A stretch of DNA of 64,000 bases from Perkinsus olseni. Lineage: Eukaryota; Perkinsozoa; Perkinsida; Perkinsidae. Below the pieces are notes generated by a model. The model was not told where the DNA came from and ran no database searches. It saw nothing but the letters and a program-made list of their open reading frames with translations. The position numbers and the translations under genes were made by a program. Of the stretch, positions 1 through 64,000 are shown in pieces (within the stretch, counting starts at the first letter, position 1; each line of letters begins with the position of its first letter). The stretch covers positions 186,001 through 250,000 of the forward strand of contig JABANP010000028.1 of assembly GCA_013115135.1 (NCBI GenBank). Reading direction: 5' to 3'.

Positions 1-142
1 AGATAACGGAATCCAAGGACCGCAAGGGCCCCCAAACCGACACCACCGTAGATGGGAGATTCTCCGTAGTCGATTGGCCACAACTACTACCACAAGCCTC
101 CCGCCGATATCCTCAATTTCGGTCCTGATTTCCCGTATGGCG

Positions 143-809
143 CTATCCAGCTGAGCGGTCGTGAGCGGCCCGGACTCCGACGCAGCATCCACTGCGGAGA
201 CCGCCTCGATAGAAGTCAGGGCTGGGTATTTGGCGGACAGGACGTCCCACAGGCCTGGACGCGACCAAAGACTCGAGCCGTGTTTTGACCGCTGCTGAGA
301 GGCAGGCGTCCCTACTACCGTATTTAGTAGTGGTGTCCGAGAGGGAACACGAACTGCAGGCCCCAGTGAAGAGGACACGGACTCGGCCATCCTCCGTGAC
401 TCCTAGTACTCTCACACCACCACCATCCATAGCCAACCCTGGACGGACCTGAAGCGCATATTTTTCTGCCGCTAAGATAATGTAACCCGGAAAATTCCGT
501 GAGCCAGTACTCCTCCTGCGCTGTGGCGAAAAGAGCCCGTCTCGTAAGGACCAACGTCTCCCGGGAGGAGCCTACCGCATCCAGTGCTCTATCCACTTGA
601 TCCACGGTAGGGAGGAGGAGCTGGTAGCCGTTAGGGAAGATGGCCACCAGGAGACTGATGGTGTACAGGACTCCTAATAGGAGTAGCACGGACACAAGGC
701 GCCTCCCCAATGCCGTCGGCCGCCGTCTATCAGTTGCCAGAACCATCGCGCAATAGAAGCGCTGAGAGAGTGAACGTCGCTGACCTCGAAATGCCACTGA
801 CCAACTCAA
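143..809 (-). CDS. NFU-type Fe-S cluster scaffold protein with N-terminal hydrophobic segment
   Basis: The NFU domain reads across positions about 460 to 140 on the minus strand. It has the usual opening VRPGLAMDGGGVRVLGV and then the cluster-binding CxxC in GACSSCSLSD. A 64-base GT-AG intron (318 down to 255) joins TTTKYG to LWDVLSAKYPALTSIEAV, which restores the normal helix after the CxxC. The NFU family carries and transfers Fe-S clusters in mitochondria or plastids. Upstream exon sequence (about 809-490) encodes a basic start and a hydrophobic stretch (LVSVLLLLGVLYTISLLVAIF region), which suggests a membrane anchor or a bipartite organelle leader. I could not fix the junction between this exon and the NFU exon. 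The acidic tail runs to the window edge, so the 3' end is uncertain. The domain is certain; the compartment is an inference. Confidence 0.72.
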
Positions 810-1392
810 CAGCGAGAGGCGTTTGAAGTTGAAATCCGTCGACCCAGTAATGGGGTTTGAGTTCTACAGAGAAAGATTGTGAAAGGAGTGGTATAGACAA
901 TTATTGGAATGATGCAGTACAGTAGCGACAGCAGAGGACTCGATGCCCTCGCTGCCGACGAAGATACGGCTCGTTCTCAGAAACGCTTCTCACCAGCGCC
1001 AGCATGACTGCGGGCCTGGGAACCGATAGAAAACACGAGCCCTGAGGAAGTAAGTGTGATTGTTGGTGTTAGTGAAAGGGGCTGATATATATGACAGCAA
1101 TCAGGCGGCCGAGGGCTCCTCGAGGAAGGTTGAGAGTTACTGTTAGAGGAAAGGAATCTTTACAACTCCTGCAGCACCAGCAGCGGCAGCAGCAGCCAAG
1201 TCAAACAAACAGAGTAAATTCAGGTAACGCTGCTTTGGGTGGAACAAATAGGTGAAGGAGTGGTAGTAGTAATAGCTACAGCAGTGAATGCCGAGAAGGC
1301 GCGCTGTATTCCACTGGGCCAAGAGACCATTACGGAATTGTCCCCGGGCTCTTTGAGAGAATAGGACTAGACTCTTCCGGAACGTCCACCGT

Positions 1393-2848
1393 TCACGCCG
1401 CCACTGGCTCGCTGACGGCCTGCGTCGACAGCGCGGCGATGCTAGCAGGGGGAGGAGGGGGACTGTCGACTTGTGCAGTCTCCAACTGCCGCAGCCCGTC
1501 CTCGATATCTCCGGACTCCTCAGATCCCGTACGAGAGTCAACGGCATCATCAGGAGTCGCGTCAGCATCACGGGCTCGACTCTGTGAGTGATGCAGATGG
1601 CTCGGGGCGATGGGATGTAAGAGCTCGTCACTACCCGCCTCTCGGACGAGTCCAAGCATCTCGATACGTTTACGACCTGACCCAAATCGTTAGCGGAATC
1701 AGTCGGCTGTTGGAGTCCACTTACACATGTAGCACTTAGTAGTCCGCAGTACCAGGTCCTTAGCACAGCCCTCGCACAGACCACCGTGGCCGCAAGGCAG
1801 CAGCACCACAGTTGCCAAGTCGTCCATACATATTTTACACGGGTGTGCGACCTAACCGTAGCACTCATCATAGTGAGCATAGCGTCATCACTGTAGTTAC
1901 CTTCTCGTCAGGCGATGTCTCCCTTGACGTTGACGCATCGTCGTCGTCGGGTACCGAGCTCCCATCCTCATCTTCTCCCGACTTCTTAGCAGGCTCACGC
2001 AGGCTGCCAATCCGGAAGTAAGTACCTAGGGCTCAGCCTTGCCATGGTCGCGAGCAAGTACGGGAAGACACTCGGGAGTGCTCCTTGAGAAGCGAGTCGC
2101 AACCTACTGGATAACCGTTGCAAGCTGCGGACCTCATCGCACCGCTCCGTCGCGTTCTGCTCGAGAGCTACCACTGCCGCCGCCTCCTTCTCTCTCCTCG
2201 CCTGAATGGATCCGCACCTTCCAGTTCCAAAAAGTCAACGGAATGAGCCCTAGCGGACGGCGATATATTCCCGGCGACTAAGTCAACGAGAGTTACCCCA
2301 CTCCCAGCCCTTACAGCGCTCATCCTCCGCATGCCCGGCTCGAAGGCAATCCCGGCACATGGCGGCCCCGAAGGAGGTCTCTCGGTATATCCGTATAGCT
2401 CTACCGCAGCCAGCGCATTGAACAACCTACAGGGAAGAGCCTTCCATCTAGAGGTGGGCACGATTACGGTTCCAACCCATACGAATCACAAGAGCCGTAC
2501 TTGACGACTTTGGAAGTACGGTACCTCTCATATGATGAGGCTCATACCGCACCATACCGGAATCTTCCAGTCCCCAAACAAGCCCGCCCACCACGACGCG
2601 AACGAGATAGCCAGTTGATGGCATCCGACCCCCTCTCCTACCACTGTATTCTGATTCCTCCAAAGCTCGCACCTCATCCGTACAATAAGATACAAAGTAA
2701 CAATGACGGCGAGACAGAGGATGATAGCGGCCACTGCGATGGTCCAGGCAGCCCACGCGGGAAGGCCTCCAGCAGCATCAGAGGCCGCCCGACGAAGATT
2801 CCCGTGGGTCGTCGCCAACACGAATGACGAAGTCATGAAATGACCCAA
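1393..2848 (-). CDS. Membrane-anchored RING-finger protein (probable E3 ubiquitin ligase)
   Basis: A RING domain is rebuilt from two exons. HPCKICMDDLATVVLLPCGH, then GLCEGCAKDL, then KCYM joined across a 48-base intron to CRKRIEM give the full C3HC4 series. A 49-base intron precedes it and joins SRETSPDEK to VAHPCKIC. The first exon (about 2848-2530) encodes WAAWTIAVAAIILCLAVIVT, one transmembrane helix, after a short N-terminus. A middle exon (2461-2168) has NALAAVELYGYTERPPSG. The C-terminal tail is rich in Asp, Ser and Pro. The order transmembrane, central domain, C-terminal RING resembles MUL1/SPL-type ligases, but the central domain is too diverged for me to assert that. RING proteins of this kind recruit E2 enzymes to a membrane. 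Confidence 0.68.
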
Positions 2849-3082
2849 CCAGTGCTAATGATAACAACTGAATCATTCCCAAAAACTCATTCGATACCAC
2901 CCCATGGGCAACTCAAGATTCTACAAGTAAAAATCAACTAACTTATTTCGGACATCACAACAATATTCGCCCGCAGCTATCTTGGCAGTGTCAGCACAGT
3001 AGAAGCTTCCCCACGCTGGAGCTCTCATAAGATCTAAGGATGTTAGCACAGTGATCCCCACAAGCACACGTCAATCACTCCT

Positions 3083-3496
3083 TCAGCTCCCACCGTCCAC
3101 GTAGTAGTCCATCACGCCCGGCGGAAGTGAATAGTCCTCTCCGATAGGCGTACTCGGGCTCTCGTCAATCGTGATAACGTCAGCCTCCCCTTCAAGCTCG
3201 GCGGTAGCCCTCGGACCCCCGTCAGAGCCGCTCACCTTCCTCCTTCTACCAGCACCGCCAGCCTCTCCCACCAACTCCCGTCGCTCCCTCGCGATAACCT
3301 CCGGATCCTCCATAGCACAGATGTAGTCCCCCACCCTCTCTGTCTCCACTACGGGCATCCCCTCCCCAGTAGCCTGATCTCTCACTTCGAAATCCCATCG
3401 AGATCCTTCCAGCGCTTCCCGAAAGTGGAGACTATGCAGGAAGCAGCTGTAGACGCTACGCCGGACCCATACATCAGTCCACTCGCTCTCCGTCAT
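3083..3496 (-). CDS. Unrecognised 137-residue protein, tandem paralog 1
   Basis: An uninterrupted frame starts MTESEWTDVWVRRSVYSC. It is clearly related to the protein at 4943-5368: VWVRRSVYSCFLHSLHFREA aligns with VWVRKSVFGCFLDCQIFKEL, then a W-(D/E)-F block, a Val/Glu-rich stretch, VIAR(E), and a C-terminal PGVxD motif. The middle is acidic and the protein has no signal peptide or membrane segment. I do not recognise the family. Conservation between the two copies supports real coding sequence. A different gene on the same strand lies between them, so they may derive from a tandem duplication with later insertion or from a larger duplicated block. Confidence 0.6.
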   Translation of the reverse strand: MTESEWTDVWVRRSVYSCFLHSLHFREALEGSRWDFEVRDQATGEGMPVVETERVGDYICAMEDPEVIARERRELVGEAGGAGRRRKVSGSDGGPRATAELEGEADVITIDESPSTPIGEDYSLPPGVMDYYVDGGS

Positions 3497-3739
3497 CCCC
3501 CCGATCCGGCTCCATCCTAAGCTTGCACCTTTTTAAAAGTACATCTGAAGACAGAGAGCTGCTCACGCCATGAATTCAAGCCTTCGAGGTCCGTTGCTCA
3601 GCACAGATTTCTATTATCTTGAGTGACTTCGACACGCCTCCCCGTATCGCCCTAGTACTACAGCGCAACGGCCCTGAATCGTATACATTACAGTGATTAT
3701 GATGCATTTCCAGATACTACAAGAAGGCTACACAACGAA

Positions 3740-4493
3740 GACTCTGAGTGGAGAAAATTACGCTACCCCACTAGGACACGCTCCATCCAGCTATCATCAT
3801 ATTACCTCCAACAACCGTCGATCTTCCTCTTTCGCCGCCGCTTCCCGGTCGGCTGTGCTGATGAAGCAGCCGGAGCCTCCGCTGCATCCGATTCCACCGC
3901 CCGCGTCGGTTCAACGGCCGCGTCGGCCGCGGAAGGCAAACCGGGAGTGCCGTCGAGATCACCTACAAGCGATCAAACATGAACATCCCGTCATTCGGCC
4001 GGCGTACACTGGGCCGATGATCCATCCGGGGGAAACACCCCGGGTGATGCAGCGAAAAGGGCTGTTTCAAGACAGGCGAAGGTTTGGCTTCTAGGGAGAA
4101 GGACGGCAATCATTTCTGCCGACTAAGAGCACAGGACCGCCTCTCTATCACCTTCCATCCTCCCCAAAGCTGCCTCCACGTTCCTCAGCCGCTTGGAGAG
4201 CTTTTCCAGCTGCTGCTGTATCGAGTCGAGACTCATGACTGTTGTTGAAATATCCTCACTGACACTGTACAAGGAAATTACCAGAGTTAACTTAGACAGA
4301 GCCCTAGAGGAACCCCTTCTACCGCCTCTGGACTGATTCTCTCTACTCCAGGAATCGTAGGGGTCTCGATGTCGCACAAGTCGTGATTTAACCGTTGCCG
4401 ACTACAAACTCGATACGATCCGATAGTATCTCCAGCGAGCGCAGTGAACTCGCGCCTCGGACCCAACAGGCAACAAAGGGTCCTCGACGTCAC
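3740..4493 (-). CDS. Short coiled-coil protein, function unknown
   Basis: Minus-strand exons lie between the two paralogs at 3083 and 4943. One exon (about 4377-4123) encodes SLDSIQQQLEKLSKRLRNVE and continues as a clean heptad-like coil. A downstream exon (about 3965-3800) follows an acceptor ending TTGTAG and reads DLDGTPGLPSAADAAVEPTR, then an Ala/Glu-rich stretch ending in a basic cluster GKRRRKRKIDG before a stop. The basic end could be a nuclear localisation signal. Start and intervening introns are not resolved. I do not recognise the family. Confidence 0.42.
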
Positions 4494-4942
4494 TCACAAC
4501 ATACTATGTAGTGCATAGTTCAACATGAGCGAAGACACAATTCTGCATTAACTCTAGCACTAGTGAGCCAGTCGTGCCTTTCGACACCAAAGTTTGGTGA
4601 TCAAACGCGCGATACGAAGGCTGCAGGTGTGAACGGCGACCGATACGCTCCCTAGCGAGTCTACAGTAAAGCCTTCGAGTCCAGAAAGGAGCGTTGGGCT
4701 ACAGACTACCCCCTCCCACCCTGACTACTCGGGCAAGCTTTGAACCACAACAGTATCAATTTACATAATAACCATCAAATGTAACAACACGTAAAAAATG
4801 ATAATATCATAAACACACTACGACGACATGGCAAGGATCAGCGCCAACCAAGGCCGAGAAAGTACACACATTAGTCAACTTCGGCCTGGCTCATACACAA
4901 AACAGTAGCCACTCATAGGCTTCGTCTCGCGGTACTCGGTAT

Positions 4943-5368
4943 TCAATCCAGGAGCATCCAGTCCTGGACGCCCGGTTCCTGTGTGAGGCCACCGTCAGCG
5001 GCGGGTTCCCGCTCGCCTTCACAGCTTTCGCTTTCACTGTCTTCAATGGTGCATATCTCTCTGGCTATGATGACTGGACTCTTGAAGTCCCTTATAACCT
5101 CAATAACTCGCTCGCGACTGTCCACCTCCCTACGCTCTCCATCCTTACCATCACGTGCCGAGAACTCCCAGGAATCAGGGTCCGCTTCGATTAACTCTTT
5201 GAAAATTTGGCAGTCGAGAAAGCAGCCAAAGACGCTTTTCCTCACCCACACCAATGCCGTGCGAGAAACAACGTGGGCATCCACGCCTTGCACCATGATA
5301 AGTTCACATTTCCGTACACCTTCATCTGAGGCAGACCGAAGGTTATCACAAGAGCCGTCTAAGACCAA
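4943..5368 (-). CDS. Unrecognised 141-residue protein, tandem paralog 2
   Basis: An uninterrupted frame starts MVLDGSCDNLRSASDEGVRK. It shares the core VWVRKSVFGCFLDCQIFKEL and a later VIIAREICTIEDSES block with the protein at 3083-3496, and both end in an acidic tail with PGVxD. The N-terminus is about 30 residues longer than paralog 1. No signal peptide or membrane segment is visible. The alternation of hydrophobic and charged residues suggests one compact alpha/beta domain, but this is a guess from pattern alone. Confidence 0.6.
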   Translation of the reverse strand: MVLDGSCDNLRSASDEGVRKCELIMVQGVDAHVVSRTALVWVRKSVFGCFLDCQIFKELIEADPDSWEFSARDGKDGERREVDSRERVIEVIRDFKSPVIIAREICTIEDSESESCEGEREPAADGGLTQEPGVQDWMLLD

Positions 5369-5461
5369 GCAAGCATTCGCACGGAAGCTGCAATGAAGCC
5401 TGGTGAACGCTAATGCCCATAACCCTCTAGCAGTACCTTTCAGATCCGGACGTCGCCTCCT

Positions 5462-5900
5462 ACGCTTTCCTCGTTATAGGAGTAGCAGGAGTATCGCAGA
5501 CCACGGGGCTATCCTGGGCGCATGGCGAGGCGTCGGCGCTGGCTCTAGGACTGCTGCGGGTGCTCGCAGATCCGGAGGAGATGCGTTCCCGAGCTCGCTT
5601 CCCTTGCTGAGGGGTGGAAGGCCCCATGCCGACGGTACGGCAGTTCGGACCTACAGAAGGTACATCGGATGGTGATTGCTCCTACAGATCGTACAAATAT
5701 AATCCGTATCATGGGGCTGCCTCTGCTTCGAGAGCCTCCACTCGGTGCTTCAGGTGGATAGTTAGAGCCTTCAGCTCTTCCACCTGCCGCTGCAAGTCCT
5801 TTTCGAGGACTACCATTCAAGGATAACACTGAGAAGGGTATCACTGTGAGCCGATAACGGGGCGGTCGCGGTGGGAACAGCGCACCTTCAAAGGCGCTCG
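5462..5900 (-). CDS. Small coiled-coil protein with Ser/Pro-rich tail
   Basis: The likely start is MASAFEGALFPPRPPRYRL near 5900. After an intron, the frame VVLEKDLQRQVEELKALTIH continues into LKHRVEALEAEAA, an unbroken amphipathic coil of about 32 residues. A last exon reads VGMGPSTPQQGKRARERISS followed by a Ser/Ala/Pro-rich tail ending PITRKA at a stop near 5507. The tail has several SP and TP sites. Exon joins are approximate. No known family recognised. Confidence 0.45.
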
Positions 5901-6084
5901 CCATGATACAGGATTCAATTTGCACCACTTCGTTGCGTTGCGTTGCTTCACTGTGTTCGTCATCATTGGGCTATCAACCTTGGATCAATAATATATACAC
6001 GACACGCGTACGCCGGTCTCCATGACGAACGGACTTTGTAGAAAGGATCGCGAAACAAGCAGTTCCAAAGAACCCACGAAAAAA

Positions 6085-6267
6085 TCATAAAAATGAAGTG
6101 AGTTCAGCAATGATTACTAAACTCGTAGCTGTGACCGCCTCAATTGCTGTCTCTCTCCCGTGTTTTCGAGCCAATAACCTCGCTAGGTCGGTGAGTGTTG
6201 AACTTGATTCACTCAGGGTAGGCGTGGTGAACTTGCCGGTGGCCAACTTCGACTTCTCAGTTGACAT
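6085..6267 (-). CDS. Possible 60-residue protein
   Basis: A short frame starts MSTEKSKLATGKFTTPTLSE, continues with LTDLARLLARKHGRETAIEA, and ends in a hydrophobic stretch before a stop. Composition is protein-like, and the helix-forming LTDLARLLARKHG segment argues against a chance frame. It could equally be one exon of a larger gene. No family recognised. Confidence 0.3.
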   Translation of the reverse strand: MSTEKSKLATGKFTTPTLSESSSTLTDLARLLARKHGRETAIEAVTATSLVIIAELTSFL

Positions 6268-6269
6268 CC

Positions 6270-6820
6270 TACTGCTGTTAATTTTAGATCATCATGAAGT
6301 TACCTTATTGAGGTATAAGCAGTCGCCCCTCGTTTGAAGATCTCTGACGCAATTTCTGTTGCGCTCTATCCCTGTGAGTTATCCGAGTTCATGCTAACGA
6401 ATGCACTTACAGTTTACGGCAGAATCACCGATGTGCGCACAGTGCCCCATTGTATGTGAAACTTTCAACAACCACTTCCAACATGACGGGCGCAATGCCT
6501 TCTCCCTGTTGTTTTTAAAATTTTCGGTCTTACCAGGGTCATAGATTTCACTCTGCTGCGGTTCATTCCCGAAGCTGGGTCCCAGCGGCCGGGACCCGAC
6601 CCGTGACGTGTGCCGGGTTTGTGGAGAAGGAAGTGGTCACTTTAGAAGAAACGTTTCGATTGTGTGGTTGAAGTCTACTGATAGACAGTGGGATGCCAGA
6701 ATTGATAACGAACTGGGCAGAGCGTCAGAAGTCCCTATATGGGTTTCAATGTTTGCACACAGCTCAGCAATCATAGCTGCCGCTGAGCCAAAGGCCAGCG
6801 TTACTCTCGGCTATCGTGAC
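6270..6820. other. Interval without a recognisable gene
   Basis: Only short frames of under 75 codons with no conserved motif are present. The sequence includes pyrimidine-rich stretches near 6500. The hairpin cluster begins just downstream. Confidence 0.4.
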
Positions 6821-6838
6821 GTATGCCATTGAATGCCA

Positions 6839-6912
6839 TACGCATAATGCGTACGGGATGGCACAGGAATGGCAGCCATTCCTGACTATGGACCTGGCAT
6901 TGTCACAATGCC
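6839..6912. repeat. Cluster of three perfect one-base-centre palindromes
   Basis: Three perfect inverted repeats with single-base centres follow each other within 74 bases: TACGCAT-A-ATGCGTA (6839-6853), AGGAATGGC-A-GCCATTCCT (6865-6883) and GGCATTGT-C-ACAATGCC (6896-6912). They lie between genes, 40 to 115 bases beyond the stop codon (3' end) of the sulfotransferase-like gene. They belong to the family described in the findings. Confidence 0.85.
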
Positions 6913-6954
6913 ATCGTGCGGGTTCGATTCCATAAAGTTCCCAAACAAGCATTG

Positions 6955-8235
6955 CTATAGCCCGCCTCGTATCCCGTGAACCAAAGCATGAATGAACCAG
7001 GCACCTCCAGTATCGTGTCCGAACTCATCATGAGCACCACTCTCATGTATTATACTATCATCGGTTGTCGGATCGAGCTCTTTGAATCGATCCAGGCTAG
7101 CCTCGATGAGCTCTTCCCACTCTGCCGAAACCACACTATTATAGCGAGCTTCCTTGCTCTTCAGCCACTCAATGCTCTTCCTAGTCGCCATTGTACGCTC
7201 AGCAACCGTCTTGAAGTCTACCACCCGCCTCAGCCGCCCATCGTGGGACCAAGCCCTCTCATACACACGTACAAGATCCTCCACAGTGCTCGCCGTGATG
7301 AGGTCTTCATAGCGCAAGATGCGCGGCTCGGGCACCCGCCACAGTAGCACTCGCCAAAGGACGGCGTGAAGCATGGCATGAGTCTCAGGAGTGTCGGGCG
7401 TCAAGGGTCTGATGATCTCCTGAGCCAGAACCAGAACGGGATGGGAGTAGTTCTGTATCAACAAGGATTCTCTAAGTGCTTCATAGAAACACGTTCGACA
7501 TGGTGGATTGCTCATCGGGAAGGTGTGCTTCCTCCTACGGTAGAGCAGGAGTATAGTGTGGCCCTTGAGCTCAGCCAAGTCCAGTATTCTGAATAGATTC
7601 ATCACCTCCTTGGTGACAACCAATTTCGTACCATTTGCCGTCAACAAGCGTACGACAGCATCAAGAGCATGGGAGTTGAAGTCGAGCGACAAAAGATCCT
7701 CCTTAGTATCATCTTCGGCAGCACTGAAGACCATCGACAGCTCATGACGATACATCTCATTGCAGTATGGATGCCAGTAGTCAGCCTTCACCACGGCATC
7801 CTCGTGGTCCACGGGCCAACCTTCTTTAAAATTATCAAACACCCACGAGGTGCCTTGCCCGGGGGGCGCCAAGATGACCACCCCGTTCTCAGATGTCTGA
7901 ACGCTTCGTTGACGTAGCAAAACAGGAGCCAATTGCGCATCCCGGCATAGATCGAGTGCTCGCTTCACGGCAACAGAGTAGTAAGGCTCCTCGATAAAGT
8001 CGCCCGTCGATTCTTCTAACCACGAATAAGTACTGGCACCAACGAGTCTCGTGAGTTTGTCGTCACAGTGTGTGCAGAGTGCCTCGAGCTCCGAGAGTCC
8101 TGTCTTATGAGCCAAGTCGAAGACGTCATTGGGTGTGATCGGCCATGCGTGTAGGACGCAAGACGGGGGAGAATAACTTTGATGCAGAGCTTCTCTCCTG
8201 GCCGCCAGTCTTCTAGTGACATCCTGAGGCGTCAC
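6955..8235 (-). CDS. Sulfotransferase-like protein, single exon
   Basis: An intron-free 426-residue frame. VVILAPPGQGTSWVFDNF occupies the place of the 5'-phosphosulfate-binding loop (family form PKSGTTWL). GHTILLLYRRRKHTFPMSN fits the 3'-phosphate-binding block (R-x-P-x-x-x-x-x-S type). ILRYEDLITASTVEDLVRVY matches the conserved YEDL helix of sulfotransferases. Sulfotransferases move sulfate from PAPS to hydroxyl or amino groups. The loop carries Gln-Gly instead of Lys-Ser-Gly, so the active site is diverged and function may differ. No signal peptide is visible. The lack of introns is unusual beside its neighbours and may indicate retroposition or transfer. Confidence 0.55.
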   Translation of the reverse strand: MTPQDVTRRLAARREALHQSYSPPSCVLHAWPITPNDVFDLAHKTGLSELEALCTHCDDKLTRLVGASTYSWLEESTGDFIEEPYYSVAVKRALDLCRDAQLAPVLLRQRSVQTSENGVVILAPPGQGTSWVFDNFKEGWPVDHEDAVVKADYWHPYCNEMYRHELSMVFSAAEDDTKEDLLSLDFNSHALDAVVRLLTANGTKLVVTKEVMNLFRILDLAELKGHTILLLYRRRKHTFPMSNPPCRTCFYEALRESLLIQNYSHPVLVLAQEIIRPLTPDTPETHAMLHAVLWRVLLWRVPEPRILRYEDLITASTVEDLVRVYERAWSHDGRLRRVVDFKTVAERTMATRKSIEWLKSKEARYNSVVSAEWEELIEASLDRFKELDPTTDDSIIHESGAHDEFGHDTGGAWFIHALVHGIRGGL

Positions 8236-9440
8236 TGGTAAAACAGAATTATAGCTGGAAAGCTCACTCAGCGATTAAAAAGTGTTGCCGGTAGGATCCA
8301 AAATTTGACAGCTGTAGCTTGAAGCTAGTTGACGCCACCAGGTACATAGCGAAAGCGTAGTCCTCTTCACGATAGCCTACCTGACCATGGGCGATACTCA
8401 CTCAACAGAGTCACGCCACCTGGTCACCCCGTCAACGCTGTGAGTCTGTTCCCGTCCAACCGGGATCTCCTCACGGCTCCTGAGTATCCAGGCCTCAGCT
8501 AGGCCGATATCGATCTATAAGGAGGGGTCGGATATTCCAGCTGGGTTGAGGGACCCACCCACTTGGCCCGAAGGATGACTATCTCTCAAGACAGTTGATG
8601 CTCCTTTGGACATGATAACCCCCGAACGAAGAATGGGCGACTTCACGCGACGACCGTTGTAGAACCTGAATAAAGTGCTGTTATAAAACGCTATAGGAGA
8701 CTAACAACAAGATAATAGACTCGGCCACGGTGCTGAAGCCGGCACTGAGAGGCGCAGCTCGAATCACACAAAGCCTGGGAAGTGTATGTATGGAGCTTAC
8801 GCGTGGACTAGAGATAGGCGTCCCACCATCCTCCCGAACATCCATGCTTCGTCAGAATCAAACAAGCCCAATCGTCGATGGAGTGCGTCAACATTGACGT
8901 AGGACTCCTTAGGTATTATGTAGGTCCAATCACATGAGTCGTTGGCCGCCAACAGCAGATGGCTGAGCCACCTCTACCACAGCTTGGGTGGAGGTATCCA
9001 CTCCCGTCCAAGTACGGATCGAATGCAAGATCATATGTCCTCGTGTGGTTCCGAGTGCATCTATAAAGAGACGGTTTGCTCAGTCACCATTAGAGTGTCT
9101 GCCAATGGCTCAGCTGATATCTGTTCGAGTGTTCTCCTTACCCGTAGTGTGTTGTGAGCAGCGGAAGCTCTGGATCCCAGTGCGGCTGTATCGGTAGATA
9201 ATACGGGTCGGAGGCTATACACAACGTGTGTTCCTGTCCCTGGCATGGCGAGAGCCCGATACGAATATGAGCGCAGATGGTAGCAGTATGATGGTACGGT
9301 AAGGCATGCTTGACTTTATAACTTTCCTGGTTCAAACAAGGCTATTGTGTTCAGGGCTTGACTGTAAGAAGCTGTGAATACGTTAGCGAGATATCCCCGC
9401 TCTCCACACTGAGCACGAAACTCCATGCCTTAGGAAGCGA
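8236..9440. other. Long interval with no confident gene
   Basis: Several frames of 60 to 71 codons overlap on both strands around 8940-9335, but none shows a conserved motif or a convincing exon chain. I see no RNA gene. A diverged gene with short exons cannot be excluded. Confidence 0.35.
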
Positions 9441-9521
9441 CAACATCAGACGACATCATAATCATTGATTCATTCGCGGTCTCTACGTTCTAGAGTCCGA
9501 CTCTACTCACGACTCCTCACC
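9441..9521 (+). repeat. 81-base dispersed repeat, copy 1
   Basis: The sequence from CAACATCAGACGACATCATA to CTCCTCACC recurs at 13465-13545 in the same orientation with about ten substitutions and no gaps. The two copies flank NOP58. The short frames in the two copies are not conserved, because copy 1 has a stop where copy 2 does not, so this is probably non-coding or a remnant of a mobile sequence. Confidence 0.8.
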
Positions 9522-9619
9522 AGCGTCACGGCAGCTCGACGGAGGCATCACTGGCGTAGCTGAGGAATGTCTATCACTCCCCACCAGATGCCGAGCAAGG
9601 CAATGAGCTGCCAACAAGA

Positions 9620-10003
9620 GTGTTGGTCCTCCTCACTAAAGGGGGTAGACCGATGGGACGCCGATGGCGCCAATCTGACTTATCCCGACTGAGCCAATGG
9701 AAACCAGGAATCTTCAATGTTCCCAGTTTACTGTGCGCAGTCCTGCGCAGGATGATACGCCTTGTCAAGCTTGCGCGTCACACGTGTGACCGGAGTGAGT
9801 ATCGAAAAGAGCTGCAAGAAGAGCAGATGCTAGCTCTCACGGGCTCTAAGCACGCCTGCAGCTCTGAAGACGGGGATGATGAAAAGGCGTCAAAGCAGAT
9901 GAAAAAAGCTATCACGAGGAGGAGCTATCAAGTTTCGGAAGGGGCTCAACCGGAAAAACACCTCTCATACAGATTCGGTCGAATGAGCGGCTCAGACATC
10001 TAA
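9620..10003 (+). CDS. Possible 127-codon open frame, unknown
   Basis: The second half is rich in charged residues (RSEYRKELQEEQMLALTG, then SSEDGDDEKASKQMKKA) and ends at a stop, which looks like a natural hydrophilic C-terminus. The first half is less convincing and may be intron or leader. No domain recognised. Confidence 0.3.
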   Translation: MLVLLTKGGRPMGRRWRQSDLSRLSQWKPGIFNVPSLLCAVLRRMIRLVKLARHTCDRSEYRKELQEEQMLALTGSKHACSSEDGDDEKASKQMKKAITRRSYQVSEGAQPEKHLSYRFGRMSGSDI

Positions 10004-10737
10004 TCCTCCAAGCCTACTAGAGCTAACCTCCCGTTACCCACGTGCCCCTCAGCACTGCATGCTGAGACTGCTGCCCCACGCTCCACCAGGCCAGAGCCCG
10101 TCCTGTCTGGACTCGAATGGGCCGGCATTGCAAGCACTTCACACCAGCGGAAGACTCGCTACCTCGGAGGCAGCAGCTTTCGTTCCTTCGCCACGCTCAA
10201 ACATCCTAGCTATTTAACGCAAACCGCCCTTCTTTCTCAGGCATGCGAAACCTTAAAATGACCGACCACGGCGCCGCTACTCCGAATTTCAGAATCCGAA
10301 ACCCCAAGAGATCCACTGAGGCCGATGATGTTGGATCCTGAGCTTACAGCGAGCATCCGAACCTACAGTGAGGGCGAGAGCCACAACCGTCAAAGAGAGA
10401 TCGCACCTCGTGGTCTTTACTGAGGTGCAGCACGAGTTGTTTGAACACCTGGGGGAGCGGGCCGGTGAATTCGTCCACGAAAACTACCAGCAACTGACGA
10501 CTATGCTTAACAGCTAACAGGGGCCCTACAGATAAAGTTACAAAGATTTCAATCCTCGTTCGATCCCGGCACGTGACATTTTTCCATACATTTTTCACTT
10601 GCGCTATGCACGTCACACTTGAGACGATCTTTGCGTTACCGTCGATGATTTTCTGAGTCCTCCCGCTACTCGTGGCAGGTGAGGTGTGTTACTTGCTTCT
10701 CCTCTTTTCTTTGGCAACCCCAGGCATCACGTCACAA

Positions 10738-12945
10738 TGCTAGTCCTTCTCGAAACAGCAGCGGGTTACGGCCTCTTTAAACTTCAAAAGGATAAGATCA
10801 CCGCGAGTCCCGATTCCGTCGCCGAAGCCCTCAGCACCCCCGAGGGAGCCCAGAAGGTAATTCTCGCAGCTCATCTGGTCCTCACGGAAATACACAATAC
10901 CATGGCTATGGCAGGCCATCCGCTTGGATGCTTGGTCCGCCTTCAAAGATAACAAGCACGCCCTCGAAGCCTGCTCCGCCCTTATCGAGGGATCGATGGA
11001 CAAGAGGTACAACATCGAAGGCAGCAGCAACAGCAGAGACTTTACTACTGCCCCTTCTTTGACAGCTTGAAGAAGTTCTTGAAGAAGAATATCGTTGAGG
11101 CCGGTATCGAGGACGAACTGGCTGTTGCTGATCTCAAGCTCGGCAGTGTAATAACGTAACGCTTACTGTTAATCCCGCTCGGTGGTGGAGGCTAACGATC
11201 GGCCCTTCGAGGAACACCTATTGAGACTGAAAGTACATTCCTTCGCTTCCAGGCTATCAACAAGAAGTTTGGAATCTCGTGCGTTGCCAATGCCACCACT
11301 AACCAGCTCATGCGTGGCATCAGAGAGCAGCTGTCCACCTTGGTGGAGGGTCTTGATGATAAGGAGCAGAGGACCATGGCCCTTGGTCTCTCCCATACCC
11401 TCAATAGGTACCACAGTGCAGCTGGAGGGGAGCACGTAAATTGGTTGGTCAGGTTCAAGCTGAAGTTCTCCCCTGAGAAGGTGGACACTATGATCATCCA
11501 GGCCGTAGCATTGCTGGATGATCTGGATAAGGAGTTGAACAACTTCGCTATGAGGCTGCGCGAGTGGTACGTCTCTGCAAACTCGATGCTGCCCTCGTTA
11601 CGACATAGACCTCATCAGGTACGGCTGGCACTTCCCTGAGCTCTCTAAGATCGTCACTGATAACTACTCCTACGCCAAGGTCGTCAAGCTCTTGGGGTAA
11701 GCACTCGCCGGGAGGGCTGCAATAAGGGACTCGAAGGAATATTATTGCTGATTATGTGTACGCGTACAAGTCATGTGCAAAAATGGTCAGGTTCCGAACG
11801 AACGCTAAGAAGTTGAGCGAGGAGGCCTGGGCTGACATCATGGCCGATGAGCAGATTGTCGCTGACATCAAGACCGCTGCTGAGATTTCCATGGGTGTCG
11901 AGATCACTGAGGAGGATCTGGTAGGCCCCGAGTTCAAATCCCACACCCTCCATTATCCCGTTTCCTCAGGGCCATATCCAAGAGTTGGCTGATCGTGTAC
12001 TCGAGTTGACCGAGTATCGTGCCGCTCTGTCCGACTACCTCCACCACCGTATGGAGGCCATCGCCCCCAATCTCACCTACATGGTCGGCGAGCTCGTCGG
12101 TGCCCGATTGATCGCCCATGCCGGCTCTTTGATGACCTTGGCTAAGCATCCCTCTTCCACTGTACAAATTTTGGGTGCTGAGAAGGTACGTCTGATAGCT
12201 TGGAGATTTCCTGCCATCTGGGAGATCCTCAGGCCTTGTTCCGTGCCTTGAAGACTAAGCAGGATACTCCCAAGTACGGTCTCATTTACCACGCCTCTCT
12301 CGTGGGTCAGACTCAGCCTAAGTTCAAGGGTGAGTGACGCCATTATCGTGCTACGTTACGAGTCGTGACCTGTCTCTGTTGCCAGGTAAGATTTCCCGAG
12401 TGCTGGCTGCCAAGCTCTCCCTGTGCGCTAGGGTTGACGCTCTCGGTGACCAGACTGAGGTCACCGTTGGCGAGGGCTACAAGGAATACGTTGAGAGGAG
12501 GTATTATCCCAGCATCCGAGTTAACGACTAAGAGGCGTGTTCCTTCATCAGGCTGCGACAGCTTGAGGGTGGCAGCGTTGCCCAGGCGACTAAGGACTAC
12601 TCTAAACCTGCTACTCAGAAGTAGGGAGGTGCTAGGAGTTGACCCTGTTCGGAAATTTTGTTGCATCAGGTACAGCAAGCCCGCTGGTGGTGCTCCCACG
12701 TACAATACTGAAGCTGATGCTGTGGTAGAGAAGAGCGATGAAACGGCGGACTCATCTTCCCACAAGAAGAAGCGTAAGCACGAGAAGGTCGCTGAGGAGG
12801 ATGAGGAGGTAATGGTACCGGGCCCAGGGGTGGGAATGAATCGGTCCTGTAGCAGGTCGAAGTTGATGTTGATGTGGTGAAGACTAAGAAGAAGAAGTCC
12901 AAGAAGCATCATCATCATAAGGAGGCCGCCGCCGAAGAGGAGTAG
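10738..12945 (+). CDS. NOP58: NOP58, core box C/D snoRNP protein
   Basis: Start [20 protein letters not shown] is the conserved NOP58 N-terminus. Exons in order give [80 protein letters not shown], and the Nop domain core with [29 protein letters not shown] and [15 protein letters not shown]. The protein ends in the KKx-type basic/acidic tail ([34 protein letters not shown]) typical of NOP58. NOP58 scaffolds fibrillarin and box C/D RNA for rRNA 2'-O-methylation in the nucleolus. At least eight short introns interrupt it. GAGCx-to-VGAR residues that contact the K-turn RNA are intact. No frameshift is seen. Confidence 0.95.
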
Positions 12946-13464
12946 AGCTCTTCCGTTTCCTCAACGTCAGATTCAGTTTACCAATCTTCAACTGTTGTTG
13001 AGTCCGAGTAAATTCTCATCGTGTTTCTTCCGAGATCGAGAACAGCTGTAGCACTGGGTTGCGCAGATCCCTAGCCACCTCAAGCCGCGAATACCTGACA
13101 GAAGTTCGCCTCTACTTTCCGATACGCAACCGCGGAGTGTGATGTGACACCGACTCAGAACGTGGTTCAACTCCTCCTGAGCTCACCCCTCTCGCGCCAT
13201 ACAACAACGAAGGCTGCAGATCTACAGCAGGATCTGCCGTAACCACCACCCTTCCGGTTGGATACACATTCCGAGTGGTGGCGGTTAAATAGTGGACGAA
13301 CCGACAAGTACTGTTCAAATACGGTGATACTTGCCTCGATATGACGAGCCCATCGGGAATGTGGATACAGGCAATAGCAGCGTCGTCCTCCAGTGAGGAA
13401 GGTTACTCCGGGCACCACCCCTACACTGAACACGATGCTTTATTAAGCTTGTATTAGAAATCAC
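12946..13464. other. Interval downstream of NOP58
   Basis: Contains the NOP58 3' flank and a few frames below 90 codons without recognisable motifs. No RNA gene seen. Confidence 0.35.
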
Positions 13465-13545
13465 CAACATCAGACGACATCATAGTCATGCACTCATTAG
13501 CGGCCTCCACGTTCTGGAGTCCGACTCTGCTCACGTCTCCTCACC
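13465..13545 (+). repeat. 81-base dispersed repeat, copy 2
   Basis: Copy of the repeat at 9441-9521, same strand, about 88 percent identical by eye. It lies about 520 bases beyond the NOP58 stop. Confidence 0.8.
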
Positions 13546-14073
13546 TGAGCACCACCCCGATCAGCTGGAAGCCTCGTTACCATCGCTCTGATACCTTCCT
13601 TGGTGAGCTATGGGATGACGGTTGCCCACTACGAGTTGCCGAGTACGGCGACCAGCTGTCAACAACAGCATGGTAAAGCATCAGCCTTATCTTTGGTCGG
13701 GCATCGCTCGAGTGGCGGTAAAGCCGCAGCGGAGGACGCTGTTAACTTCACTGTTTCTGGTTTTACCTGCGACAATTTCTGGACTGAGTAGACTGATACA
13801 TCCGCCGTGCGACGAGCAGCCATCGCTGAGTGACTAGCGGATAATTGCTGAGATGTCTAAATTCTCGGTGATCATGAGCGTAACCTGTGGTCGAACGTTT
13901 CACCTCTTGAGGCATCAGGATCCGCTTCTGGTGGCTGAAATGTTGCATCTCGGTGACCTACACCAATCTCCACTTGCCTTGGGAGTGCTCAGACCACAGA
14001 CACTGTTTTACCTGTAGTTCTTCCAGCTCCCGGTTGCTCCTCTCCGTTTCAACCACCCGAGCCTCATCCACTG
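13546..14073. other. Interval without a supported gene
   Basis: Overlapping plus-strand frames of 60 to 70 codons show no conserved motif. This could hold exons of the coiled-coil gene that follows or a diverged gene. Confidence 0.3.
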
Positions 14074-14956
14074 CTAGTTCCTAGAGGCGAAGCTAGCGGA
14101 AAACACCATCGCGGGTACGACACTCATCGGTACCTCCGCTAACTCCTCCACACGCTGCGTGTGCTGCACCTTACTGAGCGAGATCTCTTCTCCAAGGGTG
14201 AGGCAAAGATTCTCGATCTCTTTCACCTGAGCACGCCCGTTGACAGAACGGCTCATCTACGATTCACAAAGCCTTTGTCTCGGATCTTGCAGCGCTTAAT
14301 ACCGAGAAGAGGGGTCCTCGCGACTACCAGAGCTGGATCGTCATCGCTATCGAGTGCAGCTTGCAGCTCGGTCTTTCTCGAGGATCCCAGAGCCTCGTCG
14401 TCCATAATGGCCTCTACTAATTTGTGGATCCTCTTCCTCAATGGTTTGGACTCCCGCCTGACGAGCTTGATGGCCTCGATTGTGTCCTCAAGGCGATCAC
14501 CGTTCTCGGCAGCCTAGTGACCCCAAACGACCCTCAGAGGAATAAAGCTAGGTCTGCCTCAGTCACCTCGGCAACCTCCGATACAAAACTATGCGGACCT
14601 TCTTCACGAGCCCGTTCAACGTCTCTTTCGTGAAGACTCTGAAGAAGGTTCGTCATTCCACAGGGAAGGTCGCTTTGCTATACCGCATCGGTCTGTCGCT
14701 CAAGCTCAGTCGCGACCTCGCGTAGTTCATTGAGCTTAGCTTCGAGTTGCTGTTCTTCCTGGGCTTGCGAACCTGAGCCTACCGATCGGCCACATCGAGG
14801 AGCTACCACCCGAGCGGCTTACGCTTCATAGTCTCGTTACGTAGGCGTATGTAGTGGTCTCGGAAATTCTCTATGCCGGCCATCTCGTTGACGGCGGCCC
14901 ATAATCGACGTCGAGCGCCTCGTTTAGCGTTCCGTGTAATTCTAGAGCTGACATTT
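14074..14956 (-). CDS. Coiled-coil protein, function unknown
   Basis: Exons in minus-strand order read MSALELHGTLNEALD (possible start near 14956), NEMAGIENFRDHYIRLRNET, EEQQLEAKLNELREVATELE, LLQSLHERDVERAREEGPHS, IEAIKLVRRESKPLRKRIHK, and KEIENLCLTLGEEISLSKVQ with a stop near 14074. Most of these are amphipathic helices with heptad spacing, so the protein is probably an elongated coiled coil such as a cytoskeletal or centrosomal component. Exon limits are approximate. I do not recognise a family. Confidence 0.5.
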
Positions 14957-15109
14957 CTGATAAATCTGACCCACAGCAAAGCCGTGAACACAGCGTCTGC
15001 ATGGCGAAGCTAGGATTCAGAATGCACTGGTGTCCGAACTCACTGCAATGAATTAGTCGACAGCACTCCAGTGGCGGTAGCTCGTGCCTACCGGTCAGAC
15101 CAAGTGTGC

Positions 15110-15584
15110 GATGCATTGGAACGACAATCCATGTCGCAAGCCTACCTCTCGGATCTCACCGGTCCTGCAGCGGAGATCTACGGGAAAGTCCTCGCTGATT
15201 TCTGAGAAGGTTGAAACAGTCACGAAGAAGAACGGTCTCCCGAGGGCTCACCATCTCCGTGCTTGGGGCCACTGAGAGGCGCCTGTCGAAGCTCCGTGGA
15301 GTGAGGAGCACTCTCGGATTCGAGATTCGTCATTACAAAAGGCCATTCCACTGGATTCAGTTCTTAATACCACATCTTCGAGAATTCGCCAGAAATTGAG
15401 TCGAAACACAGCGTTGATAGGAGCAACGCTGAGCTCGCATGTCAATAGCTGCGGTGTCCGCGACGTGGAAAAGTTGGCGCGTAGAGCCGATATAGAACCG
15501 GACCTGGGACCGCCGAGTGATATGATGATAGCGCTGCTGCAAGAGGAGCTGAAGAGTGGACGATCGAGGCTGGGAAGACCATAA
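15110..15584 (+). CDS. 3' part of an unidentified plus-strand gene
   Basis: The last exon has a clear frame: APWSEEHSRIRDSSLQKAIP, DSVLNTTSSRIRQKLSRNTA, then CGVRDVEKLARRADIEPDLG and PPSDMMIALLQEELKSGRSR, stopping at 15584. An acceptor lies near 15280. The stretch upstream (SEKVETVTKKNG) may be the previous exon. The stop codon lies only 7 bases from an antisense tRNA-Pro gene, so any 3' UTR must overlap that tRNA. No family recognised. Confidence 0.5.
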
Positions 15585-15591
15585 ATACAAG

Positions 15592-15663
15592 TGGCTGTTC
15601 TGGGAGTCGAACCCAGGCCTCTACCGCCCAAAGGCAGAATCTTAACCTCTAGACCAAACAGCC
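15592..15663 (-). tRNA. tRNA-Pro (UGG)
   Basis: On the minus strand a complete 72-base cloverleaf folds. The acceptor GGCTGTT pairs with AACAGCC over seven pairs. The D arm is GTC/GAT. The anticodon stem CTGCC/GGTAG has loop TTTGGGC, giving anticodon TGG. The T arm is CTGGG-TTCGACT-CCCAG. It resembles eukaryotic proline tRNAs, with A instead of C at position 73. No intron is present. It lies directly behind the stop codon of a gene on the opposite strand. Confidence 0.93.
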
Positions 15664-16285
15664 ACACGTTTAACTTCTTGCCGAAAAGCCCGACGCTAAT
15701 TTTGGGCGCAACATGTATATAGCCGAAACATGATATACCATGATCTACCGACAGGAATGCTTCTCCTAATACCATTGACACGAGGGAAGGACGAACCGTA
15801 ACGGCAATCGTCGCCAAAAGATTCGCGTGGGTACACCTCACTAGAACGACCACTGCGGCGGCACGACAAATGAGACGGCTAGACCTGCGGCCGCATACTC
15901 ATCGATAGGCTATCAAAAATCTTCTGCAATTTCAAGGTAGCTGGCCCTAACACGCGCTGAACACGCTATACACGAGGTGTAACAGTAACAAGTGCGCTAG
16001 ACTCGGCACTCCTACTCAGTAACTTGGTGTGACCACGCAACGACGTCTCGTTAATGGAGAAACACTGTTTCTGGTGACAAACGGACGAGGATACGTAATC
16101 CTCGAAACCATCAGGTGACAAAAGAGACAACACGAGACGAACAAGTCTCGCGGTCCATCTAGTCTAAGCCGATGTATGCCAATAGCCGACTGCCTACTCA
16201 CCAAAGTGAGTTCTTCACAACATGGCGAATAGTAGCAAAATGTCAGCAGCATGACAATCATGATTCCAAACATAATAATAACAAT
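15664..16285. other. Intergenic interval between tRNA-Pro and ketoacyl-CoA synthase
   Basis: No frame with a recognisable motif. Both neighbouring genes on the minus strand end or start here, so it holds the 3' flank of the synthase gene and the upstream region of the tRNA. Confidence 0.4.
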
Positions 16286-18006
16286 CTAAAGGCAGAGCCA
16301 CAAGGCAGTGTTGCACTTGAAGCCACTGCCTAGGGCGATCTGCAACACGCTGTCACCGGCCTTCAACTTGCCGGACTTCTCGAGGATGCCCATCTCATAC
16401 CAAACAGAGGTGCTCATCGTGTTACCGTGCTTGGCAAGACTCTCTCTCGACGGATGCACGTCTTTCTCAGTAAGATTGAGCACCTCCATTATATTGTCGA
16501 TGACAGCGCGGCCACCCGCATGAACACAGAAATAGTCGACGACGTGTGGGAGGTCCGAAGGCGCCAGTTGCGCGCTACGGCTGAAGGGGCGGAGGAAAGT
16601 TGGCAAGCGGCTCATCCGCGGCAGGAGCTGCTTGAGGTTGAGCATGAGGGCCTCCCCAGCCACCGGGACGATGCTCTTAGAGAGGCAAAGGCTGAGGATA
16701 CCATCCTTGTCAGTGCCTTGCCAGGCGGCGGTGAGAGCTTCCTCCTTAACGACCTGTGATCGGACGGTATCAAGCAGTTCGTATTTACCTGACAAACGTG
16801 TACACTATATCCGACTGGGGCAAACCGGATGTCGGCCTACAATTGCCGGTGTTCCAATTGGTCAGAAGTGCCGCTGTCGCTCCGTTGCGGAAGAGTACAT
16901 TCGACATAACGCGGCTTCTCTCATTCCCAGAATAGAATTGTCTAGCGTAAGACTCGGCCGAGATCACAACGCAGAGGGAACCGAGCGGCGCATGCTCGAG
17001 AAGACGACGGCCTAGGTCCATGGAGATAACGTTGGCAGAGCACCCCATACCTGTACAGGTGGGAATAGGGTTACGAAGAGGGGATGGGTCGTACCGGAGA
17101 TGTTATAGGTGAGGCAATCGCTCCTTAGGCCAAACTTATTCGATATCATTGCGGAGAGGGATGGAGTGGGGTTGAAAAAGGAGCAGTTTAAGACCAGAAA
17201 CTGAAGCAACAGCATTTCATGTGGGCTCACGCTTGTTCGAAACTCACATCTATCTGCCTGGCCTTGATCCCAGTCTTGTCCAACAGCCCCTGCATGATTT
17301 GCGTGAGGATGCAGTCCATCTCTTCGCGAGCATCCCCCATGGTACCCGTCCACGGCTTACCGGTCTTCAGACTCTGTGTCTGAAGGAAGAAGAGGTAGGC
17401 GCGTACAGCACATCCCGGGTCCCCAACTCACTATATTGGGAGGCAACGCGCTGCCTGAGCGGATGCCTGAGTGCGTGAGAACACGTCTGGCGAAGTCCTT
17501 GCTCTCCTCAGTGACGTCCGGATGGCTGGACATGATAGAAATGATGTCCTCATGGGATACTTCCCAGCTCTGTGGAGAAGGGAAAATGAGTGACGACGGC
17601 AACGAGGCAGGCACCTCACTCGAAGCCTACCTTGGGCGCGAAAAATTCCTGATGATCGATACAGTAGACAGCAGGCTCTCGGGCCTTGACGATTATCGGT
17701 ATCAAGATGGCGACCGCAAGAGGCAGTAGTCCTGCGAAGAGAATCATACGTAGTGTAGAGGACGAGGTCGGGTAATGCTACCAGCATAGCCACAACAGGC
17801 CATCCATGAGGCAAGCACCAAAGTGAGTGCAGCGGCAGTACCGACTAACACCTGGTACCTGTTCAATAGACTTAGAGTCCCTAATGAACTGAGAGGCAAG
17901 CTGCTCACCTTCTGAGGAAGACACGGCAGAGCCTGAAGGCCTTTAGAGTGGTGTCAACGCGAGAGTGGGTACCCGTGAAGGCGGTGGCCTCGGACTCAGT
18001 AGACAT
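16286..18006 (-). CDS. 3-ketoacyl-CoA synthase (FAE1/KCS type)
   Basis: Joined exons give a full plant-type condensing enzyme. In order they give: two N-terminal membrane helices (QVLVGTAAALTLVLASWMAC; LLPLAVAILIPIIVKAREPA), PAVYCIDHQEFFAPK, EESKDFARRVLTHSGIRSGS, GDAREEMDCILTQIMQGLLD, LVLNCSFFNPTPSLSAMISN, NISGMGCSANVISMDLGRRL with the catalytic Cys, FYSGNERSRVMSNVLFRNGA, CVHAGGRAVIDNIMEVLNLT with a catalytic His, and KHGNTMSTSVWYEMG ending LGSGFKCNTALW with the active-site Asn. It elongates long-chain acyl-CoA with malonyl-CoA at the ER. Introns placed here are 44 to 47 bases, plus one apparently of only 20 bases near the start. An upstream in-frame ATG at 18189 would add a hydrophobic leader (MIGTLCCLSTAVCLLGPVKA). 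Confidence 0.93.
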
Positions 18007-18185
18007 GGTAGTCAGAGAGGGGTGGGGCAGAAGAGGCTGAGCAAAGGTTCCTTTCTTCTTGAGTGGAAACGTAGTCGTACACGTCTGACATGGTAGATTA
18101 CACGGATCACAAGCGAAACGTTTATCAACAGCCTTAACCGGGCCAAGCAGACAGACAGCGGTAGACAAACAGCACAGGGTGCCAA

Positions 18186-18447
18186 TCAATAGTGGGTGAT
18201 ATAGACATACTTGCCTACGTTAAGCTCCCCGTCACAACGGCACAGAAGGGCCAATGTGATGATGTGCTTGTGCCCGCGTGCAAAGCGAGAGTATTGAGAG
18301 TTCTCAAGATATGGAAGTCTCGCAAGATTCTCTTTTGGGCAAGGTCGTGAAGAGAAGAGGAAAACCATCATGCGCTCATCTGCGAGCAGGTCCTTAGAAC
18401 CATCCAACCGGTGCACCCTAACACAGTACGCATGATTGCCCCTCGTC
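18186..18447 (-). CDS. Possible short protein or 5' exon, unknown
   Basis: An 87-codon frame starts MTRGNHAYCVRVHRLDGSKD and includes RHYLPYLENS-like and FARGHKHIITLALLCRCDGE segments. It looks coding but has no recognised domain. It is divergent from the RRM gene that starts about 150 bases away, so the two may share a promoter region. Confidence 0.35.
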
Positions 18448-18594
18448 ATTGACTTCTGACTCCCTTTAGAAATCTGCCCTTCTTGGTTGGGAGCGTGAGT
18501 TGCCGTGACGGTCGTCAGACGCGGATCCTCCGGGCTTTCACAGCTCAGTGCTTCTCCACGCCAAGCGATCTCATTAGCTGTTACCTCCGAACAA

Positions 18595-21067
18595 ATGAAC
18601 TACGGCAGTGGCAAGGGGAATTGGGCAGGGCCGCCACCAGTGCGTGGGGGGCCACCAACACTTGTGGAACCCCCGATTCCGGTAGGTCCGTCGTTGTAGT
18701 AGTGAAGTAGCTGCTCTCATCTTCGACACAATCTCCCTCATGGAATATAACCCGGAGTTCTTGCGTCTGAAGGGGTTCGGTGAAGCAAGCTGTCCATCTT
18801 TTCCGGTTTTTCTCGCTTCGACCTGGGTGCTCGAGCGATTGCCACTCACTAACGCCCATAGAGTGAAACCCTAGATCCGACAGAACGTCGAGATCATTGT
18901 CGCCGAGGGGCTGGTTTCTCGGCTGTTACCGACGGCTCATCACCATCCGTTGTTACCGTCATTGCTCCCATCAGTAGACGAAAGCAAAATTGGTCGAAAC
19001 ACGACAACAACTGTGGAGTCACACTCAAAAGCGAGACCGGGTCTCGGAGTTCTATAATGGCACGATAATGCGACTCGAACTTTCTATTGTCATCATGAGT
19101 GAATGACCTGAGGGAAAATCGAGCGTTTCGAAGGTGCACATTGGCGTGTCACTGTTCAGGCGGGGTATGCTCCCCCTACAGCTCCTCCGCCTCAGACTCA
19201 ATTATTCGTACGTCATTTACCAGCAGACATGGATGAGAATGGTGTGAGAAATATGTTTGGTAAATTTGGTCCGATAGAGAGTGTCCTCTTCCGTGGTGAC
19301 GGTGGTGCTTTGGTATTTGTACGCTTCCAATACCCAGAGTCAGCACAAGATGCCATCAGTCACATGAACAACTTTACAGTACCTTGGCCTACTGGTGGCC
19401 CGTACACTCTATTAGTTGAGTACGCTAAACCTAAGCTGGGTAGAGCTGGAAAGGGTAAAGGTGGTGGTGGTGGCAAAGGTGGCGGCAAGGGGTTCCATGG
19501 TAGTGCAGCAGACTGGGACGCTCCTACCCCCTCTGCTCGACCACCACGTGAAAGAAGTAGATCCCCATACAGTGGTAGATGGGAGGACGGTGTATCCGGT
19601 AAAGGGAAAGGGAAAGGCAGAGGAGGTGGAGGCGGCCCTCGAGGCCTCAAGGAAGCAACGTGTTTGGTCCATAATATTCCAGAAGGCACAACATGGGAAC
19701 ATCTTAAGAACTTCTTCTTCAAGGCCGGGTTCGCCGTTCCACTCGGTAACCCCTTGCCCCTGCAACCCATTCTCACCATCTCTCGTGTCAGTTAACATGG
19801 GTACTACTCCTGACGACTGCCCAGTTGGTATCGTTTCCTTCGAGTCTGTTGAACAGATGCTCGACGCAATGAGGCAGCTGTCAAACTCCACCATGCACGC
19901 TCCGAATAACGTAGGTTGGCGACACTGCTACGGAACTGATTTTCATAATTATCCCACTGGATTCCGGCCACCCGGAAAGGTCGTTTTGTCGCAGTGAATG
20001 CTCAGGCTCATAACTGAAATTTTGAGAGTCGCACAAAATTGTACACTAAAAATATGTTGGCAAAGACGAATTATGGCGCCGCTCAACAACACACTGCCTT
20101 CGCAGCCGTCGGAGGCCGCAAGTCGGATCATCTACATGGAGCCAGAAGGCATGCTGCGCCCGACTCCAGGCGCATTCTTCAAGGGAATCGAACAACATGT
20201 TGCGAAGGAAGATGGGCCACCATTGGAAAGTATCAAAGAACAGGGTAACACTACCACACCAGCTCTGCTCACACTACCATTACACCACTAACACGGATCA
20301 GTTTGTCGCTGTTTACATTGCATAGATCTCGGTGATAAGCCAAAAGCCCATTCACATTGGTTTCTTTTCCGACTACACACCTAGTCAGGAGGCACGCCTT
20401 CTAAGCCCTCACAATGTCAACTCGAAAATTCACGCTGCGTTCGTGGTGTGCACGGTAAAAAGTATTGATCGGATGGAAAGATTATCGACATGTGAAATGC
20501 AGGACAGAATCCAAAGGCGGAATTGGATACGACTTGATGCGCTTCAGCACCTCATCAAGTACATCCCGGTCGCATTAGGTGGGGACCTGTGTACTGTCTA
20601 CTGCGGGGGTCTAGCGGCCGACGTACCAGCGGAGGAACTAAGCAACCTGTTCACACCGTTTGGGAAGATCGTCCGTCTTGATATCAAGCCGCCATTCTAT
20701 GAATGGAAAGGGTGAGTTGAACTACTCGTTGAGGCTGCCCGTGTCGGCTATCATGACTCATAGAGTTTTCATTGCGTGTATTGGGTATTGTAGGGCGTGG
20801 GAAGCCGACCAGCATGCCTGGTGCCACTGTAATGTTGATAGCCTATGTGCTTCCAGATCCTATGCATTCGTCCTGTACGACAATGCAGAGAGCGCCACCA
20901 ACGCAGTGGGCGCACTGGATGGTTTGGAAATGGCAGGGGCCCCGAACGGACGTATAACGTAAGGAGCAGCTTGCCGACATCACGCCGTGCATCCCTACCG
21001 CAATGCTTTTCTCAGAGTCCAGATCCAGGTGCAGAGGAAACACTGGCCAGGGTTCAGAGCGCATTGA
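18595..21067 (+). CDS. RRM RNA-binding protein, paralog A
   Basis: A possible first exon is MNYGSGKGNWAGPPPVRGGP. The RRM exon reads TQLFVRHLPADMDENGVRNM, then ALVFVRFQYPESAQDAISHM. It is followed by a Gly/Lys-rich linker, an SR-like patch (RPPRERSRSPYSGR) and the start of a second RRM (EATCLVHNIPEGTTWEHLKN). Later exons give VGIVSFESVEQMLDAMRQLS, TPGAFFKGIEQHVAKEDGPP, CTVYCGGLAADVPAEELSNL with FTPFGKIVRLDIKPPF, SYAFVLYDNAESATNAVGAL, and the end VQIQVQRKHWPGFRAH. So it has three RRM-like units and a Gly/RS linker, as in splicing or mRNA-binding factors. Paralog B is at 28346. Bases 19194-19707 are almost identical to 28700-29222. Confidence 0.8.
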
Positions 21068-21661
21068 CTGGCTGAGAGTTCGTGATTATCGTCATATTTT
21101 TTATCGCCTCCTATACTCAAGTTATCTAAAGGGAAGGAGTTCTTGTTGAGTCGTCAGTTTGGGGGATGTATCACAGACACAGACATAACTGTACTTAACC
21201 TTCGGACAAGTGACCAAGCGGAGCTTTATGACGTGCATCTGGGAGTGACCACGCTACCATGCGTGAAGGGTGGGAATTGCACTAGCCCAATGGGGTTTCA
21301 GCGACGTCGCTGCTGAGAGGCAGGGCAGAGGTCTCCGGATCCACCTCAGTGAACATTGGAAGGAAAAAATACAACCTACGATTCGACCAGTCGATCGTGT
21401 TTGCACCATTCTCAACAAGTTTCAAGTCCGAGTTGGCCGGAGATCGCTCGCTCGCCTCAGGAGACGCAGCATCGGTACAGCTCGAAGGGAGTTTTTCCGT
21501 ACACTTTCTGGTGATACTTTCTCCTGATGCACATGTCGTTACCACTATCAGCCCCGCCTCGCTCTTTGGTGTGGCTCTTCTAGGGGTGTTACCGTAGACT
21601 GAATCTTCTGGCTTCGTGCTCAGGCATTTTTTGAGAGGTCTTGCGCTGTCGCTGTCAGCTC
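21068..21661. other. Intergenic interval before the GNAT pair
   Basis: A plus-strand frame at 21349-21597 and its minus-strand shadow have no conserved motif. Nothing else is supported here. Confidence 0.3.
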
Positions 21662-22662
21662 ATGTTCAACAATCGAACAATGTTTACACCCGTCTTGGTG
21701 ATTGCCTCTCTGTTGAACGTGGCAGAAGCATCCTCAAAGGGGAGCCTGCCGAGTCTAAGTCTCTCTTCTCTCTCCGACGACGCCTTCGAGTCGGACCGCG
21801 AAGGCACTCCATCTTCTTCATCACACTTTTTTCGACGAGGCTCGGCCGGGTAGACTTTATGGCCGCCTAAATCCCCCGAGAATTGTGTACGAGCCAGCGA
21901 GGCAAGGGGACGAAGAATGCGGTGTTCCTTACAAGCTCACCACTACAGGACATGAGCGCAGGTTCGTAGCGGCCATCGAGCCGAGTCTGCCTTTTCTGCC
22001 AAGAGTGAGTCGGGTAAACTGACCCAGTAGCGAGCGTCTGCTCTCGAGCCGACCGAACAGTCCCACGAGGTCCAGTCAAACTGGTTGCTCGCCAATACGT
22101 ACCTTATCACGAATCGTGATTCACGATCCTCCCAAGCCACAGTTACTCTCGTTCAGGAAGTGATCGGCCTGGTCGAGATGAGGGTCCCATACGAAGAACC
22201 GCGATACCAGGAAGTTATCTCGCTTATCAAGTCTGGGATGTAGCACGCGCTGGCGCCGCCCTATCTACTGATCCTCTCACCCACAGTGCGACTGCCCTCT
22301 TCCGTCGCCAGATGTTCTATTCAGGCGCGACACTCGACGGAATACAACACAAGTATGTTACATCGCGCACCTTTTCGTTGACGAGAGCTGGAAAGACGAC
22401 GGTGTGCGAGAGAAGCTGCTCGAGGAGGCCCTTGCTGATGTTAGGCTGAGCTCTGACAGCTTTGATGAGCTATTTTTCACTTCAGCTATGGCGCGAACGT
22501 CCTGAAGTGGCGGCTGCTTTCACCGTTGAAGATAGCGATGACGTAGATGCGATGATGCTTTACGTGGGGGCCGACTTCGCACGGCTGGAGGCAGCTCGAG
22601 GAAAGGTCAGGTTGCCCGTGCCTCGGTGGCATGAGCTCAGCTCGCCTCCCATCACCCTTTGA
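21662..22662 (+). CDS. Secreted GNAT-like acetyltransferase, diverged paralog 1
   Basis: Starts with a signal peptide (MFNNRTMFTPVLVIASLLNV, then AEA) and a Ser-rich linker. Further exons read RIVYEPARQGDEECGVPYKL, TLVQEVIGLVEMRVPYEEPR, CYIAHLFVDESWKDDGVREK with LLEEALADVRL, and AAAFTVEDSDDVDAMMLYVG ending near a stop at 22662. It aligns exon by exon with the next gene. The acetyl-CoA loop that reads RGIGVG in paralog 2 reads KDDGVR here, so pyrophosphate binding is probably lost. The intron around 22085-22145 holds a three-arm palindrome. It may be a pseudoenzyme. Exon joins are approximate. Confidence 0.58.
22106..22127. repeat. Three-arm alternating palindrome
   Basis: ATCACGA-A-TCGTGAT (22106-22120) overlaps ATCGTGA-T-TCACGAT (22113-22127). 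The shared middle arm can pair with either side. It lies in an intron of the GNAT-like gene. Confidence 0.85.
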
Positions 22663-23211
22663 AGTGTTCACCGACAGTCGTTCTGGCAGCACTGGTTCCT
22701 CATCTATGCTTCCCGAACAGGTACCGAAGAGCGCTGTGGTTTACGTCTACTACTTGTAGTCTTTGTCACCATGACTTCCTTTTGTTGTTCCCTCTGGTGT
22801 GTCATCATAGAGATGTGTCGTGTTCGGGCTTTCACTCGTGAACTCAGTACTCCCACTGCCTGTAAGGGTATCTTCACTCACGACGAGATCAAGCATGGCA
22901 GCAGATGTTTCAGGTCGACTTGAAACCTCGAAGCCTGAAGCTGATTGTGGGTGCGAGCTTGGACTTTATCGGCTTCATTTTCGCGTGCAACGAGGCATTG
23001 AAACTTGCAGTGGGTCGAAATAGGTATTCTGAACGATTAGAGTGACAGAGGTTGTTGATATTTGGCATGAAGAGCTCTCCGTGTGCTTGATGCTTAGCAT
23101 GAACCACCCATCACTGTCGGTCTGTTTGAGACGCATGTTTTCCACGATGAGTATGGGTCAATCGGACGAAACTCATCAGTGACCGTTCCAGTTCTTTTTC
23201 CGCCCCGCCTA

Positions 23212-24518
23212 ATGAGAGCACCGACTCTCACGATTGTCCTGTGCACTTGTATATGCGAAATTACTGCAAGGAAAGCGTTTCTACGAAGCTCGATCCGAAG
23301 GCCGGCCGACATGCTCTCCCGTTTTCTTCCTTCCTTTTCTTCTCGTCAGTCCGAAAAGGCTAGGATTAGGAACAGTAGACCCAAGCTGAAGTTTGAGAGT
23401 GCGCAAGAAGGCGACAGAATCCCTGGGCCCAAGTTAATGGAATTATTCAAACCTGATTACTCCTTCGTAGCCTCTTATGAAGCTAGAAGGTCGAAGTTGT
23501 CTCCAACAACGGGCTCCGAGCCTCTCGCAGCAGCCGGTGAAGGCCAGGATACGAGCAGGGTATGCTTGTGAGATCACACCATCCTCTGCCGAGCCTAGTA
23601 GAGGTGTTATGACCGAACTCACCGGAAAAAATGAAATGAAAAACTCTGTGAACTCACCGGCCAACGCTCTTTCCGGCTTAGGCTACAGCCGATGTGCTCA
23701 GTTTTCGGGGGGAAGGAGGCTACCGTTCGCCATAGTGAGAAGTCGAGCGACAGGATGTTCTCCTCTCAGAGAATCGCTGGAGGCGTCGAGTTTTTCATTC
23801 CGTATCCCGTGGGGACTGAAGAAGCTAAGCTCGTGATAGCCAACATGTAGCCGAGATTACAGTAGACACTTGTGCCAGTTCCACGTCTTCTAACTACCTC
23901 TGTGCTAGTCGGGCGTTGAGTCCCAAACCCTGCAACGCCTCTTTTTGTCGAGCGTTTCGTTTCTTCCTGTCAGCCCCAAGCCCAAAAGTTCTGACCCTCG
24001 CCTTTGCTACATCTCCTGGGTTTTCGTCGAAGGAAGCTGGCGCGGTATAGGTGTTGGGACGGAGTTGTTGGAGCAAGCTTTGGCGGACGTAAGCCCATGC
24101 CATAAAGAACGATTCTCTCCGGCTTCCATACCTTTATCCGTAACCGAATGACCTTTCCTGCATATTCGAGGCTGTAAGAGATTGAACCACCTTGCAGAAA
24201 CATATTGCATACATCTTATGTGAAGAAGTTTCCGCTCGACCAACGAGGATGGCATGTCTGAACTGTTCATGTCGCTGTCATTGTATGCTGTGAGCTCTTT
24301 AGGTGAAGGCTAAGTGGCCGGATATGACAGCGGCATTCTTATCTGTGGACGTGCGGGACACCGGCGCAGAAGCTCTGTATAGGAAGTTGAACTTCAAAGA
24401 GCTAGACTACCAGGTACCATATCGCTGCTCTACACATCAGGTGTATATATGTTTCAGTCCGATCCTCATAGCAAGCTATTCGCCTACTACTTCTAAACAG
24501 GAGTACAGTGCCGCGTAA
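23212..24518 (+). CDS. Secreted GNAT-family N-acetyltransferase, paralog 2
   Basis: Signal peptide MRAPTLTIVLCTCICEITAR at the start. A central exon has FKPDYSFVASYEARRS, then AGGVEFFIPYPVGTEEAKLV. The GNAT core is intact: CYISWVFVEGSWRGIGVGTE with LLEQALADV is motif A, including the R-G-x-G-x-G loop that binds acetyl-CoA. FLSVDVRDTGAEALYRKLNF is motif B with the usual N/D..A..LY.K..F pattern. GNAT enzymes move acetyl groups from acetyl-CoA to amines. A secreted or endomembrane location is odd for an acetyl-CoA enzyme and suggests import of acetyl-CoA into that compartment or a plastid-type leader. The tail after KELDYQ is uncertain. Confidence 0.7.
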
Positions 24519-25334
24519 CTGATATCTCTCCCTGATAACTCTCGGCGGTGTTAGTGACTCCTCCTCTTGAATTTATAGCCATGATGTCAATGTATTTGAT
24601 ATGACTGTTATTTTGAGAGGGCTCTCGAGTTGGATAAAGTGTACATCTCTCGTCCGCCAGGAGTCGGGTATAGCTGCCCGACTGCTTTGACGTTAGGGTG
24701 GAAGGATGATTCATACTCGGTTATGATACTTACGGCAATAGAAGCCATCGGCGACTACTCAAGAAGGCTCTCGACTGGAGTGGTCCCCACTAGGGACTTC
24801 CTAGCAGTTCACGATGTCTAACATAACTCATCTACCTCGTTCCCAGGAAGTTGGAGGCTCGAAGGCCGACATGAACCTAGAATCTATCGACATTCTCATC
24901 CCGTGCAGCTTCGATGATACCGATTCGCGAATGCATTAGACAGATGATGGGCCAAAATAGGCTCCATTAGATGCCTCAGTATGATGGCCCCCGTGATCTT
25001 ACCACTGTGTTAGGTATTTGATCACAAATACTACCCGTGGCTACGGTAGTTCCCGTTTCCGATTCACCAGGATGAAAGCAGCTAGCCTCATGATCATTCT
25101 TTGCACCGATCTCTCCGATGGCGTCGCGAACCTCCCTCGTGGAGACCCGGGCCAGTTCGCGTCCGAGAAAGCCAAAGCAGAGCCAGAGTTTTGAGAAGGC
25201 GCATGAAGGCGACCAGGCGACTTGGGAAGTTTTCTGTGTACGTCGTGCAGATAAGGGGACAGTAAGGAATTCGTGGAAGGCACATGTTCTATGCCCTCGC
25301 GCTGGCTACCTTGGCAATCTGTAATCGGCGATTC
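24519..25334. other. Interval with short frames only
   Basis: A plus-strand frame at 24630-24821 and overlapping frames at 25041-25324 on both strands are below 85 codons and show no recognised motif. Confidence 0.3.
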
Positions 25335-25655
25335 TTACCATTTCCGATTCGGAAATCGTATGCCAATGAAAGCGATCATCGGAATTTCCGGTTGTACTTC
25401 ATACAGCGGAGCATGCATTCCCGGTTGTAGCGTGTGAACTCCGGAACCCGTGGAGACGAAATAGCGGCAGAACTGCCACTGAGCGTCGAAGGACACATAA
25501 TCAGCGCTCGCAGCATGACGGATACATCTTAAGCTCAACGCATGGTCGCAACTATACACCAATATCAACAGCAAAAATGAAGTGAGAAGAGCAGTCACGA
25601 GATTACGTGAGCTCCTAGAGATGAGGAGAACCCGCTGATGGGCTACGCTACACAT
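25335..25655 (-). CDS. Small secreted protein candidate
   Basis: A 106-residue uninterrupted frame. After MCSVAHQRVLLISRSSRNLV comes a strongly hydrophobic TALLTSFLLLILVYS segment that fits a signal anchor or late signal peptide. The mature part reads YVSFDAQWQFCRYFVSTGSG and ends FIGIRFPNRKW. The end overlaps a perfect palindrome, ATTTCCGA-T-TCGGAAAT (25340-25356). It lies 25 bases from the next minus-strand frame. Family not recognised. Confidence 0.45.
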   Translation of the reverse strand: MCSVAHQRVLLISRSSRNLVTALLTSFLLLILVYSCDHALSLRCIRHAASADYVSFDAQWQFCRYFVSTGSGVHTLQPGMHAPLYEVQPEIPMIAFIGIRFPNRKW

Positions 25656-25679
25656 GCATTAGAGAACGCGAATATGATG

Positions 25680-26351
25680 CTACTCAAGCTGGCCGCTGTC
25701 TCCGACTCTGTAGAGGTCGATCTCGATGGTGGAAGTATTCAAATTTCCAGCGCCCGTGTCATTGGAACTCTCCGTATTGAACATCAAAGCCCATCCACCA
25801 CCTTCACGTTGGCAAATCCGGAAAGAATCCCAAGATATGGTCTGAGCTTGGAGGCATGCCAAAAGGAGAGGAGTATCCATAGAGTGGTCTTCGTTCGAGT
25901 AATCGAGATAAAGACAACCCTCACGGCTGTCCGCAAGCACCTTACTGAAGTACACTGGCCACTCAAATGTACATAACTCGACTATTAGCTTGACCCAACG
26001 CTGACGCGTCTGAGGGTCAGTTCTGACGTCCACGGTGAACTTCCTGAAGTGGTCCACCCTCGCTGTATACTCACCGTCGGGTACCGTGACCAACGTTGAT
26101 GATCCCGATGTCTCAGCGGCATTGGTGCGAAGCTGCTCGTCAGAGTATGACCCCTGGTGAGCCGCTTGTTCGCGATCAATATCGCCACCATCTACGGTCG
26201 TCGTACCATAATCCACACTAGGGGCGGAATTTCCGGTATGATGCTCTTCAGCAGACCAGCTTGAGTGAATACTTGCCCTTTGCTGATGAGATGCTCCCTG
26301 AGGGTCTCCTAGCAATCCCGGCTGAGAACCAGTTGAGCCTTGGACATGGTT
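25680..26351 (-). CDS. Unrecognised protein, neighbour of a secreted protein
   Basis: A long uninterrupted frame, probable start MNHVQGSTGSQPGLLGDPQG. The first 80 residues are Ser/Gln/His-rich and look disordered. Then a folded part reads VPDGEYTARVDHFRKFTVDV, WVKLIVELCTFEWPVYFSKV and ends EIDLYRVGDSGQLE. The PxGxY opening resembles the other secreted proteins in this window, but no signal peptide is seen unless an upstream exon supplies one. It lies just downstream of the 26381-27115 gene on the same strand. Confidence 0.5.
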   Translation of the reverse strand, partial: NHVQGSTGSQPGLLGDPQGASHQQRASIHSSWSAEEHHTGNSAPSVDYGTTTVDGGDIDREQAAHQGSYSDEQLRTNAAETSGSSTLVTVPDGEYTARVDHFRKFTVDVRTDPQTRQRWVKLIVELCTFEWPVYFSKVLADSREGCLYLDYSNEDHSMDTPLLLACLQAQTISWDSFRICQREGGGWALMFNTESSNDTGAGNLNTSTIEIDLYRVGDSGQLE

Positions 26352-26380
26352 CATAACCACACCGCGGCGGACTTGAGAGC

Positions 26381-27115
26381 TCACAACGTCGAAGGATACA
26401 TCAGGCGAGTTCCCATTTTATCCTCCCCGAGCGCTCTCCGGTCACCTCGAGCGACTTTCGCTGGCGCCTCTACGGGCACCAACTGCAACAAGTTTCGCCT
26501 CTTATGAACTGGCGCGGCTCTCAATGACACTGTTTGGACGGCAGCGTTGTTGGTCGATGTATTTGGTTGTAATACGAAACCGTAACGATAAGAGGCCGAG
26601 ATGCGTTTGTCTCTTCTCTCCGGTTCTATCCCAACAATCAAATTAACCTTGCCTGGGCAGAAAGCGAGTCGTGACGATATTTCACTGGTTGATCGCGCCG
26701 TCCGGGTGAGATTGGGGAACAGGGCAGTCAAAAAATTATAGGCAAGCTCTTTGGGCTCAAAATGAAAACAGCGTGGGGGGTAGACAACAACCAGCGAACC
26801 AAAGCTTCTCACAGTCCTCGTAGTGTCTTCAACATACCACACCAGCTCAGCTGGTTCTTCAATGCCAGTTACCCGACGGCCGGTCACCGAGCCCACACCT
26901 CCGATATCCGCACTGTACGTGGCTAGCTGTCCCCTCTCACCATCAGTAACCACTAGTTCAAAGTCGATGAGACGAGGGAGCTCAGGGCACACTTTACCCT
27001 CTCTGCGTCTGACGGCCTTGTAGGTTCCCGCCGGGAGACTGTTAGACGTAACATATTCAGTCGATTCACACAGAGGCATCGACGTCAGTAAATAAAAGAG
27101 AAGGGAAGCACTCAT
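26381..27115 (-). CDS. Secreted protein, single exon, unknown family
   Basis: A 244-residue uninterrupted frame. The signal peptide is MSASLLFYLLTSMPLCES. The mature part begins SNSLPAGTYKAVRRREG and alternates beta-like segments (LIDFELVVTDGERGQLATYS; FGSLVVVYPPRCFHFEPKEL; VNLIVGIEPERRDKR). The C-terminus is basic. No known domain, but the P-x-G-x-Y opening is shared with the proteins at 60187 and 62488, which suggests a loose family of secreted beta-rich proteins. Confidence 0.6.
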   Translation of the reverse strand: MSASLLFYLLTSMPLCESTEYVTSNSLPAGTYKAVRRREGKVCPELPRLIDFELVVTDGERGQLATYSADIGGVGSVTGRRVTGIEEPAELVWYVEDTTRTVRSFGSLVVVYPPRCFHFEPKELAYNFLTALFPNLTRTARSTSEISSRLAFCPGKVNLIVGIEPERRDKRISASYRYGFVLQPNTSTNNAAVQTVSLRAAPVHKRRNLLQLVPVEAPAKVARGDRRALGEDKMGTRLMYPSTL

Positions 27116-28345
27116 TGTGGGGTACCGAATGGGACAGCAAGGAGAAATTAAACTGTGAGAGAATAAGACGCTACAGTCGCGTTTTTAACCATCCAAACAA
27201 GAATATAGTATATCCTTGTCGATACAGCAATATGCAGAGTGGTCAGATCCGAGATCCACGTCGTAACAGGAACTTCAGCGGTGCATCATTCTCTCTCCGG
27301 AAAAGGTTTGATCGGTCTAGCCTCTCAGCTGTTCGACCACTCCAGAAGATGTAGGCTCTCGTCCAAACTCCTTAAAAGAGTTCGTGAGCATGAACGCAGG
27401 CTATCATCACACGCTTCTACACACGAGCATGCTGAAAATATGGAATCCCATAGAAAACATCCGGGTAGCGAGTCCTGCTGAAGACTTCAGCCTAAAACCA
27501 ATCGATCGGATGAGGAACCTTTTTTGGGAACTCACCCCACAAGAGCGGCCTCTTCAAAATCAACATCCCTCCGACTTGCAAGCGAGGACAGTACGATGGG
27601 AGAGGCTTCAATTTCAAACAGGCAGCCAACGCTGCTTTGACAACGCTCCAGGAGTCGCGATGTGAAACCTCAGCAAGCCCCGCGTTTCACGTTTGTGATA
27701 AATCAATTCCAGAATGGATTCCAGACTTCGGAATCCATTCGAAGATGCCGGGGTTGCTAGTATGGCAGCTCCGGGGTTCGCGGCAGCATACGACTTGTGA
27801 CGAACAAGTTTGTCCGCTGGGAGGAGCCGTCTCCGTCTCCATGTTGCACACGGCGCACAGGAGATGGAAGAGGTACAGACTACTGATCAGATGACACCTG
27901 GCAAATGACCAGGAAGAGCTGATGATCAGGGGGAACTTCTCTCAAGATGCTGATCCGAGGACGGGCAGAAGGAAGAAAGACAAAGAGTTCATAGACAGTG
28001 AGAACGATACTGAGACTAATGCACATTGTGAGTTTCACAAGTCTCACATTCACATCTAACACTCAGTGTCTCTGTCGCAAAAGCTCCTAGCGTAAAGCGT
28101 AATCGACTAACAAAGCGTAATCAGCCATAATGTCCCTCGAGCCTTTCGCTGCTTTAAACAAAGAAGTGGCCGGGAAAAGTAAATTTGGGAAGCGCGTGAA
28201 GATGAAGGGGAAAATATCTGGCGCGCGAGAATATAACTGCGCCGCCGCCACGCGGTAACGGATTGCAAGTTTGCAAGATAGCGAGATTTTGAACATCATC
28301 ACCAAAGCCACATAGTGTTTGTCCTTGTCCTTCTCCGCCTTCGAC
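27116..28345. other. Non-coding interval with a large perfect hairpin
   Basis: No convincing gene. Plus-strand frames up to 93 codons lack motifs. An 11-bp perfect hairpin (GAATGGATTCC, 7-base loop AGACTTC, complement) lies at 27712-27740. The last 100 bases are the upstream region of RRM paralog B. Confidence 0.45.
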
Positions 28346-30131
28346 ATGGGCTTCGACGACTACAACGATCCCGAGGGAAGGTGGAACTCATACAGAGGGA
28401 GAGGTTCCTCCTACTCCGGGTATGGAGGCAACTGGGGTTCGTCCTCATATGAACAAAGGGTAGGCGGGCTGTGGGTCACAGGCTGCATGTAGGCAGTGGT
28501 AAACAGCACGATCACGTTGATGAGACGGGAAACCCGCATGAGGAGGAGACGAGAATGGTGAATGATAAGTTTAGATTTGACAAAGAAATGACAAACGTTA
28601 AGTGGCATCGTTCGTACAGAGTGATTCACAGCAGAAACAATGCAAGAGGGAAATGTTCTGTTCAGGATGATTATGCACCCCAGGAACCAGAGGTCTCTAA
28701 GACTCAATTATTCGTACGTCATTTACCAGCAGACATGGATGAGAATGGTGTGAGAAATATGTTTGGTAAATTTGGTCCGATAGAGAGTGTCCTCTTCCGT
28801 GGTGACGGTGGTGCTTTGGTATTTGTACGCTTCCAATACCCAGAGTCAGCACAAGATGCCATCAGTCACATGAACAACTTTACAGTACCTTGGCCTACTG
28901 GTGGCCCGTACACTCTATTAGTTGAGTACGCTAAACCTAAGCTGGGTAGAGCTGGAAAGGGTAAAGGTGGTGGTGGTGGCAAAGGTGGCGGCAAGGGGTT
29001 CCATGGTAGTGCAGCAGACTGGGACGCTCCTACCCCCTCTGCTCGACCTCCACGTGAAAGAAGTAGATCCCCATACAGTGGTAGATGGGAGGACGGTGTA
29101 TCCGGTAAAGGGAAAGGGAAAGGCAGAGGAGGTGGTGGAGGCGGCCCTCGAGGCCTCAAAGAAGCAACGTGTTTGGTCCATAATATTCCAGAAGGCACAA
29201 CATGGGAACATCTTAAGAACTTTTTTGCACGTGCCGGCTATGAGTGCCCCTACAGTAATACGGTTGGGTATTGCTGTAGAGAGTACAATGACTCTAGCTA
29301 TCGCCTGAGATACCTCCTCCCACTGAACCCCACTTCAGTGTTCTTCCCTTCTCAGCACGCATCGATACGACCAAGGACGGTAAGGCAGTCGGAGTAGCCT
29401 CCTTCGACTCGATCGAGAGAATGGTTGAAGCCATGAGAGCTCTATCAAATTCAACGATGTTCTTTGCTAATAACGTGAGCTCAACTTGGCAGCATCGCCG
29501 AATGGCAAAGCATCAGTGATTCTCAGCCGTCAGCATCAAGTAAAGTCATCCACATGGAGATAGACGGCTTGAAACGCCCCACACCAGAAGCTTTCTTTCG
29601 AACTATTCAAGATTACGTGGAAAAGGAGGACTCACCACCGATAGCGGAAAACAGTCTTGAAGGTACTTCAGAATCGAGTTCACAGCTATGCATGAAATTG
29701 ATAGGGCTGATCTCCTGGAGGCCGTCGTCGTTATTCCCTAGTTTCAGGTCCCTGTACGGTGTATTGCGGTGGCTTGGCCAATGACGTGCCAGTCGAAGAG
29801 CTAACCTCGATGTTCGCACCATTCGGGCAGATATTGAAACTGGACGTCAAGCCACCGTTCCACGAATGGAAGGGGTAATAATAATATCAGCTCATCACAG
29901 TCTCAGAAAGGCTCACATCGGAACGCTCACAAGGTCCTATGCTTTCATACTGTACGACAACCCGGATAGCGCGATTGCCGCAGTCAAAGCACTCAATGGC
30001 ATGGAGATGCCTGGCGCCCCTAACGGAAGCATTCAGTAAGTATCTCAAATAAGGTAGCAGGCTGATGGCGATACTTCAGAGTGGATATCCAACAACAACG
30101 GAAGCACTGGCCGGGATATACTGGCCGATAA
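28346..30131 (+). CDS. RRM RNA-binding protein, paralog B
   Basis: Start MGFDDYNDPEGRWNSYRGRG with a Gly/Ser/Tyr-rich first exon ending before a donor near 28459. After an intron come DDYAPQEPEVSKTQLFVRHL, the first RRM, the same Gly/Lys and RS linker as paralog A, and KEATCLVHNIPEGTTWEHLK. Downstream exons differ from A in sequence but keep the same order: VGVASFDSIERMVEAMRALS, RPTPEAFFRTIQDYVEKEDS, GPCTVYCGGLANDVPVEELT-like RRM3, SYAFILYDNPDSAIAAVKAL, and the end VDIQQQRKHWPGYTGR. The shared exon is 99 percent identical to A while the later exons have drifted far, so that exon has been homogenised or recently copied. Confidence 0.82.
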
Positions 30132-30541
30132 TAATGACAATAAGACAATGGCCGATGATGAAGTGTCTTACTATCCCCTTACGAATCTGACTTGTCCGAT
30201 AGGACGTAACTTACTAAATAATTCTTCTGACAAGTAAATGTGTATCGCGGTTGAGTTCAATTTTGCAGTGAGTAGCAGGGTTTCAAGAACAGGTCAGGGC
30301 GAGGTTTGATGTGCCCATGCCCGCTTGGTAACTTCGTAAAACTCAACAGCTACCGGAGGAGACTAATAAAATTCAGCTTGTGAACATCATCATCATCATC
30401 TCTGAGTGTGTGAGTTCTAGGTCTAACGCCGAAAACCGGCTTGGCCAGACTAGCATCTCCGTTGTCCTCATCTACAACTCTCGCTCAGTGGTGGATTCAC
30501 CCTCTGGTAACTGAATCGACGAACATAATATGATCTACTGT
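30132..30541. other. Intergenic interval between convergent genes
   Basis: Convergent 3' flanks of the RRM gene and the superoxide dismutase gene. A short CAT-repeat run occurs near 30385. No gene seen. Confidence 0.4.
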
Positions 30542-31700
30542 TCATACCACACCTACCATGTCCGAATCAAGATGAGTGAACCCCCCTTGAATGTATCTCT
30601 CGTTGACGGTGGACCAATCGACGACCTGCCATTTGGTAACTCAGCCGCACTCAGTTGTTTCGCTGCTGTTTACATTCCACCAAGCGTCGATGTAAGCACG
30701 TCTATTGTTCTTGTATTTGAGGTAGTAAGCATGCTCCCACACGTCTAGTCCGAGAAGAGGGACCAAGTCGGCTGAAGAAAACGCCAGGGTGTCAACTGGC
30801 TTGGAGATCCCTCCTACAGGAAACCATTTGAGGGGTGTCCTGATTTTGGATCGATAGGATCTGACGACAGATGCGAATAGTCAATAGACAGCATGTTCTG
30901 ATTACCTTCAACGTATTGTCTTCCGTTGAGGTATCCACCACCAGCCAAACCCAGCCAGCGCCGAAGCGCCCCTCAGCGAGACTTGTGAAGCCGGAAACGA
31001 ACTTAGAGAATGATCCAAAGTCTCTGAATGAGTCGGATGCCTTCCAACTCCTACGCTGTAAAAGCCTACTGGTCAATAGCCCTCCTGATAGCGCCCTCGG
31101 GCTCCCCTCCCCCGTCCTTAGACATACTCGCGAAGAACAGTTCGTGATTGACGTACTGAGACGTTGCAACAGATATTGCGGTTGGCTGCATCGAAGGTCC
31201 CCTTTATTACCCCTCCGCCGTTGTTCCTTATCCTATCACGCAGTGCCACAGGGACTTCATCGAGCTGAGAGAACACGATGGCTTGTCGCAGGCTAGTCGA
31301 CCAGGCTATCACCTTTAAAAGAAGGCCGTCGATGCCCATTTTGGCCAGATACTTATACTCCGGCATCGAACGGAGCTGACGCGCCGCCGAGGAGAACTGA
31401 TTCAAGGCCATAAGCACACCGTAGCGACACTACGTCCTCCCTACCTTATCAGCGTACGCTTTATAATGGCCAACATGGTGTACACGCATGGTCTCAGCGT
31501 CTATGTAACTAGCAACGAAGATGCATGAGATCACAATCGAGGACGGCTTTCTCCAATTATCTATAATGCTGATACCCTCTTAGCACTTACGGCTCCAAAG
31601 CGTCATAGTCGTAGCCTAGTGGGGTGGGCTCGTAGGGCTGCGAAAACACGTACTGAATGACGGCGACAGCCAACACGGCAGATGAGCACATCAACCTCAT
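30542..31700 (-). CDS. Fe-type superoxide dismutase with signal peptide
   Basis: Start [20 protein letters not shown] is a signal peptide, followed by [15 protein letters not shown]. Exons then give [20 protein letters not shown] (first metal His), [22 protein letters not shown] joined over an intron to YVNHELFF (second His), [46 protein letters not shown], and [17 protein letters not shown] with the last Asp and His ligands. It ends [18 protein letters not shown]. All four ligands of the Fe/Mn family are present, so it should turn superoxide into peroxide and oxygen. Secretion or plastid/endomembrane targeting is inferred from the leader. At least six introns of roughly 40 to 50 bases interrupt it. 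Confidence 0.93.
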
Positions 31701-32479
31701 GATAGCGTCAAACAAGGAGTACTGACCTTCCCTGATATTAACCGTCAACGATACTGACAACGCAAGAAGTGGTTGCATGATGTAGGTTGTTGTTCCGAGA
31801 AAGCGCTACTGTCATCTGCCCTAAGCCGAAGGGCTGAATGAGCGAATGAATAACAACCGGAGCAGTGAGATTATAATGAGAGAGAAGACTTATTATTCTC
31901 GATGATATTATTCTTCATGTCCTTCTGCACTATAAACCAACCGGCATCCGTCGGCTTGCATGACCATCATCAGCACGGCCACGGCACGCCAGCAACAGTG
32001 GCTGCCCACCTAGCACGCCAGTCGTCGTTGCCGGAGCATGGTCGTGACCGGTGGTGATTTTGGTAATAGTTTTAGGAGAATAAGTAATGGCAAATGTAAC
32101 AATACGCCATTCCAGAGATAATTCAGATGGTTGTTAGGGGAGCCTAACCGCAGCAGTCAAAGCCATGTTCATGACGACAGAGTCTGAGGAACTACAGCAA
32201 CAGCCACACGGCTTGCCACAAGGGATGGGCTGCCAGGACTCTTAGTAGTACAGATCATCACAACTTCGCATTCATCGAAGGCGACAAAAGTAACCTCATC
32301 CCAACGACAGGCACAAGGGAGGGCAGTTGTACCACAGGGCAATGTCTACTACATCAAGAGAAGAACATGTCGGAAGAACAGCAGCAAGAGTGGTAAGAGG
32401 CATCCTATTAGAATTGTCAAGGCTGGCGCTTCTGGGCTAATGGTGGTTCACTACTGTGCTGCTGCAGCCACGCCACGGG
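31701..32479. other. Interval between superoxide dismutase and MATE transporter
   Basis: No frame above 70 codons and no RNA gene recognised. It holds the upstream region of the dismutase gene and the 3' flank of the transporter gene. Confidence 0.4.
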
Positions 32480-34858
32480 TCACTTCCGAACGTAACCGGG
32501 CTTCTCTGCACACCTTGATCCAGTTGGTCCTGAAGAAAGACCAGTAATGGGCAAAACGAAGAGAGGCGGATAGTACTTGCAAATGATGAGGACCATGACT
32601 ATGACCGAACTGCCGTAGCCAGCGATCAAGCCAAGCCAGAGACCATAGACACCTCCATCGAGTTTAAGACCGTATATGTAAGAGATGGGGAAGCCCACGA
32701 CCCAACAGCAGACCGCAATGATGTTGGAAGATATCTTAGAGCGACCTTGATTGAGTAGAACTTGGAAGGCCGGAGTAAGGCACATCATAGCAGCTATTCC
32801 CACAGCCACATAGGGAGATAGACCCTTGAGAAGACTCTGGACTTCAGGGTCGTCGGAAGCCGCCTTAGCGAGGAAGGGCAACAGGGCCACGTACGCCGCA
32901 CCAAGGACGACGCCCGATGCCAGAGTGAGCTCGAGACCAACTTCTACCGTTCTCTTGGCATCTGCTATCCGGAATGACGAGATGGCGGCAGCCACACGTA
33001 CGCCGACGCCCTGGCCGATACCTGAAGACAAGCCGCGGGATAGCAGAATGAGGAGAGGTGAATGGTGGCAGGCGGCCTACCAGTAGAGAAGACAAAGAAA
33101 AGGTCCATGATAGAGAGGGAGAGGTTATGAGCAGCTATGACGACCGAGCCCATCTTAGCAGCCATGAAGCACAGCAGCTCGTACTGTATCTCCTCGGTGA
33201 GAGCACCCCAGGCTGCAGGTAGTGCTAGTCCGAGGAGAATCTTCCATCTCTTAGGGTTGGTCAGGGCCTTAGCGGTCCAGCCATCCCAGGTACGCTTATG
33301 ATAACCCTTCCATGCAAAGCAATAGAGGATGTACATAACGGTACGAAGGAACCTAGTTATGGTGGTGGCAATGGCAGCGCCAATGAGACCTAGTCCCATT
33401 GGGAAGGTCATCACGTAAGCCACTCCCAGGTTCACGACGACAGCCACATTGTCGATGATCATGGAGGGCTTGACTATCCCTTGCGCAGAGAGATAGGACC
33501 GGCAGGAGAAAAAGACCACATCACAGAGGATTGACAACTGGGAGTAGGTAGTGTACTCTCCGGCAAGATAAGCAAGGTTAGCGTCGAAGCCCATGAACTC
33601 CAAAAAGTCTGCAGTGAACCACCGCGTGACAATAACGGGAACACACATGAGGGTGAAGCAACACAGGCCCAGCTGGAACCACTCGCCGACCAGCGTGTAG
33701 TTACCTGATGAATGATAGGTCGACAGATGCGTTGCTCGCCGATCTACAGTGCTCCGAATTAATTTGGAATATAGTCTAAAAACTAAATTTCGCCTTAACC
33801 ACTCAGAGTTTGAACCTGATTCTTCAACACACTATCTGTTACCACGATATATGTACACTCTCCAAGAACTGTGACTGTGTATAGGGTGTCGCACTGTCAA
33901 GAAGAAAATTTACATACACCCGTCAACTGCTCCATCGAATTCCGCGCGCAACCTTTCGCAAATCTCATCCTCCTTGGGAATGAGCATCGTATTGACCCGA
34001 ACTTAACATCGTGCAAGGTTCGGCCTCCTTATCATCATAACATCGTGACGTACGCAAATTTCGGAACCCATATTAGTTCTATAGCGCGTGGCGTGGTATA
34101 GTGGCCTCAATTTCCCATGCGCCATAGTGTCCTCGTTTTACATGTGGCATTTTTTCGTTATTACAGACTGTATAGAGAAGCTCCTGGTCGGTCCGGTAGC
34201 GGCGGTACGAAGTCCCTCACTTACCAGCACCGAATGCCTGACTACATAAAGTGGATAATTGAATAACGGACTCGAGGACCATAACGTCGAATAGGAATGT
34301 CCAGATACCGGCAACACCACAGGCCGCTAGGTATCTAACGAGAGCAAGACAGAGGTGTGGCAAGTTGGTAGCCCGCCAGAGCGAGTTCAACACGGGCATT
34401 TTCTGACACTTCTAAAGTGAGTTCAACACGCCTATTTTCTGACACTTCTAAAGTGAGTTCAACACGCTTATTTTCTGACACTTCTAGCTCTGGTTTTCCC
34501 CGCTACTACTCTGTTCCCAAGTGGCCAAGGATGAATTGGTCCGTCATATCATGGAAATTACGTGCCGCTGAGGACAACGCGACGGGTATAGAGTAACTGA
34601 GGATCACATCAGTGATGAACCTAAGATACGCATCGGTAGTAGGGATTACCCGCAAAGAGTGCAAGCCTCGTCAAACCTAGACTTGCAAGATTTAGTGACT
34701 AAATTGTTAGCCAAGTCTTGTAACGTATGATGATGTTGGTGCCCCTTGGTTTCCTTCCTCCCCTTGGCTGCGGGTGGAAGGAGGGGCTTTCGTATACTAG
34801 GTTTGTCCGAGTCTTCACCGCCACTACTGCAGTCAGTACTGTCACAACTGCCGAACAT
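32480..34858 (-). CDS. MATE-family multidrug/metabolite exporter
   Basis: First exon MFGSCDSTDCSSGGEDSDKP is a hydrophilic cytosolic head. The membrane part includes LESVIQLSTLCSQAFGAG, the MATE signature near helix 2, then NYTLVGEWFQLGLCCFTLMC, YLAGEYTTYSQLSILCDVVF, SYLSAQGIVKPSMIIDNVAV, PMGLGLIGAAIATTITRFLR, WKILLGLALPAAWGALTEEI, and a second half with VRVAAAISSFRIADAKRTVE, LLNQGRSKISSNIIAVCCWV and LDGGVYGLWLGLIAGYGSSV. About twelve helices fit the family, which exports organic cations using H+ or Na+ gradients. One intron (about 33706-34223) is roughly 500 bases, ten times the usual length. A triplicated 36-base unit spans an acceptor (34383-34490). Confidence 0.92.
34383..34490. repeat. 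Three tandem 36-base units across a splice acceptor
   Basis: The units begin at 34383, 34419 and 34455, each opening GAGTTCAACACG and containing TTTTCTGACACTTCT. They differ at only a few bases. Read on the minus strand, each carries a copy of the acceptor (GAAGTGTCAG) and the start of the MATE exon that follows it, so the gene has up to three equivalent acceptor sites. Confidence 0.9.
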
Positions 34859-35428
34859 TGAGTGACTACTGGAGATGCTTCAAGAACTACAGTCAGAAGA
34901 AATAGCATTTCCGAGAGGACCAGCATACTCCGTCACACAATCACTCTCTGCCTGAGCGTTCGCCATCAAGTTACTAAGCTCTACAACTAACTCCGTTCGA
35001 TTGGCGGATATACCTGACGTGAAGGTATGCGACATGTACGGGGTTTTTATGTAGTTGGGGGACTATCATCAAATTTTTACTACGTAACGACTCCTGTCGG
35101 TCCTCAGTATCGGTGCTTTCAAGCCCCGATCACCCAATTTCAAGTAGTATAGACTACACAATGAAGCATGAACGAGCTTTGAAGGTAGGACTCAAGAATG
35201 TACAGGGAAGACAGCCGCGCCACGAAATCGTTGAGAGTGATGTTAATGAGAAAGAGACCTCGGACTCCGAGGCTCGGAGTACCGTCTGCTATGCTCGTCA
35301 CCTACTAAGGCTGCTCATTTTACTTTAGGGTCTATAGTATAAGAGTGCTAGTAGGGCTCCATCACATCGAACTGACGATGATGTGTAGGGTGAAAACGCG
35401 GGACAAATTTCGCTGTGACAGCGGAGCG

Positions 35429-37068
35429 ATGCGCAAGATTGACTGCTGCAGAAGCTCGTCGTCGACGTCGCGCTCTCTTTTGGTAGCATCCATTCGTAGT
35501 TTCATGCGTTTTGAGGACTGCCCTATGCACGTTGCCCTGGCTCGATTCACGCAAATAGCACCGCCGATCTCCAAACACGGCACACCGGAAGACCTCGCTA
35601 AGGTAGGTGGAGGCAGCACGAATGACGCTCATTGACCTTACTCAGGGCGAGGCCAGATTGTACACCGAACGACTGTCCACGAGGGTCTGTGAGGCTGTCA
35701 GTGTAGCCATACCGGCTGTGGAAGAGTGTCTAGCGAGGGCGGAATATGAGGCCTTGAAGGTAATGAGCTGGCACGTGGTGGTCTGATGGGGAAGTTGCCA
35801 TCTGTGATTATCGTTGGTGGGCTGAGTAGTGCAGGAAGGAGGTCGGGGCACTGGCCCCTTCGGTTCGGTTTAGTATCAGCACTTGCGGTCCTGTAGACCG
35901 AATCTGAAACTCAGAGTCGATCATAGAATAGATTTTTTTCACGTAGAATGCGGTTCCAGAATCGATTCTGATTTTCAGAATGGGTTGAATGAACGACCCG
36001 CAGCGATAATGAGCGGCGGGTATAATTTTCAGATAGTAGCGTGGAGTGAACGACGAGGGTCACACATAGTAGGATACGTACCTAAGGCCGGAGGAGGCAA
36101 GGAGGACAGCAGCAGCTCACCGTCATCAGAGTCACTACGGGATGCCGCACCCGTCGCAGTGATGTCTGACATTGACGTCTTCAAGGCAGTGACGACGGAG
36201 AGTCGACATGTTATATACGTGAGGTGGTGGAAATGTGGTATGAGAGAGGAATGGACTGTATAATTCTCAGTGATCAAGAGGTCATCGGCTACGATGCAAC
36301 CGCTAAGTGCAGGATCGTCCTCACCTGGTTGCAGTTTGTAAGGTGTTCGAGGGTTGTTTCCAATAGCAAGTGGAGCCCTCAGTTGCTGGTATGCCCCTCC
36401 TTCCGGGTCCTCAGTCGACCACGACCAGACAACGTTCACGCGGTGGTTGATCGTGCTCGCCTTGCTAACTCGCCCGATACTTCGACCAACGGTTTCGGTA
36501 CTCCTGCCGAACAATAGCTCACTTGGGTGCCATTCCGTCACCAGATACTGACCTTCACTGGGCGTACTACTGTGAAAATGGCAAAACGGATGTCAAACGG
36601 GTTGTTCCTGCGTGAGTTCTCACCTGGCCGAGCACGTAGAGAAACGAGACTGCATTTTCAGAGGCCCTGAAGGACGTTGCATTGACTCTCTCCGCATCCA
36701 CCAAGGTTTTGAGCTGGCTTGGAGGAGCCATCGGGGCTGGTGTAGGAGCGTGCTCAGTCACTGTGAGTCGAACGCTACCATTACATTCGCCTACCTTCCA
36801 CTAAGGTACCGTATTACTTTCTGGGCTTCATACCGTGGGGCACAACAACGACAACAGTGGCAGCGTCCTGGGGGACCTCGATTGCAGCGATGGGATGGTG
36901 AGTGACGGAGAGAGAGGATTGCCAGGTTGTTAAGAGGCATAGAACATAGCCAGTCCGTATTGCAATGCGACAACGCTATAAGTGCATCACCTCTATGCTC
37001 TCAGCGGAGCGATGGTTCGTTCTCATGCTGTCCTTGAGATATATTAGAAACACGAGCGCGGGTCATTA
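35429..37068 (+). CDS. Multi-exon protein with hydrophobic segments, unknown
   Basis: Plus-strand exons separated by short GT-AG introns. The first has SFMRFEDCPMHVALARFTQI, APPISKHGTPEDLAK; the next GEARLYTERLSTRVCEAVSV with IPAVEECLARAEYEALK. Later come KMAKRMSNGLFLQALKDVAL joined to TLSASTKVLSWLGGAIGAGV, and PYYFLGFIPWGTTTTTVAAS. The later exons contain one or two possible membrane helices. The 36029-36541 part is open on both strands and its exon structure is unclear. I do not recognise a family; an organelle-membrane protein is possible. Confidence 0.45.
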
Positions 37069-37529
37069 GACGTAGTTCATGGACACTCAGCGTGCCGGTC
37101 GTTAGCTTGTACTGCTAATCTTGGGTTTGTTGGCGACGGTTAGGTACGCATCCTGGGTAGGGTTCGGGGTAGGAGTAGTGGCGGCGCCAGCGGTATGGAT
37201 ACTCATGCAACAGTAGGACAATGATGGTTTGCATTTGTTGCTGGAGAACGACGACAGATACCGGAAGAAGGAGGGTGGATGCTTACCATTCATGATCATC
37301 AATGATACCGACTTCGACGTCAAATGCTATACGTGAGATTCTGATTCAATAATTGTGAAATTATTCTCCTGGTACATCTTTCGCGTCGTCCAATATCCTC
37401 GGCGAGCTGATGCTCTCTCAGCCAATCGACAGTCGACGAGCTTCCTCTCATCATCACTCTACCTTCAACCTAGATACTATGCCTCTGATACGGTTCAATT
37501 CATATCTTTATCGAGCCATGACTGTGCAC

Positions 37530-38065
37530 AGTGGGGGATGTTAGAGCTGGCCTGTAGAGATCATGCGGACCTCAAAGCCTTCCGCCTAGGGGTCGCTCGA
37601 GCAGGTGGTCATGATTCCAGCCGTGCAAGGGTACTCTTGTATCCTGATTGTTGTCAGGCCATCACTTGTGTAGTCGTGTAGTTCAGCGTGGCTGCGTCTA
37701 CCGTCTCGTCAACGAGTCCAGCGATGCTCTCTCGGAAACTAAGTGAGTATCGCGCACCCAGGTCCCCGTTTGGTCACGCACTTAGCCCCGTCAATCCAAA
37801 GGCTCCTCCCGCTTGCGTACATTTATTGCACTTATTTTGTTCGCTCTCTCTAAGGTACGACCTCCGGCTCGTGTCGAAGTGCGCCCTTCCCGCCTATTGC
37901 CCCATTTGAGTCGGCATCACCAGAGCTCGAGGCGGCGTCCGTTTACCTTGCTGAATACTTCTGCGGTCGTGCGTCTTTGCCATGGTTCGAACGATTTTTA
38001 AGCTCTGGAAGCTGTTGGGTTAAAGACCAACGAGCTCTGTCCCTCGACACTCGCGATGACCTATG
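37530..38065 (+). CDS. Unidentified plus-strand gene, 3' exons
   Basis: Exons supported by composition and splice sites are MLELACRDHADLKAFRLGVA, VQRGCVYRLVNESSDALSET before a GTGAGT donor, and a last exon beginning after CTCTAAG that reads APFPPIAPFESASPELEAAS, VYLAEYFCGRASLPWFERFL and stops at 38065. The upstream boundary is unknown. No domain recognised. Confidence 0.4.
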
Positions 38066-38529
38066 ATGTGGGGATCTGGACGAGAAGGGTATGCCGCGAA
38101 GCAGGCTTTTCCCGAGACGAAGCCTCGGCGAGAGACGGCGTTAGCATCCTTCCGTGCTGGAGTCTTAGAACGCCTCGCTCGGCTGCGGTGGCTATGGCAT
38201 TTAGCGTTGGTTCTACGGGTGTGAATTCCGTGATTTATGAGAACATTCATTCTGAAGTTTTGTGCGGCTTTTCTAATGTGAGGTTGATGATTTTGCCGAT
38301 ACATATGATTGTATACCAATTCAAGTTGATACGGATGAGTTTGGAATAGGAAGCACGGAAGATGGTATTTAGCAGCCTCGAGTAGATACAGCGCGATTTG
38401 TAGTGACATCGTGTGGTGAGTTGCGCAAAAGTTGGTATCAAGTCATCTGTCCGTACTAGTAGTATGATACCACTGTGAAACCGCAGTCCCTTGTTTTCGT
38501 CGGTCCGCAGTGAACAGAATTTTTCAATC
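38066..38529. other. Upstream region of the glutathione transferase gene
   Basis: No sup­ported coding sequence; overlapping short frames on both strands only. Confidence 0.35.
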
Positions 38530-39744
38530 ATGGCTGCCGACAATCACCACAAGCTGCCATCAATCCGCTTCCTGACGGCTTTCTTCTGTCCCTACGCTCA
38601 GAGGGCCCGCATAGCCCTAGAGTGGCACAAGGTACACCGTAGGGGCCTACGCCCGAACGACGCTGAAACTTCCCTTGCATTCTTCGGCAGATCCCATTTG
38701 AGCTCATCGAATGTCTCAACCCAGGGCCGAACGGATACAGCAAGCACCCTCTACTCCTCGAGAACAATCCCAAGGGCTTGGTACCGACGCTGATCGTCGA
38801 ACACGATAACGGAAACCGGGAAGTTGTACGAGTTGGAACTGACTGGTCACAGACCGCTGCACTCCGGTGGCCCAGGTTGTCGAATCTTTGAACGTTGTTG
38901 AGTACCTGGATGGATTAGCCCGCAGATCTGGTCTGGCAACGAAGCCTTTGCTCCCGGATGATGATGAGGAAAGGTAAGGTAGGCCCTCAGAAACAGGAGG
39001 CTTCGATGCCTTCCAGTTCGGTCTACTAGTTGCGATAGTCTTAGATTTGTTTGAGTTGATCACCATGGTCTCGATCCATCAAAAGCGCACTCTCAGTTTG
39101 ATGTTCCTATTTTGGGATCAGGCGGCGACTGATGAAGGCAGCAGAGGCTTTCAACTCATCCTTCTGCAACCGTTTCATTCAGTGCTTTCGTCGAAATAAA
39201 CCTGAAGTGTTCCCCGACATGATAGCAGCATTGGAGAGCTTCAGCTCCGAGGTGAGGGTGCTGTGACTACACAGTGAGCATCATGCTTGTCATGTTCTCA
39301 GATGGTTGGCCCGTTTTATAACGGAACGTCGCCTTGTATCGTTGATGTTGCCTTGTATCCCTTCGCTTATGCCACAGCAGTGCTCGGCGCTTCCAAAGGT
39401 AGACCTGATGGTTGTGAGTAAAGATAATGGAATTCGTTCTCAGGCCCACAGTTCACTTTGTCGCGGGATAATCATCCGCAGCTCGGCAAGTATTTTGACT
39501 GGCTATCGCGAATGTCCGAGGTTGCAGCTGTCAAGGACACGCTGCTGCCACCGCGACAGTTGATCCAAACGTACGCTCTAGCACACGGAAGCTGCTACGT
39601 GCTTTTCGATACGCCGCCGGGGCTCCTCATCCATCTATAAGCAGCATCGAGCTCAGATACGATCACCTTACTAAGTTGGCCGGTGAGAAAGTGAGGCTTC
39701 AACGGCAGGTAGGCCGCTGTGGAACTGTGCGAGCCCTCAACTGA
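38530..39744 (+). CDS. Glutathione S-transferase, omega-like
   Basis: Start MAADNHHKLPSIRFLTAFFC with the thiol motif FCPYAQRARIALEWHK, which is typical of omega-class and related enzymes that use an active-site Cys. Next come IPFELIECLNPG..., LLLENNPKGLVPTLIVEHDN, and VVESLNVVEYLDGLARR (the glutathione-binding E-S dyad region). The helical domain has RRLMKAAEAFNSSFCNRFIQ, FYNGTSPCIVDVALYPFAYA, and RDNHPQLGKYFDWLSRMSEV. After a final intron the tail is SIELRYDHLTKLAGEKVRLQ. It should act in thiol transfer or dehydroascorbate reduction in the cytosol. At least six short introns. Confidence 0.88.
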
Positions 39745-40729
39745 GGGGTGGCCTCTGTCAGGCCTCGAAGCTGTGAATGCCCACTTTTTATCAGACTAGT
39801 GAGCATACCATTGGGAACATATCATTGTCGGCGAACATCTTACAGTCGAGCCAGTTTCACGCTACGATGAGGCGTATTGCTTTTATTGTTATTGTAGCAG
39901 TATCATTATCACTTGTCGGGGTGTGGTGAATAGCCACTGGCGAGGTAGCTCAATCGAACAGATGCAGACTGATAATGAGATAACAAAGATACTCCTTTTG
40001 CATCAACACTGAGACTCAGTGACTGAGAGGTTTTGATCGAAGAGCTGTTTTCGAAGGCCCTATGAGATTTTAATTCGGAAGTCACATCTCACCACGGACA
40101 TTCTCCGCGGACCTGCGAATTCTTACCACATCTGAACTTCCGTCGAAACAACACTCATATATTCACTCTTTCCACGCATTGATAACACTTTCTGGAGCTC
40201 GCGTTGTTCTGGGGTTACTAGACCTCAGTCTGAGGGTCGATTGACTATACACCCAACGCATTAGGGGGGGGGAAGGGTTAATAAATCTCCCATGTAAAAG
40301 TTCGGGCCTCTCTCACTACACCATCTCTACTCATCTATCATCCTAAGTCATTCGCTATTCGCATAAGAACGGCTCACGATCTCACATTCAAGCGGGATGG
40401 TGAAAATTCAGTTTAAGCAGAGCGTCGAGAAAGCATTTTAAGTGGTAGGCAATGGGTAATATAAAATCAATGAATGAAATCAAAGCTCTCGTCAAAGTTT
40501 CCGATGCGACTAAATCATCTCTGTGGGGTCTTGGCCAACTGCTGGCACAAATCGGGCCCGTAGGTAAATGGTTTGCCACAAGTGGAGTATCCCTGACTGA
40601 TAGGCGCAGGGTACAAGCAACGGGACCAGTGCCTGAACCACAGTCTATACGGACAAGAAATATTCTCCGCTTACCAATCGTGGATGCCGTAGCGCGACTC
40701 TGGCGTGTCCATGAGTGCATCGAACCTGA
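39745..40729. other. Interval with a three-arm palindrome and a possible frame
   Basis: Nothing conserved is recognised. A plus-strand frame from 40452 runs for 148 codons but is antisense to better supported exons. A run of eight G lies at 40265-40272. The palindrome at 40007-40027 is listed separately. Confidence 0.4.
40007..40027. repeat. Three-arm alternating palindrome
   Basis: CACTGAG-A-CTCAGTG (40007-40021) overlaps CTCAGT-G-ACTGAG (40015-40027). The middle arm is shared. Intergenic. Confidence 0.82.
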
Positions 40730-42250
40730 TCAGCTAGAGTGTGTTGAATTGACTTCAAACGAATCATACCTTCCTGGCGGCATCCACTTGGCTGATCTAG
40801 CTTGGGCGTCGAAGGCGTCGAATGTCTGCAACACGTTATCAATACCGAACTTGCTCTGCGCACAAAAAGATATTTCACCGCAGTACTCACCAACATAACC
40901 TAAGACAAACAGCATGAGAGTGGGCAAGCAACGCAGGGAGAACCTACAGGCACCTTCAACGAGTACTGATATCTTAGCACGAGGCGTGTAACCTGGGTTG
41001 AGGCACTGAATGCATTGCAGAGTCATGAACCATTTGAAGCGAGCGAGGAGATTGTTGCCTAAAGCAATAGATAAGGCTAGAGTAGAATGCAGGGACCAAC
41101 CTGCGTTGAGTTTCATGCTTGACTTGTCGTCCATATAAGAGCGGTATACCAGATACAAAGCACTGTCTGCATTATCCATGGTGAAACTATAGAAGAGCGA
41201 TTTGCCCATCACGCCGAGTGATGAGCTAACCTAGTAGTTCCAGAGTCTGGGAACCCTCCAACAACCTGTTGGATCTTGAAGTGCCCAGCAGGGAGGAAGC
41301 CTAGGTACTTCTTCTTATAAGCCCTGTGGGGAGAAGTGAACAAGAGACTGAGTCATCTGGGCGCTCACTGGAGCTTTGTCAGGCTGCTGGCCACCAAGGG
41401 GGCCATGCCTGCATTCTCGATGTCGAGGGATATGCCAAATGGCGCTACGGCCTGCAGGTCGGACTGCGACTGGGCTCTCAGCCAGGTGAACAATTCCTCG
41501 ATGAAATCGAGCTGACCAGGCGGCGGATGTGAAGAATTAGCGCTGCGACACCGTCACATAGCCACTCACCAGAGCCTTTTCGTTGTGAGTACCGAAATCG
41601 CCGTAGGTGAGGTAAAGAACGCCCTCTGGAAGGGAGCAGTCATCAACGACTCAGGTGCAAACGAACGCACTCACTCGAATGTCCTCGTACAGCTTTCATA
41701 AACGGCAAGATATGGCTTTTGTTTTGGAGAACACCCGGGTTGGCATCGTCACCAACTGAGAACCACACGTTGCCGAGGGGACTGATGCTCTTCACTGCAG
41801 GCATGTTGACGAATTTCTGAGAGGGTAGGGCTTTCGGGAAGGATGTAGGAAGGAGTGTACCAGAAAGTCGCTGTTGAGGTCAGTCCAAATATCTGCACCC
41901 CAGGTGTAGAAGCCCAGAGGGAAGGGAGAAGCAGCGTTCACGCCCATCAATGCCTGAAGGGGAGTCAACGGGAATCCACGCCTGAGGACTATCAGCGGGG
42001 GACTTGCGTGAAGACCGCCACTTAGTTACTTACCATCGTCGGGAGTATCACAAAGATGGCGACGAGATTGGCGAACAGATTACCACCAGACATTTGAGAG
42101 TACAGCACTACAAGTGAACGGTTGAGGCCCGGGCCCCGCTTGATGAGCACTGGAAGCCTGGCTCAATGGGGCCCTCTGTTAGAAGCACACTCACCTCAAT
42201 GCGTCGCATTGGATGCGACAACGTGGAATCGCCGAGGAGCATTTTCATAG
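40730..42250 (-). CDS. Protein with luminal domain and membrane helices, unknown
   Basis: Minus-strand exons in order read LIKRGPGLNRSLVVLYSQMS, GGNLFANLVAIFVILPTM, GVNAASPFPLGFYTWGADIW, FVNMPAVKSISPLGNVWFSV with GDDANPGVLQNKSHILPFMK, EGVLYLTYGDFGTHNEKAL, PPGQLDFIEELFTWLRAQSQ then VAPFGISLDIENAGMAPLVA, and AYKKKYLGFLPAGHFKIQQV. A final membrane-rich exon (41212-40730) has LHSTLALSIALGNNLLARFK and RCLPTLMLFVLGYVGEYCGE. The alternation of strands and helices and the phrase FGISLDIEN recall a glycoside-hydrolase barrel, but I cannot confirm catalytic residues. Splice sites such as GTAAGT and GTGAGT support the exons. The 5' end is unresolved. Confidence 0.5.
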
Positions 42251-42787
42251 GATAGTTCAATTATTGTGCGTAGGCAAGTAATGTGGGTTGACCGGAGGGA
42301 GATGTGTCGGACTTACTTGAGTCAACAGCTGCGGGACATTTGGGTACGCGTGCAAAGGTGCACGCAAGGACGCATGCACTCTCTTGCGTTAGGAGGCTCT
42401 TCTTCAACGCTCATTATGGACGCAGAAGGCCTCAGACTAAGGCACAACACATCGTGCGAGTATGAATTGGCCGCAGAACGTCCGGTGGTACCGTCCAAGG
42501 AAAGCGAGGTTGCAAACCTCTGTTCTCTATTCTTATAAGCTTTACGTGAGGCCCTCCAGACCTTGCTCGCCGACTCCCCCACTGCGTGCAGGATGAGATT
42601 ATCCCATTAGGATGCTCTCATACTTAGCGGAGACATCGCTGCTGAACGCGTCCTTGTTAGGGCTCTGGCAGCGTTCGACGTGAATGAGCTGTGCGTACGC
42701 ATGCGCACTTCTAGTCGATTTGTCTAAGTTTTGTGGGGCTCCTGGTCAAGGGGACTCCAGGAATGGAACCCAGTACTGAGGCGGAGG
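42251..42787. other. Intergenic interval before the palindromic region
   Basis: A plus-strand frame of 90 codons at 42266-42538 overlaps an 86-codon frame on the other strand; neither has a known motif. Confidence 0.3.
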
Positions 42788-42810
42788 AACAAGGCCCTTG
42801 TTACAAGGGC
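42788..42810. repeat. Three-arm alternating palindrome
   Basis: AACAAGG-C-CCTTGTT (42788-42802) overlaps GCCCTTGT-T-ACAAGGGC (42794-42810). It marks the left side of the dense palindromic region that continues to about 44.1 kb. Confidence 0.87.
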
Positions 42811-42944
42811 ACAGGGGAAGATTGATGGTGGGGACGGAATCCAACAGAATTGCACCCGTGAAACGCGTAAAACAGGTTCACGCTGAGGGTTTCGCGCATT
42901 GAACACGTATAACGCACAAATTCATAACTTTTATCTCGCGCTTA

Positions 42945-44280
42945 TTCAGCGGATAAACGAGTAGTTTATCTAGGTTAAAACCGGAGCGGAGAGATGCCGC
43001 GTTATATTGTGCGACTGTGCTTCTCACGCTAGCAACTTGCTAGCGCGTGGACTAGCTTGCTAGTAGCAAGCTGGTCCCCTGAGTCAGGGGCCCTGACTAC
43101 TGGCTCGAGTTATCAGAGGCTTGATAGCGGTTCGAGCAGACGGGCGTCGTCCTTCTGACGCTCTCATTTTTTCAGGATTCCTTTGTTCATACTTGGGCTC
43201 CTTGCGTGGTCCACGCAGCGTGGACGGTCTTAGAGCATTGCGGTCCTGCGTGGCGCGCCTCGTGGGCTGCTGTCTGACTGCGTCGGTATTCAGGGTTGCG
43301 CGTGGAACTACCCGTATGAGTGTGATCCGCCGTGACTCTTATCGTGAGCAGTCAGTGCTTAGCACCGGTCATTCTCCGGTCTTTCCCGGGGCCCTTCAAC
43401 TGGCCCGGGGACACGCTGTTCACGCTTCACGCACGTGGCGTCTTCAGTAGCCTCGTTGCGTCGGCAACTCGAGGCCCTTACTCGTCTTGTCGTGCCCTCT
43501 CTCATTGGAGGCTTTGATAAGCCTGGTCCCTCACTCAGTCGAGGACTGGTTCCGCCACCCGCTTCTAACCGGGGGCCCGGTGGGTAGCGTCAGTCCGCAT
43601 CCTTTTATCAATCTTGGGTTGCCTAGTCGTGCACGGTCGTCTCTCGGTTTGGGCTTCCGCTTCACCCCGGGCTCTGCCCTCGGGGATGGCATATTTAGTG
43701 GGCTTCATCCCATTCCTCGGTCTCCGATGCGTGGCAAGGTTGGGCTTGCCGAATCACCAAACTTGTGCCTGCCGAACCGCGATTGCCACTCGCAGCATCG
43801 CCTTCGGCCAAGGCACAGTTTGCCTTCGCGTCACCCTTGCTGCCGTCGTAAGGTCCTGCCGACCTTACCGACGCTAGCGCGATGCCGCACCTTGCCCCAT
43901 CTCGGAGACCAGAGGTTTCATCCCGGCGTTCAACGGCATAGCGAGCTGTAACGAGTCCCAAACAAAATTGCGCCAGAAAAAAACGCGTTCAACACAACGC
44001 GTTGCGGCGGCATACACTTTTTCCTCCGCTGTCGCTTATTCCTTCGACCTCCTGTTTCCCTAACAGGCAGCCTGTTACAGGCTGCTATTGGCTTATGGTG
44101 GATCTCGCGATACCCGGGTTGTGTAGAACGGATTCCGTTCAACAGAAGCATTCCATGCGTCACGACAAACACAACGTGTCAGTGGCGCGGCGTCCTAGGG
44201 CGAAAATTTGGCAATAACCACGTGGACTCGTAGGACGATATGTGAACCGCGTTATATCAACGCCAAGCATAATGTTACGC
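42945..44280. repeat. Palindrome-packed repeat element, copy 1
   Basis: The left 56 bases (from ATTCAGCGGATAAACGAG) recur at 63848-63904 in the same orientation. Inside the element lie many perfect inverted repeats, among them GATAAAC/GTTTATC around GAGTA (42952-42970), CGCTAGCAA-C-TTGCTAGCG (43027-43045), AGCTTGCT-AGT-AGCAAGCT (43054-43072), a three-arm unit at 43076-43097, another at 43204-43223, GTAAGGTC/GACCTTAC (43848-43868), a three-arm unit at 44061-44085 and GAACGGA-T-TCCGTTC (44126-44140). Open frames of up to 154 codons on both strands are Arg/Ser/Pro-rich and show no domain, as expected from GC-rich non-coding DNA. The right boundary is not defined. It could be a non-autonomous mobile element or encode structured RNA. 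Confidence 0.65.
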
Positions 44281-45440
44281 ACTAAACGCGAAACCTGTGA
44301 TGGCTTCTACACAGCAACGCCGGCGGTTCCGATCCACGCTAGCAGGCAGTAGTCTAGACTCAGAAGCGAGACGAAGATTAACACGCCAGTGACTTGGAGT
44401 TACCATGGAAACCCAATGGGTTTGACCCATATAAGTAGATTGTATGAGAATGTGCTTTGACGTGCACAAAGGGAGAGTGCGTGTGTGACAGGTTCACTAT
44501 CTGCTTTGCATCAGCATTACACGCCTGCCGGCGTATCGCCAATACTACGACCAATGCGCTCAGGGGTTGTAGCCAGTGGCAGTGTCATCCCTCAATCCCA
44601 AAAAGGGACAGTACGCGACAAAAAATGATCAAAAGTGTAATGCGAAGTTTTAAGCAATTACGAGAATAGAACCCGAAGTAGAAGGACTGTCCTTCAAGGG
44701 CATCCCCTTTCATCTACGAGCACCCAAGCAGCCAACGTGCCACTCTAACATCATCGGAGGCAGCTAGTTATCGTAACGACTTGTACTCGACAACGTGTAG
44801 ACAAAAAGGGGGCATAGTAGGAGGGAAGGGGACAGAGCGAATGTGCACTGTCACCCAGACTCCACCCACTGGGTGTCAAGTATAGCTTTGGGTTAACACT
44901 TCCATGAAACGTATCTTGCGCGATAAATGGCGCACGCCACAGGATTTGGGAGTGTCCCATGGGATCGTTAAAAACTTTACGGCATACCTCCGTGGCGTCA
45001 TCTACACCTGATGGTCATGGCAGTTCAAGTCTGCTGCACTCGGCCAGGTGTGACCTAGTAGCGTTCACCCCCTCTACTTGGCCATAGTACTTTTCTTGTT
45101 GTCACCCGTCGCTGCTCGGAAGCAATGGAAGGACATTATTGTCGAGGTTGCATTCTAGGGAGCATCCTTGGTACTTTTCAACAGCAATATCATCGTCACC
45201 TGGACGTATCGGTATCATCACCCTGACGGTAGCGGCGACCAGTATCCTCGAGTCGGGGTGTGGAGTCTCGCTCACTTGTGAGTATCAACGCATGTTGTGT
45301 TTTGAATGGGATTCAAGAAGTAGTTGCAGCAGGACCCTTCATCAGTGAGACTGTCCGGGCATCAAGCGAACGTGAAATGAGTAAGATTGATGGGGCATTT
45401 TTCCGAGCATGATTTGCAGTGGCGTTTGGTTGCCTGAACG
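44281..45440. other. Interval without a supported gene
   Basis: Short frames only. It may include the promoter and first exons of the large plus-strand gene that follows. Confidence 0.3.
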
Positions 45441-46942
45441 ATGCTGGCGACGGTCCCGACGTCGGTTCTCGGTCCAATACTACCGACGGCGACGCCTGAT
45501 CTTGCTCTACAAGAGCCGGCCCAGCAGCCTTCCCCTGAGGATCTAGTTAACGCCATGAGGACTCAGGCAGAGGCCACTGAAAGGTTGCTAATGCCGATGA
45601 ATGGCCAAGGTACTAGGGCGGATTCGTTGCACAAGTCGAGCCAGGTGGCCGTACAAGAGTCGCGCTTGCTCAAAATTGTAGTTTCTCTTGGCGGGAGGAA
45701 ACAGCCGTTGAGCTTTTTCGGAATGTCTTCGCGTTCACCGTCTGGTGAGGATCTGAATTAGAAACCTCTGCACAGTAGTTGGATATAGGCCGACCTCGAG
45801 TGCCGGGTGGCTTTAGGTACATTACCAGGCGCAGATGGCAGTGGGCTTGTGTATCGGCCACTCAGCATGCTCGCCAAAGATTCAACGGCAGAGGCTGTGA
45901 CTGGTCTGCCCCGCGGTGGTGGTATGTGGTGGCTGTCTGATGGCATGGATAATAGAAAACTGTACTATCAGGTGGCGCCCTTCTTACGCAGCTGCTGGAA
46001 CCATCAGGGCCTGTGGCTGAGCGTTTGGAGAGGAATGTGATGCAACTGCAACTAGGCAGAGGTAGTGCAGTGATGGCGGCCGCGTTCGACTGGGATGCCT
46101 CTTGGTCGTGTTCAGGAGCAGTGGGTCCGCAGGCAGGCACTGTCACCAGTGCATTAGGCGATCTCAAGGATCGTGGAGGAGCCGGCGTCGACGAAGCCAT
46201 ACGGAATGGCAAGTTGTAATACGGTCGTGGCGAATGTTTCAAACTGTCATCAAATACGTTCGAGGCTGCTAACTGAGGGCCTGTCTTTAATGTTGCTCTC
46301 AGGCATCTGAGCCTGGCCTCACAACATAGCGATGTGGTAACCTCTGTTGTGACGGAGGTTCATATGGCTGCTCAACGCATTATACATGCCGAGATGGAAA
46401 AGAGGAAAAATGACATGTAGTGTTGTGGACCGGGGTCGCCACTGGGCGTATCTTTCTTCTTTGATACGCGGTTGGACCAGGTACGAGAGGCTACGGTCTA
46501 AGCTGTTGCAAGGGGAGGTACCCTCCAGCGGGACCACTGATGGTAGTGACGGTGTACCTCCCTCTTCCTACCGTGTTGTGATACCGACGCTTTAGGCAGT
46601 GATGGCGGACGTAAGGTGAAGGGGCAAGTGCCAGAGTCGAGTCGGAGAATACTGGAGCTACTTACTAAGCCCAAGGCTAACAGTCCTGAAGTATTTGACG
46701 CCATTGTCAAGCTCGACTGCCAGGACGGGAAGGCTGAGGTCATAACGGGTGCCATGGGGAACGGGAAAGCGCCGCACGTTATTACCACTCGCCTTGGTGG
46801 GTTGTCGTACAGTCCAGAAATAACTGCTTGCAGGCCGGTCGTTGATGGAGGACTAGAGTACTTTATCTCTGCGACTGGTTCCTGTGATATTTCAGAAGGC
46901 GGATCTTTGGTCGGCTTTCGAGTGGGCAACATCGGCCCGTGA
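45441..46942 (+). CDS. Large multi-exon protein, N-terminal part (unidentified)
   Basis: Possible start MLATVPTSVLGPILPTATPD with EPAQQPSPEDLVNAMRTQAE after it. Further exons read GTLPGADGSGLVYRPLSMLA, GMWWLSDGMDNRKLYYQVA, VAERLERNVMQLQLGRGSAV, VVTSVVTEVHMAAQRIIHAE and SRRILELLTKPKANSPEVFD, EVITGAMGNGKAPHVITTRL. The last block has the spacing of propeller blades seen in DDB1/CPSF160 or Nup155-type scaffolds, but I cannot decide between them or exclude others. It probably belongs to the same gene as the exons up to about 50.0 kb. Confidence 0.4.
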
Positions 46943-47174
46943 CCCCGTCCCGCCAGCCAACGCTCATCAATTCATAGCTGGCTCCCTGGGTTACCTGAAT
47001 AATCGGTAGGCCGGTAGTCGAAAATCGTCGCTTGAGAAGTGTCCTGTATCGGAAGGTTTGTCGAAGGGTTGATGACTACGGTGTACTCGTCTGGGAGGCC
47101 CTATGCGAGTAGCGGTGAAATGAAGCATCCTAAGTCCCACGCGGAGAGGTAGTGATAGTATCAGCTCGACGGTG

Positions 47175-49995
47175 CTGTTATCTTCAACTCAGGCTGGACC
47201 TCACCTTCCAGTACGGTAGAATTGTCTTCGATGACAACAACTTCCCCTACTCCCATTTGCACGAGGTGTGGTTTGCTCTATACACTGCCGTTCGTGCTAA
47301 GTAGGATTCTTCGACCTCCCTCCTGGCATGGTTCATTGCTGTCAGCTTCGTGTCGGTGGTTGAGACCCTATGCGCCGAGCCGTCGCTGCTTGTGGCTTGC
47401 CCTCCGCTCGGGTCACTTGGGAAGGCTTTAGTGGCTCGCATGGCCTCTGTGAAGGGGACTGGTGGCCAGCAGGTGAGGACCCTCCAGACTACCCTCCGGT
47501 TACTCCAGTATTCACTCAGTGTCCTACGCCCACTGCCATGGCGGACTTCGATGATGGCAGCAGCGGCCCTCTACAAGTGCTGCTGGCTCTGGTGGACCGG
47601 CCGTTAGGGGAGGGTACTACCGCCATGCAAGCCGCCGTCCTGCAGTTGTTCGGTCAGACACAGTGGGCTCATCTGTTAATGACGGGGGCCCTCCTCGGCT
47701 CACTTCCCCTGACTTCTCTGTGACTCGCGTTTTACCCAACTGCACTGCTGAGGATTGGACTTGGTAGTAATGCGGACCTCTAAGCGTCAGTGCGAGGGCA
47801 TCTCAGGTTCAATCTCATGGAGTGTCTGCACCCTAGCTTCTCAACAGTGGAGACTCTCACTAAGCTCCAGCTTGTCCAGGATAAAATCGCCAACCTACCA
47901 TCCGAGTACTTCGACGACCCGCAGGCGTCTGCAGTGGAGGGCCCAGGCGTTGGTGGCCCCGGAGGGACTGCCATGGCCATCGCTGATGCTGGTGAGATCC
48001 GTAGTTGAAGTGTGCTCCGTTGCACTGGATGGCACCAGGACCGACGTATCCTCGGCAGAGGAGAACGACTGGTGGGCCGAGCAGGAGCAAGAAGGCGAGT
48101 TGGAAGTTGGCTAAGGTAGTACTACTGGTAGTGTCGGCGATCATTATGCTGGTAGTGGTAGCAGGGATAGTGGTGATAGTGATGATCATTTTAGTAGCAG
48201 TAGTAGTGCTGGCCGTAGTAGCAACAACAGTTGCTAACAAGGGGTCCTGACTATGAGTTCTTACGGCTATCAATGATATGTCGTTCAGCTCCTACTACTC
48301 TCTCTACAATTCCCGCGTGCATTTGGGGTCCTCAGCGCGGGGTCTGAGGCACAGGAGACCACCGCTATATGGATGAGACTTGTACGTTACCCGCGTGCAG
48401 CTGCTGTAGCCTATGGATCCTCCCGGTCAGTATCTGAATCGTCCACATGGCAGCGGAATCATGACAGCTCTGAGGTCGGCCCATCTGGAGGAAGGGGAGA
48501 GTGAGAGCTCCTCGGCGACTGCGGTGATGCACTATGCACAGAAGCGATTCACATTGCAAGAGACTCTGAGGTACTGAGCCTGGAGGCTAGGTGCAATGGT
48601 AGAGTGGCTGCTGTTGGTTAGATTCTTACCGGCGCTCATGCCGCGTTCCCGAGTGGAGGTCCTCCGGGAGCTCTTGCTGAGTCATACTGAGTCCAACGTC
48701 AATGGAGGGGCTGAGGTCGTGGATGAGATAGTCGGGTGAGAGCACTGCACGGTCGGGTCGGCCCCGGTACAAGTGGTTCTAGATTCATCGATCCCGAGAC
48801 CGGAGAGGTCCACCGTGGCCTTCTGCATAGCTCCGCTTTGGCCAGTATCATGGATGAGAAGGCCTCAGCTCCGACGACCGACTCTGCCGCCTCGCCAGCG
48901 CTTGGGGGTGGCTCACAGGAGAACGCTGCTGCTGCCATCGGCAATGGTGCGGTCATCATTACCCTGTTTTCTACTTCTGGATGGAGCTCGTCTTAGGCTC
49001 CTCGACCCGCCCTTCCACCACTGGGATGTTTAGTAACCCGAATGCTCTAGCTCTGCCGACGCCTGCATCCACCTCATCGTCACAGCCGCCGCCGCAGCAG
49101 TCGGTCTACGTCGAGACTTGCCGGTATTGCGGAAGGTGCGCTGTTGACATGGGCCACCATGGCTTGGGAATGAAGCTGCTGCACTGCGCTGGCGAGTACG
49201 GCCGAGTCCGAAGGGTCGCCTGTGCACTCTTCTTGGCGGCAGGTATAAGGGAAGTCGTCAGCGTGATGGTACGGTGTCTGACGTCACCTGCGTTGGTACA
49301 GGAGATAAGTAGGTCCCTGGCCCTCATCAACGTGTAGAGGTTCTCTCAGGCGACCCTTCCAGCCCACTACTAGCGGTCATCGAGATGTTGATGAAAATAT
49401 ATGACAAGAATCCTGGGAAGTGGAACCTTGATAGCGTTGAGTGGGATGAGGCGAAGAGGCTGTAAGCTGTTACTGCCGCCTGCTCGTCGAAGGCGCTGCA
49501 CTCGGACATGTTCTCAGGTACTCGTTGCTTCAATTCGAAAGACTGTGTGCAAGCGGTCGCTATGAGGAGGCAATCACACACTTTGATCGGCATCAGCTGT
49601 TGGGGGGCAGTTGGGATAGGAGGGCCGGCGGAGCCCGAGCCTCCATCGCCAGGAGGGTCCTCAATGCTTACGTAGCCAAGACTTGTACGGGGCCACCGTG
49701 TCAGGGTCCTGCCCTCAGGTTCCGCTACTGGTGCATGCACAGAAGTCCGCCTCTCGGGACGTCATCAGGGACCGAGTCATCGAGCTGCAGAAGTTCGTAG
49801 CGGCTAACGTACCCGAGGAGGTCATGCGACAAGTAGGAGTATCTTCCGGCAGTCTTGCGGTTCTCACCATTGTGAGCAGGTCTCGCCTGCGACCTTGCGA
49901 GCTCTATCGGAGTTGTCGGTCTATCTGCGGTGAATACAATAATGCTAATCTTGCATCGCTCCGCTGATGGTGAAGTGGTGGTAGAGCTCAACGTT
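47175..49995 (+). CDS. Large multi-exon protein, C-terminal part (unidentified)
   Basis: Exons read LDLTFQYGRIVFDDNNFPYS with HLHEVWFALYTAVRAK; SVVETLCAEPSLLVACPPLG to GGQQ, joined by a 47-base intron to CPTPTAMADFDDGSSGPLQV; LLALVDRPLGEGTTAMQAAV; TLTKLQLVQDKIANLPSEYF; a Ser-rich linker near 48120-48240; LLLVRFLPALMPRSRVEVLR; GSRFIDPETGEVHRGLLHSS; SPLLAVIEMLMKIYDKNPGK; YSLLQFERLCASGRYEEAIT; and VIRDRVIELQKFVAANVPEE. The helical segments look like an alpha-solenoid, so a scaffold such as a nucleoporin or coat subunit is possible. This is a pattern guess, not an identification. End placed near 50.0 kb. Confidence 0.42.
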
Positions 49996-50065
49996 TCCTA
50001 AGTCTCCAGTCGAAAGTCGTCGGTCTGCGTTAATCGGCTCATACCTTTGCCGAGCGGCGGGGAGA

Positions 50066-52420
50066 ATGGAGGCTCACCTCTTGCTTTGGGCGTCCCCAGC
50101 AGTTGAACGTGATATGGTGTTCCTGTCATCCAGGGCTGCGGATGAGGGGACGTCCGCTCTCCCTAAGCGAGCGTCCCTTGCAAGTAGCAAGTTCAGCACC
50201 CCTTTCCCGGTCATCAGGGGTAGGTCGCTGATTGTGTGTCCTGCGACGTAGTACTGCCACGCTCAGGCCTGGAGGAGACCCCTTCGCGCTGCGTCCTCGA
50301 GCCTGGTGAGCATCTAGGTGCTGCTACGGAGAACCAGGACCCTAGCTATACCTTCCTGGGGGATGTTGTCCGCTCCATGGTGTGGTGTAGAGGCGTGGAG
50401 GGTGAGCCCCAGCTCCTATGTGCTGGTGACCGAGGGCTCAGCTGGGTGGAAGTACAGGATGATGACCAGCAGCGAGGTGATCAGGCGTTCGGTTCTTCGA
50501 CTAATATTGAGACATAGTGGCTGCCTACAGTAGCGTCCTTATCGCCATCATATGCATTCCATCGTCTATGCGATTTGAGCAGGTTCATACAGCCTTTCGG
50601 TCCAAACAGGGCGTCCTGGTAATGGCACGGCCTCGGATCTAGGGCTGACCGATGGCAACAGGCCAGTCCGAATGGCCGTAACTGCGAGAGGGATGATCGT
50701 ACTGGCTACTTCCAGTGGTATTCAGACTGTGTAGGGTCAGATGAATGTGGGGACATGGTTATACTCAGGTTGTCTCTTTACTGTCAACTCTGCCACTCGG
50801 GAGGTCACCTCTTTGTATGCACCAGCTGAAGGCGAGGAGGACAAGCTGATCGATTTTGACGTGGCTTCTGGGGGCCATGTGATCGCCACGATATCCGCAA
50901 CCGGAGGCCTCAAGGTGTAAGCGGCAAAATCTCTACGTTGAATCTTTTTTCCTTCTTCGTCGGGAGGTGGTCGGTGGGTCGCAGGTTCGAATCCCAGGAG
51001 GGTAATTCTCAACTTCGCGGTTTCATCGAATAACGGTTGCTGACTCATCCCAAGCAATCAGTATATGTATCAAGTATCCACCAAAAAATTTTTAGCTCCT
51101 AACTCACCTTCCCGTAGAAGTTATCCTTGCACAACCGTTTCCGGTCTCTAGTTGTGGTACTGTATGACTGCGGCAATCTGAAATGGGCCATTCTGGTCCG
51201 CCTCTGGTAGCGCTCATGACAATCTGCTAGTGGCGATCTCTCCGCAGTGGATTCTGTGGACCGTAACTGACCATGTCGTGAGGGTGACCACATAAATGGC
51301 TGCACCTATGGAAGTTCGACCTGACTCAGGTATCACTCCAACGCGATGAGGCGTGGTCCAGTGTACCGTCGGCCCATCAGCGGTAGCGGTGCAGCCTCGA
51401 CTGGTGGGGGCGCTGGGGTGGTGCTCAGTGGTAGTTCTTCCTGCCGATTCATTGATGCAGAGAATATCGTTGCAGTGACCAGCGGGAGGTAGGCGAAGGT
51501 GGATCAGCAGTCACGAGTTTCTCGCTCCAATAGGCACATACAGATGTTCGACCTCCGAGTCTCCCCTTCAACTGCGGCCTGCGCGGTTCTGAGCCTGTAA
51601 GCGCTACCTTTCCTGTGTGCCGTGGAGGATGCTCTCAGTCGTGTAGGTCCACGAGTGCTGCTGGTTCGCTATCAACGTCAATTACATGTCTGAGCACAAG
51701 CCCGGAGAGTGGCGTCCTTTGCGCTGGGGACTCGGAAGGGCGTGTGCACGTGTGGGACTGGCGGAAGGGGAAGGCGTCCGCGGCTCAGCCAAAGGTGATC
51801 GTAGGGAGGAGTTGAGAGAGGCGGATGGGTCTTTGGTTAGGTGTCGAGGCTGGCCCATAGTGTTAACACCAGCTGCTGCTGTGAGACAGCAATTGGTAGT
51901 AGCGGAAAGAAGGTTTGTCGTGTCATTCATTCCGCCTTGAGTAGGAGCATCGACGACTTTATGCATGGTTTCGGGCGGTGTGGACGGCCAAGTGTGTCGA
52001 TGGTCGTGGAACCCAGACAGCAGCGGGGCCGGGTCGACTTCTGCGCCCAGGGATCACAACGGAGAGCGTGCGAGCAAGTCTGAGAGACGGTACGACCTGA
52101 CCGAAGAATCAATCTTGGGTATCGATCCTGATGCAGATGGTGGCCGGGGTTATCACCCACTACAGATTCCCCGCCGCCTCGGGTGTGGAACACCAGAACA
52201 GCTTCACGAGGCGCATCGACGACCATTCAAAGGTGAGTCGGCTTGGTTGGGGAAGTCGGTCCTCGATTGTCAGAGTTTTCTCAATCAGGTTCACAGTCGA
52301 CCTCAGCACAGCAGTGACGTCGGTGGCGGCAACAGAAGGGCCGGATGGGAACAGCGTTGTTGCCTACTCTACCGATACTGGAGTGGTCGGCCTGTGGGCG
52401 TCCAGTGCTCCATTCTGAAT
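50066..52420 (+). CDS. WD-repeat beta-propeller protein
   Basis: Start MEAHLLLWASPAVERDMVFL. Joined exons give FPVIRGLEETPSRCVLEPGE, SYTFLGDVVRSMVWCRGVEG with PQLLCAGDRGLSWVEVQ (blade), CLFTVNSATREVTSLYAPAE, LIDFDVASGGHVIATISATG (blade), CRFIDAENIVAVTSG joined to HIQMFDLRVSPSTAACAVLS (blade with the D-x-R end), SITCLSTSPESGVLCAGDSE with GRVHVWDWRKG (a classic WD blade), MVSGGVDGQVCRWSWNPDSS and a last blade TVDLSTAVTSVAATEGPDGN, VVGLWASSAPF before the stop at 52420. Introns of 40 to 60 bases. The propeller type is clear; the biological role is not. A nucleoporin such as Nup43 or Nup37 is one option. Confidence 0.68.
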
Positions 52421-52623
52421 GTGGACTGTTTCCAATACGTACCTCCGACATCGGTTTTGTTAGTCATTCGGGTTAATGGGAGGGCCGTTTGCCGTGGTGA
52501 TGAAGGAGATTCTATGTCGTGAAGGAATCTTCCCGGGCATCGACCCCGATGTCCTCCGCACGGTGGATGTGCCCTCTTTCGTCTGAGCTACGTCTTCGTT
52601 TTCGGATGCTTCGAATGGGATGA

Positions 52624-54186
<1,563 letters not shown>

Positions 54187-54644
54187 CAACATGATACTCA
54201 TGGATTGTGGTGGAGGCGCGAGCGTTCACAGAGGTCGTGGGCTCCCTTCTCAGGTACGCAAGAGGTGGCTCTCTGCTGGACCATTCATCAACTCGGGAGA
54301 TGAGAATGCCCCGGATAATTGACGCTCCCATAAGGGGACTCTTACTTTCATGCATAGCATTGGCAAAAGTTTCCAAGGTGTATCCGCTGATGATTTTGGA
54401 GGTCGCGTTTCAAACGTCTTGCTGGATGCAGCCACGCAGCAGAATTCGGTTGCACGGTATTGTCTTTATGAGCGTCTCAATTCCGCTTCATCCAGAGAAG
54501 TGTCAATGGCCTGCGTCGCACATGGCAGTAGTTTCTACCAGTCGAACCACTTTTCGAAATGATGCCCACATGTCTGAGACATGTGGAGAGACAATGATGT
54601 CTCTCCGTACGGAGGTGTGCTAGCCAGGACTTTTCATCTTGTCA
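54187..54644 (+). other. Interval with unclear coding potential and a hairpin chain
   Basis: Frames at 54207-54623 and 54350-54562 are open and partly protein-like (GKSFQGVSADDFGGRVSNVL), but I could not build a gene. Its 3' part is a chain of palindromes (54566-54614), which argues that at least that part is non-coding. Confidence 0.3.
54566..54614. repeat. Chain of three adjoining palindromes
   Basis: A 10-bp arm CCACATGTCT with one-base centre G and its full complement (54566-54586) runs directly into GGAGAGACA-ATGA-TGTCTCTCC described by its 9-bp arms (54585-54606) and then CTCCGTACGGAG (54603-54614). The hairpins touch or overlap, so neighbouring arms compete for pairing. Confidence 0.88.
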
Positions 54645-55330
54645 ATGTTGTCCTTCGCTCGCTCAAACCGCGTTATAGCAGCCCTCTCAAGTCGCGCTGC
54701 TGGAGGCCTCTTCGGAGCGCCGGGATTGAGGCATATGTCTTCGGAAACCGCCACTCCCTACGAGTCTGTCATCGTCTGTGTCTCGGGTGCGTCACGGGTT
54801 ACGGTTGATGAATGGATACTAATCAGCACTACCGTTTCGGATCTTCGGTGCTTGCGCGCGTTGTATGGGCGATTCCGTATGTTCTCCCTTTCTCAGGGAC
54901 CAATAGAGTCGGCTTCGTCCGCGATCTGTGCAGTGATTGCATACACCCAGTTGATGGAAACCTAGGGAGGACCCGTATGGCCATTCTGGGGCAGGACTTC
55001 AGTGTTATCGCCGAGGTGAGAATCTTGCCAAAAATTATCAAGAGAAGTGTTAATAGTAGCCGGATGGCGGGATCGATCCGCCGACCTTCAGTTTGCAAGA
55101 CTGACGCTCTACCACTAAGCTAAACCGGCTCGTATATTCGAGTAGTATTGCACGGATGATCTACCGGCTGCTAAATGCGTGATGAGTCTGTAAAGGGTGT
55201 TGTATTTACTATCGATGATGCAGCTGCAGTCTCCTCAGACAAGATACCTGGCAGTACTCTTCAGGTCAATCTTCAGAGCGGTCGAGTTGACGAGCTCAAA
55301 CAGAAGCTCACCGACGCGTTCCCCGAGTGA
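54645..55330 (+). CDS. ACT-domain protein with mitochondrial-type leader
   Basis: Start MLSFARSNRVIAALSSRAAG is basic, Ser/Ala-rich and lacks acidic residues, as in mitochondrial presequences. MSSETATPYESVIVCVSG follows. Later exons give TNRVGFVRDLC, TRMAILGQDFSVIAE, which joins across a 180-base intron (55016-55195) to GVVFTIDDAAAVSSDKIPGS and ends VDELKQKLTDAFPE. The pattern (D/N)R-x-G-x-V...R-M-A-x-L-G-x-x-F matches the ACT fold of GcvR-like regulatory proteins, which bind amino acids. Regulation of glycine or related metabolism is only an inference. A tRNA gene lies inside its long intron, antisense. Confidence 0.58.
55058..55129 (-). tRNA. tRNA with anticodon UGC (Ala) and threonine-like body, nested in an intron
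   Basis: A 72-base cloverleaf on the minus strand: acceptor GCCGGTT/ATCCGGC with one T-T mismatch, D arm GCTT/GAGC, anticodon stem TCAGT/ACTGA with loop CTTGCAA (anticodon TGC), T arm GGCGG-ATCGATC-CCGCC, discriminator T. The anticodon reads alanine GCA, but the G3-U70 pair that marks alanine tRNAs is absent (here C3-G70) and base 73 is T. The D arm, variable loop and base 73 resemble tRNA-Thr; loop CTTGTAA would be Thr(UGU). It lies in the 180-base intron of the ACT-domain gene. Confidence 0.8.
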
Positions 55331-56800
55331 GCTCCAGCACTTCTCGTAGCGGCATATCCTTCAGACTCGGTCTCTCTCCCGTTCTGCTTGTCTCTTATTG
55401 ACTCGGCTTCTGTCGTCTGCCTATCGGATGGCGTGCCTGCGACTCAAGACCCGAGAAAGGTCACTGGAATCGCGTTCTCAGCTACTTGGTAGGAGTCAAG
55501 CGCACAGCGGGTGGCTCGGTTGGGCTCCAAGCCGCCGGGGGTAGGACCACAGAAACTTCTGTTATTGCCACTGCGTCCGCCTCCTCATCAGCACCAAGGC
55601 TGCAGAAACAGCTACGAGTATGCGGCCCAGATGAACGCAACATCCTCGGCAGGTTTTGCGAGTGCGTTGTATCCGATCAATCCACCAGCTCTACAGCCCG
55701 CTCCCCGGCCTCAGATATCTAGCTCAAAAGGACATCGAAATTCTCGACTTGAAGTCTGAGGTCTTATCTGGATCCCATATCGGGTAGCATTTACGTGCCG
55801 CCCTCGTCTGGTCAACTCTAAGCTCAGTTCGAGGCTTTGACATGCCGTCCGCGTCGTTCACAGATATGACGTGTTCGATACGACGCTGACCATCGGCATT
55901 CCTGTCGGGGAGGATGCGGCGACAGAGCACTTGCAACAAGAGTTGTCGAGACTTGGTGAGGGATGAGAGAGATATGTTTTAAGACAGCACTCCATTCGAT
56001 GAACAACGGACCATTGTGGTCCTTCAGGAGAGGAGATCGGAGTCGAGGCAACCTTGATGCCTTTCCCGTGAGGGCGTGTCGTTGGCTTGTGATGATTTTT
56101 TTCTGCTGTCTCACGGTGTAGGGATTTTTTCTCATCGCTTGAGGGCAGGGAGTTGTGTTAGTCGATCCACAGAGGCGCAACCTCACATGGTTGCTGCGTC
56201 AGCCTCTGCGTGGAGGTCTATCGTGCGACGACTCTACTACGTGCCGCATTTGGCGCGCAGGGAGGGTGCTTCAGAACATTATCATGACATTAGTATGACC
56301 GACGGACCCTAATGTTAGGAGCTCGGGTTCGACCCGAGCCGGTGGTTTCCCACTGGAGTCAGTAGTCGCCGACTACGTGATTTTTCTGGCTCGTCTCAAA
56401 CTCGCTCTACCTTCTCTCCCTTATTCATGAATGTCTCGCGTCAAATTCAAAAAGACGGACTCTAGCTGACGCTGTGCCACCTCGTGAGTATCCTTCGCGA
56501 CCCTAGAATCACACTACATGGGGATCCGCGCGATTCCGGCCTGTGATGTGGTCAGTCACGACTCAGGTCTAGTCATGAGTAACCCTGCGAGTTCTGAGCT
56601 CAAGTGTACCCTTATCGATGCTCATCGGATTCAGCCGAAAGACGTCCTCGTTCCTCTCCCATCAGCGAACGTTCACTCGAGCTGTCACCACTCAATCCTT
56701 CCAGGTAGCCGGAGCCTTGTATCCGATAGCCTATCTCTTTCTTCGTAAAATGGGAGCATTCCCCTAATTAAGCTGATATTCGTTCGTGCACTCGATCGGT
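55331..56800 (+). other. Interval with probable small exons, unidentified
   Basis: Plus-strand stretches that look coding are NSYEYAAQMNATSSAGFASA with LYPINPPALQP (about 55600-55720), LAQKDIEILDLKS near 55725, and FDTTLTIGIPVGEDAATEHL with QQELSRLG before a GTGAGG donor near 55955. They may form one small gene of about 55.5-56.0 kb. A perfect hairpin, GCTCGGGT-TCG-ACCCGAGC, lies at 56321-56339. The rest shows nothing I can support. Confidence 0.35.
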
Positions 56801-56804
56801 CATC

Positions 56805-58844
56805 ATGCGAGCTCGTGAGCCCCGGCTGCACTCACGCCTGCGATCAGGTGAATGGTCACCGTTACTGTGTGCCGGAGTATGGTCAGCATGTCGTCGGTAT
56901 TTGCATTGATGGCTGCTGTCCGGAGTACCTCAAATCTGCCAAGTTCCATATGCCCAACTTGTACCAGAAGATGCTGGCTAAGTATCGCTCTTTCCTCCGC
57001 ATCGCCTGATGGCATATTCACCTGTTCATGGCGTGACTTCCCCTGGCAGGCCTAGTGGGCACCTTAGCATCGTCCGGAGTGCTATGCCGACTCTGACGAA
57101 TCCTAACAACATGTCGATCGTTACTGGTGTCTCGCCGGCCCATCACGGCATCTCCGGTAACTACTACCTAGACGCAAGCACCGGCGAGGAAGTAAGCCGA
57201 TATACTTCTAGTATCATTAACCTGTGCGAGAGCAGGTGATGATGACTCAGCCGGAACTGCTACTTTGTCCAACCATATTCCCGGAGTTCCTCAATGCGCC
57301 GGACACCGTCGTTGTGATCTTAACGGTTAAGCACAAGGTACCCGGGCGACGTTGGTGGTGTCCGTCGGCGACGACCGTTCTCAGCTCTTGAGCATGCTCA
57401 CCGCTGGCTTGCCGTCCGATACCCAGGGGCGTTGGATTGGCCTCTCAGCAGAACGAGCGGATGATGAGACATCTTCTTCGGCATTGGCAAAGTACACTGG
57501 ATGAAGCGAGTATCCTCCCGATGCCTGCCGCTACCCTTGGCGCTAATTCTTTGCTTTTGTGAAGCCCTCGGTGGCCTGGTGTACCGAAATGGTCCCTCAA
57601 AAACTGGTGCCAGGTTCTCCAACGGGGAAATGGGATCATTCAGAGACTTGTCGAACGAGTGGCTGCAAGTCCCGAGTGTTTACTCGGCAGAATCGTCCCT
57701 CTTCATGCTCGACCTTGGTGTTGGTCTCCTTGATTTCATAAGCCGGACACAGCCAGAGAAGCGTGTTTTGGCATACTTCTCGACGACGGACTACGTGAGT
57801 TGTGCCTCGTGAGGCTAGGACAAGGGGAGTGCCGTCGGTCCGACCTGAATCAGAGCGCTCGGTTCAGGTTCAGCATAAGCATGCACCATTCGACTACGAG
57901 GCGGTGACGTTCTACAAAGAGCTCGACAAACGTCTCGGGGCCCTACACGACCGTGGGGCTGCGGTCGGCATTACTGCTGATCACGGCATGAGTGACAAGG
58001 TATAGACCCTACAGAAGGCGGCTTATTGCCGGCCTATCCATGTCGTTATATACTTGAGGCTGGGTGTCTTCCATTGCTTGGTCCGGGTCCAGGCCAGGCA
58101 CTCTTGAACATCCTATTTCAGACCGAGCAGGAGACAGGCCTTCAGCCTAATGTGGTTTACATCGAATCTGCACTGGCTGCTCTCGGGATTGCTGGCGGCA
58201 GGTGTATTCTGCCGATAACGGATCCCTATGTAGGGACGCAAAAGGCGCCTGTGCCTGTTGGGACTCGCCTCTTCGATATGAAGGTTCGTCACCACGGCGC
58301 GCTGGGGGGATATGCAGTTGTGTACGTCCCTTCCGAGTCCCTCGAGTGTTGCCGAAGCGTGCTGGAAGATCTGGGGAAGTCCGATACCACACCTTTCACG
58401 GTAAGCATGCCTGCACTTACATCAGTAGCTTCGCATTGCGGCGCATTTCGGAAGCTTGACCGCTCCCCATTCGGATCGCTATCCGTAGCAGGTTTACCGA
58501 CGTGAGGTTGCAGCAGATTTATTAGAGCTTCCAGCCGATCGACTCGGCGACTTCGTACTTGACGGAGGTCAGAGAACCGTCTTTGGGAAAACCCCGGAGT
58601 TTCACGATCTTACGCAGGTCTGTCGATCCCGTCCACGACGAGTGTATGTAGCTCAGCCGCTTATTAGGTACCCAAATTGCGTTCCCATGGTTCTAGCTGC
58701 GAGCAGCTTGTCCCGTTAATCATCAACAGGTCCGTGAGCCCGGAGGGTAGAGCTCGTCTGGAGTCTGGGGACGGCCGAAACTTCGACCTTTTCCGCATCT
58801 TACTCGATGATTCGGTACACGCGACCAGTTTGAGTAAATCATGA
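56805..58844 (+). CDS. Phosphonoacetate hydrolase (alkaline phosphatase superfamily)
   Basis: Joined exons give the whole enzyme: QHVVGICIDGCCPEYLKSAK (first metal Asp), FHMPNLYQKMLAKY, AMPTLTNPNNMSIVTGVSPA with the nucleophile Thr, HHGISGNYYLDASTGEEV, MMTQPELLLCPTIFPEF, VVSVGDDRSQLLSMLTAGLP, AYFSTTDY joined to VQHKHAPFDYEAV (Asp and His ligands), GAAVGITADHGMSDK (Asp-His pair), NVVYIESALAALGIAGGRCI, HHGALGGYAVVYVPSESLEC, LELPADRLGDFVLDGGQRTV, SHGSSCEQLVPLIINRSVSP with the last His, and a tail ending SVHATSLSKS. All zinc ligands and the nucleophile are present. The family splits phosphonoacetate into acetate and phosphate, giving access to phosphonate phosphorus. The exact start is uncertain; 56805 is the nearest ATG but its frame needs an unplaced intron. 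Confidence 0.9.
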
Positions 58845-58918
58845 TATTCGTAGGGAACTCTTTGCGTTAACACTCTCGGGAAGCCTCGTCGTGAGCATTT
58901 AGTTTTCTGGGTTCTTCC

Positions 58919-59257
58919 ATGATGAATGAACAGCCGGCAGATGGCCGGAGTCTCATCAGCATCGAGCGCATGACTGACTCGACCATGATAGATGTCCGTG
59001 ACATCCCAGCAATGCTACAGGATGCTGGTTGCACCATCGATATGCTACCCGAGGAGTGCCGCGGTGTTCCTCAATTTCTCGCCCGTGTCAAAGTTGAGTC
59101 CCTAGACGCCATCAAAATACAGATAGTCGACACTAGCGAAGCAACGGTACCGACAAGAACGCTGCAGAAATTCCTGCTAGCGGCCGCAGACCAGCTGGGT
59201 GACATCAAAGTCATTTGTGAGGGCAATGCGGAATGCTCCCTCGCCGCTTCCAGTTGA
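58919..59257 (+). CDS. Unrecognised 112-residue protein, single exon
   Basis: An uninterrupted frame starts MMNEQPADGRSLISIERMTD and continues MIDVRDIPAMLQDAGCTIDM, LARVKVESLDAIKIQIVDTS, LQKFLLAAADQLGDIKVICE. It begins 75 bases after the hydrolase stop on the same strand. Acidic, soluble, no signal peptide. No family recognised. Confidence 0.5.
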   Translation: MMNEQPADGRSLISIERMTDSTMIDVRDIPAMLQDAGCTIDMLPEECRGVPQFLARVKVESLDAIKIQIVDTSEATVPTRTLQKFLLAAADQLGDIKVICEGNAECSLAASS

Positions 59258-60186
59258 GAATGGCTGGCTGCCATGCATAAGGCAGCAACACCACATCCGA
59301 AGACAGGTCTTCCGTATTTTGTTTGGACACTTACATTCACTTTCGTAGCGTGCTGAGTTCTAAGGGGAGGGGCGACCGGAATAGCCTGATAGCTTGGCAA
59401 GCTGAGCTTGTTAGTATTCTACTGACCGCAGTGTTGGCTTTCTCGTATCTCCCGAGGCTATGTATATTCCTGATCGGCGCCTCAGCGAGATCTACGATAC
59501 TCTGTGAAGACCTACTCTTCGAGCTCAGTTGGAAGCTACACGGCTGTACCTGGGATATTTCGTTATTAGGAGGTAACACTGTGTCTCCGTACGAACGCTT
59601 CATACAAACGTGTCGATGTGGAGACGGTGGGGGACTGTCACTGGCAATCTGTCATCTACCCAACTTTAGCGGTGACACAACGTTGAGACGACCATTTGGC
59701 CTCTTTCGGAATCCGAGACTCGGACCCTAACACAATCCACTCTTGTTGGAATGTTAGTAGGCTTTTAGTGACCGACCAGTGCTTCTATGAAGTAGACAAG
59801 TGTCGCAAAGGAAAAGAGCAATATCAGAACTTCACAGGGAGCCTCAGGCACTAGCATTGGTCATGTCGGATGTGAGGACACAGAGATGTCTTAACCATCA
59901 ACAAACTCTCTCAATCAGAAAGTGTGTACCTTCTCTGAGTCTTCTCATAGCAATCATCGCTCATCATGAGTTGAGGAGTATTAATGACAACGACCGTTTT
60001 ACAATGCACCGCTGTAATATGTCGCATTAGGAGTCAACTGAGTATAAAAACTTCTTATTAAAAAGTATGATTGGTGGTACTGGTGAATCTGAGTGGCCCA
60101 CTGGAGTACGGAAGAACCAGTGAAAACCCACCAGAAATCGTCGAGACTTAGAACGCGTATCGTGTAACCTAGCTCGGCCTTTAACG
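59258..60186. other. Interval without a confident gene
   Basis: A plus-strand frame of 135 codons (59323-59730) has hydrophobic and Cys-rich parts but starts without ATG and shows no known motif. A minus-strand frame overlaps it. The 3' side is the downstream flank of the secreted protein at 60187. Confidence 0.3.
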
Positions 60187-60597
60187 CTAAGGACAGTCTC
60201 CTGAGTTCAAAGTTACCAGATTCCCTTCAAACTTGACCGTCACGGTATTGGCTTTGTAGTCATACTCGAACGACTTCAAATCTCCATCTTCGACGCCATA
60301 AGGGCATTCAACATCTACCATTGATATGAAGTTATCGTAGGCCTGGGCACTGTTCGTAGCAACTTGGTAGTAGAATGGATGAACTCTTACCACGGATAGG
60401 TCAGCGGATGTCACATCGTGGCCTATACAGTCAACAAGTAGTCTCACATCAGCAGCTTCACCAGGGAGAAAGTCAACTTGGATGCAATCCGTCGGCTCGA
60501 AGACGATCGTGGAATACTTCCCGCTCGGCGGTGCAGGGCGTTGGGCTACTGACTGGAGCATCACTGGGATGACGCAGAGCAAGAAGGAGGCCCACAT
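60187..60597 (-). CDS. Secreted protein, paralog of the 62488 gene
   Basis: A 136-residue single-exon frame with signal peptide MWASFLLCVIPVMLQSVAQR. The mature part opens PPSGKYSTIVFEPTDCIQVD, then LLVDCIGHDVTSADLSV, YYQVATNSAQAYDNFIS, VECPYGVEDGDLKSFEYDYK, and ends VKFEGNLVTLNSGDCP. The four Cys in DC, DC, ECPY and GDCP are matched in the paralog, so two disulfides are likely. No known domain. The beta-rich pattern suggests a small extracellular binding protein. Confidence 0.72.
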   Translation of the reverse strand: MWASFLLCVIPVMLQSVAQRPAPPSGKYSTIVFEPTDCIQVDFLPGEAADVRLLVDCIGHDVTSADLSVVRVHPFYYQVATNSAQAYDNFISMVDVECPYGVEDGDLKSFEYDYKANTVTVKFEGNLVTLNSGDCP

Positions 60598-61002
60598 ATT
60601 AGCAAGTTACATTCTAAACCTCATACACATGTTCAGGGTTGTACGAGATAACTCACGACTGTAGTTGACCATCAATGACTGATTATCGATTGACTATCAA
60701 TGACACAATGCATTGGAATTGACAGTTGAGCCTTCACGCTGAGAGTAGAAAAAGCAACTCTAGTAGCCGCGTACTCTGAATATCTTCCAAGCTTTTGAGT
60801 TGCTGGTCTGCAGCTCGCTTAGCGAAATGGCCATTCCTACAGGATCGGCTCCACCATTCTTTCGGGAACCATGTCTCTCCCTGGACACAGCATGGAGCTG
60901 CTTTAGGTGGGGTTTCTGTTTCCTTCTAAATCGAACCGGGGATTCCTCAGCCCGCATCCATGAGATGCTCAGGGGTCAAAACGGTGGTAGAAAGCGCTCC
61001 GA
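60598..61002. other. Interval upstream of the secreted protein gene
   Basis: A plus-strand frame at 60800-61084 overlaps it and may hold an exon of the gene that ends at 61203. No motif recognised. Confidence 0.3.
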
Positions 61003-61203
61003 ATGCAGGAAAAGCATATACGGAAGAGGCTTGAGAGTTTGTCGCGGGACTTCGCCCCGCTTTTTAGAGCCCTTCTCACTTTGATCCCTGAGCCTTCAAC
61101 GAAGTTGCGGCGGCATTACGACGTCAAGCTGGACGCCGAGCAGCGCGTTCGTCCCAGGCTCAAACCCCGGGTTAAGTACGAACTCCAACGCATATGGCCA
61201 TAA
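61003..61203 (+). CDS. Basic C-terminal exon, unidentified
   Basis: The frame reads KHIRKRLESLSRDFAPLFRA, LLTLIPEPSTKLRRHYDVKL and ends RPRLKPRVKYELQRIWP at a stop. Strongly basic, with helix-forming segments, so RNA-binding or organellar-ribosome association is possible but unproved. It is probably the last exon of a gene starting near 60.8 kb. Confidence 0.4.
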   Translation: MQEKHIRKRLESLSRDFAPLFRALLTLIPEPSTKLRRHYDVKLDAEQRVRPRLKPRVKYELQRIWP

Positions 61204-61652
61204 TCCGAGGCACGGTACAAGACCCAAGGTTGTGTCCCTGGGGACAGCTCAGGGCGAGCGAAGATGCTTCCTTGGCTTCTAGCTCTGGCGCCCCGAGCTC
61301 CCGTCCGCTAGTCAAAGCATGAGCCTAGCCACTGAGATTTTGCGCCGAACAGGATACCAGGTCACATAGGTTTGTCTTCACAAACTGGTTCGACTCTAGT
61401 CTTTGTCACAAGTCTTTCGCTCTCTTCAATTGACTGTTTGATACCGTCTGTATCTGCGACACTCCGACTACTTTCGGCCCGATTGTTGCCCAGAAGATAG
61501 CGGGAGATTGCGAACCCCAGTGGGCATGATCCTGCGAGGATCAGCTTCACAGGTTTCCCCGAAGCCATTTCCACGGTTCTCCATTTATAGAAAGCCTCGC
61601 TTGACTCCGCACTCGGCAAGGGCCAAATTGGCCACATATTGGCCCGGGCAAC
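61204..61652. other. Interval without a supported gene
   Basis: Short overlapping frames on both strands. A short palindrome, TGTCCCTGGGGACA, lies near 61234. Nothing else supported. Confidence 0.3.
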
Positions 61653-61886
61653 ATGACGGAAGCTATTTGCATCAATGTAATCCCAAAAATACGGGAGTGC
61701 GGAAAGGAAAATATCAACCTTGGACCTCCGAGAACCTTCGTAGTTCTGGATGGCACTCGTGCGGGTTCCAGTGCTACCAATATCTCCGCAGGAGCGAACC
61801 CATCACTGGTTGAGCTGGACCGAGTCGCAACCAGCCTTCTGCGGCTAGATGCACTTGTGGCGCGCAATCGCTGCCAAAGCAGCTGA
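61653..61886 (+). CDS. Possible 77-residue protein
   Basis: An ATG-started frame reads MTEAICINVIPKIRECGKEN, GPPRTFVVLDGTRAGSSATN and LVELDRVATSLLRLDALVAR. Composition is protein-like. A longer minus-strand frame overlaps it, so the strand is uncertain. Confidence 0.3.
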   Translation: MTEAICINVIPKIRECGKENINLGPPRTFVVLDGTRAGSSATNISAGANPSLVELDRVATSLLRLDALVARNRCQSS

Positions 61887-61960
61887 GGTCAGTGGCCTCG
61901 CCAGCATTGCATGTAGCTGGAATTCACAAAGACGATTCGCCTTTATGAAGCTTACCAAGC

Positions 61961-62392
61961 CCCTCCAGTGGAGGGCCTCCGTAGGGTTTCTGCCCCGTAC
62001 GGACGCCCTCCGGCCTTGGTGATTCGCAGCAATCGGCTACGAGTTCACGCCGAGCTGCTCGGGTAAGTACGGAGTCCGTACTACCGTAGTACTACTGCGG
62101 ATTCGCAACCCAACACGAGAGTCATCTTGAAAAGGTAATTACCAAAGGTAGTATTCATTTCGTTGTGCTAGTGACACGGTACGACTAATAACCGCGGACT
62201 CGCGAAGGCCCTTCGCCGAAGGGGGCCAACATCGCCAAGTACTGGGGAACAGGCGATACTGCAGCACCACTGGGCATCACGCAGTCGGATCGGTCATGTA
62301 GGCCACAGAAGCACTGTGGTATTCTGTGATCATGACGGGGAATGAGGATTGAATGATGATGTCTAACTAATGAAAAGCCTCGTTATGAGGCT
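61961..62392. repeat. Palindrome cluster with three-arm units
   Basis: Perfect inverted repeats: CCCTCCA-G-TGGAGGG (61961-61975); AGTACGGA-G-TCCGTACT (62066-62082) overlapping GTACTAC-C-GTAGTAC (62078-62092); GCGAAGG-C-CCTTCGC (62202-62216) overlapping CCCTTCG-C-CGAAGGG (62209-62223); CCACAG/CTGTGG (62303-62319); AGCCTC/GAGGCT (62376-62392). An imperfect 13-base inverted repeat (GAGGGCCTCCGTA against TACGGACGCCCTC) encloses the stretch near 61971-62015. No open frame of note. Confidence 0.85.
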
Positions 62393-62487
62393 ACTCTATA
62401 GGAGAACGGACTACGGACCGAACGGATGATAACAAGCTCACTGTAATATCGCTAGTAAAGAGCCATGACCATCAACTGCTACGTATT

Positions 62488-62916
62488 CTAGCTGGGCACT
62501 CTAGAGGAGGGGCAGTCATCTTTCACAAGGGCTTCTGTGTTGCCCTCGAACTGAACCTTCACCGCATCAGCCGCAGGGTCATAATCAAATGTGTACAGGT
62601 CTTCGTCATGAGTGCGGTACGGACATCTGGCATTCACTTCTGCTATGAAAGCTTGATACTCTTCCATACTGTTCTTCGCAATTTGATAGTGGTATTGGGC
62701 TGGCTCGTCCAGGTGAAGCGTTTCGGACGTGACGCCGTAGTCACAGTACAAATAGAGAATAACTTTGTGGGTCTCGTTGGGCAACCATTCAACTTCGAGG
62801 CAGTCCCTGGGAGCGTACACCACCTTGGAATACTTCCCTTGAGGAGGATGAGCGTGCTGGGCTTCAGGTTGGGTGAGCAAGGCGAGTGCAACGCAGAGCA
62901 CGGAGAAGGACCACAT
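62488..62916 (-). CDS. Secreted protein, paralog of the 60187 gene
   Basis: Single exon with signal peptide MWSFSVLCVALALLTQPEAQ. The mature part opens PPQGKYSKVVYAPRDCLEVE, then LYCDYGVTSETLHLDEPAQY, YQIAKNSMEEYQAFIAEVNA, RCPYRTHDEDLYTFDYDPAA and VQFEGNTEALVKDDCP. It aligns end to end with the protein at 60187 with conserved Cys and the GKYS opening. Same strand, 1.9 kb apart, with a hairpin cluster beside it, so this is a dispersed tandem duplication. An in-frame upstream ATG (63054) would add 46 residues before the signal peptide and is unlikely to be used. Confidence 0.72.
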   Translation of the reverse strand: MWSFSVLCVALALLTQPEAQHAHPPQGKYSKVVYAPRDCLEVEWLPNETHKVILYLYCDYGVTSETLHLDEPAQYHYQIAKNSMEEYQAFIAEVNARCPYRTHDEDLYTFDYDPAADAVKVQFEGNTEALVKDDCPSSRVPS

Positions 62917-63054
62917 GTGAGCAGGGTATGCTGCGGTACTGAGAGTGAACCTGACACGTCCGCGGGGTCGCAGCTTGGAACATGAATTTATCGGGCGGAC
63001 TGCTGCCTTGAATCGCGTAGCAGTCAAACCCAAACCGCCTGGAAACGCTAGCAA

Positions 63055-63847
63055 GTGGCACTTTTGGATGTGCGATAGCTAACCCCGCAGCGGCTCGCCA
63101 CGTCGCTGTCGGAAGGCTAGGTCCGCGTTCTCATTTGATTCGTACAGCTTTACAAATACAATGAGCCATCGCAACATATGCACACACAAAGATAATAGCG
63201 AAGGAAGACCACTGGAACAACCGAGGTCGCACGAAGACCAATGTTTCGGGAGCTGAGCGCTTCCAGGAAAGAGATCATGCTCTTTCGCTCACCCCGTCGA
63301 CCCACACAATACACACAGCCTAGCGCGGGCGTGCACATTCGCCGAGACGCTAGTGTCACCGCAGCGAGGCACTCTGGTGCTGAGGCATCGACTGCGCCAC
63401 GGAACTGGGGTCCAGTTACTGGGCGATCAGCTTCGACGGGTCTTGCCGCCGGCCAGACTCGTACTTGTTGCGATTGTAAATTATGCCAGGTAAATGGTCA
63501 GGAGTCTCTGACCCAGAGAGTCGGCAATATGATACAAATGGTGTAAGAAATTTTCTCATGGTAGGAACTTCCTGTCGGAGGGAACAAAGCACAAAAAGTG
63601 AAGGGTATGCTTAGTAATCATGTAATTGAAGAGCGGCAGGTGAGCAGGATCACAGTATCGAAAGTGCCTGACTGGACGAGGTGGAAATGTCTTCTAGGCC
63701 TGGAATGATTTGAGAGCCAGATCAAGGACTGGATTGAGTTTCTGCGAGGACAAACCACTTAGGCTGGTTCCTACCAATTACAAAATCAGTCGATGTACAG
63801 AGTTGGCTGCCAAGGATTCTGGCGATAATCAGTGATTGGCCCGTGCA
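63055..63847. other. Interval before the second palindromic element
   Basis: A plus-strand frame at 63241-63546 (101 codons) and a minus-strand frame at 63150-63359 overlap; neither has a known motif. Confidence 0.3.
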
Positions 63848-64000
63848 ATTCAGCGAATAAACGAGTGGATTTATTCAGGTTAAAAACCGGCGCGGAGAAA
63901 TGCTGCGTCAGCGTTGAGCGCACAACGGGACACCTGGTGTCCCCTGCTGTGCCTCCCGCTGCGGAGTCCCGCGCCAGCAAGCTAGTGCCTTGAGCGCCGG
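63848..64000. repeat. Palindrome-packed repeat element, copy 2 (cut by window end)
   Basis: Starts ATTCAGCGAATAAACGAG and follows copy 1 (42945) for about 56 bases to ATGCTGCG. The first stem changes from G-C to A-T at its outer pair in step on both sides (AATAAA/TTTATT). Further in is GGGACACC-T-GGTGTCCC (63927-63943). The element runs past the end of the window. Confidence 0.7.

What the first reader, a model, noticed from the sequence alone, without database searches (positions are those of the whole stretch)
22106..62223. A family of three-arm alternating palindromes with one-base centres
Seen: at 22106-22127, 40007-40027, 42788-42810, 43076-43097, 43204-43223, 44061-44085 and 62202-62223 a short arm is followed by one base, its exact complement, one base (or none) and the first arm again, so the middle arm can pair left or right. 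Arm sequences differ at every locus while the architecture stays. By simple arithmetic, a perfect 7+1+7 palindrome is expected about 64000/4^7, or four times, in the window, and two overlapping ones almost never (about 64000/4^14). I found over twenty and at least six overlapping pairs by eye. Inference: either an unknown process creates them (for example template switching at hairpins, which writes arm-complement-arm) or the bistable structure is selected. Palindromes packed into Volvox organelle DNA are the nearest known parallel. All loci are non-coding.
Basis: partly seen in the sequence, partly recalled or inferred. Interest (0 to 1): 0.88.

Follow-up and report, generated by a model that had tools for sequence, protein, structure and literature searches.

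The report
Uniform scars of excised hAT-like transposons
The odd triple palindromes are most likely the healed wounds left where jumping genes cut themselves out of the DNA of a clam parasite (Perkinsus olseni), and they are regular and common enough to record a large number of lost transposons.

Summary
Perfect 7+1+7 palindromes occur 41 times in the window against 4.2 in shuffles, with no excess for even centres; two centres 7 nt apart with >=12 of 14 pairs occur 26 times against 0.35, far above any other spacing. The DNA is nuclear, from Perkinsus olseni or a very close relative. The unit is 22 nt: abcdefg + reverse complement of abcdefgh + bcdefgh. At all 12 of the sites where a related copy is exactly 14 nt shorter, that copy has the predicted single 8-mer without mismatch; two scars in the window are verified likewise. 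An 8-bp target-site duplication whose flanks were capped by hairpins with a one-nucleotide apex gives exactly this product, the signature of hAT transposon excision. The genome has hAT transposase genes, five of them inside elements flanked by 8-bp duplications, one with empty sites elsewhere. So these are excision scars, not template-switch products or selected structures. New are the stereotyped form and the density: about 0.1 perfect and 0.25-0.4 recognisable per kb, by extrapolation some 6,000 and 15,000-25,000 per genome. No site was seen both occupied and scarred.

The parts
22106..22127 (.). 22-nt excision scar, target site ATCACGAT (14/14 pairs)
35258..35279 (.).
40007..40028 (.). 22-nt scar, target site CACTGAGT (13/14)
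42197..42218 (.). 22-nt scar, target site CAATGCGA (13/14)
42788..42809 (.). 22-nt scar, target site AACAAGGG (14/14); also present, with one substitution, in two other copies of the locus (contigs C258, C278), so probably older than the duplication
43029..43070 (.). long scar, target site CTAGCAAG: centres 43036 and 43063, 27 nt apart, 42 nt in place of 8; palindromic tracts of 9 nt (left) and 14 nt (right) against the C258 flank
43076..43097 (.). 22-nt scar, target site CCCCTGAC (14/14); C258 and C278 have the single 8-mer
43203..43224 (.). 22-nt scar, target site TGCGTGGA (14/14)
44062..44083 (.). 22-nt scar, target site AACAGGCT (14/14)
44126..44147 (.). 22-nt scar, target site GAACGGAA (13/14)
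44409..44430 (.). 22-nt scar, target site AAACCCAT (13/14)
44681..44702 (.). 22-nt scar, target site GAAGGACA (13/14)
62078..62099 (.). probable 22-nt scar, target site GTACTACG (13/14)
62202..62223 (.). 22-nt scar, target site GCGAAGGG (14/14)
4585..4606 (.). 22-nt scar, target site CACCAAAC (13/14)
6897..6918 (.). probable 22-nt scar, target site GCATTGTG (13/14)
6824..6881 (.). long scar by the same rule: centres 6831 and 6874 both give target site TGCCATTC (8 of 8); no empty copy was sought
61961..61982 (.). probable decayed scar, target site CCCTCCAC (12/14); one of eleven registers at 12/14, the other ten not listed here

Best explanation
Each unit is the scar of a cut-and-paste DNA transposon of the hAT kind. 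The element had inserted with an 8-bp target-site duplication, abcdefgh-[element]-abcdefgh. On excision the transposase nicked one nucleotide into the flank at each end, and the free 3' end attacked the other strand, so both flanks were closed by hairpins whose apex is one unpaired base: h' on the left, a' on the right. The hairpins were opened at least 8 nt from the apex, giving 3' overhangs abcdefg-h'g'f'e'd'c'b'a' and its counterpart. The two overhangs end in the two strands of the target site, so they anneal over 8 bp; filling in and ligation give abcdefg-h'g'f'e'd'c'b'a'-bcdefgh, i.e. 22 nt, 14 more than the empty site, with two one-base centres 7 nt apart. Shown: the 22-nt structure, its fixed geometry, the 8-bp state in related copies, hAT transposase genes and elements with 8-bp duplications. 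Inferred from established hAT chemistry: hairpins, opening and annealing. Not shown: which enzymes open and join, and any site both occupied and scarred.
For: (1) Spacing 7 of one-base centres stands out in every sample: 26 vs 0.35 at >=12 of 14 in the window; 156 vs 0.6, and 77 perfect vs 0.0, in 177 kb around hAT genes; 7 registers vs 0.05 in 20 kb from nine large contigs. (2) 12 of 12 sites at which a related copy is shorter by exactly 14 nt show the predicted 8-mer without mismatch. (3) Of 24 insertions of 10 nt or more between related copies (55 of 4 nt or more), 11 are of exactly 14 nt, 10 of them three-arm units. (4) In the window a 48-nt difference from C258 equals a long scar (+34) plus a 22-nt scar (+14), and the palindrome rule names both empty sites. 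(5) 21 matches to the hAT dimerisation domain; five of these lie inside elements with inverted ends and 8-bp duplications (coordinates); the L036 element encodes a DUF4371/Dimer_Tnp_hAT protein and its site is empty, with a single TAGGGCTT, in C456 and C323. (6) The sites read from scars favour T at position 2 and A at position 7; Hermes prefers nTnnnnAn (passages of PMC6900584 and PMC2803484). Genome-wide the scar pattern for GTCNNGAC occurs at 26 places, that for CAGNNCTG at 0, a mis-spaced control at 0. [quoted passage not shown] cerevisiae and microhomology in 88-89% there (passages of PMC5873905).
Against: Direction rests mostly on the model: a 14-nt deletion between the two 6-nt direct repeats of a scar would also leave the 8-mer; only one site (L045 449, absent from L042 and, with a 13-nt difference, L034) has the scar in one of three copies. 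Of 52 sites with a spanning relative, 32 were only shared at equal length and 8 differed in other ways. In the 177 kb around hAT genes other spacings (7-20 against about 0.2-1.2 at >=12) and even centres (25-29 perfect against 10-12) are also raised, though far less than spacing 7 and centre 1 (269 vs 12.0). Ten of the 41 window palindromes stay unassigned. Few elements are known for so many scars, although one search gives a lower bound and short non-autonomous elements were not counted. The target preference is weak in 77 perfect scars (p 0.023 and 0.007), and five element duplications are too few to compare.
Confidence: 0.92

Rival explanations
1. A hAT-derived cutting machine (domesticated transposase) makes hairpin-capped breaks at many genomic 8-mers without an inserted element, or removes elements in a programmed way, and repair writes the same scar.
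For: Scars by extrapolation vastly outnumber the hAT matches found (21, a lower bound). Domesticated hAT proteins that cut host DNA and form flank hairpins exist: Kat1 of Kluyveromyces lactis (passages of PMC4763223).
Against: The inverted 8-mer in the middle needs a copy of the target site on each side of the break, which an insertion provides and a simple cut does not. Elements with 8-bp duplications, one with empty sites, exist.
Confidence: 0.05
2. Template switching or snap-back copying at replication forks or breaks writes arm-complement-arm.
For: It can produce short perfect palindromes with arbitrary arms (general knowledge); the moderate excess of other spacings and even centres around hAT genes leaves room for a minority of such events.
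Against: It predicts variable arm lengths, centres and spacings; here centre 1 and spacing 7 dominate, and 11 of 24 insertions of 10 nt or more between copies are of exactly 14 nt.
Confidence: 0.02
3. Another transposon superfamily with 8-bp duplications (Merlin, P, KDZ) made them.
For: Merlin has been reported from alveolates (start of the abstract of PMC8101967, seen in the listings).
Against: No Merlin-type transposase (PF12762) was found in this genome. Flank hairpins are described for hAT elements and V(D)J recombination (passages of PMC6900584). P and KDZ were not searched for.
Confidence: 0.04
4. Selected bistable DNA or RNA structures, or assembly artefacts.
For: None found; raw reads and other strains could not be examined.
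Against: Arm sequences are unrelated and units of all degrees of decay occur (26 at >=12 but 7 at 14 of 14 in the window). The 42788 unit is carried by three different contigs, and alternative states differ cleanly by 14 nt.
Confidence: 0.01

Closest known systems
Excision footprints of maize Ac/Ds in yeast, Candida and plants (passages of PMC5873905, and PMC1978519)
   Same: Palindromic P-nucleotides centred on the complement of the base next to the element; hairpins on the flank; microhomology joins; arms up to 20 nt in S. cerevisiae.
   Different: There the footprints are mixed (28 kinds among 128 Candida revertants, with P-nucleotide insertions of at most 3 nt); here one 22-nt form with the whole 8-bp target site inverted in the middle predominates, in a natural genome and at many loci.
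Hermes and other hAT elements (passages of PMC2803484, PMC6900584, PMC3499496)
   Same: 8-bp target-site duplication and nTnnnnAn preference (Hermes), hairpin on the flanking DNA.
   Different: Here the scars are abundant and few elements were found.
Transposon excision sites in rice (passages of PMC4423477)
   Same: Scars recognised by comparing related genomic loci.
   Different: Rice excisions are irregular (8 of 94 perfect; deletions and fillers); here the commonest product is stereotyped.
V(D)J coding joints / RAG and Transib
   Same: Hairpin-capped flanks and P-nucleotides.
   Different: RAG cleaves at the exact boundary (passages of PMC6900584) and the Transib duplication is 5 bp (recalled); that would give even centres and another spacing, not what predominates here.

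Membership tests
hAT excision footprint | 8-bp target-site duplication at the site | tested here: met
   Scar minus 14 nt leaves the predicted 8-mer in 12 of 12 such comparisons; five elements with 8-bp duplications contain a hAT domain match
hAT excision footprint | palindromes centred on the complement of the base that bordered the element | tested here: met
   One-base centres predominate; centre bases are the complements of h and a of the empty site
hAT excision footprint | target preference nTnnnnAn (as in Hermes) | tested here: met
   T 0.39 at position 2 (symmetrised) of 77 perfect scars, p 0.007; control 8-mers flat. A weak preference, not a rule
hAT excision footprint | hAT transposases in the same genome | tested here: met
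   21 PF05699 matches, 21 of 21 over the cut-off; DUF4371 plus hAT dimerisation domain in the L036 element
hAT excision footprint | an element seen at the same site in a relative | tested here: inconclusive
   Flanks of four of the five elements searched. L036: empty copies. L034: the 2 of 5 copies read differ by 11 nt beside the site. L038 and L035: copies found but not readable
Merlin | DDE_Tnp_IS1595 transposase present | tested here: not met
   0 matches to PF12762 in the genome
Volvox-type organelle palindromes | organelle genome | tested here: not met
   Window is part of a contig of >=250 kb of a 61.5-Mb assembly, with tRNA genes and RRM and MatE gene fragments
Template-switch mutation | variable arm and loop lengths | tested here: not met
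   Centre 1 and spacing 7 dominate

The most novel reading that the evidence does not exclude
Perkinsus runs, or ran, a hAT-type cutting machine at genome scale, perhaps programmed as in DNA elimination, with one dedicated repair route: hairpins opened beyond 8 nt and joined through the inverted target site. Many thousands of scars of identical form remain, few elements do, and excision repair is the main source of new insertions of 10-50 nt in this genome.
Probability: 0.08. Interest if true: 0.9.

Novelty: new variant of a known kind. Interest (0 to 1): 0.62.

Why it matters
Excision can leave ragged, hard-to-read scars (as in rice), so the history of cut-and-paste transposons that left no copies is largely invisible. 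Here the predominant scar has one form and spells out the original 8-bp target, so thousands of lost insertions could be counted, dated by decay and tested for target preference, in a lineage near dinoflagellates and apicomplexans. The uniform product also says something about how these cells open and join hairpin-capped breaks. A simple scan (two one-base palindromes 7 apart) would find such scars in any assembly, and other spacings should reveal hairpin-type scars of elements with other duplication lengths.

Tried and rejected
Even centres and other spacings, including 4 (expected for 5-bp duplications), show no comparable peak, though in the sample around hAT genes they lie above shuffles. 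A 440-nt element in L032 with a 5-bp duplication (CAATG), whose ends resemble a repeat at window 42942-43013 (51 matches to window 42700-43300, itself included), was considered as the source and set aside for its 5-bp duplication. Merlin not found. Introner elements of Amoebophrya were considered and set aside: 8-20 nt inverted repeats within introns and 3-5 nt direct repeats at their borders (passages of PMC7789003). A solved-structure relative of the L036 transposase was sought without result. Classical end-joining is not simply absent: one Ku match of E 4.7e-5; no further repair genes were tested. C323 at the L036 locus carries CTCAGAGC, the empty site predicted for the scar at L036 3683, but without a length difference, so I do not count it.

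Literature: searches list no paper in the held library whose title or abstract start reports these units in Perkinsus; I read listings there, and passages only of PMC5873905, PMC3499496, PMC7789003, PMC1978519, PMC4763223, PMC6900584, PMC4423477 and PMC2803484. A search for Hermes with GTNNNNAC gave nothing. Yu et al. 2004 is not held; Lazarow 2012 and Huefner 2011 are known to me only through PMC5873905. The one-nucleotide offset of the first Hermes nick is recalled; for Kat1 the passages give cleavage mostly 1 nt from the start of the inverted repeat.
Full report
WHAT WAS CHECKED. The seven loci of the finding are present as described. Scoring 7 pairs per centre gave 41 perfect 7+1+7 palindromes against 4.2 in 20 dinucleotide shuffles, no excess for centres 0 and 2, and a smaller excess for centre 3 (20 vs 5.0), which a mismatch beside the centre would produce. 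Scoring two centres together, spacing 7 stands out: 26 registers at >=12 of 14 pairs against 0.35, 7 perfect against 0.0; other spacings from 1 to 30 reach at most 5 at >=12. Two pairs of the 26 registers overlap (4578/4585 and 6573/6580), so they are 24 places.

WHERE IT IS. The window is C201:186001-250000 of a 61.5-Mb, 968-contig assembly. A MatE fragment is 99% identical over 84% of its length to a Perkinsus olseni protein, so this is P. olseni or very close. The unit is general: in 177 kb taken around 20 hAT transposase matches there are 77 perfect registers against 0.0 and 156 at >=12 against 0.6; in the same sample other spacings (7-20 at >=12) and even centres (25-29 perfect against 10-12) are also above shuffles, but far less than spacing 7 and centre 1 (269 vs 12.0). 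In 20 pieces of 1 kb taken at round coordinates from nine large contigs, 7 registers at >=12 occur against 0.05, at five places. The window and these pieces give about 0.1 perfect and 0.25-0.4 recognisable units per kb, i.e. about 6,000 and 15,000-25,000 in 61.5 Mb. These are extrapolations from 84 kb, not counts.

THE ANATOMY. Two one-base palindromes 7 apart force the form abcdefg-h'g'f'e'd'c'b'a'-bcdefgh (prime = complement): an 8-mer lacking its last base, the whole 8-mer inverted, and the 8-mer lacking its first base. This suggests an 8-bp target-site duplication whose two flanks had been capped by hairpins with a one-nucleotide apex, and it predicts that an unaffected copy of the locus has just abcdefgh, 14 nt shorter.

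THE TEST. I compared 189 registers (>=12 of 14; window, 20 loci around hAT genes, 20 one-kb pieces) with the other sequence held. 52 had a relative spanning both flanks: 32 shared the unit at equal length only, 12 had a relative shorter by exactly 14 nt, and 8 differed otherwise. In all 12 the predicted 8-mer was there without mismatch (alignments). Between related copies, 55 insertions of 4 nt or more were found, 24 of them of 10 nt or more; 11 of these 24 were of exactly 14 nt and 10 of the 11 were three-arm units. Two scars lie in the window itself: contigs C258 and C278 (95% and 87% identical) are each 48 nt shorter between two anchors at window 43009 and 43096. The palindrome rule gives the sites CTAGCAAG (centres 27 apart, so +34) and CCCCTGAC (+14), together 48; C258 has exactly CTAGCAAG and CCCCTGAC, C278 has CTAGCAAA and CCCCTGAC. 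The long scar has palindromic tracts of 9 and 14 nt measured against the C258 flank, so one hairpin was opened at least 14 nt from its tip. A second long scar, centres 6831 and 6874, obeys the same rule with 8 of 8, without an empty copy for comparison. Counting units at >=11 of 14 (28) and these long scars (2 more), 30 of the 41 perfect palindromes are assigned; one is a tRNA anticodon arm; ten are unassigned, where about four are expected by chance.

Polarity. Losing 14 nt between the two 6-nt direct repeats of a scar would also leave the 8-mer. The site L045 449 is scarred in one of three copies: L042 lacks it by 14 nt and L034, the most distant, by 13 nt, both with the 8-mer. That favours gain; the other comparisons are between two copies or two groups and do not decide.

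THE AGENT. The genome has 21 matches to the hAT dimerisation domain, a lower bound; several copies are 97-99.8% identical. Five of the matches lie inside elements with inverted ends and 8-bp duplications: L036 3731-6405 (TAGGGCTT), L038 4690-7365 (CCTGATTC), L034 2609-4752 (TCCTGACT), L035 2523-5482 (GCGGTCGG) and L033 4009-5439 (GTCCGGAG) (coordinates). The scan for such elements found 5 with 8-bp duplications against 2 in shuffles, so without the domain match it would be weak; one of its five (L043) has no hAT match inside and is not counted, and L036 came from the pairwise comparison. The L036 element codes for a DUF4371 plus Dimer_Tnp_hAT protein; C456 and C323 have a single TAGGGCTT at its site, C737 a diverged one. 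No Merlin transposase was found. The 8-mers read from scars prefer C/G, T, Y at positions 1-3 and the mirror at 6-8 (118 sites; 77 perfect ones: p 0.023 at positions 1/8, 0.007 at 2/7, 0.12 at 3/6; control 8-mers flat). Hermes prefers nTnnnnAn. A genome-wide pattern for scars of GTCNNGAC gave 26 places, 25 of which also pair at the free positions; the backward pattern, which is the scar of CAGNNCTG, gave 0, and a mis-spaced control 0. The 26 fall into six sequence classes, and 11 share one, so some may be copies of a repeat that carries a scar.

MECHANISM. hAT transposases form hairpins on the flanking DNA (passages of PMC6900584; Kat1), and Ac/Ds footprints carry palindromes centred on the complement of the base next to the element (passages of PMC5873905). 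I infer that here both hairpins are usually opened at least 8 nt from the tip, and that the overhangs, which end in the two strands of the duplicated target, anneal over 8 bp. A longer overhang would be trimmed as a flap, so the product is fixed by the target site and not by where the hairpin is opened; this would explain why one form predominates. Long scars are then joins by some other short match. The nuclease and polymerase are unknown; one weak Ku match exists. I hold the transposon origin at about 0.92 and this particular repair route at about 0.75.

WHAT IS NEW. The kind (hAT excision footprint) is known. The stereotyped inverted-target form and its density in a natural genome did not turn up in the listings of my searches. 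In rice 8 of 94 excisions were perfect and the rest irregular (passages of PMC4423477); in Candida 28 kinds of Ds footprint were seen among 128 revertants.

LIMITS. No site was read both occupied and scarred: the copies of the L038 and L035 sites could not be fetched. The sample around hAT genes is biased by design. Shuffles keep dinucleotides only. Whether scars avoid exons was not settled. Raw reads and other strains were not available.

Noticed in passing
L079 528-563: A 36-nt chain of four one-base centres 7 apart (6, 7, 7 and 5 of 7 pairs): as expected if the same 8-mer was hit and healed twice (8 to 22 to 36 nt).
   Followed up: partly
window 53532-53548: A perfect 8+1+8 palindrome that is the anticodon arm of a tRNA-Thr(AGT) gene at 53501-53575, a false positive of the palindrome scan.
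   Followed up: yes
window 42942-43013: Part of a dispersed repeat (51 matches to window 42700-43300 including itself, many of about 70 nt) that resembles the end of a 440-nt insertion in L032 with a 5-bp duplication (CAATG): another element family.
   Followed up: partly
window 34383-34486: The only tandem repeat reported at the default score: 2.9 copies of a 36-nt unit.
   Followed up: no
L040 6811-6854: Two 22-nt scars (13/14 each) lie back to back with different target sites.
   Followed up: no
L029 2195-2257, L016 1270-1316, L028 1784-1828: Near-perfect palindromes of 45-63 nt near hAT genes, possibly scars with long hairpin tracts.
   Followed up: no
L046 8073 versus L048: A full scar in one copy and, 8 nt shorter, what looks like only its right half (one 7+1+7 palindrome) in the other, suggesting one-sided forms.
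   Followed up: partly
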